Shown piece after piece: positions 1 to 64,000 of a stretch of 64,000 nucleotides of DNA (positions are counted from its first letter, which is position 1; the number at the start of each line of letters is the position of its first letter). The position numbers and the translations under genes were made by a program. The notes beneath the pieces are model-generated. The model saw only the letters and a list, made by a program, of their open reading frames with translations, was not told where the DNA came from and did not search any database. Origin of the DNA: Symbiodinium sp. CCMP2592 (taxonomy: Eukaryota > Sar > Dinophyceae > Suessiales > Symbiodiniaceae); contig CAJNDT010006135.1 in assembly GCA_905221615.1 (NCBI GenBank), forward strand, positions 1,073,501 through 1,137,500, in the 5' to 3' direction.

Positions 1-42
1 GGACCCTTAGGCATAAGGTACTATAGTTAATGTAGGGGCCCA

Positions 43-118
43 CCTCGGAAGCACTTGGAGCTAGCCGCGGTGGCGCGGGACGCGCCTCCGGGTTTTGCGT
101 AGGCCAAGGCCAGAGGAC
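43..118 (-). CDS. possible short exon, unknown protein
   Basis: A single-copy GC-rich island between repeats. On the minus strand it gives a proline-rich frame (PWPTQNPEARPAPPRLAP). No splice site is decisive and no family is recognised. The strand is inferred from the rest of the window. Confidence 0.28.
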
Positions 119-196
119 CGAATAATTAGTGGCTTTAGGGTTTAGGGTTTAAAGGGTTTTGCAGGGGATTTAAGGGACCACTAATTAGGGCTTTCC

Positions 197-304
197 CAAA
201 AGGCTCCATGTACCTTTGTAGTAGCTACTTAGGCCTTAGAGAGGTCCCTATATAGGTACTTTCAGGCCTAAGTATGTACTACATGGGTACATGGAGCCTT
301 AGGG
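197..304. repeat. TIR element, family H (palindromic, ~105 bp)
   Basis: Near-perfect hairpin beginning AAGGCTCCATGTACC and ending GGTACATGGAGCCTTAGG. Other copies: 14338-14446, 29402-29510, 46137-46240, 54862-54975, 55652-55761. A GGTCC variant (Ha) lies at 3150-3255, 57499-57605 and, split by another element, 29561-29885. Three copies coincide exactly with introns (29404-29503, 46138-46237, 57500-57598): the ends read AAG|GC or AAGG|GT as donor and CCTTAG| as acceptor. This is the clearest introner family in the window. Confidence 0.9.
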
Positions 305-717
305 ATCAGAGGCTCGGGTTTTGCAGGGGCTTTAACACTCTTTTTCAATAACATGGCCCAAAAAAGATCAAACTTTCTGAATATAGGCTAGCTATGTAAG
401 GCCAGAAAGTTTAAAGTTCTCCCATTGGCTAAGTCAGTTAAGGATCCAAAGGACCCACTAATTAGGGCTCAGGTTTTGTAGGGGCTTTAGGGCCAAAAAA
501 CCGCAAAATTGTGTATTTAGGTTGCGTGCTAAGCATATTTGTACGATTCTTGGGTACCTGGAGCACTACGGGGGGAATACCCAGAAACTCAAATTACAGG
601 CTTTAGTGGTGCAGGTTCATATAAGGGGTCCTGAAACAGGCACTTCTTAAGCTACGTCGGAACAGGTGGTGCTTTGAGACTGCTTCGAGAAGAAACCGGC
701 CTAGGGTTTAGGGGTTA

Positions 718-828
718 CCTATAGTCTCCATTATAGTTCCTTTTTTTGGTTAACCAAAATCTCCATTATAGGATCCTAACCATAAAATTGCCTAACCAAA
801 AAAAGGAACTACAATCGAGACTATAGGC
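718..828. repeat. TIR element, family B (~108 bp)
   Basis: Palindrome with ends CCTATAGTCTCCATTGTAG and the reverse complement, inner CCTTTTTTTGGTTAACC and a central TAGGATCCTA. Other copies: 3065-3270 (carrying an Ha element inside), 4116-4223, 17619-17715, 21712-21822, 22593-22701, 24803-24913, 41834-41945, and a copy split around two exons (45976-45997 plus about 46350-46437). Copies at 21712 and 22593 sit wholly inside introns of the ankyrin gene. A shorter relative starting GGCTCCATAGTAGTTCC is at 10424-10510. Confidence 0.9.
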
Positions 829-862
829 AGGCTTTATGCCGAGGGCTTACGGTTGATATCCT

Positions 863-971
863 AGAGGCTCCACATATATTACCATTCTGGAATAAGTCCC
901 AAGAGACCATCCATTATATGGCTTTGGGGACCAAGTTCCATAATGGTACTATAAACTTATGGAGCCTCTGG
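863..971. repeat. TIR element, family G (~108 bp)
   Basis: Palindrome with ends AGAGGCTCCATATATAGTACC / GGTACTATATATGGAGCC and an inner GGAATTAGG ... CCTAATTCC. Other copies: 13267-13402 (interrupted by four telomere repeats), 34564-34671, 40323-40431, 42297-42400, 62140-62249, and a shorter copy at 41252-41324. At 34564 it is fused directly to a truncated family O element. Confidence 0.88.
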
Positions 972-1589
972 GTATTTGACCCTAAACCCCAAACCCCTGA
1001 TTCCTAAGCCTGAACCGAAACCCTACCTGGACCCTAAAGAACCTACCTTTTTCGGGTTCCTTATTGTGATTTCATCATAGAAGTGCTTAAAAAGCTAGGT
1101 TTTTCAAGGTCCACGTAGACCCTATAATCAAAGCCCGCAGTCTTCACCCAAAGCTCCGAACCCCTAAACCCCTAAACTCCTGAACCCTACACCCCCAAAC
1201 CCTAAACCCCCAAAACCCCCAAACCAAAGCCCTAAACCCCTAAACCCTAAACCCCCAAACCCAAAGCCCACCCATCAACTCCGAAGTTGCAAACCTCCAC
1301 AAACTCTGACTGGGAGCAAAACGGATTTGGATTCCCTACGAAAGCGATTTAGCGTTTAAAATTTTAGGGTTCGCGGTGAGGCGTGTTTAGGGTCCAAGTG
1401 CACTTAAATAGTGGGACTGCTCAGAGCCCAAATTCCGTACTCTGAGTGGTTTTTGGCACCTAACATTCTCCATTTGGGAACTTGATCCCTTAAGGCAAAT
1501 GCCTAAAGCATCAAACTCTAAACATCCCTAAACCCAAGTGCCTAAAGCCAGAAACCCTAAAGCCGAAAAGACTGACACAAAAACTCTAA

Positions 1590-1665
1590 AGCTTGGAGGA
1601 AATCCGGCCTTCGGCAGCGGCGTCGGCGGCTTAGGTTCGGGCGGGAGCTCCCCTGAACAAGAGGT
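1590..1665 (-). CDS. possible exon, proline-rich
   Basis: After a pyrimidine-AG acceptor (TCTTGTTCAG|GG) the minus strand reads GELPPEPKPPTPLPKAGFPP. This is a short low-complexity exon candidate in an otherwise repeat-only stretch. The partner exons are not identified; 120-1590 holds only elements H, B and G, T-type repeats and CCCTAAA-like sequence. Confidence 0.42.
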
Positions 1666-1738
1666 GGTGATTTCTTTGTTGGTCCGACAATCTGTAATAT
1701 ACTACTACACACAGTTTTCATGCATACTATGAGATACT

Positions 1739-1739
1739 C

Positions 1740-1768
<29 letters not shown>
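1739..1768. repeat. (TA)n microsatellite
   Basis: About 14 TA units ending in CACATAC. Similar TA runs occur at 6586-6608, 34674-34696 and 44760-44850. Confidence 0.9.
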
Positions 1769-1772
<4 letters not shown>

Positions 1773-2164
1773 CAGTTACAAGGTTCCTTTGATAAGGATA
1801 CTGTGGGTTCTAGGGTTTCTGGGTTTGGGGGTTTGGGGTTTGAGGTGTCCTTGAAGACGAAATGAAGCCTAAAAGGGTTTGAGGGTGACATACCATATAG
1901 GGGTTCATAGGATAAGGGTGCCCCCTACTCTTAAGGCTTGTTTGTTCTGTAAAGTATAGACATACTTGGAGGCCAAGCTTTCTTAAAGCGACTTGGGTTT
2001 AGGGATTAGGGTAATGTAGGAACCTGATTGAGAAACCCTGGGTCTTGATTAGGGATATGAATCCAAACATTTCGGGGGGGGGGATAGAATCAGGGTTTCT
2101 TAATCAGGTTTTTAGGGTGATTTGGGATGGGATGTCAGGGTCTAGGGATAGACCTTAGGTAGCC

Positions 2165-2565
2165 ATGTCAGAGGACCAGGCATCCTATGGCTCACCACGT
2201 CGATTGGATACCGCCCTCCCTCAAAGACAGGAGCCAGTGCTGGCCGCATAGGCTGCAGTGGATCAAATTGTACAGCCTGTGGACGAAGACCTGGCTGTTG
2301 GGACACCCCGTGCAGCGAAAGACCAACTACCGCCGCTGCAAAATGCCGCAGTTTCCGCGTCGGGGTTTACATCATTGCTGGAGGCTGCGTAGCGACGGGA
2401 AAAATCTGATCCCTTCAGGACGAGCTCGGAAGAACGGACTCCGCTCGAGGTCGAAGTGATCGTAATAGCAAGGGAGAAGTGCCCAAGCAACGGTTCGGAG
2501 ACCCCCGTCCACTTGCGGGGCCGCGTTGGCTTCTGTCATCTCAGTCAGCCTCAGTCTTGTGATTC
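2165..2565. pseudogene. single-copy coding-like island, strand unresolved, broken frame on +
   Basis: On the plus strand one frame starting MSEDQASYGSPRR runs about 130 codons but is cut by two TAG codons (near 2249 and 2389). On the minus strand a frame starting MTEANAAPQVDGGL runs about 55 codons. Base composition is that of coding DNA and differs from the repeats on both sides. It may be a decayed gene or retroelement piece, or two exons on the minus strand. I do not recognise the protein. Confidence 0.35.
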
Positions 2566-2589
2566 AAGGTGTATATACCTTAATTTAAC

Positions 2590-2688
2590 CATACTGAACT
2601 TAGAACCCTAGCAAAAAATATGATTTTAGCTGTTTCTTGGGGATTATACTAACCAAAAATTAAAAAAATATGTCTAAGTACTCCTTAA
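2590..2688. repeat. family R element (AT-rich, ~95 bp)
   Basis: A dispersed repeat containing TTTTAGCTGTTTCTTGGGG and ACTAACCAAAAA. Copies lie at 24070-24175 (inside a Q element) and, diverged, 55350-55435. It lacks obvious terminal inverted repeats. Confidence 0.65.
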
Positions 2689-2740
2689 TTTAAGGGGTAT
2701 TGGGATCTCTCGGCTGGGCCTGGCAGGTTCATAGCAGTGC

Positions 2741-2973
2741 TCCATATGGGTAGTTGTCAAAATAATGCCCCGTTTCTTGAAAGGGCACGGAACTTAGTAA
2801 CTAGGTTATAAGTAGAATTCTAAGTGCCCTAAACGGAGTTACCCCAACTATAACCCTACTTATAACCTACTTGCTAAGTCCCCTGCCCCTCCAAGTTGGG
2901 TACCCTAAATACTCGGTGCCGTATTATAAGAAGGACCGGCCCAAAAAGGGACCATACTTTTGACAGCTCACCC
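2741..2973. repeat. TIR element family Q with a family D element nested inside
   Basis: Family Q has ends CATATGGGTGGTTGTCAAAA and its complement, with inner AGGGTCCCTTTTTGGG. Intact copies: 50213-50322, 56630-56742, 3345-3523 (diverged), and 24000-24213 (carrying an AT-rich insert, family R). Here the two Q halves are separated by a family D hairpin at about 2776-2896, so D inserted after Q. Confidence 0.8.
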
Positions 2974-3866
2974 ATATCACAACTGCATGGGTCGGTTTAG
3001 GGGGTCAGGGTCGAGGGCTTGGAGGGGAAACGGTTTGGGATTTTGGGTTTAAGGAACACCTTTTACCTATAGTCTCCATTGTAGTTCCTCTTTCTTGTTA
3101 ACCAAAAGCCATGTTGTATGATCCTAAGCATATTAGGAACTGCAATCCGCAAGGGTCCATGTACCCATATAGCATATACTTTGGGCCCGATTTACCTATA
3201 TAGGGAGTACATTAAGGCCAATGTATATACTATATGAGTACATGGACCCTTAGGGAATGGAGACTATAGGCAGGGTGGAAAGGCACTAGATAGCTCAACA
3301 AGTTCGCGAAGATGACTTCTGGCTCTCACATGTACAACCCTACATATGGGTGGTTGTCAATATCCCTTTAAGGATCCCCTTAAAGGATCCTTACTGGAAC
3401 CATAGTCATGGTAATAGTGTATATATAAATCCCTTGAATGGTCCCTTGCCGGGTCCTTATTATAGTACAGCACCTAATATGTAGGGTACCCAAAAAGGGA
3501 TCGTAGTTTTGACAGCCATATGCCTACATAACCCTTTCGTCGTGCCCGGCATAAAGCCCCTAAAACACCCGACCCAACAGAAACCCTGCACTTAAGGACA
3601 TATTGTCACTGTTTAGTAGGGGCCCCATGCCCTGTAAACTGTATATAACCCCTATAGTAGTTGAACCTTAAACAGTTCAAGGGTAATTTTCGTCCTTCAG
3701 GTTGCCCAAACCCTACAACCCCAACACACTCGCCCCACAAATCCTGAACGCTGAACCCCAAAACCCAAACCGCAAAGTCCTAAAGCTACACCACAGACCA
3801 GAGCGCTAAACCTGATAATCCTACAGCTAAGCCTAAGCCCCAAAACCCTAGACCCCTAAATGATAG

Positions 3867-3937
3867 TCATTCCAGGGCAGCGTACTCGGAAGAGCAATGC
3901 GCTCGAGCCTGGCCAGTAGATGAAGGCTTCACTGGCA
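3867..3937 (-). CDS. terminal exon of an unknown gene
   Basis: After acceptor AAATAAG| the minus strand reads VPVKPSSTGQARAHCSSEY then AALE and a TGA stop at 3869-3867. The length fits an exon entered in phase 1 (2+69 nt). The family is not recognised. The surrounding 2600-3860 and 3940-4900 hold only elements and degenerate telomere-like sequence. Confidence 0.6.
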
Positions 3938-4909
3938 CTTATTTAAGGACTAAACGCACTCGGGTTTTGGGCTCTTTGGTGGTTTGGGTTTTTGGGTTTT
4001 GTACCGCGTTTGCGCTTAGGGTTTGGAGGTTGAGGGTTTCTGGAACCTTTTGAGGACCAAATGAAACCCAACAAGGTCTGAGGCTCAAGTACCACCTAGC
4101 GTCTCATAGTATTCCCTTTGTATCCATTGTGGTTCCTTTTTTGATAGACAATTTTCTACATGGTTAGGATCCTGTAGTAAAGATTTTGGTCGACCAAAAA
4201 TTGAACTACAATGGAGACTATAGGTAACCCCAAGGGTCTAAGTACGTAATAATCATACATTTCCAAAATCCTAACCTACATCACTATTATCCTAAAACCT
4301 CGTATCTAAAAATTAGGCCCCTATATTATAGAACCCTTATAGTAGCCATTATAGTGGCCATTATAGTGGCCCCTTATAGACGCTTTAAAGGAACCCTAAA
4401 CCCTAGTGGCTCCTTTGGACCCTTGGGGTAAGGGTATAGGTATATACATATCGACCCCTAAGGGTCATTCGGCCCGTATGGAACATTACTTGGAGGGGCA
4501 GGGGACTTAGTAAGTAGGTTTTTAGTAGGGTGATAAGTACCCTAAAGGGATCCTACTAATTACTGTTTATGGACCCTCGTAGTGAAATCCCAAACCTTAG
4601 CCCCCAAAGCCCAAACTCCCCCAAAGAGCCCATGACCCCTTTGGGAGCCTTAGATTAAAGTATAAATTCCGGTGGTAAAAGATTTTGGAAAATCTGTGGC
4701 CCCAGAGCCCCCCTGACCCTAGGGATCTAAGGACTCAAAAAGGGTTCCTTTGAAGGGATCTATAATGGGTTCCTTGCAAGGGATCTATAAGGGGTCCTTT
4801 AAAGGGATCTATAGGTTTAGGCATCTACTGTATAAGGACTCATGTATTAAGGCTTTTGGGCCCAAAGACCATACCATATAAGGCTTTTTGTGCTGTTTTT
4901 GATCCCTAG

Positions 4910-5005
4910 AGTTAGTCGCCACCTTGCCCGGTCGACTTTCCGTGGCGGGGAAGCACTCTGCGTCGGCCTGGGGTTTCCGGAAAGCACAGGAGCCCCGCTA
5001 TTTGC
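4910..5005 (-). CDS. exon, basic Ser/Pro-rich segment
   Basis: A single-copy GC-rich island. The minus-strand frame reads SGAPVLSGNPRPTQSASPP then RKVDRARWRLTLG. It ends into a telomere-like/GGTTCC module on the 3' side and a microsatellite on the 5' side. Exon edges are approximate and the protein is unknown. Confidence 0.55.
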
Positions 5006-5035
5006 AACAGACAGGCAAATCAACGGGCGTACATT

Positions 5036-5350
5036 TGTATGTATGTATACAGACACATGTGTATGTGTGTATATATATATACAGATATGGATATGTATGT
5101 ATGCTTATGTGTTCATATACACATGTACATGTACATGTCCATGTAGATGTGGATGTGGATGTCGGTTTGGGTGTGGGTGTGGGTGTGGGTGGGGATGTGG
5201 ATGCGGACGCGTCTGCGTCTCCGTCCGTGTATGTGTACGGGGTATGTGCATGTGTATGTGTATGCCGTACGTAGGTATGTATGAATGTATGTAGGCAGGT
5301 ATGTACGTATGAATGCATGTGTATATATCTATATATATATATATATACAC
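5036..5350. repeat. compound microsatellite (GT, TATG, GTGGAT units)
   Basis: Consecutive runs of TATG, GT, GTGGAT/GTGGGT and TA. Long frames on both strands here are purely the result of the repeat (His/Thr/Tyr or Val/Cys-rich) and are not genes. Confidence 0.92.
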
Positions 5351-5889
5351 AGGTTCTAATGGGCTAACTATGTTATCCTAATGGGTTAACTATGTTATCT
5401 TGGCGGGCCATGTCTAGGATGCAGGTTTTGGTGGTGAGTTTAGCGTTTTTTTGGTTTAGGTAGGCTCAATACGCCCGAAGATGAGTCTTGACTCTACTTA
5501 TAACCTACTTACTAGGTCCCCGCCCCTCCGAGTAGGGGATCTACAGATACATCTCTCGCGGCCATGGGTCGAAACTTCATCCCGACGCCGCAGCCCCAAA
5601 CCCTGAATCCTAAACCCCAACCCCAGAAACCCCGGCGTGAGCCCCAGACTATAACCTTGTGACACCAACAGAACCCGCAGACCTGGTGCAGCATGTCCTG
5701 CAGAGCCAAACAACCCTAATACCTGGATCCTGAGGTTTTTAGCTACAGCAGTCACAGATGTTTGCTTTCAATCCGCAACCTAAGTCCAACTCTATATCCG
5801 TAACCCTAAAACTCGAGATACATCATACTGTCTCCAGCTCCACACCAAAAATTCTGGCTTCGGTAAGGACCCAGATGTATCCGATCGGA

Positions 5890-5992
5890 ACGGTTGATGA
5901 TATAAATTCTGCATTATCATAAGGCCCCTTGACTATGGCAATTATGGTATATTCCGTATTATGGGCAATGCAGGATTTATACCATCAACCGA
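5890..5992. repeat. TIR element, family A (~100 bp)
   Basis: Palindrome with ends ACGGTTGATGATATAAATCC and the complement, around TGCATTACCCATAATAAGG. Other copies: 10521-10620, 11009-11111, 15628-15732, 19414-19519, 19860-19988 (with a TA-rich loop), 23074-23175, 23292-23402, 30309-30414, 38455-38550 (3' arm decayed), 39171-39270, 40745-40846. Two copies carry an internal insertion (28574-28897, 56794-56999). In plus orientation the end offers ACG|GT as a donor, but no AG at the other end, so the acceptor must lie outside it. Confidence 0.9.
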
Positions 5993-6221
5993 AGAATCAG
6001 GCACTTCCACAACTTATATCCCTCTCAAAAACTTAACTTCAAGTCCGGAAAAAGGATCAGAAAATCGCCGACAGTAGCCCTAATTCAACTCACACCCTAA
6101 ACTCCAGGAAGCTCCATGCCGGAAACCGCCCTCTAAAACATACTCTCCCTACTTTGACGGCTTATAGGGTTGGAGGCTGAACCCTGAACAAAAAGAACAA
6201 AAAGTCACTCGGCCACGCTGA

Positions 6222-6505
6222 AACCCCTCTCCTAAACCCTAGATCCCTATATACAACCCTTATAAGCCCCATAAACCCTAATAAGCCCTAAACCCTAAAT
6301 CCTATATAACCCTATAACCTTATAACCCTAAACGCTAATAAGCCCTAAACCCCTAAACCCCAAACCCTATAACTCTATAACCCTAGTAAGCCCTAAAGCC
6401 CTAAACCCTGTAACCCTATAACCCTATTTTAGTAAACCCCTAAACCTCTAAACCCCTAAGCCCCTAAACCCCAAACCCTATAACTCTATAACCCTAAACC
6501 TCAAA
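6222..6505. repeat. degenerate telomere-like array (CCCTAAA / CCCTATAA variants)
   Basis: Repeated CCCTAAACCC, CCCTATAACCC and AATAAGCCC. It resembles CCCTAAA telomere repeat with drift; there is no coding frame. Similar tracts: 1140-1270, 43440-44060 and 30780-30990. Confidence 0.8.
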
Positions 6506-6686
6506 CTAAGAAGTCCTTCCCCTAGGGATCTAAATAGCCCCAAGGCCTTATATAGTATGGTCTTTGACCGCAAAAGCCGAAATATACATATATATATATA
6601 TATATATGAGTCCTAAACCTATAGATCCCTTTAAGAGGACCCCTTATAGATCCCTTTAAAGGAACCCTAGAGGAGGCCTTAGATCC

Positions 6687-6813
6687 CTAGGGTAAGAAGT
6701 CCTTCCCTGGGCCCCCCTGCGAGGCTTCCGCGGGCTCTGCCGGCTTCGGTCTTGGCCGAGCCAGGCGCTCCGACTGCATTCGCTGGGCCCGGGCCAGGCC
6801 AGCCTCACGGTTG
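6687..6813 (-). CDS. terminal exon, Ala/Pro/Arg-rich
   Basis: Minus strand, entered after CCTCTAAG| at the end of a family E element. It reads NREAGLARAQRMQSERLARP, then RPKPAEPAEASQGG and ends at TAG (6689-6687). Length fits phase 2 entry (1+126 nt). It is probably the 3' end of the gene starting at 7789, but one junction between 7236 and 6813 does not match in phase, so an exon may be missing. Confidence 0.58.
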
Positions 6814-6936
6814 CTTAGAGGATCATGGGACTCAGCAAGTAGGTCAGAATTGGGGCTATAAGTCCCCTAAGTGGGGTTATACTAATTATAACCTACTTAT
6901 AACCTTACTTACTAAGTCCCATGAGCCTTCAAGTGC
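6814..6936. repeat. TIR element, family E (~115 bp)
   Basis: Ends CTTAGAGGATCATGGGACTTAG and GTCCCATGAGCCTTCAAGT. Other copies: 12935-13060, about 18962-19077, about 19186-19292, 42749-42977 (composite) and 38022-38146 (decayed). Read one way the ends give AGAG|GA ... TTCAAG|; read the other way they give TTGAAG|GC ... TCTAAG|. So the element carries usable splice borders in both orientations. Confidence 0.88.
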
Positions 6937-7143
6937 TGGTGGTTCTTTAAGGGTTCAGGGTTTTAGGACTTAGGGTTTTTTTTTTAGGATTTTAGGGTGT
7001 ACTGTAGAGTTTAATTGGGGTTTAATGTTTTAGGATTTTAGGGTTTGCAGTAGAGTATAATTAGGGTTTAGTGTTTTAGGGTTTGCAGTAGAGTTTAATT
7101 AGGGTTTAGCGTTTTAGAATTGGTAGAGTTTAATTGGGGTGTA

Positions 7144-7238
7144 GGGTTTCCCTAAGGGTCCAAGTAGTCCTTATTTATGGTTTTTGGTACCCAAAAAGGC
7201 CCTAAAGTCCTATAATCGGGAGTACTTGGACCCTCTGG
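7144..7238. repeat. TIR element, family K (~92 bp)
   Basis: Ends CCCTAAGGGTCCAAGTA and TACTTGGACCCTCTGGG, inner GGTTTTTGGTACC. Other copies: 52020-52095 (3' end lost), 57249-57338, 62269-62352. Read on the minus strand the end CCCA|GAGGGTCC places a GA donor right after the exon at 7312-7236. Confidence 0.8.
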
Positions 7239-7789
7239 GTTTGGGTTTAAGAGGGGCGGATTTTTCAAGGGCTCAGCATTAAGGGTGTCTTCAGGTTCCT
7301 CGAAAGGCTCCTCTGACGGTTTAGGGTTTAGGGTTTAGGGTTTAGGGTGTGCGCGTACGGGTTCTGTTTAGGTCTTAAGTAAGGCTTTGAGGCTGAAGGG
7401 CTTAATGCGTACAGCTTACCGTGGAGTCCAAGAGCCTGCGCTGCTGCAAAAGGAAGTCCTCATAGTATTATGGTATCATGACCACTCCTCGACTGCGGCT
7501 ACCAGGTTTAGTTATAACAGTTACTATTTGCCTCGTTCTAGGCGCGTTTAGGGTTTCTTGGGGTTGAAGGGTTTCTCTCAGAGTGCTGTAAGGGATTCTG
7601 TAAGGATTGCGGCCTACGGGTCCTTATAACCTTGTAATTAACAATGACTCTACTCTTCAGAGGTTCATGTCTCACACGCGTGAAGGGCACGGCTGAGAGC
7701 GGTGCAGCTAATTCAGGGCTATACAAAAGTCCCTTCCTAAGGACCAAATGATCCTCAAAAGCGAGTGGATTATACCCATAGTAAGCCAT
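7236..7789 (-). CDS. 5' part of an unknown gene, four exons
   Basis: Likely start ATG at 7789-7787 (MAYYGYNPLAFEDHL), exon 1 7789-7631 ending AATTACAAG|GTTATA. Candidate downstream exons: 7498-7483 (16 nt), 7443-7420 (24 nt, donor CACG|GTAAGC) and 7312-7236 (acidic, SEEPFEEPEDTLNAEPLKNP-like). Phases match across these four. Exon 3 follows CTTTTGCAG|. The acidic exon is entered from a telomere-repeat tract ending CCGTCAG|. It leaves through a GA donor at the edge of a K element. Protein family not recognised. The tiny exon is the weakest part of the model. Confidence 0.55.
7318..7350. repeat. TTTAGGG telomere-type run
   Basis: Four to five perfect TTTAGGG units, lying inside an intron of the gene starting at 7789. 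Confidence 0.85.
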
Positions 7790-7971
7790 TTCGTCCTTGA
7801 TAAGTTTCGGGTAGAGGGCTTACCAGGGGGTTTGTTGCGCACTTAGGTTTGGCATTTGGGTTCCTGTACCAGTCCGATTAGCGGCTCCGTTACAGGCCCA
7901 GACGGGATCCTGGCGGGTATTGTGCGCGGGTCCATGGTGCAATAGGTTATTTGGGCTTGGGTCCAGAGGGT

Positions 7972-8100
7972 TCTTGGAGGGTCGGGGGACTTAGTAGGTA
8001 GTAAGTAGACTTATAAGTACCCTATGGGACACTAATTGGGGTTATGGTACTTATAAGTCCTCAAAATCACCAGTTACTAAGTACCCCGACCCTCCAAGTT
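7972..8100. repeat. TIR element, family C (~132 bp)
   Basis: Ends CTTGGAGGGTCGGGGGAC and GTCCCCCGACCCTCCAAG with inner ACTTATAAGTACC. Other copies: 21843-21978, 29580-29804 (with an internal insertion and itself nested in Ha), 48229-48363, 50395-50529. The ends give CTTG|GA as donor and CTCCAAG| as acceptor in either orientation. Confidence 0.9.
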
Positions 8101-8279
8101 TAGATGAGTTTACAAGGGTTGACGGTGCACGCTCAGGCGCTGTTTAGAAGTGTTGGGCTCCGGGTTCTAAGGCGTTTTGCTTTTTTGTCTATTGGATAAA
8201 ACTGATATTCGATTGTTCTGAGGGCTTGAAAAGTTCGGAGCTTGAGGCTTTAGGGTTTCCAAGATTCTAGATCTAGCCA

Positions 8280-8645
8280 GCCTTGATCTGTGTGGCTGGG
8301 ATCGCAAGGGTTGCAAGTCAAAATGGTTTCGGTGCTGTGCATTTCTATGCTGGAGTTACAAATTGCAGTCCTCTCCTATATCCTTTAGTGCTTTATTCGC
8401 ATCCCTAAGTGCAGAATTACATAAGAGACCAAACGACCCTAAGATTAAGTGGGCTAGCCTTACACTATGAATCCCTATGTTGTATATTGATGTTTACACC
8501 GTTTTCGGGAACCACTTCGTCTTCAAGGAACGATCAAGCCCAAAGCTTTACAACAGCCAAGGCGCTGGATTTGGAGGCGGCGCATCGGCGTGGAGGGCCC
8601 GAAGCTGAAGCGGCGTCATCTAGGCCCAGAGCGATGTGAGTTATG
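8280..8645. other. single-copy island without a resolved gene
   Basis: Non-repetitive sequence of mixed composition. Plus-strand frames of 40-76 codons exist (one ends KALDLEAAHRRGGPEAEAAS), but no frame has matching splice sites. The stretch 8650-9090 holds a diverged hairpin and telomere-like bases only. Confidence 0.4.
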
Positions 8646-9267
8646 TGACCCTTGTGGGGTCCGGGTACTTACATAATATATACTTTGGTCCTACAGTACC
8701 TGTATACGACTTCTTTGATTGGACCCTCAGTGTGAAGGGTTTGAAGGGACAAACAACGTGTCGCTCCTATACCTGGGCTTTGAAGTAGTCCGGGAGACAA
8801 AAAGTATAGACTTCATTTCATAATGGTCTCCTGTAGTAACAGGTCCCCAGGAAAGTGTTGAAGTATGGTACTCCAAAGCCAAGATACTCATCGCATCCCC
8901 CAAGCTCTGTTGTCCGAAGCCCTAAGCCCTGCAGCTAAGGGTCTCAGGTTTAGCTTTAGGGTTTACGGTTACAGCTTTGCTTTAAGAGCTTCTTCTCCGC
9001 CTGCCGGTATGTTTGCTGCGATTAGACGTTGAGGTTTTGCCCAGCCGCAAAAGCCCTAAATCATTTGCCTAATTCCCGCAACCCTAGACCCCTAAACCCT
9101 AAACATGAAGTTTAGGAACTGAGGGTTCAAAGGATAAATCACCCAAAGTGGTGAGCTTCCTACACATCAGCTCACTTCTCCAGGGAGAAAGACCGGCACA
9201 TGTCCACAAGGATATCAAGGGCGCCCCATTAGAGAAGATTCCGCAAGACTCAAGGGGTGGTTCTCTT

Positions 9268-9848
9268 TCATTGGGGCTTCCACTTTGGATACCCAATAGC
9301 ACCATGATCAACCCTAAATTCCGCAGGTTCAATTCCTGATGAAACTCGCTTGTCCAGGCCACGAAAGCAACTAGGAATTCCAGGCGCCGTCTTAGGTATG
9401 TAGCTGTGCAGATCACCAAACTCAGTGCAGGGCACTTTCAGCAAGTCATGTGATTCAAGCAGCTCCCTGGAACTCTTCAGACCAAATTGCCAGTGTGATG
9501 CTGTCATGTCCACTTTGCTCTTGGCACCGACGAACTTAGTTGAATGGTCTGCTACGGCGGTGAACACGGTTGGAGGCCTGTGCAGACGCATTGCTCGCCA
9601 GAACAAGCTGCGTGGTACTACGTCAGCGTCCCAGGACCATTCAATTGCAGATGGATCCAGATGTGACGGCTTCTCGGATAACCGATGCAATGCCTTGGCG
9701 CGTTTGCGGCGATGGAAGAGTTTTGAGTCAAAAAATGGATGAACAAATGCGTCTGATGACAAGGATGATGCTGATACGACAACAGCACTCTTCACCTTTG
9801 CCTGGTCAACTCCCACATTCTCCCTGCGAGGGCAGGATGCTGCTTCGG
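9268..9848 (-). CDS. long exon or intronless gene, unknown product
   Basis: The longest believable open frame in the window: about 190 codons on the minus strand. It is entered after a pyrimidine-rich CATTTTTTCCGAAG| and runs to TGA at 9268. Segments include LDPSAIEWSWDADVVPRSLF, RPPTVFTAVADHSTKF and GDLHSYIPKTAPGIPS. From about 9310 to 9099 a second minus frame stays open for another 70 codons, so a late frameshift or intron is possible. There is no signal peptide or known motif. It could be a retroelement-derived frame; there is no evidence for that beyond its unusual length here. Confidence 0.5.
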
Positions 9849-11775
9849 AAAAAATGATAAGATTTCTCTCAGTCCAAACCTTAACCCCTGCAAAACCATT
9901 CTAAAACACCTTCAACCTTACAGAAAGCAAAAAATTGAAAACAAGAAACCTTTAAGGACACATCCGAAGCCAGAATTAAAAACTGACTCCAAAGAACCTA
10001 ATGCCCCAAAATATGATCAAAAGCAAGTTCCGATTGAGAAATCCTTAAGGACGCCCACAAGCATGGAGGATCGCGGGACTTAGTAGGCATGTCATAAGTA
10101 GAGTTATCAGGTCTAATGCCCTAACAGCGTTCCGAATTGGTGACGGTACCTAAAAGTCTATAAGCCCTCGACCCCTGAACCCCTACCTTAACCTCCCAGA
10201 ACCTATTTTTGGAGGTTCTTATGATTAACCCTAATATGGAATTCTTAGTAGGGACCCTACAAAAAAGTAGGTTCTCTTGCTTCCCCAAAAAGCCAGGGAA
10301 GTAAAAGGTTAAACTTTCAGATTTGAGATTACTACGAAAATATATAAACCCAAAAAAATTGAAGGTCAGGTACTGGAGAAGTAAGACAACGCAAACCATA
10401 AACCCCAAACCCAAAACCTACCCATAGGCTCCATAGTAGTTCCTTTTTGGGATTGCCTTATAGGATTCTCAATATGATCCCCCAAAAGGAACTACTATGG
10501 AGCCTCTAGGCAAACCCTGCTACGGTGGATGATATAAATCCTGCATTACGCATAATAAGGAACCTACCAAAATTCGATACAATCCTTATGATGGGTAATG
10601 CAGGATTTATATCATCAACCCTAAACCCTAAAACCCTATAGACCCCTTAAAGGAACCCCTAAAAGGGTACCCTCATAGACCCCTTTAAAGGAACCCTAGG
10701 AACCGTAGTTTAAGGGCTTCCAGTGAGGGAACCCTTCCCGGCCTCGCCCGAACAAGTCCAAAGCTCGCCGAGAACGAGCTCCTGGGCCGGGATCAGGGCT
10801 TCTTCTTGGAAAGGCAGGGGACTTAGTAAGTAGGTTATAAGTAGAGTCATAAGTACCCTAAATGGAGTTACCCCAATTATAACCCTACTTATAACCTACT
10901 TACTAAGTCCCCTGCCCCTCCAAGTTGGGCGGTTTTCTTTTAAAGGGATCTATAAGGGTACCTTTAAAGGGCTCCCTCAAGCGATCTATAGGGTTTTAGG
11001 TTTAAAGGGTTGGTGATAGAAATCCTGCATTACCTTAAGGACCCTAAACTATGGGAATGATGGTATTTTCCATATATTATGGGTAATGCAGGATTTGTAT
11101 CATCCACCGTAGGGTTCCTTTACATGGATCTATAGGTTTCTATAACAGGTTCGGGGCATACTTTAGGGGTTTACTGGTTCAGGGTTTAATTGTTTAGGGG
11201 TCTATTTCATTCTGCCCAAGGCTTACACCAGGCTCCCAAAAAAGTCTAGTGTTTAGGGTTTGAGGCTTTAGAGATCCCTGTATCCCGTAAATAAGGAATA
11301 TACCGTACACCATAATATGAAGGTCCCTATCAATCAATATATTCCTTAACAAGGGATGTTGGGCTCTCTGAGGGTTTTTTCAAGGCACCGGACTTTACGA
11401 AGGGGCTTAAGGGTTTAGGTAAAGGGGTTTAGAGTTTAAGGCTTAGGCGTAGGGATCCATAAGGGTTCTGTTAAAGGGATCTTTTCGGGTTCCATGAAGG
11501 GGCTTAGGGGTTTAGGGTCTGGGGTGTAGGCGTATAGGGTGTAGGTTTTAGGCTGGTACCGGAGGTGTGGAGTTTCGGGTGTGGGATTCGGGTTTCTTAG
11601 AATTTGGGGCAGTTAGGGTTTAGGGTGTAGGTTTGAAGGTTTAGGGTTTGGCGGTTTAAGGGCTTAGGGTCTTACGGGTTTCTTGCTGAGGAAGTTACGA
11701 TTTAATTTAAGTTGACAGCATAGGAGTGAATGACAGGCTTTGCGTAGTGTGCAAAAATTAACTTCCTGCAAGAAC

Positions 11776-11882
11776 TCAGTGTACCCAGGAACATCGCACT
11801 TTAGCGTTTCCGACACCCACAGAGACCCAAGGGCTTTTTGCTAAAAGATTCCGGATGTAGGTAGCGGCGTCGGGCTTAGAGT
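11776..11882 (-). CDS. exon, unknown protein
   Basis: Acceptor GCTGCAAG|AC, then KPDAATYIRNLLAKSPWV, VSVGVGNAKVRC and a stop TGA at 11778-11776. A GT donor just before the stop (TCCTGG|GTACAC) would make it internal instead. The flanking 9850-11770 holds elements A, D and short GGTTCC modules and no other exon I can support. Confidence 0.5.
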
Positions 11883-12108
11883 CTTGCAGCTTCGTGGAAT
11901 GGTTTTTACACGTTTCATATAAAGGATTCATAGAATGCTTCGCAGGACTTACTATCCAGGCTTCCTTCTACATTTTTGATTATGCAACTTCGGCCTTTCG
12001 GACTTATGGTTTGGAAAAAATGCCCAAGGCGACATGACGGTCCAATAACCTACGACTCGACGGGCTTTACCAAATGCACACGGATTACCCCGAACACAGT
12101 CTTAAGCT

Positions 12109-12206
12109 AGGATGCCCAGTAACCTAGGAATAAACAGGGCTCCCTTTTTGGTATTGGGAACCTAGGACTACAAAAAGGGAATAAGGGTACTACTGGGCAT
12201 CCTAGC
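12109..12206. repeat. TIR element, family L' (~98 bp)
   Basis: Ends TAGGATGCCCAGTAACC and complement, inner GGGCTCCCTTTTTGG. It is related to family L (18055-18166, 24920-25030, 39624-39733, 61274-61384; ends CTAGGACCCAGAGTAGGCCC / GTTACTCTTGGGTCTAG). A second L' copy at 48566-48782 has a family M element nested inside. Confidence 0.82.
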
Positions 12207-12436
12207 AAGCGGAAAAGCCCTGCCAATAAGGAAATGTTCCTTAGTTACGAGATAGAAACCGTCTCGGGTTTGAATCTGTGGCTTCAAGAAACAATAGAAA
12301 ACAGTAGGGTTGTATATCTTCTACTCATGGGGTCAGACCTTAAAGAATCGACAGGGTTTGGAATACCGGGACGTATGTATTCGGAATGCCGAGAAGTATG
12401 CATTCCTGTCTCAAGATTACCGCGTAATTACAGCAC

Positions 12437-12609
12437 CTGCCCTAGCTCGAACGTTCTGTCGCCAAGCCACCCCGCAGCCACAGCAGCAAGGACGAAACCG
12501 AGGCCTCTGTTGCTGTTGGGTTTCGGGTGGTTGTTTACGTGTTGAGTCGTTTGGGTGCAGGGATCAGGGTGATGAGGCTATGCAGGCTGTCTGTCAGGTT
12601 CAGAGTCTG
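12437..12609 (-). CDS. two exon segments, the second hydrophobic
   Basis: Minus strand 12609-12541 reads TLNLTDSLHSLITLIPAP then KRLN. Then 12512-12437 reads RGLGFVLAAVAAGWLGDRTF, a likely membrane segment, ending GGGCAG|GTGCTG. The 28 nt between begin GTAAAC and end CAACAG, and the phases match if removed. That is far shorter than the other introns here. Unspliced, the first segment ends at TAA. I regard this as two exons of one gene or as a frameshifted copy. Confidence 0.42.
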
Positions 12610-12614
12610 GATAC

Positions 12615-12646
<32 letters not shown>

Positions 12647-12800
12647 AAATGTGTGTATATATATATATATATGTTCTTACAATAAAACACATATGTATGT
12701 ATGTATGTATGTATGTCTGTATGTCTGTATGTATGTATGTATGTATGTCTGTATGTATGTATGTATGTGTGGGTGTGTATATATATGTATACGCACACAT
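12610..12800. repeat. compound microsatellite (TA, GT, TATG)
   Basis: TA run, GT run, second TA run, then about 25 units of TATG/TCTG. The Tyr/His/Cys-rich frames on both strands are by-products. Confidence 0.93.
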
Positions 12801-12936
12801 ACAGCGACTTTGGCCAGAAGAGGTTCGTCGGGTGGGAATCACAGTTTCGCGAACTGCCACCGAATTTCTGCGCACACTTCACCCCAGCCTGGCGATACCG
12901 AAACCCAGACCGTGCACACATAGACATGAATGCCTA
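12800..12936. CDS. coding-like island, strand unresolved
   Basis: Non-repetitive bases between the microsatellite and an E element. Plus strand: RLWPEEVRRVGITVSRTATE. Minus strand: RYRQAGVKCAQKFGGSSRNC. The neighbours favour the minus strand. There is no decisive splice site. Confidence 0.33.
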
Positions 12937-13280
12937 CTTAGAGGATCATGGGACTTAGCAAGTAAGTTATAATTGGAGTTATAAGTCCTCAAAGTGGGGT
13001 TATCCAAAAATTATAACCTACTTGTAACCCTACTTACTAAGTCCCATGAGCCTTCAAGTACATATACCCTCAAAATCCAAACGCCGAGAACTCCGAACCA
13101 TCAATCTTTGATGTACGACTAGGGTTTAGGGTTCCTTTAAAGGGATCTATAAGGGTACCTTTAAGGGGCTCCTTTAAGGGATGTATAGGGCTTTAGGAAG
13201 CCTCAAAGGTCGCCAACTCTACTCTGCCTAGAACGCTCGACAGAGGCGCCTGAGCGATGCAGACTACCCAGAGGCTCCAT

Positions 13281-13312
13281 ATATAGGGTTTAGGGTTTAG
13301 GGTTTAGGGTTA
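13281..13312. repeat. telomere repeats inserted in a family G element
   Basis: Four TTTAGGG units interrupt the left arm of the G element at 13267-13402, between CCATATATA and GTACCATT. Both parts of the arm are otherwise intact, so the repeats arrived after the element. Confidence 0.85.
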
Positions 13313-13795
13313 AGTACCATTATGGAATTAGGTCCCCAAAGCCATAATATGGATGGTCTTTTGGGACCTAGTTCCATTTTGGTACTGTATATGGAGCCTC
13401 TAGAGAAGGTAGCCTGGATAGTTACCAAGAGGCTCCATGGTAGTTCCTTTTTGGGGGATCATATTTAGAATCCTATAAGGTGGACCTTCCACGAGTTAGC
13501 CAAGCATGCAACAGCTGCGTTGAGCTGGTTGCGATAGCTACAAATCCTATAAGGTGATCCCAAAAAGGAACTAATTACTAACTATGGAGCCAATGGGTAG
13601 GTCTAAATGGAGCCAATGGGTAGGTCTAACTTTATTGGAGCACAATAAAGCATGATGACAAGAAGGAGCACCGAGGAATGGCGTTAGCAATTATGTAGGT
13701 GCCGGCATTATTAAGTGTCAAGAACTTGGCTCTTAATGAGTGTAAAAAAATCAGCGACCTGAAGCTATATCCTGATCGGTGGTATGGTGAACATT

Positions 13796-13852
13796 AGGGC
13801 CCAAAAAAGGTTGGATAAGTGCCGGACTGGTAGACGAGCTCATCATCGTCCT
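13796..13852 (-). CDS. short exon, unknown
   Basis: After ACGGGACAG| the minus strand reads DDDELVYQSGTYPTFFGP and a TAA. Acidic start and good coding look, but only 18 codons. It may be internal rather than terminal. Confidence 0.42.
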
Positions 13853-13972
13853 GTCCCGTGGTTCGTTCGGACGGGTGGGACCACAGTGTAGGATTTTGGG
13901 TATAGGGTTTAGGGTTCAGGGTCTAGGGTTCAGTGGTTTAAGGTAGAGAGGTTTAGGGTTCAGGATCCTGAA

Positions 13973-14187
13973 TTCTAGCTGCTTGAGTTGGGTCCTCTTG
14001 TTTTCGGCTTGCTCCAAGGTTCACATTGGTTCCAGGAGCCTGCAGCACGAAAAGCACTGAATCCCTCAAGAGGGAGCTTAAATATCAGAGTGCAGGACAA
14101 AACAGCTTGAAAGAACTCACGCGCAAGCAGACACTTGCAAGCCCGGCAAGCACTGTCCTGGTCGAGGGCACACAAAGAAACCTGAAA
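13973..14187 (-). CDS. exon, Cys-containing, unknown
   Basis: Acceptor AAGTTTTTTCAG| is strong. The frame gives CALDQDSACRACKCLLAREF then FQAVLSC and FSAFRAAGSWNQ, ending at TAG. A second small island at 14287-14335 (VRADSRSDHGQG) lies upstream on the same strand. Confidence 0.45.
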
Positions 14188-14696
14188 AAACTTGGCACTT
14201 CCTGAACGCTAGAAAACCTCCAAAACTCTACAGAACCCAAGCTGCAATTCCTGGCAACAAGCACCCTAAACCCTAAACCCTAAATGCGTGCCTTGTCCGT
14301 GGTCAGACCGTGAGTCAGCCCGGACCGTGACCCCTTACCCAAAGGCTCTATGTACCCATATGGTAGGTCCTTAGGCCTTAAAGTAACCATATAGGGACCC
14401 CTTTAAGGCCTGAGTACCTACTATATGGGTACATGGAGCCTTAGGGTTGATATACTAGCCCCCTGAAGCGTGTAGCATTAAAAAGCCCTGTGATTTTATT
14501 TCTGCTGACCCCCCGAACCCCAGATCCTGAACTTTCGATTTTCTAAATGCGATACCTCAAAGGGAGCATTAAACCTATCACATCACAAAGCAGAGGGTCC
14601 AAGTACCCAAATAGTAGGGTTTTAGATCCCAAAATCCATACCCTGAGTGGTTTTTGGAGCTTGAAACCCTACTATTTGGGCACTTGGACCCTTAGG

Positions 14697-14775
14697 GAAA
14701 AGCAGAACGAGTCCTTGGTCAGGCCCTCCCCTTTGGACTCGATGCGGAAGTCCATGTCCAGCTCCTCTGGAACTG
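14697..14775 (-). CDS. exon, unknown
   Basis: Acceptor CTAGTCTCAG|TT, then VPEELDMDFRIESKGEGLT, KDSFCFS. It runs directly into a hairpin element (14595-14695, ends CCTAAGGGTCCAAGTGCCC), which would be the next intron. The codon pattern strongly favours the minus strand. Confidence 0.6.
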
Positions 14776-15343
14776 AGACTAGAAAGGGCTCCTTAGAGGG
14801 ATCTAGAGTCTATGGGGTTCCTTAAAGGGATCTATAGGGTTTAGGGTTTAGGGTCTACGTGAAGGGGCAGGGGACTTAGTAGGTAGGTATAAGTAAAGCT
14901 ATCAGTTATCAGTACCCTAAATGGAGTTATCCCAATTATAACCCTACTTATGACCTACTTACCAGTTCCCTGACCCTCCAAGTAGACACCCTACCTGCAC
15001 CCTTTCTCCCTACTTGGAGGGTCACGCGACTTAGTAAATAGTTACCTTACATGGGAGTTTCCGAAAACAGGGGACCCTAGTATAGTAATTACCCTAAATG
15101 GTGGATCACCCCAAAATGAGGCACTCCTAATTTTCGGAAACTCCCATATAGAGTTACAAGTGCCACCGGCTACAGGACCCGACACCCTGAGACAATTCCA
15201 GGGATCCACTCTCCCGCATCCCTTACCCGAAAGACCAACTGAGCCTTAAGGTTTGGGGTTTAGGGTTTGGGATTTCAGGTTTAGGGTTTAGGGTTTGGGA
15301 TTTCAGGTTTAGGGTTTAAGGTTGAGGGTTTGGGGTTTAAGGT

Positions 15344-15560
15344 TTAGGGGGGCCCTTTCCGATAAACTACGAACCCCGAAGCCGTGGTGTACGAGCCTCG
15401 AACCCCAGCCTTAAAGTGAGGGCCCTGTCCAACTACGTGGTGTACGAGCCTCGAAATGCTTTAGGGTTCATGTCGTCCGGGAGGTTTAGCGCCAGTGAAA
15501 CGAAGGCCTGATACTTACATTCCCCAGCAATCCCGCCGAATACACATACCCGTTTTCCCA
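15344..15560 (-). CDS. two exons split by a 53-bp GC-AG intron with a 20-bp duplication
   Basis: Exon 15560-15450 follows ACTGCATAG| and reads GKRVCVFGGIAGECKYQAF then VSLALNLPDDMNPKAFR. The intron is 15449-15397 (GC...AG). The exon resumes GSYTTASGFVVYRKG and stops at TAA 15346-15344. The sequence TTCGAGGCTCGTACACCACG occurs at both edges, so the intron looks like the product of a local tandem duplication. If the intron is not removed the frame stops after SYTT. It is the 3' part of the gene whose other exons lie up to 17481. Family unknown. Confidence 0.68.
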
Positions 15561-15812
15561 CTATGCAGTCTTAATCCAAAAAGTCCTAGGTGCCGTTGCC
15601 GGCGGTACTTTCCGAAATCATAAGTGATACGGTTGATGATATAAATCCTGCATGACCCATAATAAGGAATATACCATAATTACCATATATTCCTTATTAT
15701 GGGTAATGCAGGATTTATATCATCAACCGTAGTTTTTCCTAATACGGAAACTCTACATTCTCTAGAGAAACTTGGGGGACCCTCGAGGGCCTAAGCATGC
15801 TACTGGGGTATC

Positions 15813-15892
15813 TTAGGGTTTAGGGTTTAGGGTTTAGGGGTTTAGGGTTTAGGGTTTAGGGTTTAGGGGTTTAGGGTTTAGGGTTTCTAGTC
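15813..15892. repeat. TTTAGGG / TTTAGGGG telomere-type array
   Basis: About eleven units, mostly TTTAGGG with two extra G positions. It lies between two exon islands, i.e. inside a probable intron. Confidence 0.93.
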
Positions 15893-15902
15893 TCGTGGGA
15901 TT

Positions 15903-16015
15903 TAGGACCCACGGTGCACGAAATGACCCTTTTCGTGCCATGGCAACGTACAGGCAGCTCTTGCTGCCGATAAAACGGAAAGCCAGGCGTTGCTGCGTCG
16001 CTGACTTGCTCGGGC
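15903..16015 (-). CDS. exon, unknown
   Basis: Minus-strand frame QQRLAFRFIGSKSCLYVAMA then RKGSFRAPWVLNP. A second frame of the same strand is also open but less protein-like. Edges are approximate. Confidence 0.5.
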
Positions 16016-16059
16016 GGTCAAAAGCAAGGGTTCAGGGTTTCGGGGGCTGGGTTCAGAGG

Positions 16060-16162
16060 GGTCCTTATGTATGGCTTCGTGGTATCCAATATGACCAAAG
16101 TCCCGCAATAAGGAATACTTGGACTCTGATAGATAAAACTGAACCGTCTCTTCTTCCAAGAA
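16060..16162 (-). CDS. exon, unknown
   Basis: Minus strand EEETVQFYLSESKYSLLRDF then GHIGYHEAIHKDPSEP. The likely acceptor is upstream of TTCTTGGAAG. It is in the same array as its neighbours. Confidence 0.5.
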
Positions 16163-16254
16163 ACGCTACTTCAGGTTCAAGTGGCTCTCATATAGCCCCT
16201 AACTTTAAGTACAAATCACCATTGACAGCAGGGGGTGCCCCGTACCCTTATATT

Positions 16255-16486
16255 CTGAATCCTTGCAGCGATTCACTATATATCTCAAGAAAACAAGTCT
16301 GCTTGATGCACCGAGCAGCAGCGACGTCGGATTCGGGCACTGCAGAAGCAGAGGGCTTTTGCTCTGCTGCAGCTCCCACGTGTGAAGCTTCTCTGTTGTA
16401 GTGTTTGGGCCCTTTGGGTTTTTCTACAACAAGGCTCAGGTTGCACTGTTCTGCGACTTGGATGTACGGACTGATCTCGTCATCCA
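16255..16486 (-). CDS. exon, unknown
   Basis: Acceptor GGCAAGTAG|TG, then DDEISPYIQVAEQCNLSLVV, EKPKGPKHYNREASHVG, a Ser/Ala/Pro stretch and CIKQTCFLEIYSESLQ. About 75 codons, one of the longer exons here. The 3' edge is uncertain (GA or GC donor before the TAA). Confidence 0.62.
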
Positions 16487-16689
16487 CTACTTGCCACTAT
16501 TCTGACTTGCGCAGTTCAGGGATTTAAGTTTTAAGGTTGAGTTTTCGGCTTCGGGCACTTCTCCTAGTTGCGACTCAACTTTTTGAGGTAGGTAGGACCT
16601 GGTAGGAAATGGCTAGGGGACTAGGAAGCTACGACGAATTCTGTTTGAATGACTATTCCCTCAAGTCGGTAGGGTGCCCATCCACTACG

Positions 16690-17030
16690 GCTTGGAGCCA
16701 CGATACAGCGGCTTTTGGCGGTGGAACCTTTACAAAGGAATCAAAGGATGCATCTGAATTACACAGGGAGGGCTGACCGTAGCAAGCTTCGGCCGAACCT
16801 CTTCGCAACCTACGGCTTCAGGACATTGAGACGGATCCTTGATCAGCCAGTTTCCACCATTGGGAATACAAAAGCTGTGGTCACCGCGACACCTGCACAA
16901 AGGATCGGGGACATGGAATCATTTGCAAGAGCGCTGCATCCTAAATTCAACTGTTGCACTATAGAACTTGGTTTCCAAACCAAGAACGAACTGTCCAAAC
17001 CATCTCAGTTCTGGCACAGGTAGTTTTGAA
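16690..17030. other. single-copy coding-like island, strand and frame unresolved
   Basis: Plus frame of 100 codons (QPVSTIGNTKAVVTATPAQR). Minus frames include ELRWFGQFVLGLETKFYSAT. Flanking exons are on the minus strand, so minus is more likely, but no junction could be fixed. Confidence 0.4.
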
Positions 17031-17119
17031 ATTTCCTACATGTCACTTGGGGTTTAAGGTTTAGGGGTCACCATGTTCGCATATGAGGACGCCCCGAATT
17101 TCTCTTTACCCGGCCTCAC

Positions 17120-17343
17120 CAGTACTCTCCGAAGACAGACGGCAGGTCGAGGCATTTGAACATGCCTGGCATATGGGAGTTTCCGGAAAATGCGGGACCC
17201 TAATATAATACACAAAAAAAAAGTAGGACCCTACCTATCAGGACCCCAGAATAAGGTACCCCTAATTTCCGGAAACTCCCATATCACACCCTGTTCAGGA
17301 GAAGCGCCCTGCTTCAATTGATCGACATTCGGCTTTGTATGGG
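17120..17343 (-). CDS. two exons joined across a family F element intron
   Basis: Exon 17343-17290 (AHTKPNVDQLKQGASPEQ) ends CAGG|GTGTG. The intron 17289-17166 (124 bp, GT-AG) is essentially one F element. The exon resumes at 17165 with GMFKCLDLPSVFGEYW and leaves by TACTG|GTGAGG at 17120. Phase 1 is kept across the junction. A further exon upstream at 17481-17421 reads APGMRNKCLMLLSRVLQ. Family unknown. Confidence 0.7.
17166..17289. repeat. TIR element, family F (~105 bp), acting as an intron
   Basis: Ends TATGGGAGTTTCCGAAAAT and complement, inner GGATCCTTATTATA. Other copies: 15050-15150, 20768-20876, 26478-26584, 27025-27130, 31227-31336, 54631-54738, 63572-63760 (composite). This copy lies between two in-phase exons. 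Confidence 0.88.
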
Positions 17344-18659
17344 CTAATAGGAAGGGTTTACGGGTTAGGGGTTGGGGTCTCGGGTATAGGGTTCAGAAGT
17401 TTAGGGCTTCTGACGAACTTAGTCCCGCAACTGCAGTACACGACTGAGAAGCATGAGGCATTTGTTACGCATGCCTGGGGCCTCTAGGGACTCCCGATAA
17501 ACCTTAAACCTATAGGTCCTAAACCCGAAGTCCTTAGCCATTTAAACCCTAAGCCCGAGACCTGAAACCTATATGTCCCAGACCCCTAGTCCCTAAGTCC
17601 TTAACCATAAACCCTAAATATAGTCTCCATTGTAATTCCTTTTTTGGTTTAACCACTATTACATTAAGGATCCTAAAAGGTAACCCCAAAAAGGAACTAC
17701 AATGGATACTATGGGTACATCTTAAATCTTAAACCTATATAGGTCCTAGACCCTAAGCCCTCCACTCGCAGCCCTAAGCCCTTCAACATGAAATCCCAAA
17801 CATTAAGCCCTACCTGGACCCTAAGGAACCTACCTTTTTAGGGTTCCCTCATATGATTTCTTTATATAAGTCCTCAAAAAAGTAGTTGCCTTGAAACCCT
17901 ACTATTTGGGTGCTTGGACCCTTAGGGAACGTTATCTAGTCTACAAGCAAAGATTAGAACAGCCATCCCACATCTCTGATACCCTAGCTCCCTAAAGCCG
18001 ATTATAAGCATCAACCCTAACACCGAACACTGTGTAAGTCTGAAACACTATCTAGACCTAAGAGTAACCTAGGAATAAAAAGGGTGCCCTTTTTGGTTTC
18101 AAGGGGTTTATAAGGGAACCTAAGCCTCAAAAAAGGGAATAAGGGCCTACTCTGGGTCCTAGTTAATCAACCCTGATAAACCTCAGCCCCAGATGCTATA
18201 TATGGAACCCTACACCCAAAAAGGAGACCACGCCAAATAATGACAACCCTGAGCACGAATCCCGAAACCCTATAAGCCCTAAGCCCCTACACCCGGAACC
18301 CCCAAACTCTCTAGAACCCTTCACGAAAGCCTTAAAGAAACCGTTCAAGGAGGTTTTCAAACGAAGCCTGAAGGGAACCCTGACAAGCTCTTTGTATACA
18401 AGCCTTACAGGAACCCTTTAAAACGAACCCTTTAAAGGGTCCCTTATAGAACCCCTCTCAAGAAACCCTTTACAGCTAACCCGTATAGGAACTCCGTAAA
18501 CCCTAGACCCTCATTTCAAACTAAACCCTTAGAAAGAACCCTTTACAGGATCCCTTATAGAAACCCTCTAAAGGCACCCTTTACAGCCAACCCTTATAAA
18601 CCATTGTAGGAACTCCGTAAACCCTAAACGCTAAACGCTAAGTAACCCGGAGAAAGAAC

Positions 18660-18742
18660 CCCCAAAAGAGGCCCGGCCTTCGTGGCCCAGGCTGTTTGGG
18701 TGCGCGCTGTCGCGGCTGCCACCTTCCGGCCAATGGCCCTTC
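18660..18742 (-). CDS. exon, Ala/Thr-rich
   Basis: Acceptor AACCTCAG|GA, then GRAIGRKVAAATARTQTAWA, TKAGPLLG. Possible GT donor at the 3' edge. The stretch 17482-18659 is element B, L, T-type and degenerate CCCTAAA repeats. Confidence 0.6.
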
Positions 18743-18901
18743 CTGAGGTTTAGGGTGTATTTTTATTTTATTTTTTTTTGGGGGGGGACTTACGGACTTT
18801 CCTCAGGTTTTAGGGTTTTCAATAGGATCCTTATTAAAAGGACCCCCAAAAATACGGTACCCCTATCTTTCGGAAACTCCCAGATGGGGGGACTTAAGGA
18901 T

Positions 18902-19304
18902 TTACTTGGGCTCAAGAGCCGGATCTAGGCTTTTAGGGTGCAGGTGCATCGCAGATTCTTATTTGAAGGCTCATTGGACTTAGTAAGTAAGGTATAAGTA
19001 GGTTATAGTTAGGATAGCCCCACTTAGGGGACTTATAACCCCGATTATAACCTACTTACTCCCATGATCCTCTAAGTAGTGGATTTCCAAAAGCCCTTGA
19101 AGTTATGTAGGACGCATTTTCGAGCAGCTTATGTGCTGTAGGTGAGAGGAAGAAAAAACATGCACCTTGTTTGAGTTCCATTCGACTTCAGGGCGCGACT
19201 TAGTAAATGGGGTGATAATTAGGGTAACTATACTTACAACCCCACTTAAGGTACTTATAACCTTACTTACTAAGTCCCAGGATCCTCCAAGTAACGATCA
19301 TAAC
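18902..19304 (-). CDS. 3' part of an unknown gene with E-element introns
   Basis: Exon 19185-19070 reads CRMELKQGACFFFLSPTAHK then LLENASYITSRAFGNPLL. Intron 19069-18958 (112 bp, GA-AG) is one E element. Terminal exon 18957-18902 reads ESAMHLHPKSLDPALEPK and stops TAA. A 17-nt upstream exon 19304-19288 (VMIV) before the E element at 19287-19186 keeps phase but is tentative. I first took 19165-19136 (GT...AG, 30 nt) as an intron; the frame is open through it, so it is coding. Confidence 0.68.
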
Positions 19305-19675
19305 CTACTATCTTGCAAGGTTTTGGATTTCAGACTGTAATTTGGTGTTTAGGGCTTCGGGAGCGACTTGAGGCCTACCATGTGGGTGCATGGACCGGTT
19401 CCTTCAGGAACAAACGGTTGATGATAGAAATCCTGCATTCCCCACAATAAGGAATATACCATAATTTCCAGATATTCCCTACTATCGGTAATGCAGTGCA
19501 GGATTTATATCATCAACCGAATGACTTAAGGTTCAATTATGTGAGTTAAGGTATAGGGTGCCGAATATAGGGGCACTAAGAACCAGACTAGGGTTTTGGG
19601 GCCTATTGTACTTTACTTAGGATAAAGTAGGGGTATATATTTAGGCCCCTATAGTAAGGTGCTTACTTTCAAGGA

Positions 19676-19853
19676 TCATTTCGTCCGTTTTGTTTTGAGC
19701 CCCTTTTTCCACCAGCAATCGATCATTTCGCCCCTAAGGTTGAAGCTCTTTTCACTGGCGAAGCCGGCTCTCATCGCAGACTGAGCACACGGAGGCTCTT
19801 TTGGACTTCTCAGAGTTCTACCTACCTGGAGCCCAAACTTTCCTAGCTTGTTA
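19676..19853 (-). CDS. two terminal exons, basic C-terminus
   Basis: Exon ~19846-19826 reads LGKFGLQ and ends CTCCAG|GTAGGT. Intron 19825-19781 (45 bp, GT-AG, ends GTGTGCTCAG). Last exon 19780-19676 reads SAMRAGFASEKSFNLRGEM, IDCWWKKGLKTKRTK and stops TGA. Phase 0 on both sides. The start of the gene, above the A element at 19860, was not found. Confidence 0.6.
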
Positions 19854-19979
19854 AGGACATACGGTTGATGATGAAAATCCAGCATTGTTCGTAATAAGGA
19901 GTATATCACAATTTTCATAGTTTAGGCTCCTTAAGGTAATGCAGGATATATATATATATACATACATATGTATATATCA

Positions 19980-20275
19980 TCAACCGTATATAAGGAAACC
20001 ATTATAGGGAACCCTAATAAGGAAGGTTTTACAGGGTCCAGGCATGTCCGAGATTGTAATACCTTTTTCACAGAACCTTTTTATTGTCAGGATCCTGGAA
20101 CACGAACCCGGCCCGGGTAACCTCGGAATGGTACTACGCTGTAGAATCAAACCTCGGTAACTTCGGTGAAGTGTATGCATACCTGATAGACTACTGCAGA
20201 GCTTTCCAGCATCAGGACCTCGAGTCACCCTAGACCGTCCAGGATTCAGATCACACCTACCCCCCGAGCACAAAG
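19980..20275 (-). other. single-copy island upstream of 19853, no resolved exon
   Basis: Minus frame of 97 codons with alternative start. A possible donor CTATCAG|GTATGC follows GPDAGKLCSSLS. It is probably exonic sequence of the gene ending at 19676, but no junction is certain. Confidence 0.33.
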
Positions 20276-20443
20276 CCAGTTCAGGAAGCCAAATACATTT
20301 CTATGAGCGTTATGGGGGCTCTTGTGCGATCTGGAGCAATTTCCGAGTTAAGGGTCAGGGGACTTGAAAAGGCATCATGAAGTCCGATGGAACCCACTTG
20401 AGAACTTTATGATCAAGCTTGCCTGCTCAGTGCGCGGGACGCG

Positions 20444-23400
20444 CTATTTGCGAGCCGGACGTGGCCGTTTGCTGGGCTGAGTAGGCTCCTTCTTCTGAAG
20501 CTTCTTCTTGTTCAAGAGGCGCACGATGTCCTGCCCGACTTCTTCAGGCCCTAAACCCTAAACCCTAAGCCCTACCCTAAGGCTCCTAGCGGGGTCATGG
20601 GCTTTCTGGAGGAGGGTTTCGGCTTTGCGGGCTAGGGTTCGGGACCTCACTCCAAGGGTCCAGGAGACTTAGGGTAAACCCTAAACCCTACACCCTAAAC
20701 CAGGGAGAAACACAAAAACGGTTAAGTTTCCAGAAGACCATGAGGCTGAATCTTCGTGTACACTTCGTGGGAGTTTCCGAAAATTAGGGGTACCTGATTT
20801 TGGGGTCCCGTATAATAAGGATCCTACTATTTAGGGTACTATATGACGGTCCCCTCTTTTCGGAAGCTCCCATAGTAGGATGAATACTGTCATAGTATAA
20901 GGGTGTACCAGGACCCCCAAGAGCCCTATATATAATAGATCCCCTATGGCCCTTAACAGTGGGTATTTGGGGCAAATTGGAGGGTAGTTGGAGGGTCTAG
21001 GTAGAGGCCCAAGTTTTCCATGTCCTTTGGTCCTTCAGGAAGAGACCAAGGAGAAAAACACAAAGGGTGTTAAACTTCAGACTTGTAATTACCAGTAAAG
21101 ACAGCTGCAAAACCTTGAGCTGGAAAAGTCGTGCATTGGGCAACTATAATGCTGAGTCCTCATTTCCGAAAACCTTGGCAATAGAAGCTGGGCTTTCCCC
21201 GCTTGCATCTTTCTTGAGCTTGTTTGCACCTTCGTCCAACAATAGCTGCACCATTTCCGGGTGCGCATGGCGAACAGCTTTGAAGAGAGGCGTCCACCCG
21301 TTTGCGTCGACCTAGGGCCCCAAAAAAGCACATCAGCAAAAAATACGACAGAGATATCCCATATAAAAGCTCCCTATAATGAAGCCCAATAAGGTAGGGA
21401 TATCCCTATGAAATGATTATGATTACGTGCTTTTTGGTCCCTCCCTCCAAGTAAGCCCTAAACCCTAAACCCCATAGATCCCTTTCAGGAACCCTATAGA
21501 TCCCTTTAAGGAGCCCAATAGAAACTTTTTGGGTCCCGAACGACCTTGTCCACATCCGCCCGGGCGGCGAGCAATATGCGGGCAACGTCTGGACGACCCC
21601 GCGCAGCAGCTCGATGAAGGGCACCCGAGCCCCTTGAAGTATCCTGGGTTTAGGGCTTAGGGTGTAGGGTCCTAGTCCATGGTTGGGATATCATTAACGC
21701 TTTAAGTTTCTACCTATATTCTCCATTGTAGCTCCTTTTTTTGGTCAGGCATTTTTATGGTTAGGATCCTATAATAGAGATTTTGGTTAGCCAAAAAAAG
21801 GAACTACAATGGAGACTATAGGTATTCCTTCATGAGTTTAAATACTTGGAGGGTCGGGGGACTTAGTAACTGGTTATTTTAAGGACTTATAAGTACCATA
21901 ACCCCAATTAGGGTCCCTTTTAGGGTACTTATAAGTCTACTTACTACCTACTTACTAAGTCCCCCGACCCTCCAAGTACCCATACACATTCAAAGCTTTG
22001 CCCAACTATGACAAGGCATCCCCGAGCTCTTGCTTGCACGACTGATTCACCTCCGCACCTGCCTCAAGTTTAGGGTTTAGGGTTTGGGGTTTAGGGTTTA
22101 GGGTTTGGGGTTTGGGGTTTGGGGTTTAGGGTTTAGGGTTTGGGGTTTAGGGTTTGGGGTTTAGGGTTTAGGGTTTGGGGTTTAGGGTTTAGGGTTTAGG
22201 GTTTAGGGTTTAGGGTTTAGGGAATTTATGAGGGACCTATGGGGTTTAGCATAGGGCCCTTGCCTCAAGAAGCATCTTCACCAGATCTGTGCAACCCCTC
22301 TCGCATGCGTAGACCAGGGCCGGCTTGCCCATATTGTCCGTCTTCTCCACGCTTGCACGGGCCTTCAACAAAAGATCGGCAACCTTGGCGCATCTAGCCA
22401 CCTCTGCCTCAGATCCTGCAGTTGTGCAGGATAGAGCTTGCAAGAGGGGGCTTCTGCCACCGCGATTCGCAATATTAACGTCTGCACGTGATTCCAGCAG
22501 CAGCTGTGCGCACTCCACCTGCCCCGCATGCTCAAGTGCAGCTGCAAGGCACCTTCGCACTGAAAGGGTGCCTTTCGTCCCTAAACTACCCTACCTCTAG
22601 TCTCCGTTGTAGTTCCGTTTTTCAGTTATCCAGTCTTATGGTTAGGATCCTATAATAGAAATTTTGGTTAACCAAAAAAGGAACTACAATGGAGACTATA
22701 AGTAAACTCTAAACCCCAAACCCTGGAACTCCTATGGGGCCAAGGCACAAAGGGGTGTTGTTGTCTTTCGTGGTCCGATCCTTGTTTGCACCGGCCTCCA
22801 GTAGCAAACGGGCGACATCGACATGGCCTTAGTTCTCGGTACTACCTGGCAGGGTTACATTTAAGGGTTGCGTTGCAGGGTTCTTTAAGGGTTACTATAA
22901 GGGTGTTGGGGGGTTGGAGTTTCGGGTTTACTCACCAATTCCGAAGTACCTACATAGCAAAATGTAATTAGGGTCGCCATATGTGGAGGGACTATGCTGA
23001 CTTTTGGAAAGCATCTCCCATGTGTAGGGTACCTACTCTGTAGATAACCGATGCTAATCATAAAACAGAAAACCACGGTTGATGATATAAATCCTGCATC
23101 ATCCATAATAAGGAATATAGGAATTATGGTATATTCCTTATTTTGGGTAATGCAAGATTTCTATCATCAACCGTAGGTACCCTGAAAACGGGGTAGGGAA
23201 GCGCCTTTCCCCGTTTGTCGGACCCTCGGGTGCTGGTACAACACTGAACTCCTTTTCCACTGTGCGGCTATGAAGAGGAAGCTTTAAGCTATCGGTTGAT
23301 CATATAAATCCTGCATTACCTTATGGACCCTAAGCTATGGGAATTATGGGATATTCGGATATTCCTTAATATGGGTGATGCCGGATTTATATCATCAACC

Positions 23401-26400
23401 GTATTGACTTCGAAAAAAAGCCAGAAACGCTAAATGCTTACATACACAAACCACATAAATCCCATTAATGCATTGTGCCAGTATTGCTCTAAGGGTTCGC
23501 TATCACATTTTTTCAAAACTAACAAACCCCAACACCTTGCTCTGACTATAAAGGCCAGTACTCTGAAAACCTAGGGGCCGTGTTCAACAGCTTGATGCAG
23601 TGCTGAAGCTTTCTGCCCCGGTGGATCAGGTTCTTGAGGTCGGTTTAAGCAGTCCTCGCAGCTTAAAAGTGTAGGATTTGGGATTTAGGGTTTAGTGTAG
23701 GATTTAGGGTTTATAGGGTGTAGGGTTTAGGAATTGGGGTTCACAGGGTGTGCGTTTGTGCGAGTGTGTGTGTGTGTGTGTGTGTGTGTATCGGTGTGTC
23801 TGCGCGTCGGAGAGTGTGTGTGTGTGTGTGTGTGTTTGTGCAGGGTGTGCGGTTCAGGGCTTAGCATCTTCCATAGGAACTAATTGGGCATTAGGGATCT
23901 AAGGAATCGATTGCTATAGGCGGTCTATTCGGGATTTAGGCTTCCCCAAAGGGTCATACCCTATCCCCTTGCTTGGGTGCCTGTGTACTCTTCTAAATAT
24001 ATGGGTAGCTGTCAGATTAAAATTAGGGTCCCTTTTGGGGTACCCTAAATAATAGTTGCCGTACTATAATCTATACCGAACTTAGAACCCTAGCAAAAAA
24101 TAAAATTTTAGCTGTTTCTTAGGGGTTATACTAACCAAAAAATAAAAATGATTTCTGAAAACCACTAAGTAATAAGGACCCAAAAGCGACCATAATTTCG
24201 ACAAGCGCCCATACAAGAGGTTCTAGCCATGAAACGAAGCACCTTAACCCTGTGGGTAGGGTCTTTGGGTATGCATTTTTAAGCAGTCCTCGACCACCGA
24301 GATATTACCTGGGCTGGTCTTGCTGGCTCCGCTTCTTCTCAAAAAAAGAATGCTCGATGGGAAGAAAGCATAATAGAGGAGATTGAAATTAGAATGTTTA
24401 GGTCTCTTGCTCAAAAGTCCACATCATAGTGACACTATGCTGTATTGTACTGTATACTATACTATATGATACTGTGCTTTGCTAATCTTGAAATATGCTC
24501 TACTCTTCTACATACCATGCCCTCTAGATCCCAGTTTCAACCACTACGGCACTTCTATCATACAAACAAGGATGACAAACTATACTATGCTAATCTCGGA
24601 AACCTTCAAATTTAAATACCACCCGTCAATGTACCTGCATATAGCATTGTAATTCTGCGCAAGCCTGAAGAGGGGTTCCTCTCTCGGTGCTTTACGGCAA
24701 AAGTATATGCAGTATATGCTACCAAAGGCATTTCGACCCGTAGCGTTAGAAGAAATCAAGATGGGAGCTTCACGTCGGGAGCCTTTTCTTGCGCTGGAAC
24801 CCTACCTATAGTCTCCATTGTAGTTCCTTTTTTTGGTTGACCAAAGTCTATCATAGGATCCTAACCATAAAGCGTGGATAACCGAAAAAAGGAACTACAA
24901 GGGAGACTATAGGTAAACTCTACTAGACCTAAGAGTAACCTAGGAATAAAAAGGGTGCCCTTTTTGGTTTAAATGGGGTTAGAAGGGAACCTTAAAAAGG
25001 GGAATAAGGGCCTACTCTGGGTCCTAGCCTAAACAAGGAGCCAGTATTACCCGGACCACCAACAAGGGGGCACCCACGGGTCCAAGTGGTGGGCTGAGCC
25101 TTCAGACTTCGAATAGGGTTTAGGGGTTTAAGGGTTTAGAGTTTTAGGTTTTGGGTTTTTGGGTTTTGGGTTTATGGGTTTAAGTTAAAGGGTTAGGGGT
25201 TTAGGGTTTGGGGGTTTGGGTTTTAGGGTTTAAGGTTTGGAGATTTTTGTCTCCAACTTTACCGTAGCCGTAGCCCCAAACCCTACAAAATAATAGGTTT
25301 CGGCCTCTTGGTGATGGGTTTTATCACGGTTATATCAGTATAAGCCTGAAAACAGCAGGTTATTGGATAAGCAGGTATAATATGAAGGAGCCCTAGTGGT
25401 ATTCGGTCCGGTCGCCCTCATGGATGATCTCTATGGGTTCTATGATCTCGGGGCCTTAACAATTAGAAAAAGGTTTACGGGCTTGTTTCGGCACAGACTT
25501 AATGCTGAACCCTATGTAAACGGTTCGTAACTAATGAGCATATACCCTCCCGACTGCTGACATACAGAACTGCTATCCTAAACCTATAACCCAAAGGGTC
25601 CAAGTATCATCCTGGTATATACTTATAGGGCATTTTGGGGGTCTAAGTATGTCCCATGATGATACTTGGACCCTTTGGGTAAGGTCCTGTGGACAACCGG
25701 AAACCGCTGGAAACAATGAACCCGAAACCCTAAACCCCTAAACCCTAAACCCCTAAACCCCTAACCCCTAAACCCCTAAACCCCAACACCCCTAAACCCC
25801 TAAACCCCTAAACCCCTAAACCCCTAAACCCCTAAACAACTAAACCCTAAACCCCTAAACCCCTAAACCCCTAAACCCCTAAACCCCTAAACCCATAAAC
25901 CCTAAACCCCTAAAAAAACCCCTAAACCCCTAAACCCCTAAACCCCTAACCCCAAACCCCTAAACCCTAAACCCCTAACCCCTAAACCCCCCCCCCTAAA
26001 CCCTAAACCCTAAACCCCTAAACCCCCCTAACCCCTAAACCCTAAACCCTAAACCCCTAACCCCTAAACCCTAACCCCCCTAAACCCCTAAACCCTAAAC
26101 CCTAAAACCCTAACCCCCTAACCCTAAACCCTAAACCCCTAACCCCTAAACCCCTAAACCCTAACCCCTAACCCCCTAAACCCTAAACCCCTAAACCCTA
26201 AACCCCTAAACCCCTAACCCCTAAACCCCTAAACCCTAAACCCTAAAACCCTAAAACCCTAAACCCCTAAACCCCTAAACCCCTAAACCCCTAAACCCTA
26301 AACCCCTAAACCCTTAAACCCTAAACCCCTAAACCCTAAACCCCTAAACCCTAAACCCCTAAACCCTAAACCCTAAACCCCTAAACCCTAAACCCGAAGA

Positions 26401-29242
26401 TCAAAACTTCCGGCCCGGTCGCCCTTCCGAGCAGCTTGGATGAGCTCATCCTGGGGTTCCGGGTTCAGGAAGATGATATGGGAGTTTCCGAAAATAGGAG
26501 TGCCTTAGTTAGGGGTCGTTATAATAAGGATCCTATTACTTAGGGTACTACATTATAGGGTCCCTTAGTTTCGGAAACTCCCATATAATCACAGGGGAAA
26601 AGGAGGGACCCTTAATAAGGACCCCTAGGTATATACCGCTATTATATACCCATTATATAGCTCATCCTGGGTTCTTCTTCAGGAATGTATCCCTAAGGGG
26701 CCATGTACTCATCTAGGGTTCCTTTAAGGGTTCCTTTCAGGGTCTACTATATGGGTTCTATAGGGGGTTCAGGAAGGTGATATAACCCAGAACTTCCAAA
26801 ATCCCTTAATTAAGGAATATACCTTAAATCATATTAGGGATCCTACTATAATTTAAGGCATATTCCCTAATTAAGGGATTTTGGAAGGTCTGGGTAAGTT
26901 ACCATAGAAGAGATTAACGCAAATCAAAGTATTCCCTCATGACGGAACCAGAAAAGCTGCCCTAAAACCTAATACTCTGAACCCTAAACCCCGAACTCTA
27001 ACCCTTAACTAAACCCCAAACCCTATGTGCGAGTTTCCGAAAATAGGGGACCCTAACATAGTACCCCAAATAAAAGGATCCGTATTGTCAGGGCCTCAAA
27101 AACAAGTTACACCGAATTTTGGGAAACTCTTAAACCCGAAACCCTCAACCATTTATAGAACCCTTATAGATCCCTTATAGATCCCTTTAAGGAACCCTAG
27201 GATAACTGTAATTCCTTAAAAAGGGAAACCCTTATAGATCCCTTCAAGGTTAAGGGATCCCTTTAAAAGAACCCTTAAGGGATCTCTTTGAAGGATCCCT
27301 TTAAAGGAACCCAAAAGGGATGCCTTTTAAAGAACCCTTAAGGGATCCCTTTGAAGGATCCCTTTCAAGGAACCCTTAAAGGATCCCTGTAAAGGAACCC
27401 CCAAAAAAATCCTGAACAAAAAAGAGCCCAGCATCGATCTGGGCCGTGCTCGCGGTCGCGAAAGGTACGAGCACCAGGGTCAAATCGAGAGGAGGCTCCT
27501 TGGACCCATACCCTGGGGATCAACATAGCCCAAGAATCTTATTTGGGCCCCTATCTCTAGGTATCAAAACAGCCCAACAGCCTTATGTGGTATGGACTTT
27601 GGGCCCAAAAGCCTTAATATATGAGCCCGTAAATCCCTCGGGGTATAGTATATACTTCGGCGCTGAGGTACTTATTTAGAGGCCCCTGTAAGGCCTAAGC
27701 ACATACTATCTTGGCTGACTTCTGAATCTGAACCCCTCCTAGATTGGAGAACTAAGGGCCCTCAACCCCTAAGCCGAGGAAGCTTGGATGAGTTCTGAAC
27801 CATTCCTAAAAGGTAAACTTCTAGCCTCCTTCATATCGTCAATAGAGAAACCCAAACAGTTAAAGTCCTAAGAGCCAACCAGAACGCCAAGGCTCCAGGA
27901 ACGCGTCATCGCTTTGTACCTGCTTTTTAGGGTTCCTTTAAAGGGAGCTACAGTCGAAGCAAAAAGTTGGAAACCCGATAGCCTCAATCCCTAAGAGTAA
28001 AGCACAGGGGATCCCAGCACTATTTGGCCTTAATCCGGTTTCCAACTTTTTAGAGTTTGCTGTATAAGGAACCAGCAGGGCTCCATTAAAGGGAACTCTC
28101 AGGGACTCCTCAAGTGCTTTCTAGGGTCCAGAAAGTCTAGGTTTTGGGTTTGGGGTCTACCAGGACCCCCCAAGTACCCTTGAAAGGGCTCTGATATTTC
28201 TCATTAAGAGGTAATTAGGGACTACTATAAAAGGGTAGTTGGGTTTTGGGTTTAGGGTGTAAGGTTTATAACCCAAAGGGTCATCATGGGACATACTTAG
28301 ACCCCCAAAATGCCCTATAAGTATATACCAGGATGATACTTGGACCCTTTGGGTAAAGCTAAGGTGTATCCTAAACCCTAAACCCCTAAATCCCTAAACC
28401 CTAAACCCCTAACCCCTAAACCCCTAAACCCTAAACCCTAAACCCTAAACCCCTAAACCCTAAACCCTAAACCCCTAAACCCTAAACCCTAAAGGTTAAG
28501 GGCTCTTTCGGCTGCTTTGTATGTGCCAGGGCCCCTCAAGTGCCCTTTAAAATGGAGCCCGGTGGTCCCTTCATACGGTTGATGATATAAATCCTGGGGT
28601 TCCTTTAAAGGGATCTATACCCAGACCCCCGGGAGGATCTAGAAAGTAGATCCCCTTATTTGGGGCCCTATACTACTAAGGGTACTTTATAGGAACCCCC
28701 ATTAAGGGATCTACTTTTTGGATCCTCCCGGGGGTCTGGGTAGGGGGTACCTTTAAGGGGCCCCTTCAAGGGATCTATAGGGGGTTTAGGGTTTAGGGTT
28801 GATGATATAAACCCTACATGACCCATAATAAGGAATATACCATAATTCCCATAGATTAGGGTCCTTGAGGTAATGGAGGATTCATATCATCAACCGTAGT
28901 GGGTGTTTGGGGTATACTACAGCTTCGTTTGGCGGGTCTAGGTGCTTCTAGAGTTTCGGTTGCAGGGTTTGGACTTTTGTTATGACGCCTTAGAGCCTTG
29001 CTCAGAAGGTGAAAGACTAGAACCCTAACATACCTGAACAAAAAAATGCGTGTAAATGCAGCCACAGGTGCAGCGGAACCCTCCTTCAGCAATCGTTGCT
29101 TGAATCTCAACTGCCCGCAAAGCGTTTGCAAATGCCTCTTTAACACATATCCGGGGCATTTGTCTGCATTGGCCAACTTTTGTAAATCCTCCTGTGTGAA
29201 CTCAGCAAGCAAATCGCCCGACGCTCGATAGACGCGTAGCAT
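20444..29242 (-). CDS. ubiquitin-like domain + ankyrin-repeat protein, ~12+ exons
   Basis: Exons: 29242-29075 (ATG; MLRVYRASGDLLAEF ... RFKQRLLKEGS), 27919-27896, 27498-27436 (PLDLTLVLVPFATASTAQI), 26450-~26402 (DELIQAARKGDRAG), a candidate at ~24690-24635 (RGTPLQACAEL), 24337-24289, 23654-23579 (ASALHQAVEHG), 22827-22741, 22541-22264, 22062-22034, 21632-21545, 21311-21159, 20530-20444 (TAG). Phases agree at every junction from 24337 to the stop. The first ~85 residues form a ubiquitin-like fold; then come about seven ankyrin repeats (LLLEAGANK, LLLESRADVN, MLLEAGAEVN, ILLAARADVD, LLLDEGANK) and a Lys/Arg-rich tail KRPRPARK. The role is probably as a cytosolic or nuclear scaffold or in ubiquitin-linked binding; this is inferred from domains only. 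Introns are GC-AG or GA-AG except one GT-AG. The part between 26400 and 24340 is not fully resolved. Confidence 0.85.
20531..21158 (-). other. GA-AG intron of the ankyrin gene holding F and M elements
   Basis: Donor AATGAG|GACTC, acceptor GGGCAG|GACATC; AGGAC is shared by both edges. It contains element F (20768-20876), element M (20573-20669) and telomere-like runs. Splicing gives GNED|IVRLLN, which completes the last ankyrin helix. Confidence 0.8.
21633..22033 (-). other. GC-AG intron of the ankyrin gene with elements B and C
   Basis: Donor TGCAA|GCAAGAG, acceptor ACTTCAAG|GGGCTC. It contains a complete B (21712-21822) and a complete C (21843-21978) side by side. Splicing joins VNQSCK to GSGALHRAA, the expected ankyrin spacing. 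Confidence 0.78.
22063..22263 (-). other. GC-AG intron made mostly of telomere repeats
   Basis: Donor CTTGAG|GCAAGG and acceptor ACTTGAG|GCAGG; CTTGAGGCA is present at both edges. About 155 of the 201 bp are TTTAGGG/TTTGGGG units. Splicing gives KMLLE|AGAEVNQ, a textbook ankyrin end. Confidence 0.85.
22069..22223. repeat. TTTAGGG/TTTGGGG array inside a coding gene
   Basis: About 22 units of TTTAGGG with regularly interspersed TTTGGGG variants. It is the filler of the intron 22263-22063. Confidence 0.95.
22542..22740 (-). other. GC-AG intron consisting of a B element
   Basis: Donor TGCCTTG|GCCCC, acceptor GCCTTGCAG|CTGC, with TGCCTTG at both edges. The B element 22593-22701 fills it. Splicing restores TPLCLAALEHAGQVE. 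Confidence 0.82.
23655..24288 (-). other. GA-AG intron with a 15-bp exon duplication
   Basis: Donor GTCGAG|GACTGC and acceptor GCGAG|GACTGC; CGAGGACTGCTTAAA stands at both ends. It contains a GT microsatellite and a Q element carrying an R insert. Confidence 0.75.
23767..23845. repeat. (GT)n microsatellite
   Basis: Two GT runs separated by TATCGGTGTGTCTGCGCG. It is inside the intron 24288-23655. Confidence 0.9.
25588..25680. repeat. TIR element, family J (~92 bp)
   Basis: Ends ACCCAAAGGGTCCAAGTATC and complement. A second copy at 28264-28357 is in the opposite orientation. Both are inside the UBL-ankyrin gene. Confidence 0.82.
25725..26395. repeat. 670-bp CCCTAAA/CCCCTAAA array
   Basis: About 90 units, mixing CCCTAAA with CCCCTAAA and rarer CCCAAA or CCCCCTAAA. 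It lies inside the UBL-ankyrin gene region, with exons on both sides, so it is interstitial rather than a chromosome end. Confidence 0.95.
26781..26895. repeat. TIR element, family O (~112 bp)
   Basis: Ends ACCCAGACCTTCCAAAATCC and complement, inner TTAATTAAGGAATATACC. Other copies: 52800-52911 (inside the reverse-transcriptase remnant), 59429-59516, and half copies at 34520-34563 and 40440-40500, both joined to G elements. Confidence 0.85.
27170..27400. repeat. GGTTCC-module cluster (GGATCCCTTTAAAGGAACCC units)
   Basis: About ten imperfect copies of GATCCCTTTAAAGGAACCC, the short module found singly all over the window (for example 4738-4815, 10650-10695, 13128-13190, 44060-44165). No coding frame. 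Confidence 0.8.
27953..28070. repeat. TIR element, family S (~115 bp)
   Basis: Ends with AGTTGGAAACC / GGTTTCCAACTTT and inner GGCCAAATAGTGCTGGGA. Better copies are at 37892-38009 and 44466-44583. Confidence 0.8.
28378..28492. repeat. CCCTAAA telomere-type array
   Basis: About 15 units of CCCTAAA/CCCCTAAA, next to a J element in the first intron of the UBL-ankyrin gene. Confidence 0.92.
28574..28897. repeat. composite: A element opened by V element and GGTTCC/telomere module
   Basis: An A arm (28574-28597) is followed by a GGTTCC module, a complete V hairpin (28619-28743; ends CCCAGACCCCCGGGAGGATC; second copy 32819-32938), another GGTTCC module and TTTAGGG. Then the A element starts again with GGTTGATGATATAAA and completes at 28897. 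The first 19 bp of A are duplicated around the insertion. Confidence 0.8.
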
Positions 29243-29298
29243 TGCCGCTTGAACCGGTGTAGACAGCTGATGCTAAACTTCTAAACACAATCATGAGG

Positions 29299-30255
29299 CT
29301 ATAAGATGCTGCAGAACATGGCAGTGCCTATGAGGCATGTGAAGCCCCAACAACAGCTGCGGTGAACAGTAGTATGCAGTCCATAGCCATGCAAACTCAT
29401 TCCCTAAGGCTCCATGTACCCTTATAGTAGATACTTAGGCCTTAAAGTACCTATATAGGGACTACTTTAAGGCCGAAGTATCTACTATAAGGGTACATGG
29501 AGCCTTAGGGATTGTGGGCTTGCTTGGGAAAGCTCTGCACAGCACCTCTCGGACCCGATGGGTCCATGTACCCAACTACTACTTGGAGGGTCGGGGGACT
29601 TAGTAACTATAAGGGGTTCCTTTAGGGTTCCTTTAAAGGGATCTATAGGGATTCTATATAAGGGTATAGGGTTTAGGGTTTAGGGGGACTTAGTAACTGG
29701 CTATTGTAAGGACTTATAAGTACCATAACCCCGATTAGGGTCCCTTTTAGGGTACTTATAAGTCTACTTACTACCTACTTACTAAGTCCCCCGACCCTCC
29801 AAGTAGATACTTCAGCCTCCAAGTACCTGTACAGCGACTACTTTAAGGCCTAAGCATGTACTATTTGGGTACATGGACCCTTCGGGTGATACATGCCTGA
29901 ACATTCAATTCAAAACCTTAAACATAAGCGTTTCAAGCTGCTACGCCCGAAGCCCCGAACCACTAAACCCTACATGCGAAACCCAACAAACCCTGCGGCC
30001 CAGAATCCTCTATATACTTTGGCCTTAAAGGAGTCCTTATATATGTACTAATGTATAAACTATTTGGGCGCATGGACCCTTAAACCCTAAACCCCCATCG
30101 AACCCCTATAGAGCCCTTTTATAGTAACCCTTATAGTAACCCTTAGAGGAACCCTTGAAGGAACCCTACCTTAGGGTCAGACCACCCCCGTGCAACATCC
30201 GTCAGAAGCCCAGGTCTGACCAGTTGGCTGATCGTATCATCTGGTGGTTCCATCT
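29299..30255 (-). CDS. 3' part of an unknown gene, three exons
   Basis: Exon 30255-30170 (EMEPPDDTISQLVRPGLLTD, VARGWSDPK; donor CCTAAG|GTAGGG), exon 29545-29504 (VLCRAFPSKPTIPK), exon 29403-29299 (GMSLHGYGLHTTVHRSCCWG, FTCLIGTAMFCSIL, TAG). All phases match. Intron 29503-29404 is exactly one H element used as GC-AG. The long intron 30169-29546 holds the Ha/C nest and telomere-like bases. The stop lies only 56 bp above the ATG of the UBL-ankyrin gene. Family unknown; the last exon is Cys-rich. Confidence 0.65.
29561..29885. repeat. nest: C element inside an Ha element, itself opened by a telomere module
   Basis: An Ha arm (GGGTCCATGTACCC) stops at 29576. C begins at 29580 and runs to 29804; Ha resumes and ends at 29885. 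Inside C, after GGGGGACTTAGTAACT, a GGTTCC/TTTAGGG module of about 90 bp is inserted, after which GGGGGACTTAGTAACT is repeated. This gives three layers of insertion in order. Confidence 0.82.
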
Positions 30256-30501
30256 CTACGCATAGGTTTAGGGTTTAGGGTTTAGGGTTTAGGGCATACT
30301 CTATGATAACGGGTGATGATAGAAATCCTGCATTACCTTAAGGACCATAAAATATGAGAATTATGGTATAACTTGAATATTATGGGTGATGCAGGATTTA
30401 TATCATCAACCGTAAGGACACCTTCAGTCCCAAATACTATACTTTCAAAGCTTTTTGGAAACTCGAACCCCTACACCCTCAGCCCTATGCCCCTAAACCC
30501 A

Positions 30502-31806
30502 CTAAGACCTAAATCCTCCTGGCAAGGTCTCTCTGAAAGCACGGCAGTGTACAGTACACTTTCGCTTTTCGGAGTTTCGGGTATGGGTCCGACGGTTTTA
30601 CGGTTCTTCTTCGGGATTCCTTCTTGGGATCTATGAGGGACTAGGGGTTGTAGGTTTAGGGACTCCTTTAAAAGGGATCTATAAGGGATTGGGTGAGGAG
30701 TATTTAATGGAACCCTTAAAGCAGCTTCAAACAACGAAGCCGTAAACGGTGGGTCCTCAGAGCCTTAGGGTTCGCCACTCTAAACCCTAAACGATAACCC
30801 CTAAACTCTAAACCCTAAACCTTAAACTCTAAACCCTAACCCCTAGTCCCCTAATCCCTAGGACACTTAACCCTAATCCCTAAACCGTAAACCCTAAGAC
30901 ACTAAACGCTAAGACACTAAACCCTGAACGCCTAAACCCCTGAACCCTAAACCCCTAAACCTCCAATTAAACTCTAAGCCCCAAGCGCTTAAACACCCTA
31001 AACCTTAGCCACAGTGTTTATGGCCAGGATCGGATCCCTGGCGCCATCTTGGAGGAAATCGATGTAGTGGTCTACCTGCCGAGTGCTGACTTAGGATTTA
31101 GGGCTTACCAGGACCCCCCCAAGTACCCGAATTATTCCCTCATGACGGAACCCCCAAAAGCTGCCCTAAACCCTAGACTCTGAACCCTAAGCCCCGAACT
31201 CAACCCTAAACTAAACCCCAAACCTCATGTGGGAGTTTCCGAAAATTAGGGGATCCTAATATAGTACCCTAAATAGTAGGATCCTTATTATAAGGACCCC
31301 AAAAGAAGGTACCCCTAATTTGCGGAAACTCCCATGTAGCGTTTAGGGCGTAGGGTTCAGGGGCTTATGGTTTACAGGGGTGGTAGTTTATACGGTTTCG
31401 GATGTAGAGTTCAGGGCTCTCATAGGAAAGCCCAAGCCCTGCTCCTCTACATGGGTATGTCATTAAGGTAAAGGATAGGGGTACCTTATTTGGGGGTCCT
31501 TCTAAGAAGTATCCTACTGCTTAGGGGCTGTAAGGGCTTCCGGATTTAGGGTTCAGGGAAAGCACTGAACCACGAAAACCCACAAGCCCTGAACACCCAA
31601 AGTCCTAAATTCAGATCCTAGACGGCCCTGGGCCCTCTACCTCAAACCTTAAACCCGCTAAAACCCCCAATCTGCAAATCTTGAATAAAAGAAGCCCATT
31701 GAAACTGTTACACAACCCTTTCATCATGGGAACCCGTGCAACTCCCCAAAGCAACTCCAAAGCAACTGACGAACATCCTGAACCGCGAAACCCAACCTGG
31801 CTTTGT

Positions 31807-31848
<42 letters not shown>

Positions 31849-32246
31849 GATGTACATAAAGAACTCTCTCTCTCTCTATATATATGTATATGATTTATTG
31901 TATGTATATATATATATATATACACATGCATAGACATGCATTTACACATATCCAAACGTAATCGGTCAAGCCCACACATCACAGCAGACTTTGCTACAGC
32001 CCCAAAACGTCCCCATGCTCCGCGCCGACCTCGTTCCATGTTGCCATTTCCTGGGTTCTTGTTCAGGGATTTAATTCAAGTTAGGGTTTAGGGTTTAGGG
32101 TTTAAGGTTTAGGGTTAGGGTTTTGGTAATAAAGAAACCATTTTATTTTTACTATAGAGCCCTAGTATGGTAACTTAAACTAAGTTCCTTAACAAGGACC
32201 CAGTTTCGGCACGGATCTCCTCAACAATGGCCAGGTGCTGCCTGAG
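30502..32246 (-). CDS. 3' part of an unknown gene, five in-phase exons
   Basis: Exons 32246-32200 (LRQHLAIVEEIRAETG), 31796-31734 (LGFAVQDVRQLLWSCFGELH), 31085-31004 (TRQVDHYIDFLQDGARDPI, LAINTVAK), 30755-30714 (DPPFTASLFEAALR), 30564-30502 (RKCTVHCRAFRETLPGGFRS, TAG). Every junction is GT-AG and keeps phase. Intron 1 holds CT and TA microsatellites, intron 2 an F element, and the last a GGTTCC module. A candidate first exon with MERGRRGAWGRFGAV or MATWNEVGAEHGD lies at 32040-31960 but its order relative to 31796 is unclear. I do not recognise the family. Confidence 0.78.
31810..31925. repeat. (CT)n and (TA)n microsatellites
   Basis: CT run 31810-31845, a second short CT run, then TA runs to 31922. 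They are in an intron of the gene ending at 30502. Confidence 0.92.
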
Positions 32247-32978
32247 CTTTAGGGTTTAGGGTTTCTTTGCTTAGATTCCCAATGCCCAACCTTTAAACTG
32301 TTCGGGGTCGTATAGTTTAGTAGGAATCGGAAAGTTTAACCTCCATGTCCGTGGCTTATCGGGGCAGTAATGATGAGTGCACAAATATCAAGGATGTAGG
32401 ACTTAGGGAGTTAGGTTCCAGGGTTTATTTGTTACAGGTTGAGGGTTTGGGCTCTTCCCACCAAAGCACGTTAAACCCCAAAAACTCTAAACTATCATCC
32501 CTATGGCCTGATTATCTATCACTACTCAAATGGTTAGGGTTTAGGGTTTATAGGGATAAGTCCCGTGGACGGTGGTTAATTACCTCTATAAAACTCTATA
32601 GAACGCTTCAAACCACCCGTCATTTGGAGACGAAGTGAACCCCAAAACGGTCCACGGCTCAATTGCCGTTCAAGTATCCACCGTCACGGGGCTTAGGGTT
32701 TAGAGTACCTCATAATCATACACTCCAAAATCCTAACCTACATAACTACTATCCGAAAACCGAGTACCCAATTATCGGGTCCTTTGGACCCTTGGGGTTA
32801 AGGTGCTTTTACGGTTTACCCAGACCCCTGGGAGGATCTAGAAAGTAGATCCCTTAATTTATTCGGGGCCCTATACTAATAGTGGTACTTTATAGGAACC
32901 CGCATGTACTTTTTGGATCCTCCCGGGAGTCTGGGTAGGGTATGGGGCCCATACCTTGCAAGGGTGAGTTGGTCCTTA

Positions 32979-33071
32979 AGGGTAGCTTGTGCCGACCAGC
33001 TGCAGTAAGTAGTCGTCGTGTGCGTACGGGCTGGCGAGAACCAGTCGGGCGCCTTCCATGAACTTCGGGCT
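32979..33071 (-). CDS. exon, unknown
   Basis: Acceptor CCATTCAAG|AGC, then SPKFMEGARLVLASPYAHD, DYLLQLVGTSYP. Clear coding look. A GT donor after LQL or a GC donor after GTS is possible. It is followed by the V element at 32819-32938. Partner exons not found. Confidence 0.65.
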
Positions 33072-33215
33072 CTTGAATGGCTGTTAGAGGCTTGTCTTGG
33101 GGGAGCTGCAACAATTAATGGCATTTGTGGGGATTCTAGAGTATAGGATCTAAGACTGATAGGTTCTAAAGGGCTTCTTCTTATTCAAGTTAATTATACC
33201 TAGTGTATAGCCAGT

Positions 33216-33480
33216 TTGCCTTCACAATCACATGGCAGGATCACGATGTCTCTTCAGGTTCTGACCATCGTGAAGAATGACAATAGCACGATGTCTCCTC
33301 ACGTTCAGACCATCGTGAAGTACGAAGAAGCCAACTGGATCCGTCTGCTTCTACTCGGCGACATGACTTGCACAGGTGTAGCCGAAGCTTGCACCAGGCG
33401 TGCTTCGATGGTAGCTGAAGCTAGAAGCCAAGAACTCAGGTGTATCTTCAACTTCAACAAATCACCAGATCTGTCATGAC
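33216..33480. other. single-copy region with a 45-bp tandem duplication
   Basis: CACGATGTCTCTTCAGG... and CACGATGTCTCCTCACG... are tandem copies. Each is a small hairpin (CACGATG ... CATCGTG). Frames are open on both strands; no gene can be assigned. Confidence 0.5.
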
Positions 33481-33497
33481 GTCATTGGCATCCAGAC

Positions 33498-33568
33498 TCA
33501 GGCAACCAGTCTGCCACTCTCAGCAAGAGTACGGAGTGCAGCGAGCTGTCTCTCGACTTCATGAACAA
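33498..33568 (-). CDS. terminal exon, short amphipathic helix
   Basis: Acceptor TTAATTCAG|, then VHEVERQLAALRTLAESGRL VA and TGA. 2+69 nt fits phase 1. The sequence suggests the end of a helical protein. No upstream exon is assigned; 33570-34340 holds N-type element remnants and CCCTAAA-like sequence. Confidence 0.65.
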
Positions 33569-34349
33569 CTGAATTAATGAACTAAGTACAAGAAGCCTCA
33601 ACCACAAACCCTGAAATACCCAATCACATAGCCCATCGATTAAACAGGCACAGAGACATGCAATTTTACAATACCAGCCCACAGAAAACTGAGCTACCCC
33701 AGGACACGACACACACACGAACTCAAAACCTTGACCCTCAACTGCAGCCCTTAACAGATAGGTTCAAAAAATTGGGGGTCTATGTCAGCCCTAACGTAGA
33801 TGGCCCCAGCACCCTGTAAAAGAACATGGAGCCTTGAACCATTATATCAAAAAACTTGTGGACGCAATCGCAAGCACCATGTGAAGAACCTTCAATAATT
33901 ACACATCCGAATCAACTCATTTCTTAACCCGTTTAACACCTCAAACCATTTCCCAAAGGGTCCTACGTACATCCTTACTTAGAATGTAACAGAATGTAAT
34001 TAGGGTGTATTAGTAGGAGTTGCTATTCGGATTCTGGAAAGTATGCCTCGTAACGGTACCCTTGAAAGAATCCTTCAAAGGAGCCCTTTAAGGAACCCTT
34101 AAAAGGAACCCTAGAGGATCCCATAATGATACCTAGGACCCTAAACCCTAAAAGCCTAACTTAAACCCTTAAACCCTAAACCCTTACACCCTAAAACCCC
34201 TAAATACTAAATTAAATCCTAAACCCTTAAACCCTAAACTCTAAACCCTGAAGCTTATACCCCCTTTAAGGGTACCTGGGAATGTTTGGTACCCTGAACC
34301 TTATGCCCTTTAAGCTGAACCTTATCCCCTTGAAGGGTACCTGGGACCG

Positions 34350-34446
34350 GACCCTTTGGCGCTAAAAGATCCCCGAGAGTCGAGGGAGACCTGGCCGCAT
34401 TTTGGCCCTCAGTTCCGTGACCGTCTTCCTTCGAGGACGCGGCCAT
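34350..34446 (-). CDS. exon with possible start codon
   Basis: The minus strand reads MAASSKEDGHGTEGQNAARS then PSTLGDLLAPKGP. TCCTCGAAGGAAGACGGT, which codes SSKEDG, recurs at ~34975-34958. So a GA-AG intron (CGAAG|GAAGAC at both edges) with an 18-bp duplication would join an upstream exon. In that case ATG is not the start. A third partial copy (TCCTCGAAGGAA) is at ~34800. Confidence 0.6.
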
Positions 34447-35080
34447 GTACTCATATAGGGTTCCTTTAAGGGTTCCTTTCAGGGTCTACTATAAGGGTTC
34501 TATAGGGGTTCAGGAAGGTGATATAACCCAGACCTTCCAAAATCCCTTAATTAAGGAATATACCTAGAGGTTCCAGATACAGTACCATTATGGAATTAGG
34601 CCCCTAAAACCCTGATAAGGATGGTCTTTTGGGGCCTAATTCCATAATGGTACTATATATGGAGCCTCTGGGATATATATATATATATATATATACATAC
34701 TATAGGGGCCTTAAGGGATTAGGGGCTAGGGTTCCTTTTTACAGGGGTCGATAAGGATTACTATAGGACCCCCCGGTTTGGTTCCTTCGAGGACCGAATT
34801 ATAGATTAACGGGTTACTATCGGGGCCTTAATGGTTAGAGTAGGGTTCCTCTAAAAGGGCTCTTTACAGGGGGTACTGTAGGACCCAAAAAAAGCACATG
34901 GGCTTTCTGGGGGAGGGTTTGGGCTTTGGGGGCCAAGGTTTGGGAACCGTCTTCCTTCGAGGACCCAATCAGAGGTTTAGAGATTTAGGGTTTACAGGGG
35001 GTTTAGGTTTTAGGGTTTAAGGTTTTAGGACAGGGTTTTGTAGGGTGTAGTAGGACTTAGAGTTTAGTAGGGTTTATACC

Positions 35081-35176
35081 CTAAGGCTCCCAAAGGGGTC
35101 ATGGGCTTTTTGGGGGAGGGTTTGGGCTTTGGGGGAAAAGGTTTGGGATCTCACTACGAGGGTCCAGGAGCCTTAG
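35081..35176. repeat. TIR element, family M (~95 bp)
   Basis: Ends CTAAGGCTCC / GGAGCCTTAG with inner GGGTCATGGGCTTTCTGGGG and CTACGAGGGTCCAGGAGCC. Other copies: 20573-20669, 39931-40016, 42131-42222, 48616-48720 (inside L'), 57095-57178. Confidence 0.8.
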
Positions 35177-35336
35177 TAGGGTAGGTTTTAGGGTTGTAGG
35201 GTTTTAGGGTTTAGGACTTGGGGCTTAGGTTTGGCCCCAAAGTACCTATATAGGGACTACTCTAAGGCCAAAGCATAGGCTATAAGGGCACATGGACCCT
35301 TAGGGTTCGAGCACCAGAGCCTGGCTTTTCCTAACA

Positions 35337-35455
35337 AACGAAATGAACCCTGAAAGGGTCAGCGGTTCATATACCTTATAGGGATTCATAGTACTCGTGT
35401 AATGTAAGGGCCCAGGGCGCTTACTTTTAAGGGTGATTTGTTCTTTAAGGTTAGG
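35337..35455. repeat. dispersed element AA (~110 bp)
   Basis: Shared blocks GACGAAATGAACCCTGAAAGG, a TTCATATACCTTATAGG(G)TTCATAG core and CTTTAAGGACC-like end. Related stretches: 1853-1960, 4058-4125, 40033-40140, 54080-54200, 55928-56035. It is more diverged than the hairpin families. Confidence 0.62.
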
Positions 35456-35711
35456 GCTTAGGGAACCAGAAAAACTATGTCATGTAAAGGCATCAGTAAC
35501 TTTTGAATGCATCCGCCTAAACCCTATGCAAGCCCTAAACCTATGCAGACGCCATGCTATAGAGATCGTAGTACAAAGAATTGAACAGGCTTGGGGGGGC
35601 ACCCAACATGGTTTAACATAGGCTTGTTGGAAACATCAAGTCTTCAGGACCATAAGCAGGTATTGCAGCTGGTAAGTCAAACGTCTGTATTGAACACTGA
35701 ATTCTGCTTTG

Positions 35712-35816
35712 TCAGCCCGCTGTCCTCGTATAGCTCAAGAAATGCTGGGCGATTTCGCGCAACCTGTCCTGCGTCAAAGAGTCAGGTGATCCGGAACTGC
35801 AATTCAGCAGCTCATG
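35712..35816 (-). CDS. terminal exon, unknown
   Basis: Strong acceptor CATTGCTTGCAG|, then HELLNCSSGSPDSLTQDRLR, EIAQHFLSYTRTAG, TGA. 35 codons in phase 0. A possible upstream exon is at 36032-35978 (FAAANPARPGSFTA after TTTTTGGCAG|). Confidence 0.65.
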   Translation of the reverse strand, partial: HELLNCSSGSPDSLTQDRLREIAQHFLSYTRTAG

Positions 35817-36273
35817 CTGCAAGCAATGTGCAACCGACCTGCCTGCCTGCGTGCATGCGTGGGTGGGTGGGTCACAGTCGTTGACTACCCAGGGAGCCCG
35901 ATACCCTTACTTAAGGAATATAGCTTTAATGGCTTAACTCATAATATGGAGACCCTTATAATTTAGTTCTATTCCTTCAGGCTGTGAAGCTGCCTGGCCT
36001 TGCAGGGTTTGCTGCTGCGAACACTGCCAAAAATACCCTCAAACCAGAAAGCCTGAACCATCTAACACCCTAAAGCCGAAAATATCTGTGGTGTCAGAGT
36101 TGCAGTGTTCGATTCTCGAAGACCAAGCAGACCCTGAATCCCAAACCGTGACCCCTACCAGAACAAACACATCTGCTGTGCAGTAGCATCACTATGCTAC
36201 TATAGTCAGTCTTGGAACGGGAAGTACCATTATGCATGTACGTACAAGTGCAGGGTAAATAGCTTGTGTATAC

Positions 36274-36603
36274 ATGCCGTCAGGCACATTCTTGGCGCAT
36301 GTTACATTAGCTGAACGGTTTGTGCAGCATGAAACAGTGGGCTATACGTCCACCGTCATTCAGGACAAACTGGGAGCATGGCAATGGCTCTATTACGCCA
36401 ATCCCTTCGCAGCCCATTCTGCAGCCGATAAGCGCATATACACGGCTGCATTACGAAGAGGGTTTACACATGTTCGTATGATGGATCGAAGTAGGTCCGC
36501 CAAAACCAAAATCACGATGATGTTTTCGGGCCGAATTCTGTTAACTATAAAAATTCCCCCCCCCCCCCCTGTGGGTAAGCTGGTTTTTCGTGGAGCCAGC
36601 TAG
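36274..36603 (+). CDS. open frame, doubtful
   Basis: Plus frame of 109 codons (MPSGTFLAHVTLAERFVQ). The minus strand is also open with a hydrophobic frame ending MRLSAAEWAAKGLA. Frames of this length are expected by chance here, and the plus frame runs through a C14 tract. Kept only because the region is single-copy. Confidence 0.25.
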   Translation: MPSGTFLAHVTLAERFVQHETVGYTSTVIQDKLGAWQWLYYANPFAAHSAADKRIYTAALRRGFTHVRMMDRSRSAKTKITMMFSGRILLTIKIPPPPPVGKLVFRGAS

Positions 36604-36621
36604 CTAGAGAACACCTTCTCC

Positions 36622-37597
36622 TCAGAGCCCCCCACCCTTCAACGTCAAAGACCCAATCAAGCCCTGCTGTGAAACTGGACTCTTGAGAAGCATGCTGATT
36701 ATTACCTTTGACATGGCAACTCTCTTGAACCCCCAAACTCCAAAGATAGCGTCAAGCCCCGGTGAAAAGCAGCTTCTTCCCTAATAAGCCAGGGAAATAA
36801 AAGGTTAATCTTTCAGATTACTACTACAATATATAAACCCAAAAAGTTTAAAGGTTGGGTATTGGAGAACTAAGACATAGCAGACCCTAAACCCTAAACC
36901 CCAAACCCGAAACCCTAAACCCTGTTAGCGTCAAGCTCCGGTGAAAAGCAGTGTCCTCCGCCTGGATGAAGGTGAAGCCTTCATTGCCCACCGAGATAGA
37001 TAAGATGATCACGCCTCGAAGCGGCGAGACTTCGAGGGCTCTGACCCTAAGCCCTGAAAACCCTACACCATAACAGCGACAAAGCCTATACTCCGACCGT
37101 CTCTTGCCCTTCTGCCCAAAACCCTTTACCCTGCACCCTATACCTGATTCACAAATCCTAAACCCCAAATCCTGTCCAATTTGGGGTTGGCGAGGGATTG
37201 CTCGGGTGGATAGAAAAGCTTTGAGCGTTATCCAGCAAGTTTAGGCCCACCGGTCCCTGACACTCCCCAAGAAGCGGGGCTGTGCTTTGCAGTGGTGCAG
37301 TGCGGAGCTTTGCTCACATGCCGGCTTCCTTGCACTTGCTGCAGTGGTGCGGCTCATGCAAGTCCTGGTCGTACGGTGCGTTTGGAGGTTTTTCGCAGGG
37401 ACGGCCCCCGTAGGTGCCATCCCGCACCTCGCACAGTGCGGCGCAACAAACTTTGTGGCTGTTTGTGTGCTTGAAAGCCGGGCGATAGACTCCGTCGGCG
37501 CTGAAAGATCCACCTGATCTCGGTGCGAACCTTTGGCGATGCAGGAGATACCAGGACCATTTGCGTAGGTCAGGTCTGTATTGGGGATCGCCCCTTT
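36622..37597 (-). CDS. Cys/His-rich protein, three 3' exons
   Basis: Exon 37597-37318 (after TTTGCCAG|) reads RGDPQYRPDLRKWSWYLLH ... HTNSHKVCCAALCEVRDG ... HEPHHCSKCKEAG. It leaves by GGCAT|GTGAGC. Exon 37040-36956 reads ALEVSPLRGVIILSISVG, NEGFTFIQAE and leaves by a GA donor. Exon 36780-36622 reads GRSCFSPGLDAIFGVWGFKR, VAMSKVIISMLLKSP, TGA. Phases match. The CC...C...C...HH.C..C pattern suggests a metal-binding module, but I know no exact family. The 26 bp after donor 36955 (CTGCTTTTCACCGG.GCTTGACGCTA) are repeated after the acceptor. Confidence 0.72.
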
Positions 37598-38312
37598 CTG
37601 GCAAACTATGTCAGTATGTGTATTGTGGAGGCCTGGAAAATTCATGAAAACATTGCCTAGGGTGCCTTATTGTGAATGTAGCGTAATCCGTAACCTACCC
37701 AAACCCTGTTCCTATTCCCAAAGCGTCCTAACCACTCATGGGGTTTCGACCTTAAGAATCACCAATCATGATTTGGGAACGTATTCCACATAACTTAGGA
37801 CCCTTTGGGATGCTCACTCAAACTCCAGTATATTGCCGGCCCCGAACCCTAAACCCAAAGCCCTATATTGTTTTTTGGCCTGAAAGGCTTCTACAGTAAA
37901 CCCCATAAAGTTGGAAACGGGGTTAAGGCCAAATAGTGCTGGGATTCCCTAAACATTACTCTTAATGATAGAGGCTATTGGGTTTCCAACTTTTAGGCTT
38001 CTACTGTATGAGTCCATGCTTGGAGGGCTATGAGACTTAGTAAGCAATGGTATAAGCAAGTTAACTGGGTGCATCATAAAGCAAATACACTTGCAAGTAC
38101 AGCCTACTTATAACGCTAGATACCGAGTGCAATGATCCTTTAAGTCGAGCCTCACCTTTAGGGCCCACAAAATCCAACTGGCTACGTGGGTTTAGGGTAG
38201 TACTGTTGTGTTCTATGGTAGTTTTGAGGGTCTCTTAGCTACTTGGGCTTCGGATAGTTGCATAGGTTAGTACTCGGGAGAGTACATGATAAGTATTAGA
38301 TACTTGGACCCT

Positions 38313-38403
38313 TGGGCTGGGGCTGGGGCTGGAGAGAAGCTAAGTTGATCAGCAGCACCCCGTTACCCGACGCCAGGTGTCCGCACTGTATGGCTGGAGG
38401 TCG
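38313..38403 (-). CDS. exon, hydrophobic then (PQ)n
   Basis: After GACCTCCAG| the minus strand reads AIQCGHLASGNGVLLINLAS then LQPQPQPK, the last part from a GGGGCT minisatellite (38318-38336). Strand support is moderate: a plus frame is open too. Confidence 0.42.
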
Positions 38404-38565
38404 TCAGCTGTGGCCTTTGCAGGCAAAGACTACCCAGCACCCCATACGGCCATACGGTTGATGATATAAATCCTGCATTACCCATGTTGAGGAATATGCC
38501 ATATGTCTCATAGTCTAGGGTCATTAAGGTAGTGCAGGATTTGTATTCAGGGATCCCTTCTTAGC

Positions 38566-38680
38566 TTGTTATTCTAGGTTCCTGAGAGGCCCCTTAAATA
38601 ATAAGGTGCCCTGTTTCCTTATGCTCAGTTTTAATACGGGGAACCACAAACAAAAAAGGCAACAGGGCAGGAACCTAGTA
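38566..38680. repeat. TIR element, family P (~110 bp)
   Basis: Ends CTAGGTTCCTGAGAGGCCC and a matching GGAACCTAG, inner GCCCTGTTTCC / GGCAACAGGGC. Second copy 42488-42606. Confidence 0.75.
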
Positions 38681-38849
38681 ACTTTTTACCGGGTCCAAAT
38701 CAACGGGGACCCTGTTGTTGGTAAGTCCGTTAGATGATATAGTAACAACATGTAAAAACACTCCGATAACAACATGGTATGCATGAAAATAGTCATACTG
38801 ACAAAACCAACAAGGTTTGCAACGCTTTGTGATAGCAATTCAAAACCTG

Positions 38850-38923
38850 GGCCCTCTATTCTGGTTGGAGTAAAGTTCTGGAATATCGTAAGATATTTGT
38901 AGGGAAGGACTGCAGCAGGATAC
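38850..38923 (-). CDS. exon, unknown
   Basis: Acceptor TCCTGCTGCAG|, then PSLQISYDIPELYSNQNRGP, donor GGGCCCAG|GTTTTG. Another exon candidate 39165-39090 (GLASLIRSFLWHQLITTKAR) lies upstream beside an A element. Confidence 0.5.
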
Positions 38924-39428
38924 TACCATTATTGATTATTCAAAGTCATGCCTGTGGTTTTTGGCGGTTAATTTCTGTTGCCCTGGGATGGCTCTGAGTA
39001 GTAAACCTTACACCCTGCAACCCTAAAGCTAAACACTATACTATCACTATACCCTAGACCTAAGCTGTAAACCCTAAACCCTGAAGCCCCAAAAGTGTAC
39101 CGTGCCTTCGTGGTAATCAGCTGATGCCACAAGAAGGACCTGATCAAAGAGGCCAAACCAACCAAACGGTTGATGATATAAATCCTGCATGACCCATAAC
39201 AAGGGATATATGGGAATCATGGTATATTCCTTTTTATTGGTCATGATGCAGGATTTATATCATCAGCAGAATCACCCTCTCGAACCTGCAGAGCTCTCAT
39301 CCTACTTGTCGGTTGTCATGGGGAATTCAAGCTTAACCTTTTGGTTATATAGGGAATATATAGGGACTATACTACCCAAAATCGATAGCCAAAACAATGC
39401 TCTACAACCTGCTTGCCCAACCAGCTAC

Positions 39429-39529
39429 TTAACACCCATTGCTAAAGGAATAAAGCTCATGTGATGTCGGGCTTGTGATGTCAGTTCGTTTCATGGCTTT
39501 ACGGCGATTCAGCATCGGGCTCAAGGTAC
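39429..39529 (-). CDS. exon, possibly terminal
   Basis: Acceptor TTCTGGCAG|GT, then TLSPMLNRRKAMKRTDITSP, TSHELYSFSNGC, TAA. 2+99 nt. It follows the exon at 39869-39732 on the same strand. Confidence 0.6.
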
Positions 39530-39731
39530 CTGCCAGAACCCTAACCCCTAAACCTCCAAATCCTAGCCCCTAAACCCCTCATGTTTCATGGAGTCATGGG
39601 GCCCTTTCACAAATCATATCTCATCTAGACCCAAGAGTAGCCTAGGAATAAAAAGGGTGCCCTTTTTAGTTTAAAGGGGCTTATAAGGGAACCTGAACCC
39701 CCAAAAAGGGAATAAGGGCCTACTCTAAGTC

Positions 39732-39869
39732 CTAGTCATGGATAGTCGCGGCAATTCCAGGCAGTAGATACCATTTCTCTCCCGCACATTTTTGTTCAAA
39801 GGCCAATCACCGTTTGTAAGACTGTAGTACACACGGACCCACTGGGCAACAGTAAGACTTTCAATATCA
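39732..39869 (-). CDS. exon, well supported, unknown protein
   Basis: Acceptor CCCATCACAG|T, then DIESLTVAQWVRVYYSLTNG, DWPLNKNVRERNGIYCLELP. Donor ATGACTAG|GACTT is the end of an L element. That element (39731-39625, GA-AG) forms the next intron, and the continuation reaches a TGA at once in this frame. Strong codon pattern. Confidence 0.7.
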
Positions 39870-40869
39870 CTGTGATGGGACTATGATGTAATAAATCCTG
39901 CATACGGTTCAAGGATTTGGGACTTCACCCCAAGGCTCCTGGACCCTTGTAGTGAGATCCCAAACCGTAGCTCCCAAAGCCCAAACCCTCCCCCAGAAAG
40001 CCCACGACCCCTTTCACAGCAAAGCATTCCTTAGAGACGAAATGGGCCCTGAAACTTTTTACAGTTCATGTACCTTACAGGGGTTCATTATATTTGGGTA
40101 TCAGGCCCCTGCTTCTAAGGCTCCGTTGGTCCTTAAGGTCAGGACTGTCGACATAAGGTTTGGGGCGCTTCATCGTTTATAGGGGCTCGATGACTTGGGG
40201 AGTAGGGCTCCCAGGGTGACAAACCCTAAATTTCTTATAGGAAACTCCAAAAAGGTTGGAAAAAATGGTTCAAGGGTAGGATACTCATATTCCAACTTTC
40301 TGGCATTTACCTTAAACCGAACCTAGAGGCTCCAGATACAGTACCATTATGGAATTAGGTCCCAAAAACCCTGATAAGGATAGTCTTTTGGGGCCTAATT
40401 CCATAATGGTACTATATATGGAGCCTCTGGGGTCCTTATAACCCAGACCTTTCAAAATCCCTTAATTAAGGAATATACCTTAAATCATATTAGGGGTCTT
40501 ATTTTGGGGTCCTTATAATAAGGTACTATATATGGAGCCTCTGGGGAAGTTTAGGATTTTGGGGGCTTAGGAGTTTGGGAGATCGGGAGCTTAGAGTTTA
40601 AGTGGGGTTTACTGGGGTTTAGGGTTTAGGGTTTAGGGGTTTAGGGTTTAGGGTTTACTGACTACCAAAAGCCCAAAGTCCTGACCCGAAACCCCAAAAC
40701 TCCAGTAGAGTAACATGATTGAACTGAAGAACATGCTTTTATACTGTTGATGATATAAATCCTGCATTGCCTTAAGGACCCTAAACTATGGGAACTATGG
40801 TATATTCCTTATTATGGGTCATGCAGGATTTATATCATCAACCGTACCACCCACAAACCGAGACCCTAA

Positions 40870-40950
40870 ACCCGACGCCCTTGTCTGTCGGGTTTCAGGG
40901 TCCTTGGGTCCTGGCTGAGTGAACTGCACGGCCGCATTCGTGACCTGCCT
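40870..40950 (-). CDS. exon candidate
   Basis: After GGCTCAGGCAG| the minus strand reads VTNAAVQFTQPGPKDPETRQ. A second frame is open for 17 codons. Probably the same gene as the exon at 41475-41398. Confidence 0.42.
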
Positions 40951-41397
40951 GAGCCCAGACATCAGTCAGGGTTCAGAATTCAGGGTTTAGGGTTCAGGGT
41001 TTAGGATGTAGGGTTAGTGCAATTGGCTAGGGTCAGGGTTTGGGATTCTCATCAGGGTGCCTTCCTTTCAGAGCCTATCTCTTAGATTTCGGGGCTCCCT
41101 GGTAGACGAACCTGTGCCCTCGACCAGCCCGGGGAACCCTTCCTCACCTAGCGCTCCTTCAAGAAAAAAGTTGAAGACAACCCTTTACATGGAGTGTGTT
41201 ATATAGATATAAAGATGTTCATGTACAAAAAATATACGTATTTATTATCGAGAGGGTCCATATATACTACCATTATGGAATTATAATAAGTCCCCATATG
41301 CCACAATGGTAGTATACATGGAGCCTAATTATGAGGACAAGAACCCGTCACAGGAACCCTCACAGGACCCATGACACTGTCCATTCCATGACATTAC

Positions 41398-41475
41398 CTG
41401 CATGAAAGCAAAATGCACCAAGAACTGTTCCTCAGAACCTGGCCACTTCTGCGGTGCGCGCTCTTCTAGCGCAGC
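41398..41475 (-). CDS. exon with textbook splice sites
   Basis: Acceptor CCTTTTGCAG|, then ALEERAPQKWPGSEEQFLVH then FAFMQ, donor ATGCAG|GTAATG. 26 codons in phase 0 on both sides. Upstream candidate exon ~41665-41600 (GSELDTGPVGQNAEQKSEYR), downstream candidate 41142-41105 (EEGFPGLVEGTG). Family unknown. Confidence 0.72.
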
Positions 41476-42678
41476 CTGCAAAAGGGAATGGTATAGTCGA
41501 GAGTTTAGGGTTCAGAAGGACTTATGGGGTTTAGAGTCAGGTTCCAGAACGACAGTGCCCCAAGCGTACAGTTTTACACACTCCCAAGTAGGCATTGTCG
41601 GTATTCTGACTTCTGTTCCGCGTTTTGCCCGACGGGTCCTGTATCGAGTTCGGAACCTCTTCTAGGAGAGCCCTTGAATCTCTTCGGGGTTGCAGAAAGT
41701 CCTAGCTTTAAGGGTTTCAAAAAAGTATCAGGATGCTTAGGCTAACATTAGTTTACACAACCGCTGCCGCGACCGAAACCCGAAACAGCAAAAGGCGAAA
41801 AACACCGCACCCTAATCCCAAAGACCTGAAACCTACCTATAGTTTCCATTGTAGTTCCGTTTTTTGGTTAACCAAAATCTCTGATATCGGATCCTAACCA
41901 TAAAACTGCCTAACCAAAAAAAGGAACTACAATGGAGACTATAGGTAAGTCCTAAACTCCAAACCCGAAACTCTCAATAAGCCCCAAGTCCCACCCAAGC
42001 CTCGAGACGCTGAGGCCAGCCCAAAAGAGGCTCCGGCCCTGCCTCAACGAGTGCCGAACGCGAACCGGTTTTGGGGTTTAGTCTTTGGGTTCGTACCTAG
42101 ACCCCGTCTCAGACTGCCGGGGTTTAGGGTAAGGTTTACGCCAACGCTCCTGCATCTTCGTAGTGAGATCCCAAACCTTCGCCCCCAAAGAAAGCCCATG
42201 ACCCCCTTTCGGAGCCTCAGGGTAATGAACCACCGGACCTACTAATTAGAGGGTTTATATCAAGTCGGGAACTGCAGGTCAAGGGTTTATGGTCTAGGGT
42301 CCCATGTATATTACTATATATTATGGAACTAGGTACCTAACACCCCATTAAGGATGGTCTTTCGGGGCCTAACTCCATAATTATGGTAGTGTACATGGAA
42401 GCCGCTCACCTAACTGGCGACTGTTTGAGATTTTTCAAGCAGGTCCATGGTCAACAGGTCAACAAAACTTTACAGCAGCATCTGCAACTAGGTTCCTGAG
42501 CAGGCCCTTTATAATAAGAGTACCCTTTTTCCTACTATTGGGTTTTGGTTTTCACCGGGGAACCCAAAAAGAAAACGTGAAGAAGAGTACTACTCAGGAA
42601 CCAAGTAGACCCTGAACCCCTTCAGATCCCTTATAGAATCCTTTAAGGATCCCTTATAATTAGAACCTTCTAAGGAAC

Positions 42679-42748
42679 CCTTTCGCAATGAATGAGCCTG
42701 CATGTACCGTTGCTGGCTACCCTGAGGCTCCCGATCTCCTCAACCCTG
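42679..42748 (-). CDS. exon, unknown
   Basis: Entered from an E element (CCTCTAAG|), reads RVEEIGSLRVASNGTCRLIH then CER, leaves by GAAAGG|GTTCC. 1+69 nt. A shorter candidate exon at ~42460-42410 (MDLLEKSQTVAS before GTGAGC) may precede or follow. Confidence 0.58.
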
Positions 42749-42977
42749 CTTAGAGGATCATGGGACTTAGTAAGGGCTCTTAAAGGGCTCCTTAAAGGGA
42801 TCTATAGGGTTCCTTCAACGGATCTATGGGGTTTAGGGTTTAGAGTCTACTTAGAGGATCATGGGACTTAGTAAGTTGGGTATAATTGGGGTTATAAGTC
42901 CCCTAACCGGGGTTATCCTAATAATAACCTACTTATAACCTTACTTATAACTTACTAAGTCCCATGAGCCTTCAAGT
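42749..42977. repeat. composite E element opened by a GGTTCC/telomere module
   Basis: CTTAGAGGATCATGGGACTTAG then TAAG, a module of about 75 bp (GGCTCC/GGTTCC units ending TTTAGGGTTTAGAG), then the same CTTAGAGGATCATGGG arm again and a full E. The arm of about 26 bp is duplicated around the module. Confidence 0.82.
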
Positions 42978-43248
42978 GGGGCTTAAGGTTTAGGGCTTCG
43001 CGCTTTTAAAGGGCTTAGGGGCCTACAGGGATAAGGGTTTGGGGTTTAGAGGGTTTAGGCTTTGGGGGCTGGGGATTATTAAGGGCTTTTTCTTTGGGGT
43101 TCAGGGTTTTGAGGCTTTGAGGGTTTATAGGGCCTGGGGTTTAGGGCTTTGGAGGGTTTGGGGTTTAGAGTTTAGGTGGGGCAGTCCTGCAAACCACTGC
43201 AGATCTCTGGTAGAAGCCCACATCAGCCGACATCATGCACGGGAAGAA

Positions 43249-43624
43249 TTATCCAGGGGCTGGCTTAACTAAACAAGGCTTTATGGTGCTCTTTTGGATG
43301 CTTCTTTTACATCTTCTTTCAAACCGACTATGAGGGGATTCGATTGGAGTGCTAATCGTTGCAACCCTGCAATAAATCCAAGCGGGCGATAGCGAGTTCA
43401 GGAACACATGAAACTCCAATAAACAACACCACTCTGAGCACCTGAACCCTTGACCCTGAACCCCTAAACCCGCAACCCCTGAATGATATCTAAAATTTAA
43501 ACCCTGAACCCTTTATAGTAACCCTCAACTACAGAACCCCTGAAGAAAGCCCATGCTACTTCGCTGCTACTTACAAAAGCCATCAAAAGCCCCTGAATTC
43601 CAGCTCTGCCGTGGACCGGGGGCA
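43249..43624 (-). CDS. two terminal exons, basic C-terminus
   Basis: Exon 43624-43575 (PPVHGRAGIQGLLMAF) leaves by GCTTTT|GTAAGT. Intron 43574-43414 (161 bp, GT-AG). Last exon 43413-43249 reads FHVFLNSLSPAWIYCRVAT, PIESPHSRFERRCKRSIQK, CLVKPAPG, TAA. Phase 0 on both sides. An overlapping minus frame (LQRLALQSNPLIVGLKEDV) is open too, so the choice rests on phase match. The stretch 43625-44229 is CCCTAAA-like only. Confidence 0.62.
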
Positions 43625-44229
43625 CTAAACGGCAAGCCCTAAGTCTAAAGATCCTAAACACCTAAACCCCAACCAACCCGTAAACGTTGAACCCCGACCC
43701 CTAACCCCAAGTCCCAAGCCTCAAATCCCAAACCCCAAGCCCTAAACCCTAACTTAATAAAACTCAAACTAAACCCTAAAACCTAAACCCCAACCCCTAA
43801 CTCAACCCTAAACCTTGAACCCTAAACCCAAAACTAAGCCCTAAACCCTATAAACCCCACACTAAACCCAAAACCCCGAAACCCCGAAACTTCCAAACCC
43901 CAACCCCTAACTCAACCCAAAATCCCAAACTAAACCCTGAACTTCCTGAACCCCTCAACCCCAAACCCCACACTAAACCCTAAACCCCCAAACTAGACCC
44001 TGAACCCCCAAACCCCTAAACCCCTCACTAAACCCTAAACCCCCAAACTAGACCCTGAACCCTTATAGATCCCTTTAAAGGAGCCCTTATGGATTCCTTT
44101 AGCAAACCCTCAAAACCCCAAACCCTCAGCCCTATAAACCCCTTATAGGTCCCTTTAAATGAACCCCTAATTATCCCTGTAGCTCCCTTTAAACCAACCT
44201 AAACCCCTAAACCCCTCAAAACCCCAAAC

Positions 44230-44308
44230 CCTCACGGGCTTCGCCTCCGCTCCCTCTCCTTTGGCCACGGAGCTGCCAAGGATCAAAAGGTGGGAGCGGC
44301 CTTTTCCG
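44230..44308 (-). CDS. exon with GSSVA motif, possible SGNH-hydrolase block
   Basis: The minus strand reads GKGRSHLLILGSSVAKGEGA then EAKPVR, donor GAGG|GTTTGG or CCC|GTGAGG. A beta-strand followed by GSSVAxG is seen in SGNH/GDSL-type hydrolases as block I. With a single exon this is only a suggestion. No block II-V exon was found nearby. Confidence 0.5.
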
Positions 44309-44767
44309 CTTTTCCGGAGGGTTTAGGCGTTCAAGGTTAAGGGGTTTTGGGGGGTTTATAGGGTTCAGAGTTTAAGGTTTACGGTTTAGGGGTTAAGGGG
44401 TTTTGGGGTTTAGCGGTTTAGAGATTAGGGTTCAGGGTTCAGGGTTTAGGCTATACGGTTTGGTTTACAGTAAACCCCATAAAGTTGGAAGCCTGATAAA
44501 GGCCAAATAGTGCTGGGATTCCCTATAAATTGCTCTTAAGGATTGAGGCTATTGGGTTTCCAACTTTTGGGCTTCTACTGTAGGCCTCCATGGGTTGAAG
44601 GATTCTAGGGTTCAGGGTTTAGGGCTCAGGTGTCTTAAGCAATTTTTATCGAGCTTAAGGGATGTATATTTGAGTTCCAGGCCTTTGGAATTCAGGAGAG
44701 GGATTTACTTAAGGCTTACGGATCTGTGATCTGTGAATGTTGAAGATTTTAAAGGATATATACATAC

Positions 44768-44807
<40 letters not shown>

Positions 44808-45397
44808 GCATATATATATATATATTTATATTTATATTTATGTAAGTATATGAAGAAAGGGGTTTGGGGTTCTAGGCTTTTCGGGCTCTGCGGGCTTCCC
44901 GTTGATCAATGTAATGGGCTTACGGCATTTATATCGGGCTTTGGCCTCTTAGCCTTTGGGGTGGTTTTGGGGGCTCCGGGGTTCAGGATGGATTTGGGGG
45001 GGTTGAGGTTCAGGTTTCGTGGGGAGGTTCGGTTCTGCGGGTTCCAAACTTTGCGTGAAGGTCGAAAACACGGATTGTAGATTTGAGAATTAAGGTTGGT
45101 GATGTCGGAGGTTGAAGGTTTCGGGTTTGAGGGCTACAGTTCAGGCTATGCTTGGGTCCTGCATGAACAAGGCGGGAACAAGGCCGGTCAGTAAAGCCAA
45201 ACCAGGTTCTACAAACTTTCAATTCTGTATACATATACACACGCAGATGCATCTTATGATTACACTTGCCGCGATACTTCGGGCAGTGGGTCCTGGGATC
45301 TATTCCCCGCGGTACACTGTCCCGTACACTCGACCGCATGAACTGAACCGTGGGCTCCGTGACAGATGCGTCTGTCGAAGCCAAGCTGCTGCGTTTG

Positions 45398-46602
45398 TCA
45401 ATCGCGCGCTTGAAACTGCATCTGCGCTGCTAGCTGCTTTTCGTGAAGCTGGTGCCGCTGTTCCAGCTCCAGTTCGTGGAGCTTCTGCTGTCGCGCTAGG
45501 TCTTGCACGTACAGCTGCTCCTGCGTCTTTAGCTTCGGCTTCTGCTGTTCCCCATGCCGCTGAGCTAGCTCCGCAAGCTTCTGCTGTTCCTCTGGCTGCT
45601 GTGCTAGCTCCGCTTCGCGATACGACTGCTCTGACGTCGACTTAAACCTTAGACAAAGTGTTACCTTGACTCACAAATAACTCTTCCCTTTGACTGGCCT
45701 GACCCTCCTTAAACTTAGGCCCAAAGTTACAAAAGCTAAACCCGAAACCCGACAACTCTAATCCCAAAACTCCAAAACCAATAAACCGTAAACCCAGAAC
45801 CTAAACCCTCAACCCCGAAGCCCTAAGCCCTAAATCCTAAAACCCCTAAACTTTAAGCCCTTATAGATCTCTTTAATGGAACCCTTCTAAATCCCTTTAC
45901 ACGAGAAACCCTGAATCCCTAAGCTCCGACGACCTCCAAACACTTCTCCCTAGAGCTCCAGTTACCTAAAGTGTACCTATAGTCTCCATTGTAGTTCAGT
46001 GGTAGGCTGAGAGTCAGAAGAAGCAGCAGCACCACCAACCGTAAGCTCAACGGTCGCCGTGTCGGACGGCACCTTGATCTCCGCCTTCGCAGTGGTAGGC
46101 TGAGAGTCCGGAGAAGCAGCAGCACCACCAACCGTCCCTAAGGCTCCATGTACCCATATAGTAGGTACTTAGGCCTTCAAGGGCTCCCTATATGGGTACT
46201 TTATGGCCTAAGTACCGACTATATGGGTACATGGAACCTTTGAGCGTAAGCTCAACGGTCGGACGTGGAGCGGTGTGCGCAGACGGTTCCGGGTCCGGCG
46301 GGTCCCGAGGGTTTGGGGGCGCCGGCTGTTTGCCCATGGCTGCAAACCTTTTTTTGGCTAGGCAATTTTATGGTGAGGATCCTATAATAAAGATCTTGGT
46401 TAACCAAAAAAAGGAACTACAATGGACACCATAGGTAGGTTACTGATAGGTTAGCAACCTACTATTTAGGTAACGGGAGCCTGAGGTATCTGAATATGGC
46501 CAGCCTATACCAACCTAATGATACCCTCATAAGCCAGTCTTCTGAAACCTTTACACAAGAGGCGTAAAGAAGGCTGTAAAAGCTCACATAACTTCCGCTA
46601 CC
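45398..46602 (-). CDS. Pro/Thr-rich and coiled-coil protein, four in-phase exons
   Basis: Exons 46602-46481 (SGSYVSFYSLLYASCVKVSE ... WYRLAIFRYLR), 46347-46238 (FAAMGKQPAPPNPRDPPDP, PRPTVELTLK), 46137-45998 (two copies of a TVGGAAASxDSQPTT unit around AKAEIKVPSDTATVEL), 45640-45398 (Glu/Gln-rich coiled coil, EEQQKLAELAQRHGEQQ ... EQRHQLHEKQLAAQ, TGA). All phases match. Introns: 46480-46348 GC-AG, 46237-46138 GT-AG (one H element), 45997-45641 GA-AG. Hydrophobic N-terminal part, disordered middle and helical tail suggest a membrane-linked or scaffold protein (inference). An upstream exon candidate is 46877-46795 (GGFGNFRTFPPSKAISAPW). On the plus strand the same region gives an Ala-rich shadow frame. 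Confidence 0.8.
45976..46437. repeat. B element split into two halves around two exons
   Basis: CCTATAGTCTCCATTGTAG plus TTC (45976-45997) is the left end of B. The remainder, from CTTTTTTTGG to CCATAGG, is at about 46350-46437. The halves are complementary with nothing missing. Between them lie exons 46347-46238 and 46137-45998 and an H element. The left half supplies the GA donor of one intron and the right half the AG acceptor of another. Confidence 0.75.
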
Positions 46603-46679
46603 CTAGATACCTGCTCAGAAACCCCAAACAGACCTATAGAAAACCTTTAGATGAATCCCTCCGAACCCCAACCCCAAAC

Positions 46680-46795
46680 CCTACCCTAACCCACCAGAAC
46701 CTTTTTTTTGTAGGGTCCCTATAAATTCCATATTAGGGTAATTATATACTACGAACCTACAAAAATCAGGTAGGGTTTGGTAGGTTAAGGTAGCC
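46680..46795. repeat. TIR element, family T (~110 bp)
   Basis: Ends ACCTTAACC / GGTTAAGGT with inner ACCTTTTTTNTAGGGTTCC. Related copies: 1018-1118, 10180-10275, 17810-17935 (diverged), 53660-53765, 57340-57430, 61693-61795, 62460-62545. Confidence 0.75.
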
Positions 46796-47228
46796 TGAAA
46801 AAAGGCACCCCGACACCCAGGGAGCAGAAATTGCCTTGGACGGAGGAAAGGTCCGGAAGTTTCCAAAGCCTCCGACGCTGTCGTTTAGATGGGTCTGATA
46901 ACGCTTGAAAGGTTTAGTTAGGTTTGGGGCTTAGGGTTTTAAGGTTCCGGAGTTAGGGTTTGGGGCTGAGGGTTCCTTGTAAGGTGCCATAAGGGTTTGG
47001 AAGGTTTACAGCGCTGACAGGGTTGATTCTTGAGTAAAGTTTAGTCGAATCTTCTCCGGCATTCTATAGGGCGCCTCTTGTCCTTCTATACCAAGGCCTA
47101 CCTAGGGATACCAAAATCCAAAAACTACTGTTTTAAGGGCTGTACCTGTTTTGTGTAAGCCTTAATCGTTAAACCTTGCGCCCAAGGCATGTGCAGGGGG
47201 TCGTGTAGGACTGCTGTGAAGTTCTGCT

Positions 47229-47346
47229 TAGCCAAAGGGTCCTATGTACCGATATAGTCGAATGTAGGGCTTCCAAACTAATTAGGAATTACTATTATGA
47301 CTTAGGGAAGTATCCCCCGTAACAATACATAGGACCCTTTGGGTTA
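47229..47346. repeat. TIR element, family N (~110 bp)
   Basis: Ends CCAAAGGGTCCTATGTACC / ATAGGACCCTTTGGG. Other copies: 55130-55242, 56066-56160, 22957-23060 and remnants near 33955. Confidence 0.75.
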
Positions 47347-47427
47347 GAATCTCAGAAGGTGTCCAAGGGGTCGTGATAGGGCGAACTTCGGGTTCAACAG
47401 TGGAGGGCTCCACTTGGATGTAACCCC

Positions 47428-47534
47428 AAGGGTCCCATGGACCCAATAGTTAGGTACTCGGTTTGGGATCGGATAGTAGTTATGTAGGCTTTAAGTGAAT
47501 ATATGATTACTTGGTACTTGGATCCTTGGGGATA
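47428..47534. repeat. TIR element, family U (~105 bp)
   Basis: Ends CCCCAAGGGTC / GACCCTTGGGG, inner CCTACATAACTACTATCC. Other copies: 4230-4437 (expanded), 32703-32799, 51104-51284, 61045-61164. Confidence 0.75.
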
Positions 47535-47818
47535 CTGTTTAGTCACAAGATGTTAGGGCCCAAAGTTTGGAGCATTGGGGTTTAGGGTCCAAAGGATGGC
47601 AACCGATACTTAGGTAATGTAGGAACCATTAGGGCTCCTTATATGACCCTTCGGGGTTATAGGCCCCGGGTTTCTTAATCAGGTCCCTCCATTACATGGG
47701 CCAGGATAGAAATAAAGTCGATTACTACTTGGCAGCATACATGGCTATGTAAGGTACTTGGACCAATTGGGATCTACCCCTAAACCCTAATGAACCCCTA
47801 AACTCTAAACCCTTAAAC

Positions 47819-47928
47819 CAATTCTTCTTGCCAGCATAGGCACCTTTGCGCCTACTTGCCAAAACCCTGGTCCGGTACACACTTTGCCACATGTAACCAT
47901 TATAGAACCGCAAAACGCCTTGTAAGAG
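47819..47928 (-). CDS. exon, aromatic/basic, unknown
   Basis: Acceptor GTGTTGTCAG|, then LLQGVLRFYNGYMWQSVYR, TRVLASRRKGAYAGKKN, donor AATTG|GTTTAAG. 36 codons +2. The composition is strongly protein-like. The neighbouring sequence is elements only. Confidence 0.7.
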
Positions 47929-48149
47929 CTGACAACACCCGCCCCTGAATCCTGAAAACCCTAAACCAAACACCTAATACAAACCCTACCTCATTAAGCT
48001 ATAACCCTGAACCAAAAGACCCTCATATCCTCAAGCCCTAAACTGAACCCTCCAACCCTGAACCCTCAAAGCCTCAGGCTACTTATAGATCTCTTAAAAG
48101 GAACCCCTATAGATCCCATAAAGGAACCCTTACAGATCCCGTAAAGGAA

Positions 48150-48228
48150 CCCTTCCAGCCCTTCGCCTGAAGAGGTTGAAAATGAACCAGCGCCAGAGAA
48201 CCTCAGAGTCGAGTCACGCAGGGGCCTT
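48150..48228 (-). CDS. exon candidate beside a C element
   Basis: Minus strand after CTCCAAG| : LRPLRDSTLRFSGAGSFSTS then SGEGLEG. The plus strand is open too (LKMNQRQRTSESSHAGA), and the C element is splice-competent both ways, so the strand rests on the neighbours. Confidence 0.45.
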
Positions 48229-48393
48229 AACTTGGAGGGTCGGGGGACTTAGTAACTGGTTATCTTAAGGACTTATAAGTACCATAACCCCAATTAGGGT
48301 CCCTTCTAGGGTACTTTTAAGTCTACTTACTACCTGCTTACTAAGTCCCCCGACCCTCCAAGCAGTCACCTAGGGTTTAGGGGTGTAGGTTAG

Positions 48394-48492
48394 AAGCTGC
48401 CCCCACCCTGTAATAGTGGTATAATAGGAATATAATAGGGCCCTAATATAATCCTGATAGTCACAATTTCAGGGTGGGGGCAGCTTCTAAGG
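48394..48492. repeat. TIR element, family W (~98 bp)
   Basis: Ends TTAGAAGCTGCCCCCACCC and complement, inner TGTAATAGTGGTATAATA. Second copy 61859-61958. Confidence 0.85.
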
Positions 48493-49378
48493 TTTCGGGA
48501 TTCGGGTTTAGGGGTTAGGGTTCGACGGCCATACTACCTAAGGCTTACTGGGGCTCTCTTAAACCTTATCTAGGATGCCCAGCAACCCAGGAAGAAAAAG
48601 GGCTCCCTTTTCGGTATTGCCCTAAGGCTCCTGGACCCTCGTAGTGAAATCCCGAACCGTAGCCCCCGAAGCCCAAACCCTTCCCCCAGAAAGCCCATGA
48701 CCCCTTTCGGAGCCTTAGGGTGGGTACCTTAATAAGGAACTTAGGACTACAAAAAGGGAACAACGGTACGACAGGGATCCTAGTTAAAAATCAGACGGAG
48801 GGTTTCTGGGCTCTTTTAAAGGGTTCCTTTAAATATACGATAACGGGGTACTATAAGAGTGTATTTTAGGGGCCTTTAACATTTTTAGTAGGATTTTTTG
48901 GGGGTATATTATACTGGAAATAACATAAGGAACCCCCAAAATGGTATAGGTAATCGTGTATGTCCCTACAGTACGCTTCACAGAGTTAAGGCTTGAGGTT
49001 AGGGTTTGGGTATAGGGCTTTAGGGTTCCTGTGAAGGATCTAAAATGGCTCCTTTAGAGGGATCTAGGGTAGTTTGAGTGTAGGATGGGGGTTCAGGTTT
49101 AAGGTTAAGGTCTGGGTTGAGCTTTAGGGCTTCTTTGGGGCTGAGTACCCTGACCCAATAATGCTCGAACTAATAAAAAGATCATAGTAGGATTATATGA
49201 GCTCCTTAGGGTTCAGTAAGTTCGGGTGTGGGTGTAGAATTGTGTAGGGTTTACGGGCCATTGGCACCCAAACATTGCGCCCCTGTCAACCAAAAACCCC
49301 AAACCCTAAAACCCCAAACCCTAAAACCCCAAACCCTAAAACCCTAAAGCCCTAGACCCTAACCCCCCAACCCCAAAC

Positions 49379-49460
49379 TCATCGGGACAGGTGGCCGCGT
49401 TGCGTATCGCGACGTAGCTCTCGCGCAAGAAGCCGGAGAGGTGCCCTGTCTCATCTTGAT
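49379..49460 (-). CDS. exon, well supported, unknown
   Basis: Acceptor CCTCCTCAAG|AT, then DQDETGHLSGFLRESYVAIR, NAATCPDE, donor GATGA|GTTTGG. 2+78+2 nt. GC-rich third positions and no repeats. Neighbouring element D at 49477-49583. Confidence 0.72.
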
Positions 49461-49849
49461 CTTGAGGAGGCTACAGTACTTGGAGGGGCAGGGGACTCAG
49501 TAAGTAGGCTATAAGTAGAGTTATAAGTACCCAAGTATAACTCCATTTACAACCTACTTACTAAGTCCCCTGCCCCTCCAAGTAAGGGGTCCTTTGAAGG
49601 TGCCCTAAACCCTAAACCAGAAAGGAACCCCTACAGGAATCCTTATGAACCTCTCAAAGGAAACTTAATGGGTTTAGGGCTGGGGGTTTAGGGTGTAGGG
49701 TTTGGGGAGTGATTATAAGTTTAGGGTTTGAGGTTTAGGGCTTGGACTTAGAGTTTGATCCTATGAGGGGTTTAAACAGTGTTTAGGGGTTGCATTATAG
49801 GTTTTGGGGTGCAACGTTCCTTCAAAGGATTCGCATAAGGATTGCATGA

Positions 49850-49992
49850 TGGGGTTCAGGGTGTAGGGTTTCTGTTCGGGCATGCTCCGTGTGCGAAGTT
49901 GCTGCAAACACTGAGCTTGAGCATATGCAGGAGTCCGTCATCGCTCCTTTAAAAGCATTCAAGGCGGGTGAGCGAGTTCGCTCTCTAATGTA
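49850..49992 (-). CDS. exon, unknown
   Basis: Minus strand RERTRSPALNAFKGAMTDSC then ICSSSVFAATSHTEHARTE. Probable acceptor CCTACATTAG|. A second exon candidate at 50136-50093 (GDPGAIFSRGSAFVAM) is entered from a TTTAGGG tract whose last unit supplies TTTAG|GG. Confidence 0.52.
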
Positions 49993-51419
49993 GGGGCCTT
50001 TCTTAGAATAGGGTTTTGTGGCCATTATACCGTAATTATACTAAGGAACCCCCAAAACAGTGTAGGTAATGATTTAAGCCCCTATACTACATCGCCACGA
50101 ACGCGGAGCCTCGAGAGAATATAGCGCCAGGATCACCCTAAACCCTAAACCCTAAACCCTGCGCCAGGCTTAGGGGGCTGGAAGAAATTCATAAGGGTCC
50201 TAAGCTCCAACACACATATGGGTGGTTGTCGAAATTAGGATCCCTTTTTGGGTCCCCTAAATATTAGGCGTCGTATTATAATCGAGACCCCAAAAAGGGA
50301 CCCTAAGTTTGACAACCACCCATATGTTATAGCAAATTAGGAATATCGGTTTGGGTTCTTGTGTTAGGGGAGCACAATATGACTGTTTGGTACTTCTTGG
50401 AGGGTCGGGGGACTTAGTAACTGGTTATTTTAAGGACTTATAAGTACCATAACCCCAATTAGGGTCCTTTTTAGGGTACTTATAAGTCTACTTACTACCT
50501 ACTTACTAAGTCCCCCGACCCTCCAAGTTGGGTCTTTGGGGATAGGTTGAGGTCGAGAGCCCAACCCTTATAGGAACCCCGAAGCCCCAACAAGAACTCA
50601 CTCATTAGAACCCCCATATGCCTAGAACCTCCAAACCTTCAAACCCTGACCCTAGTCCTTGGGCCTTGGGAGGAACCCGTATAAGCCTAGAACTGCTAAC
50701 CCTAAATCCGAATATACGGGCCTTAATAATTAGAATAGGGCTTTCGGGCCAATTATACCATATTTAATAGTAAGGAACCCCAAAGCAGTATAGGTAGCTA
50801 TTCAGGCCCCGACATTAACTCTCGGGTCCTTTGGACCCTTAGGGCTCAAGAAATCCCAGGCTCAAAGGAACCTTCTGCCCAAAACCAAAGTTGACATTCA
50901 AGCGCAGCCTCCGATCTACAGCTAGAAAGCCGAAACTTAGGCCTACTTGTGGAGTATCCCGGGGAACTGAAAGTATAGTACATGGGGGGTTATATAGGGA
51001 TTATGGTACCCCGACAGAAAATTACTTATTATGTTCCTTAATTCCCTTATAGAACCCTTATAGATCCTTTCAAGGAACCCTTTGAGGAACCCTTAGTTAG
51101 GTTACCTACTCCACTACTAGGTAGTGCTTATAGGGCTGAAGTACCCAACTATCATATACACTCAAAAATAGTAACCTACATAACTACTATCCCAAACCCG
51201 AGTACCTAATTATTAGGCCCCTATGTTATAGAACCCTTATAGTAGGAACCCTAAACCTTATTGGGTCCTTTGGACCCTTGGATTAGGGCAAGATTCATCC
51301 CTAAAGCCCTAAACCCGGAACCCCAAACCCCTTTATAGAGCCCTTATAGATCCCTTTGAAGGAGCCCTTATATGGGTCCCTTTAAACGGACCATCTTGGG
51401 CTTAGGGCTTAAGGGTTGA

Positions 51420-51492
51420 GTTGCTTAGGATTTAAGCTCCAAAGGAGAACAACGGAGCTGCTGCAATGGAAGTCAAGCTCTTCGGTCGTGCC
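51420..51492 (-). CDS. exon, hydrophobic, unknown
   Basis: Minus strand TTEELDFHCSSSVVLLWSLN. Single-copy island between telomere-like tracts. The stretch 50150-51420 otherwise holds elements Q, C and U. A weaker island at 50880-50945 (RRLRLNVNFGFGQK or SEAALECQLWFWAE) is also on the minus strand. Confidence 0.52.
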
Positions 51493-51636
51493 TTAAGGGG
51501 TTTAGTGTTAAAAGGTGTAGGGTTTGGGGGTTCAGGGTTTAGGTTTAGGGGTTTAGGGTTTGGGGGTTTAGGGGTTTAGGGGTTGAGGGGTCTAGGGGTT
51601 GAAGGGTTTAGGGGTCTAGGTTTTAGGGTTTAGCGT

Positions 51637-52605
51637 TTAGGCCGGCGTCGGTGTCGGCATAAAGTGCTCAATGATACCCTGCTGCACCACAATGCTCCTG
51701 AGCCACTCCACGCGGTCCCTCCTCCAGGGCAGAAGCAACACTGCTGTAGCCAGCAAGACCGACACCTTGCGGACTAAGCTACTACTGGATGGCTGGCCTC
51801 CGTGATGGTCCACTGCATTGCGACAGCGCCAGCGCCTTGATACGTGGGCGGGAGCACCCACGCGTGGAAGGAGAAGGCGATTTGGAGAGCCAGAAAGGCG
51901 CTGCGGTGCTTTCCCCTGGAGCCGGAGCTGTCCTTTGAACTAACCCTACCGTTTTAGGGGTTCTACCCTCGAATTAAGGGGTCATAACCGACTATTTTGT
52001 AGGGTTTGGGGTCACAGGGATACCCTAAGGGTCCAAGTAATCCTCATTTATGGTTTTTGGTACCTAAAACGGCCCTAAAAGTCCTACAATACTCTGGGAT
52101 AAGCAATCTCAAGAAAGGCAGTGTGCCACAATGCGAACAACGGTCACATCGCTTGAAACTCAGTAGGGCTTTAGGGCTGAACGGCCTAGGATTTCGGCCT
52201 ATAGTGCTTAAGGGATGAATTAATGGTTAAGGGTTTCAGGGTTTAGGGTTTGAACCCTAAGTTCATCTAGAACCCTTCAGCGAGCCCAACAAGCGATCTT
52301 GAAAGGGACCCTAAAAACCGAAACCCTAAACCCTAAACCCAGAACCCATGGATCCTACTCCCAAGACCAACACTACACCCCCCCCCCGAATGTTGAGGAC
52401 CGTAACATTTAAATTCAAGGGCACTGGGGGGGGGGGGGGGGGTACTGGTAAATCGGTAAATCCGCTACCCTACACCCTAAACCCTAAACCCACTAAACCC
52501 ACTAAACCCACAGAACCCAATAAACCCTGAACCCAACCTACATTCGTCGATTTTCGCCCCGCCTGTGTAGGCTGTGGCCGCCAGCGGCACAGCCAACCCA
52601 GCCAT
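51637..52605 (-). CDS. complete small gene: signal peptide, CxxCxxC and hydrophobic segments
   Basis: Exons 52605-52538 (ATG; MAGLAVPLAATAYTGGAKID), 52158-52095 (FKRCDRCSHCGTLPFLRLLI), 51932-51786 (GKHRSAFLALQIAFSFHAWV, LPPTYQGAGAVAMQWTITE), 51765-51637 (VSVLLATAVLLLPWRRDRVE, WLRSIVVQQGIIEHFM, TAA). About 135 residues. Introns: 52537-52159 GT-AG, 52094-51933 GA-AG (start of a truncated K element), and a 20-nt GT...AG gap 51785-51766 which may instead be a frameshift. An N-terminal signal-like segment, a CxxCxxC motif and two membrane-like stretches suggest a small membrane or secreted protein. Family not recognised. Confidence 0.7.
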
Positions 52606-52689
52606 GACCTTTCTGCAAGGCCCTTTTAAAGGTGTAGGGAGTTTAGGGTTTAGGGTGTCAGGCTTTAGGGTTTAGGGGTTTAGGGTGAG

Positions 52690-53320
52690 CCTGCAAGCTG
52701 AAGAACTCGGCCGAATCGCCCAGTCGTTCGTGTCTTCTTTCCAGAACGGCCTGGCGGTTCAGCGAGTCAAACGCCTTGCTCACATCGATTTGGCGGAAAG
52801 CCCAGAACTTCCAAAATCCCTGAATTAAGGAATATACCTCAAATCATATGAGGGATCCTATTATGATTTAAGGTATATTCCTTAATTAAGGGATTTTGGA
52901 AGGTCTGGGAGCAACTAGGCAGACCGTAGACCCCATTCTCGGCCTAACTCAAGGAGGCGGTGTAAGCTGAACAAGAAGTCAGCAGTTTGTCTGCCGCCCC
53001 CCCGCACACTGCGCGTGTGTGCGGAACCCCAATGCATCCTTGACCTCATCTTTGCAAAGAGCTTTGCCACGGCAATTCGGCGAAGCTGTGTGGCTGATGT
53101 GGGGGATGGCACCTTCGGCAATAAGATGATAAGTGGTCGGTTCCATGCCCTTGGTATATCCCGTCGTGAGAACTCTGAAGAATTCGAGCAGGTGGACTCG
53201 ACCTCCCTGGACACTGACCACACCTTTCAACAGCTCGGTGCTGGTGAGGTCGATGCCAACTGATTTCCCTAGTTTCAATTCCTCTAAATCTGATTGGAGG
53301 GGCAGGGCTTTGGGGGTTTA
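52690..53320 (-). pseudogene. reverse transcriptase remnant of a non-LTR (LINE-like) retrotransposon
   Basis: Reading minus: LEELKLGKSVGIDLTSTELL ... EFFRVLTTGYTKGM, then after a frame change RPLIILLPKVPSPTSATQL, RRIAVAKLFAKM, GGGRQTADFLFSLHRLLEL, TAG. Then an O element (52911-52800), and then IDVSKAFDSLNRQAVLERR. LLPKV.SPT...RPIA-like, RQTADFL and the DVSKAFD motif are blocks of the palm/finger domain of LINE-type reverse transcriptases. The YxDD block and endonuclease are absent. It has one frame change, one stop and one inserted element, so it is dead. Confidence 0.82.
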
Positions 53321-53419
53321 GGGGTTTAGGGATTTAGGGTTTAGCGGTAGAGCCCCCTGTTTTACAGGGATCCTTCTCTTATGGTTGAAGGTTCATATAG
53401 GAGCCCTGTTTGAGGTTTG

Positions 53420-53557
53420 TTTAGGGAGTTTCGGGTTTAACTCCAGCGGTTTTGACTCTTCAAGGGCATGCTTTGAAGGGCATCTTTCAATTCTACCATG
53501 GTTGTATGGGACACTAAGTAGACTTGCTGAGTTCAAAGGGCCCCCAAGTAGCCTGTA
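53420..53557 (-). CDS. exon candidate, unknown
   Basis: After CTCGTTTACAG| the minus strand is open for 52 codons (LLGGPLNSASLLSVPYNHGR). A different frame contains MVELKDALQSMPLKSQN. One of the two is probably real. Confidence 0.42.
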
Positions 53558-54207
53558 AACGAGTCATGAAAGCAGGAAAGAAAAAGAACGAACCCTAAAC
53601 ACTAAACCCCAAGCGCCAAACTTCAACCAGGTCAGAAACCCTAAACATGCAACCCCTACCTTAAGCCGGAATATAACCCACCTTTTAGAGGACTTCTTAT
53701 AAACAAAAAGTCTTATTAGGGATCCCTGTAAACAAGGTAGGTTCTTTTAGGGTCCAGGTAAACCCTAGTATCCCATATTCGCTAAACCCTAAACCCTAAA
53801 ACCCTAAACCCTAAACCCCTGCACCTTTAAACCCCTAAACCCTAAACCCTTAAAGGCTCAGACTCCCCGAGACTCCTTCGTTCTCTAAATGCACTGAGCC
53901 GAGCCTCTGAACCCCGAAGTGCCAAATCTAACATGCCCACCTTACCTAAACCCACCAGAGTAGGCGGAAAAAAAGCCCAAGACCTCTCAAAGACGAACTG
54001 AACCCTACAAGGGTTCCTTTAAGGGTTCTGCAGGGGTAATATGGGTTGTGGGATTCACGGTTTTTAGGGCTTCAGGGATCTCTAAAGACAAACTGCACCC
54101 TGAAAGGGCTGTAGGGTTCAAACACCATAATTATAGGATTCATAGTATAAGGGCAAAGGGCCCCTACTTTTATGGGTCCTTTGGTCCTTAAGGTCCAGAA
54201 GGGAAAC

Positions 54208-54306
54208 CCACGCGAACCGTCACGCAGGCCTGAAGGATCACCATGGCTGCCATAAAGCGTGAGCTCAAGGCTGTCTAAAGTTCGCGGGTGTAGGCATACC
54301 ATACGA
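54208..54306 (-). CDS. exon, unknown
   Basis: Acceptor CTTGGAAG|T, then RMVCLHPRTLDSLELTLYGS, HGDPSGLRDGSR, donor CGTGG|GTTTCC. 1+96+2 nt. It is followed by an AA element that would form the next intron. Confidence 0.62.
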
Positions 54307-54487
54307 CTTCCAAGAGGATACTATTATAAGGGCTCCTTCTTAAGGGCACCTAAGGTACGATGCTTGTTGGGCTTAGCGTTCCGGGCTTCGCGCTTGGACT
54401 TGTAGGGCTTTGTTGGTTGGGTGCAGAGCCTTAGTAAGCCTATCACTAAAGCACTAAACTCTAAATCCTCAACCCCAAACCCTAGAC

Positions 54488-54568
54488 CGTTGTAAGCCCA
54501 GGTGCTCTTACTCTGACTTTGGGGGGAGGCCTTGCAGTGAGCCGTAGAGGGCAGAGGAAGCGAAGCCT
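54488..54568 (-). CDS. exon, Ser/Pro-rich
   Basis: Acceptor TTGCCTTCAAG|AG, then ASLPLPSTAHCKASPQSQS, KSTWAYN, donor ACAACG|GTCTAG. 2+78+1 nt. Downstream of a CA microsatellite (54584-54611). The upstream donor was not found. Confidence 0.6.
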
Positions 54569-55449
54569 CTTGAAGGCAACCAACACACACACACACACAC
54601 ACACACACACCACGGATAGCGCTGTTAAGACATGGAAGCTTCCGAAAATTAGGGGTACCTTGCTTTCAGGTCCTTATAATAAGGACCCTACTATTTAGGA
54701 TACTATATTAGGGTCCCCTGCTTTTGGAAACACCCACATAATGACAAACTGCCCGCAAGCCCTACACCCTAACCCAAATACGTGTTCTAGACTTAGAGGC
54801 TCGAAGACCCCTATAGAGTGTTCGAGCCTTAAACCCTTTTGGGACTCATGTCGTCTGTAGCCCAAAAGCTCCATGTACCCATATAGTCATAGTAGGTACT
54901 TAGGCCTTAAAGTAACCATACAGGGACCCCTTTAAGGCCTAAGTACCTGCTATATGGGTACATGGAGCCTCAGGGTAGGGTACCCCAAACCCAAAACCCC
55001 AACACCCAAGATCCCTAACCCTGAAACTCTAGAACCTTAGTCCCTTCAGGGCTCAGTTGGCCCTTCAAGTCATGAAAAATGACCTCCCAGTAAAAAATCC
55101 TTATACGCCCGCAAACCCTACGAAACCCTTATCCCAAAGGGTCGTAAGTGCTGTTATGGGGGATACTTCCCACATCATAATAGCAATTCCTAATACAGAA
55201 ACCCTGCATTCTACAATAAAGGTACTTTGGACCCTTTGGGTTAGAAGACCTACAGTATAGAACTCCCCCAAGACATGAAGGAGCATGAAACCCCGGAGCT
55301 ACGGTAAAGCGCTTAGTTAAACCTTAAACCAGACCCTTAACCTATGCTGAGCTTAGGCCAGTGGCAGAAATTGTAATTTTCGCCATTTCTTAGGGATTAT
55401 AGCAACCAAAAATGAAAAAATCTTTCTAAGTACCTCTGAGCTAGACCCC

Positions 55450-55545
55450 TGAGCTACGAGAAAGGGCTCCTCGCGCCGCTTGCGGCTGACGCCGGGGAGG
55501 CACTGTGGACGCTTCCCGCTGTTGCCTCAGACGGCTTTCCCTAAG
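55450..55545 (-). CDS. exon, basic Gln/Arg-rich
   Basis: After TCCTTAG|G the minus strand reads ESRLRQQREASTVPPRRQPQ then AARGALS. Single-copy island. 3' edge approximate. The remainder of 55550-56280 holds elements H, AA and N. Confidence 0.58.
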
Positions 55546-56288
55546 GACGAAAATCCAAGGGTAAAAAGAGGGACCCTTATAAGGACCCCTACGTATATAC
55601 CCTTAATATAGCTATTATATACCCATTATATAGCCCATTATAGGGTTTAAGCCCTATGAGGCTCCGTGTGCCTATATGGTAGATACTTAGGCCTTAAACT
55701 ACCTATATAGGGACCATCTAAGGCCGAAGTATCTACTATAAAGGTACATGGAGCCTTTGGGAAGGGTTTCTGTGATTTTGGGGTTTTGGGGGTATCTTGA
55801 GGACGGAGTGAGCCCTGACGGAATGTCGGGTTTAAAGTTTAGGGGGTTTAGGGGGTCTAGTGTTTAAGGGGTTTAGGGTTTAGGATTTTGGGATCCAAAG
55901 GGAGTTTTGTGTTCCCCGGTAATATCCTTTCCTCGAAAATGAAGCCTAACAGGGTTTAATGCCACATAGGGGTTCATAGTACATAGGGGTATAGGGTCCT
56001 CACTTTTATGGGTCATTTGGTGCTTAAGGTTGCTCAGGCTATGAAGATAACACCAAATTTACCGTTGTGTGGAGTACTTTCCAAAACCATATAATGGTGA
56101 GTCCTAACATAGAAACCCGCAAATTCTACTATTGAGGTGCCTAGGACCCTTTGGGTAAGGAATGATGAGGGTTGTAGGGTTCAGGATGTAAGCCTTACGG
56201 ATGTTTAGGGTATGGGGTTCTAATGCTCACCTGAATAAGATTTCGGGGTTATGGCTGTAAGGAAGCCAGACTATGAAAGGCTTCTGGG

Positions 56289-56455
56289 CTAGCTTGAGCC
56301 ATCTCTGCCTTTAGGGTCCACTGGTCTCTGTATACACTTTGTGTGCTGAATATATGAGCCCCAAAGGGTACTTATCCAGCCCTTATAGTGTGTGCGCAGC
56401 TGCTGCGCAGGATTACCCAGAACTACACGAGCCCCGATACGCACATCGCGAAGCC
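56289..56455 (-). CDS. terminal exon, unknown
   Basis: Acceptor GCCTATTAAG|GG, then LRDVRIGARVVLGNPAQQLR, THYKGWISTLWGSYIQHTK, PVDPKGRDGSS, TAG. 2+165 nt. A competing frame through the acceptor (VGPVLQRKQVCLLRASR) is open for 45 codons, so the entry point is not certain. Confidence 0.6.
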
Positions 56456-56741
56456 CTTAATAGGCAAACCTGCTTCCTCTGTAGAACAGGGCCCACGAAC
56501 CCCAAACCAAAAAGCCCTAAGCCCCAACCGTCGACACCGGCTTGCAAAACCTACTTCACTGTAGGGTCTTGCAGAATCCTATATAAGGGTTTCTAAGAGG
56601 AACTTGCAAAAAGTTGGGGGAAGGGTAGTTTCAGGAGTGGTTCTCAAAACTATGGTCCCTTTTCGGGTACCTATCATAGTACGGCACCTATTATTTAGGG
56701 TATCCAATTAGGGACCATAATTTTGACAACCACCCAGGTAG

Positions 56742-57055
56742 ACTCTAGACAAGCCTGAGGACGAAACCCTGAACCCTCGACTGGAGACATTCGGTTGATG
56801 ATATAAATCCTAGGGTTCCTTTCAAGGGATCTATAGGGGTACCTAAAAGCAGTCCCTTTAAGGGATCTTAGGGTTTCAGGGTTCAGGGTTTAAGGTTTAG
56901 GTTGATGATATAAATCCTGCATGACCCACAATAAGGAATATACCATAATTCCCATATATTCCTTATTATGGGTAATGCAGGATTTATATCATCAACCGTT
57001 CAACCCATGACAAGGGCTTGCAAGGATTCTGGTCTGCCATTTCGAAAGACCGAAT
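56742..57055 (-). CDS. two exons around a composite A element
   Basis: Exon 57055-57001 (FGLSKWQTRILASPCHGLN) ends AACG|GTTGATG, i.e. the A element end is the GT donor. After the element, CTCCAG| leads into 56788-56742 (EGSGFRPQACLESTW). The A element (56794-56999) carries a GGTTCC/telomere module with its first 19 bp duplicated. Phase across the junction was not proven. Confidence 0.5.
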
Positions 57056-57437
57056 AGGCCTTAAGGCCCCAAATCTACCCTAATTCTCAGAAAGGGGTCA
57101 TGGACTTCCTGGGGGAAGGGTTTGGGCTTTGGGGGCTAGGTTTGGGATTTCACTACGAGGGTCCAGGAGCCTCAGGGTAGACCCTAAAGAACTCTAAACT
57201 CTGCAACTCGAAGCACTAAACACAAAACCCTAAGCCCGAAAAATGCAAAACCCGGGTCCAAGTAATCCTTATTTACAGTTTTGGTACCTAAAAAGGGCCT
57301 TAAAGTCCTATAATAGGGAGTACTTGGCCCCTCTGGGTGAACTCTAAAAAGTAGGTTGTTAATGTAAACCCTAATCTGGGATTTACAGGGACCCTACAAA
57401 AAAGTGGCTTCTGCTAGGTTAAGGTAAACCATGGATT

Positions 57438-57622
57438 CTAAAAGCCCCAGCAGCGCCCGCTTTTTGATTCACGCCGGCGCACTTGGGCAGCGACGAGCCC
57501 TAAGGGTCCATGTACTCATATAGTATGTACATTGGCCTTAAAGTAGTCTCTATATAGGTACATTGGGCCCAAAGTATATGCTATATGGGTACATGGACCC
57601 TTAGGGGAAAGCTCAGGAGGAG
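57438..57622 (-). CDS. two terminal exons joined across an Ha element
   Basis: Exon 57622-57599 (24 nt, after AACTTACAG|; PPELSPK) leaves by CTAAGG|GTCC. Intron 57598-57500 (99 bp, GT-AG) is the Ha element. Last exon 57499-57438 reads LVAAQVRRRESKSGRCWGF and stops TAG. Phase 1 is kept. Upstream exons unknown. Confidence 0.66.
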
Positions 57623-58315
57623 CTGTAAGTTTCTACTTGGAGCTTTCGGGATGGGCTCCTTCAAAGGCTCCTTCAATTGGGTTCATTTAAGGTTTCCTAT
57701 AAGGGGATCTAAAAGGGCCTATAAGCATTAAGGATTATGGGGTGCCACGAGGATTTTTGTTTGGGGGCGAGGGGGTTTGGGGTTTGGGGCTTCGGATTCA
57801 GGTGTGTCAGGTTTTACGGTCTAGGCTTGGGATATCTTAAGTGAAGCAAAGGACCTAAGAATTGGCTGCCTGGGTTTCAGGTTTCAGGTTTCCAGGTGTC
57901 AAGCTTTTAGACCTGGTGTAAGGCTTCCTTTACAGGGGTTGCGTTAAGACTTCAAGGATTCCTTGCAGGATGACCCCACGCATTGTTTTCGAAACCTACT
58001 TAGAACTACTTGTCTATATACCGGATCCTAACGTCCTAACCAAAAAGCACACCGAAGTCCTTCAATAAGAGGTAGGGTAAGACCCGTGAGTAAGGGTTGA
58101 CGATTCTGGGGTTTGAGTGATTCGGGCGTGCCTGTGAATGGAGTTATCTATCCCTTCTGCTTTGCATCTGAACCCTGAACCCCCTTAATAGCGGCCTTAT
58201 GGTGCTTAGTAGGTGGGCTGTTCGCTCTGAATATTCCGTCTGAGTCTTTGCGAGTTTTCGTAGTTAGCAGCATTACCTACTCCTATAGCTATTGCAAAGA
58301 ACCTTTCGGACTCAC

Positions 58316-58404
58316 GTCAGGTATCGCAGACTCCACTCTAGGCTGCTCAGAAGCCACACTGCCTCAAACCAGCGCTCAGCTGCTTTGAACACTCCAAGAG
58401 CGAC
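58316..58404 (-). CDS. exon with consensus splice sites, helical
   Basis: Acceptor TTAGCTCTCCAG|, then VALGVFKAAERWFEAVWLLS, SLEWSLRYL, donor CTGAC|GTGAGT. 29 codons +2. A further island at ~58275-58185 (KTRKDSDGIFRANSPPTKHH) may be the next exon, but the phase was not matched. Confidence 0.75.
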
Positions 58405-58731
58405 CTGGAGAGCTAAAAACTACGAATCCCATAGGGTTTATAGGGTTGAGCGTTTAGGATTCAAGGTTTAAGGTTTAGTGTTTAGGATTCAGGGTTTAGA
58501 GGTTTAGGGTTTAGGGCCATATTTAGGGTTCGCCGAAGGCTTCCTTTGAGGGATGAATAAGCCCGGATGTAGGGTTGCCCCTTTAATGAACCCTTTGCCC
58601 AACCTGGACCCCGAATAACCTACCTTTTTAATGACTTTTAAAATATAATAAAAACACAACAGGGAAGCCCACAGGTAATCCCAACCCGATCCCCTAAACC
58701 CTTACACCTATAAACCCCCACCCGATTCCCC

Positions 58732-58812
58732 TCAAAAGACGGGTTCTCTTGAGGAGAGAGGAAATTGCGCAGGCCGTGTTGATCCGGACACCAGGCGGCC
58801 AAAGCCAAAGGT
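58732..58812 (-). CDS. terminal exon candidate
   Basis: Minus strand GRLVSGSTRPAQFPLSSREP VF then TGA at 58734-58732. The acceptor is not clear. Confidence 0.55.
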   Translation of the reverse strand, partial: TFGFGRLVSGSTRPAQFPLSSREPVF

Positions 58813-58948
58813 TTACTGTTTAGGGCTTTAGGGTTGAAGGGTCTAGGGGTTTAAGGTTGAGGACCTGTGGCTCCAAAAACCTGCAGGTTTAAGGGTTATA
58901 CCGCATAATAAAGGAGTCATAACCTACTATTTGGTACAGGTAGGGCAC

Positions 58949-59032
58949 CTCGGCAGAAGCGGAATCTGCGCGAAGCCCGGCTTCGGCCATGTCCTCCAAG
59001 AAAGCTGTTGCTCTTTTTAGCAGATGGTGCAT
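58949..59032 (-). CDS. exon, well supported, helical
   Basis: Acceptor ATACCCGCAG|, then MHHLLKRATAFLEDMAEAG, LRADSASAE, donor GCCGAG|GTGCCC. 28 codons in phase 0 on both sides. An upstream candidate at ~59225-59185 reads LLHRFQAKPFVASHFNP. The stretch 59240-60230 is element O and TTTAGGG-like sequence. Confidence 0.74.
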
Positions 59033-60234
59033 CTGCGGGTATTAGGGGGTCTGTTGGGCTTTTTACGATTGCTTCAAGGGCCCCTTAAAGGAATCTGTAA
59101 GGTTGTCATTCTGAGGGTTTGGAGGTTCAGAGTGCATGTCTGACGTGTGGGGGCTCCGGGGTTAGGGGCTAGGGGTTAAAATGAGATGCAACAAAAGGCT
59201 TCGCCTGAAAACGATGCAGCAACTACTCAGCCTGAACCCCCAAAAACCTATATGTTCAGCACTGATAGGGAACTCATGATAACAAGGAACCCCACCTAGA
59301 CCCTCCATCTATCCTGTATTAGACCCTAAATGCTCCTTCTTTGGGACCATATACCCCTATTTGAGGGTACAAGGATGGTCCTGGCAAACGAAGGTAGGTT
59401 CTCTAGGGTGGAGGTACCCACATCCCTTAATTAAGGAATATACCTTATATTAAACTATAGGGGCATTCATATTATAGTTTAAGGTATATTCCTTACTTAA
59501 GGGGCATTGGGATCACTGGAACACTAAACCCTGTAAACCCTATAGATCCCTTAAAGGAACCCTTTAGGATCCCTTTAAAGGAACCCTGGGTATTCCTTAA
59601 TAAAGGGGTATTGGGATCTCTGGGTAAATCCAAAAAACCCAACCCTCAAGTGAGCTGGGCCTTGAACCCTGCAGCCCAACGTGGTATATACTCGGTTTAG
59701 GGTTTAGGGCTTAGGGTTTAGGTTTAGGGTTTAGGGTTTACGGCTTAGGGTTTAGGATTTAGCGTTTAGGGTTTAGGACCGGATTTAGGGCTTAGGGCTT
59801 AGGATTTCGGGCTTAGGTTTTAGGACTTAGGGGGTTTAGGGTTTAGGGCCCCCAAGAATTCCTATATAGGCACTACCTTGAAGCTGCAGTATATACTATA
59901 CTAGGCATCGATCTCAACAGTCCCCAAATTATTAATTATTAAAAAATAACGGAAACTAAAACTTCACCCACATCGATACCTATATAGTATATGGCTACAT
60001 CGACCCACAGGGAACGGAAGCTACACCTATGTTCTACATGGAAATGCAGGCTTGCGGTTTAGGGTCTATAGGGGCTTAGGGATCCTTAAACTTGGATCTA
60101 GGAGCTTAGATTTGAAGTGTAGGGCTCAGTGTTGTTACCGATCCTCAAACCCGAAAATGCCGAAAGCCGAAAATCCCCAAGCCCAAAGACAACCCGAAGA
60201 CCTGCTCACACCCCTAAAGGCCCTAAAGGGGTCC

Positions 60235-60302
60235 TCTAAAAGGGACAGAGCAGGTCGCCACTGCGCCCCATCGCCGCAGGATTTCAGTGCCAAGGTGTAC
60301 CT
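60235..60302 (-). CDS. exon, unknown
   Basis: After CCGACTGAG| the minus strand reads VHLGTEILRRWGAVATCSVP. The plus frame of 118 codons over the same bases is mostly telomere-like and is rejected. Confidence 0.55.
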
Positions 60303-60503
60303 CAGTCGGGCTCCGGGTTTACAGTTTAAGGTGCATGGTTTGGGATTAATGGTCAGGCATTCAGGTAGAGCCTACCTTTCCGAGGGCCTATATCGGAAAT
60401 CATACTAAGAGACCTCAAAGCGTAGTCCATCCAGAATCATTAGGGTCAGCCCTGATGAAATAGAACATCTCTAATCTTTGAAGCACATATGCAAGGAAAT
60501 CAT

Positions 60504-60618
60504 ATCATAGGGACCCTTAGGGGGGTAGGGGGAGGGGGGGTAGGGGATCTTAATGCTCATAATTTAAGGAAGTATAGTCCCCTACCCCCCTTTACCCCCC
60601 TAAGGGTCCCTATGATCA
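60504..60618. repeat. G/C-rich hairpin element, family X
   Basis: Ends CATAGGGACCCTTAGGGGGG / CCCCCCTAAGGGTCCCTATG with arms of GGGGTAGGGG. Single copy here. The arms hold four or more G-runs, so either strand might form a G-quadruplex instead of a hairpin. Confidence 0.85.
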
Positions 60619-60954
60619 TATTACGGAACATTAAGTGTCTGGGATTCTCAGAATCCAGCTAGGGGTCAGGGCTGAGGGCTTCTCAATCCGCGGGTTTGGG
60701 TGTGGAAGGTGTAAGAGGTCAGGGGCTTGAGGGTGTCAAGGGCCTTCGGGTTTAAGGGCTCAGATTTCTTCAGCGCGCCCCCCCGCCCCCAATCCCCCCC
60801 CAAGCACCCGCTTCAAGGAGGTCTTATGTACTTCAAGATAATAATCAAATTCAATCCTAGAAAATGGAGTTAGAAAGCTCGGGGGCTAGGATGGGGTTGT
60901 ATCTATGGGGCTTAAGCCCTATGCCCTACACAAGGGTTTGCAGTGGTGGGTTCA

Positions 60955-61036
60955 TTCGCAGGGTCCGAAGACAATCGCCTCCCACTTACATGGCTGGGTA
61001 TCTGGGTACCGAAAACCGGTTCGGTGCTTCTTTTTG
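60955..61036 (-). CDS. exon, unknown
   Basis: Two readings compete. KKHRTGFRYPDTQPCKWEAI then VFGPCE runs through a GTAAGT unspliced. QKEAPNRFSVPRYPAM uses that GTAAGT as donor. I favour the first for its composition. Confidence 0.52.
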
Positions 61037-62015
61037 CTTCTATAGTGCCCTAACCCCAAGGGTCTAAGTACCCAATAATCATATACTCTCCAAAATCCTA
61101 AGCTACGTAGCTACTATCCTAAAGCCGAGTACCTAATTATTGGGTCCTTTGGACCCTTGGGGTAAACCCTACACCCTAAGTGCTTCATTCTTGCTTTTAC
61201 AGTGCGTCGGTTTAGGATAGCGTTTAGGACCCTGAGCTCCAAATCGAAAACTCTAGACCCTAAGCTCAACACCTAGACCCAACAGCAACCTAGGAAGAAA
61301 AAGGGTGCCCTTTTTGGTTTAAGGGGGGTTATAAGGGAACCTAAACCCTCAAAAAGGGAATAAGGGCCTACTCTGGGTCCTAGACACCTGATGTATAGGG
61401 TTTTAAAGAGTTTAGGGATGTATACTCATCTTTAGCCCACTTAGACCCGTAAACGTGTGCTTTGTTGCGTCTTGTAGCAGGATGGGACACACGCCATAAT
61501 AGAAAATAAATGTATCCAAAGAACGGTGCCAAAATTCAGGGTCCAAGTATGGCATTCCCGATAAGTCCAAACCCTGAACCCTAAACCCCTAAACCCGGAC
61601 CCCTAAACCCCTATATAACCCTCAACACCTAAACCCCTAAACCCTAAACCTTAGCAACCCTAAACCCTTATAGACCATAGACCCTAAACCCTACCTTAAC
61701 CCTGAAGACCCTACCTTTTTAAGGACTTATATAAGGAAAACATAATAAGGAACCCTGAAAAAGTAGGTTCTTCAGGCTTAAGGTAAACCCTGAAGCCACC
61801 GAAAAGCGGGATCAAAGCCCAGAAGCCCTAAAGCCCTAAACCGTTGGAAACCCTAAACTTAGAAGCTGCCCTCACCCTGTAATAGTGGTATAATAAGAAT
61901 ATAATAGGGCCCTAATATACTCCTTATAGTCACTATTACAGGGTGGGGGCAGCCTCTAACCCTAAACCCTTATAGACCCTAAACCCTGAATCCGAAGCCC
62001 TTAACCCTAAACCCA

Positions 62016-62122
62016 AAGCCACGGAAATGTGCGATCAAAGCCCAGAAGCGAGAGGAGGTCTGGGACAAGGCCGCTGCTCTTCGCCCCGGACATCAGCTCA
62101 ACCTCGGAAGACTTCGACAGCC
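62016..62122 (-). CDS. exon, well supported, unknown
   Basis: Acceptor CAACACTTAG|GG, then LSKSSEVELMSGAKSSGLVP, DLLSLLGFDRTFPW. About 36 bp around CTTCTGGGCTTTGATC are repeated (diverged) at ~61835-61800, beyond the W element. That fits an intron flanked by duplicated exon sequence. Confidence 0.68.
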
Positions 62123-62599
62123 CTAAGTGTTGCAGTTTCCTAGAGGCTCCATATATAGTACCATTTTGGAATTAGGTCCCCAAAACCACAATAAGAATGG
62201 TCTTTTGGGGCCAAATTCCATAATGGCACTATACATGGAGCCTCTGGGCTTTTAAGGCTTTATAGGAAACCCAGAGGGTCCAAGTACTCCCTACTATCGG
62301 ACTTTAGGGCCTTTTGTGCTACCAAAAACCATAAACAAGGACGACTTGGGTCCTACAGGTTGCAGGTTTTGCTTACCTGGACGGAGACTGAGCTAGGGTT
62401 TAGGGTCTTAGGGTTTTAGGGTTTGAGGAATAGAGGTTAGGGAATATGGGATACTAGGGTTTACCTGGACCCTAAGGAACCGACCGTTTTAGGGCTCCCT
62501 GATATTATTTCTTTATATAAGTCCTGAAATAGGTAGGTTAAGTGGGGTTGAGGTAGAGCTTTATAGGAAAGACTTCAAAAGCTCCAAAGGTGGCAGTTA

Positions 62600-62837
62600 T
62601 GCTTAGAGCTCTAGAGTAAGGCTTAATTAGTATCGAACTTACGCTAAAAAAAACTTCAAAAGGATTCGAGCTTCTCTTTAGTTCAGTATGGAAGTTCATA
62701 GAGCATATGCTACAACGCCGGCGCGTATGGCGGACGGTGAACGTCGGCTCGTATGGCGGACGCAACAGCGACGAGTTCAGTATAGTTTTGAAAGACTTCC
62801 AAAGCCCTAAGGGTTGCACTTTTGCAGGACCCCCCAA
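62600..62837 (-). CDS. open frame with internal duplication, doubtful
   Basis: Minus frame LGLWKSFKTILNSSLLRPP, RHTRRRCSICSMNFHTEL, ending in a poly-T tract. CGTCCGCCATACG occurs twice in tandem (unit about 26 bp). No splice site fixed. Confidence 0.35.
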
Positions 62838-62860
62838 CGGCTCTTTAGAGGAGCCCTTAG

Positions 62861-63430
62861 GGTCCTGAATAGTGGGTATTTAGGGTATAGCAATGGGTAG
62901 CTTGGGGGGTCTAAGTTGCTTAGGGCTTTAGAAGTTCCTTATAGGTTTAAAACCCTAGGGATCTAAAGACTCTTATGGGTCCTGAATAGTGGGTATTTAG
63001 GGTATAGCAATGGGTAGCTTGGGGGGTCTAAGTTGCTTAGGGCTTTAGAAGTTCCGTATAGGTTTAAAACCCTAGGGATCTAAAGACTCTTATGGGTCCT
63101 GAATAGTGGGTATTTAGGGTATAGCAATGGGTAGCTTGGGGGGTCTAAATTGCTTAGGGCTTTAGAAGTTCCGTATAGGTTTAAAACCCTCGGGATCTAC
63201 AGACTCTTATGGGTCCTGAATAGTGGGTATTTAGGGTATAGCAATGGGTAGCTTGGGGGCTCTAAGTAGGGCTTTAGAAGTTCCGTATAGGTTTAAAACC
63301 CTAGGGATCTAAAGACTCTTATGGGTCCTGAATAGTGGGTATTTAGGGTATAGCAATGGGTAGCTTGGGGGGTCTAAGTTGCTTAAGGCTTTAGAAGTTC
63401 CGTATAGTTTTAAAACCCTAGGGACCTAGA
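62861..63430. repeat. 117-bp tandem repeat, nearly five copies
   Basis: Units start at 62861, 62978, 63095, 63212 and 63324 with GGTCCTGAATAGTGGG and contain GGGTAGCTTGGGGGGTC and TTTAAAACCCTAGGGATC. The fourth unit is 5 bp shorter. Copies are more than 95% alike, so the expansion is recent. Confidence 0.95.
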
Positions 63431-63492
63431 CATCTAAGAATCTTATAGTAAGGCTTTTGGGCCCAAAGACCATACTCTATCAGGCTTCTGGG

Positions 63493-63819
63493 CTATTTTG
63501 ATGTTACGGTGCTATCAGAGACATTTCCCAGGCCCCGTCCGACGAATCTGCCTGGGACCTCGATCACGATATGGGAGTCTCCGAAAAGTAGGGGACCCTT
63601 TAAGGGCTCCTTTTAAGGCATCTATAAGGGTTCTATTATTAAGGGTTTAGGGTTTAGGAGTTTTTCCGAAAATAGGGGACCCTAATATAGTACCCTGAAT
63701 AGTAGGATCCTTATTATAAGAACCCCCAAATAAGGTGCCCCTAATTTCGGAAACTCCCATTTGTTTCTTTGTTCCCACTACTCTGTGGGAAGAAGCATAC
63801 CCTGATGCAAAAACTGGAG
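63493..63819 (-). CDS. two terminal exons joined across a composite F element
   Basis: Exon 63819-63755 (PVFASGYASSHRVVGTKKQM G) leaves by ATGGGA|GTTTCC, the F element end. Acceptor ATCGAG| leads to 63558-63493 (VPGRFVGRGLGNVSDSTVTS K, TAG). Phase 0 on both sides. The F element (63572-63760) contains a GGTTCC/TTTAGGG module, and its first ~26 bp are repeated after it. Confidence 0.7.
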
Positions 63820-64000
63820 CTACCTAGAAACCCATCAAGCCATGAACCCTAAACTCACACGAACCCGAAATCCGAAAAGCCCTAATAATTAAGACTGCTA
63901 CTGCAAAGACCTAGAACCCGTAGGCTAAGCCTGATTCCTTTAAAAGGGTTCCCTTAAAGGGTACCGTTAATGGAATCCTCACAAAAGGGTTCCCTTGACA

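What the first reader, a model, noticed from the sequence alone, without database searches (positions are those of the whole stretch)
17120..57622. Inverted-repeat elements are the introns: a multi-family introner system
Seen directly: several palindromic elements lie exactly between two minus-strand coding segments whose phase is restored when the element is removed (H: 29404-29503, 46138-46237; Ha: 57500-57598; E: 18958-19069; F: 17166-17289, 63559-63754; B: 22542-22740; C and L probable). The inverted-repeat ends carry the splice borders (AAG|GC or AAGG|GT ... CCTTAG|; CTTG|GA ... CTCCAAG|; AGAG|GA ... TTCAAG|). Known: introner elements, including ones with inverted repeats, are described in some algae and in dinoflagellates. 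Inference: at least six unrelated families here are or were active intron makers, so intron gain is not tied to one element type.
Basis: partly seen in the sequence, partly recalled or inferred. Interest (0 to 1): 0.9.

Follow-up and report, generated by a model that had tools for sequence, protein, structure and literature searches.

The report
Hairpin transposons, a few become introns
This dinoflagellate genome is strewn with short hairpin-shaped jumping elements; most are not introns, but one family found in the window appears to create introns in real genes when it lands on the sequence AGGT, a way of making introns already known in other algae.

Summary
The palindromes are real and dense: 51 full-length ones in the window, 209 in 264 kb around it. 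They are MITE-like transposons with family-specific target duplications (2 bp; 3 bp for H; 4 bp for F). The genome is a dinoflagellate's.

The claim that they ARE the introns fails as a rule. No frame register stands out; 4 of 209 have coding sequence on both sides, against 153 of 4000 random points. B is an ankyrin-gene intron with a MITE inside it; H2 lies in an ORF-like insert within another MITE; H1, Ha, E and F2 lack coding on both sides; F1 is undecided.

The core idea is right for F. It is a whole intron in an ion-channel gene. Of 93 exact copies at GG targets I read 20: three are seamless junctions between coding stretches, one an FKBP gene whose protein aligns through the junction. 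Both splice sites come from the duplicated target: AG|GT-element-AG|GT. Two further repeat families make introns in another ion-channel gene and a kinase gene. Multi-family dinoflagellate introners are already in print. No transcript was seen.

The parts
17175..17280 (.). F (FAM8) element, the family shown elsewhere in the genome to make introns; this copy has TSD ATAT, not AGGT.
63658..63758 (.).
15053..15145 (.). F element, flanks ACAT/ATAT
20769..20871 (.). F element, flanks TCGT/ATAG (no TSD)
26480..26582 (.). F element, TSD ATAT
27029..27131 (.). F element, flanks ATGT/AAAC (no TSD)
31231..31333 (.). F element, TSD ATGT
54634..54735 (.). F element, TSD ACAT
29404..29503 (-). H (FAM2) element H1; no convincing coding on both sides
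46138..46237 (-).
45998..46346 (-). ORF-like insert (about 349 bp, holding H2) inside a FAM4 MITE
57500..57598 (-). H element Ha; no coding on both sides
22592..22704 (.). FAM4 palindromic MITE nested inside that intron; not the intron itself
50001..50096 (.). match to the repeat family that forms an intron in a kinase gene elsewhere (L046), E 1.8e-4
50718..50808 (.). second match to the L046 intron family, E 7.7e-4

Best explanation
The palindromes are non-autonomous DNA transposons (MITE-like hairpins, mostly about 100-125 bp) of many families, scattered without evident regard to genes. Each family duplicates its own kind of target. A copy becomes an intron only when target and element ends together offer splice sites. 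For F (GGGAGTTTCC...GGAAACTCCC, 4-bp target ANNT), insertion at AGGT gives exon-AG|GT-element-AG|GT-exon: donor GT from the left copy of the target, acceptor AG from the right copy, message unchanged after splicing. For the L092 family the GC donor comes from the 5-bp target duplication GCATC and the TAG acceptor from the element end. SHOWN: families, TSDs, nested insertions, exact in-frame position in homologous genes. INFERRED: that the spliceosome removes them, and movement by a transposase supplied in trans.
For: Density and families: 209 full palindromes in 264 kb, 15 families of 3 or more members. TSDs: identical 2-bp flanks in 31/43, 31/53, 12/17, 13/21 and 7/11 copies of FAM0, 1, 1b, 3, 4. 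H: 3 bp in 24/27 of copies close to H1, 30/107 of all local ones. F: 4 bp in 12/26; FAM6: 6/14. Nested empty sites: a FAM3 copy inside an H copy, a FAM6 copy inside a FAM3 copy. Introns: L093, F element = whole intron of an Ion_trans gene. L092, spliced peptide matches Ion_trans, E 3.8e-7, through the junction. L046, kinase intron. F at AGGT: 93 exact copies with GG on both sides. In all 20 fetched the next base is T, in 17/20 the base before is A. 3 of 20 have coding on both sides at 10 bits or more in the seamless register, 0 and 0 in the other two; random points 75/4000, binomial P 0.006. L108 is an FKBP, aligned without a gap at GLQYK^VLQEGSG (E 1.4e-12).
Against: No transcript was seen. 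Only 20 of 93 GG copies were read, and 17 of those lack strong coding on both sides. The seamless register is the best of the three in only 5 of 20, about chance; at 5 and 7 bits it does not stand out either (4,3,4 and 3,0,3). Against the 23 F copies of the 264 kb with other targets (0/23) Fisher p is only 0.09. The matched control of TG-target copies could not be fetched. L098 and L107 have no Pfam hit; L107 has none in the PDB, L098 was not searched there. The short L093 peptide alone gave no Pfam hit; its support is the Ion_trans match spanning the intron. The Pfam FKBP match starts after the junction; the PDB alignment spans it and has a 3-residue gap further on. The L046 family matches are weak (E 3.9e-7 to 7.7e-4).
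Confidence: 0.85

Rival explanations
1. One reading: all or most of the inverted-repeat families are the introns, with splice borders inside their repeat ends.
For: H ends read AAAG|GC/GT and CCTTAG|GG; with a 3-bp TSD such splicing would add 12 nt and keep the frame, as it would in H2. Three of the four palindromes with coding on both sides are H copies.
Against: No register stands out for any family. 0 of 27 close H copies reach 7 bits of coding on both sides. B is a nested passenger. Chance explains most in-frame junctions. The exonic H copy at C5273:1008917-1009030 has CCTTTG instead of CCTTAG on the coding strand.
Confidence: 0.08
2. All the elements are ordinary MITEs and none is spliced; copies in exons mark dying genes.
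For: 205 of 209 palindromes do not have coding on both sides; 17 of 20 GG-target F copies do not either.
Against: F in FKBP and Ion_trans genes restores conserved protein at the junction and has GT-AG borders; L092 and L046 likewise restore their domains.
Confidence: 0.07
3. The gene-resident F copies entered pre-existing introns and replaced nearly all of them.
For: MITEs do sit inside introns here (B), and F copies lie beside coding segments at A 216468 and 230745.
Against: In L093, L098, L107 and L108 nothing but element and duplicated target lies between the coding flanks.
Confidence: 0.05

Closest known systems
Introners of dinoflagellates (Roy et al. 2023, not held; [quoted passage not shown]
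   Same: several transposon-like families making introns in one dinoflagellate genome
   Different: I could not read that paper or compare its families; here the same families were also counted outside genes, where most copies lie
Introners of Symbiodinium microadriaticum (Gozashti et al. 2022, PMC9860276, section 7, Fig. 2B legend)
   Same: TIRs, 4-bp TSD, dinoflagellate host
   [quoted passage not shown] F borrows both. The L092 family follows the Symbiodinium scheme with a 5-bp TSD
Florenciella introners (same paper, Fig. 2E legend)
   Same: neither splice site carried by the element; both taken from the insertion site
   Different: a different lineage; no sequence comparison made
Amoebophrya introner elements (Farhat et al. 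2021, PMC7789003, abstract, sections 5, 11, 12 and passages)
   Same: inverted-repeat introns with short direct repeats at their borders, many families
   Different: Amoebophrya introner elements were defined among non-canonical introns (a similar layout in 1% and 15% of canonical ones); the F introns seen here are GT-AG
Inverted-repeat introner elements in Prorocentrum cordatum (PMC10666404, passages), Effrenium voratum (PMC11114475, one passage) and other Suessiales (PMC10522408, passages)
   Same: introns with inverted repeats near their ends in dinoflagellates
   Different: found there by a motif search within annotated introns, as far as the passages tell; families and targets not given in what I saw

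Membership tests
Introner (transposon-derived intron): F family | similar introns in unrelated genes | tested here: met
   Ion_trans gene, FKBP gene and two unnamed genes
Introner: F family | terminal inverted repeats and target-site duplication | tested here: met
   around the GG of the 20 copies read, 17 have A before and 20 have T after
Introner: F family | element ends coincide with in-frame exon junctions in conserved genes | tested here: met
   FKBP alignment without a gap at the junction; L093. Two conserved genes in all
Introner: F family | removed from mRNA | not testable with these tools
   no transcripts held
Introner: F family | absent from the same site in a relative or paralogue | not tested
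   no relatives held; the paralogue search did not complete
Introner: H family | element ends coincide with in-frame exon junctions | tested here: inconclusive
   0/27 close copies; 3 H copies with coding flanks in 264 kb, none in a recognised gene; 20 AGG-target copies found but not fetched
Introner: FAM0, FAM1, FAM3, FAM4, FAM5 | frame restored on removal more than by chance | tested here: not met
   register counts FAM0 19,19,15; FAM1 14,12,23; FAM3 9,12,15; FAM4 8,4,5; FAM5 15,16,8; smallest p 0.12. The test would miss a small fraction of intron copies, as it did for F
MITE | short, inverted repeats, TSD, high copy number | tested here: met
MITE | autonomous partner with a transposase and the same ends | not tested
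   transposase search PF13358 did not complete

The most novel reading that the evidence does not exclude
The hairpin MITEs are splice-neutral cargo and the landing site alone decides their fate: any family whose target duplication can supply AG|G on both sides (AGGT for F and FAM6, AGG for H through a GC donor) makes seamless introns, while like copies at other targets stay plain transposons. Because the elements are near-perfect palindromes, insertion orientation would hardly matter. One genome would then hold a natural experiment of about a hundred would-be introns against more than a thousand matched non-introns per family (93 and 1103 exact F copies).
Probability: 0.45. Interest if true: 0.6.

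Novelty: new member of a known kind. Interest (0 to 1): 0.45.

Why it matters
It suggests from sequence alone how a transposon becomes an intron: the same family, the same ends, and only the target differs. Counting copies at splice-competent and splice-incompetent targets could separate transposition bias from selection on new introns, a standing question about introners. It also corrects the idea that palindromes in this window are introns as such.

Tried and rejected
Rejected: (1) 'in-frame when removed' as proof; chance rates are too high. (2) Coding-flank enrichment around palindromes: none. (3) Paralogues of the exon at C5273:1008917 and of the H2 ORF: no match besides the loci themselves. 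(4) B as an element-intron: it is an intron with a nested MITE. (5) Polarella as the host by ice-binding genes: no hit, but the control rang nowhere, so nothing follows. (6) My first reading of F as having a 2-bp TSD was replaced by 4 bp after the 20 GG copies. (7) A 22-bp and a 23-bp direct repeat around two inserts were not explained.

Led nowhere: Pfam on eight long window ORFs gave one weak sub-threshold hit; searches for PF12774, PF00005 and PF13358 did not complete.

Counting notes: the 31 loci were chosen because domain matches were interrupted; they are not a random sample, and I did not prove each to be an intron. Of 93 GG copies I read the first 21 places less C57:81225, a near copy of C57:71223. 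TSD counts are of identical flanking bases with lenient end matching, so older copies dilute them. The listing was cut. The Markov palindrome control is a single sequence. The 27 H copies are 27 of the 39 other copies listed as closest to H1.
Full report
SOURCE. The window lies in a 1.098-Gb assembly of 5383 contigs, at C5273:1073501-1137500. I read 100 kb on each side and worked on 264 kb joined. Coordinates marked A are in that stretch: A = window + 100000 = C5273 position - 973500.

THE OBSERVATION. The inverted-repeat elements are real and denser than described. The window holds 51 full-length palindromes of 60 bp or more (5475 bp; one Markov control sequence gave 0). The 264 kb hold 209 (24,574 bp, 9.3%), median 109 bp. 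277 palindromic elements fall into 19 families of two or more plus 54 singletons. One member of each of 14 families was folded; most form hairpins over nearly their whole length.

THEY ARE TRANSPOSONS. Each family has its own target-site duplication. Identical 2-bp flanks, TA in most copies printed, occur in 31/43 FAM0, 31/53 FAM1, 12/17 FAM1b, 13/21 FAM3 and 7/11 FAM4 copies. H (FAM2; ends CCCWAAGGCTCC..GGAGCCTTWGGG) has 3 bp in 24 of 27 genome-wide copies close to H1 and in 30 of 107 local copies of all ages. F (FAM8) has 4 bp in 12/26 and FAM6 in 6/14, 17 of these 18 of the form ANNT. Nested insertions give clean empty sites: a FAM3 copy in an H copy (A 18438-18551) and a FAM6 copy in a FAM3 copy (A 215811-215917). 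H2 is a further case. It sits with TSD CGT in the second unit of a 93-bp repeat whose first unit is the empty site, and the whole ORF-like segment is an insert of about 349 bp inside a FAM4 element.

THEY ARE NOT, AS A RULE, INTRONS. (a) Frame register: for ten end anchors no register of removal stands out (H: 31, 34, 29 of 150 strand tests; FAM4 8, 4, 5 of 26; FAM1 14, 12, 23 of 84, the largest departure, p = 0.12). This test would miss a small fraction of introns. (b) Codon model from 12 kinase exons: 4 of 209 palindromes have at least 7 bits of coding on both sides against 153 of 4000 random points (odds ratio 0.49, p = 0.19). With splice dinucleotides required, 4 of 380 against 18 of 1520. 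(c) Chance: on the minus strand, with +-10 nt of freedom, 35% of random segments and 44% of palindromes show GN..AG borders and 20 or more open codons on both sides. (d) 31 loci where a kinase, kinesin or ion-channel domain match is interrupted (tables; fetched; read): a sensitive comparison with the 264 kb finds repeat matches in 4, one of them (L087) to stretches rich in telomere-like repeats.

B is a true intron of an ankyrin gene, but the FAM4 palindrome lies inside it, 36 and 50 bp from the borders. H2: see above. H1, Ha, E and F2 have at most 2.9 bits of coding on the weaker side. F1 scores 5.7 and 8.0 bits; random points reach 5 bits on both sides in 297 of 4000 cases. Its target is ATAT and its proposed borders lie outside the element, so it stays undecided. 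Four palindromes in the 264 kb have coding on both sides: H at A 35417, where removing element plus TC leaves one open exon; FAM0 at A 195644, where removing element plus CA does the same; H at A 214844; and H2. I found no named domain in them (FAM0 case: no Pfam hit; the others were not put to Pfam); the exon at A 35417 and the H2 ORF have no paralogue.

WHERE THE IDEA IS RIGHT. Three of the 31 loci have introns made of repeat elements. L093 (C5085, an Ion_trans gene) is interrupted by an F element with AGGT on both sides and nothing else..SAFWE|V.. with GAG|GTGGGAGTTTC..CCCCAG|GTGTGC. L092 (C2591, an Ion_trans gene) carries a 114-bp intron of a family with ends like CTAGGCTGTTCAG (three matches in the 264 kb). 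Its target GCATC is duplicated, the GC donor comes from the target copy and the TAG acceptor from the element; the spliced peptide matches Ion_trans through the junction (E 3.8e-7). L046 (C949, a kinase) carries a 116-bp intron of a third family with six weaker matches (E 3.9e-7 to 7.7e-4), two of them in the window (50001-50096, 50718-50808); it is trimmed at one end and flanked by a 23-bp direct repeat with one mismatch.

THE F TEST. If F makes introns through its target, copies at AGGT should be introns. Exact F elements with GG on both sides number 93 (0 in the reversed control), with TG 1103. In 20 GG copies (the first 21 places less one near-duplicate) the next base is T in 20/20 and the base before is A in 17/20, so the target is AGGT and the TSD 4 bp. 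Three of 20 have at least 10 bits of coding on both sides in the seamless register and none in the +1 or +2 register. At 7 bits the counts are 3, 0, 3, at 5 bits 4, 3, 4, and the seamless register is the best of three in only 5 of 20, so only the strong cases discriminate. Against random points (75/4000) P = 0.006; against the 23 F copies of the 264 kb (0/23) Fisher p = 0.09. L108 carries the case: joined at AG|GT the two exons encode an FKBP, aligned to solved FKBPs without a gap at GLQYK^VLQEGSG (E 1.4e-12). L107 and L098 are long in-frame junctions without a named domain (L107 also has no PDB match).

MECHANISM. Shown: the anatomy AG|GT-element-AG|GT and the unchanged protein. Inferred: splicing by the ordinary spliceosome (GT-AG borders), transposition with a 4-bp staggered cut. 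By this logic H, with a 3-bp target, would make GC-AG introns at AGG; 20 exact copies exist but I could not read their flanks.

COMPARISON. Gozashti et al. 2022 (passages; section 7 read) describe 548 introner families, up to 43 per genome. Some carry the 3' site and borrow the 5' site from a 4-bp TSD (Symbiodinium microadriaticum), some borrow both (Florenciella), some add 12 bp (Aureococcus). Lin 2024 (passages) reports from Roy et al. [quoted passage not shown] Farhat et al. 2021 (abstract, sections and passages) describe inverted-repeat introners in Amoebophrya; further dinoflagellates are covered in passages seen. The phenomenon is therefore known. I did not compare sequences with theirs, so whether the F, L092 and L046 families themselves are in print is open.

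Noticed in passing
e.g. A 176293-176405 (FAM3), window 24803-24915 (FAM4), A 174899-175015 (FAM7), A 97414-97529 (FAM8): Families with different ends (FAM3, FAM4, FAM7, FAM8) share a hairpin apex around TAGGATCCTA: GGATCC at the centre in 13/22, 9/15, 5/9 and 6/8 copies, expected about 0.03 per element; ten other families have none and FAM0 1/43. The 'unrelated' families may be mosaics.
   Followed up: partly
window 45998-46346: An ORF-like segment with a 93-bp tandem repeat is inserted inside a FAM4 MITE, with an AG before its ATG and a GA after its end, as if an exon had been captured by the MITE.
   Followed up: partly
L046 (C949:8860-9760) and A 214844-214953: Two inserts, a kinase intron and an H copy, are flanked by 23-bp and 22-bp imperfect direct repeats, far longer than the usual TSD.
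   Followed up: no
window 22542-22740 and flanks: The borders of the ankyrin-gene intron B share an 8-bp direct repeat, GTGCCTTG, at the end of the upstream exon and near the end of the intron.
   Followed up: no
window 62860-63496: Tandem array of five overlapping copies with period 112-117 bp; the first three are 97-100% alike.
   Followed up: no
window 25690-26440 and elsewhere: Long interstitial arrays of telomere-like CCCTAAA/TTTAGGG repeats in many places of the window; such repeats also lie inside an ion-channel intron (L087).
   Followed up: no
C2112, C5191, C1746, C3190, C86 (C2112 and C86 fetched as L060, L061): Four kinase loci with the same match length and stop pattern, plus a fifth close to them; the two read share one interruption at the same place and are nearly identical.
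   Followed up: no
C5273:1008917-1009030 (A 35417-35530): An H element splits an exon that has ordinary splice-site motifs at both ends (TTTCAG|TCC and GAC|GTAAGG); no acceptor lies at the element's end on the coding strand.
   Followed up: partly
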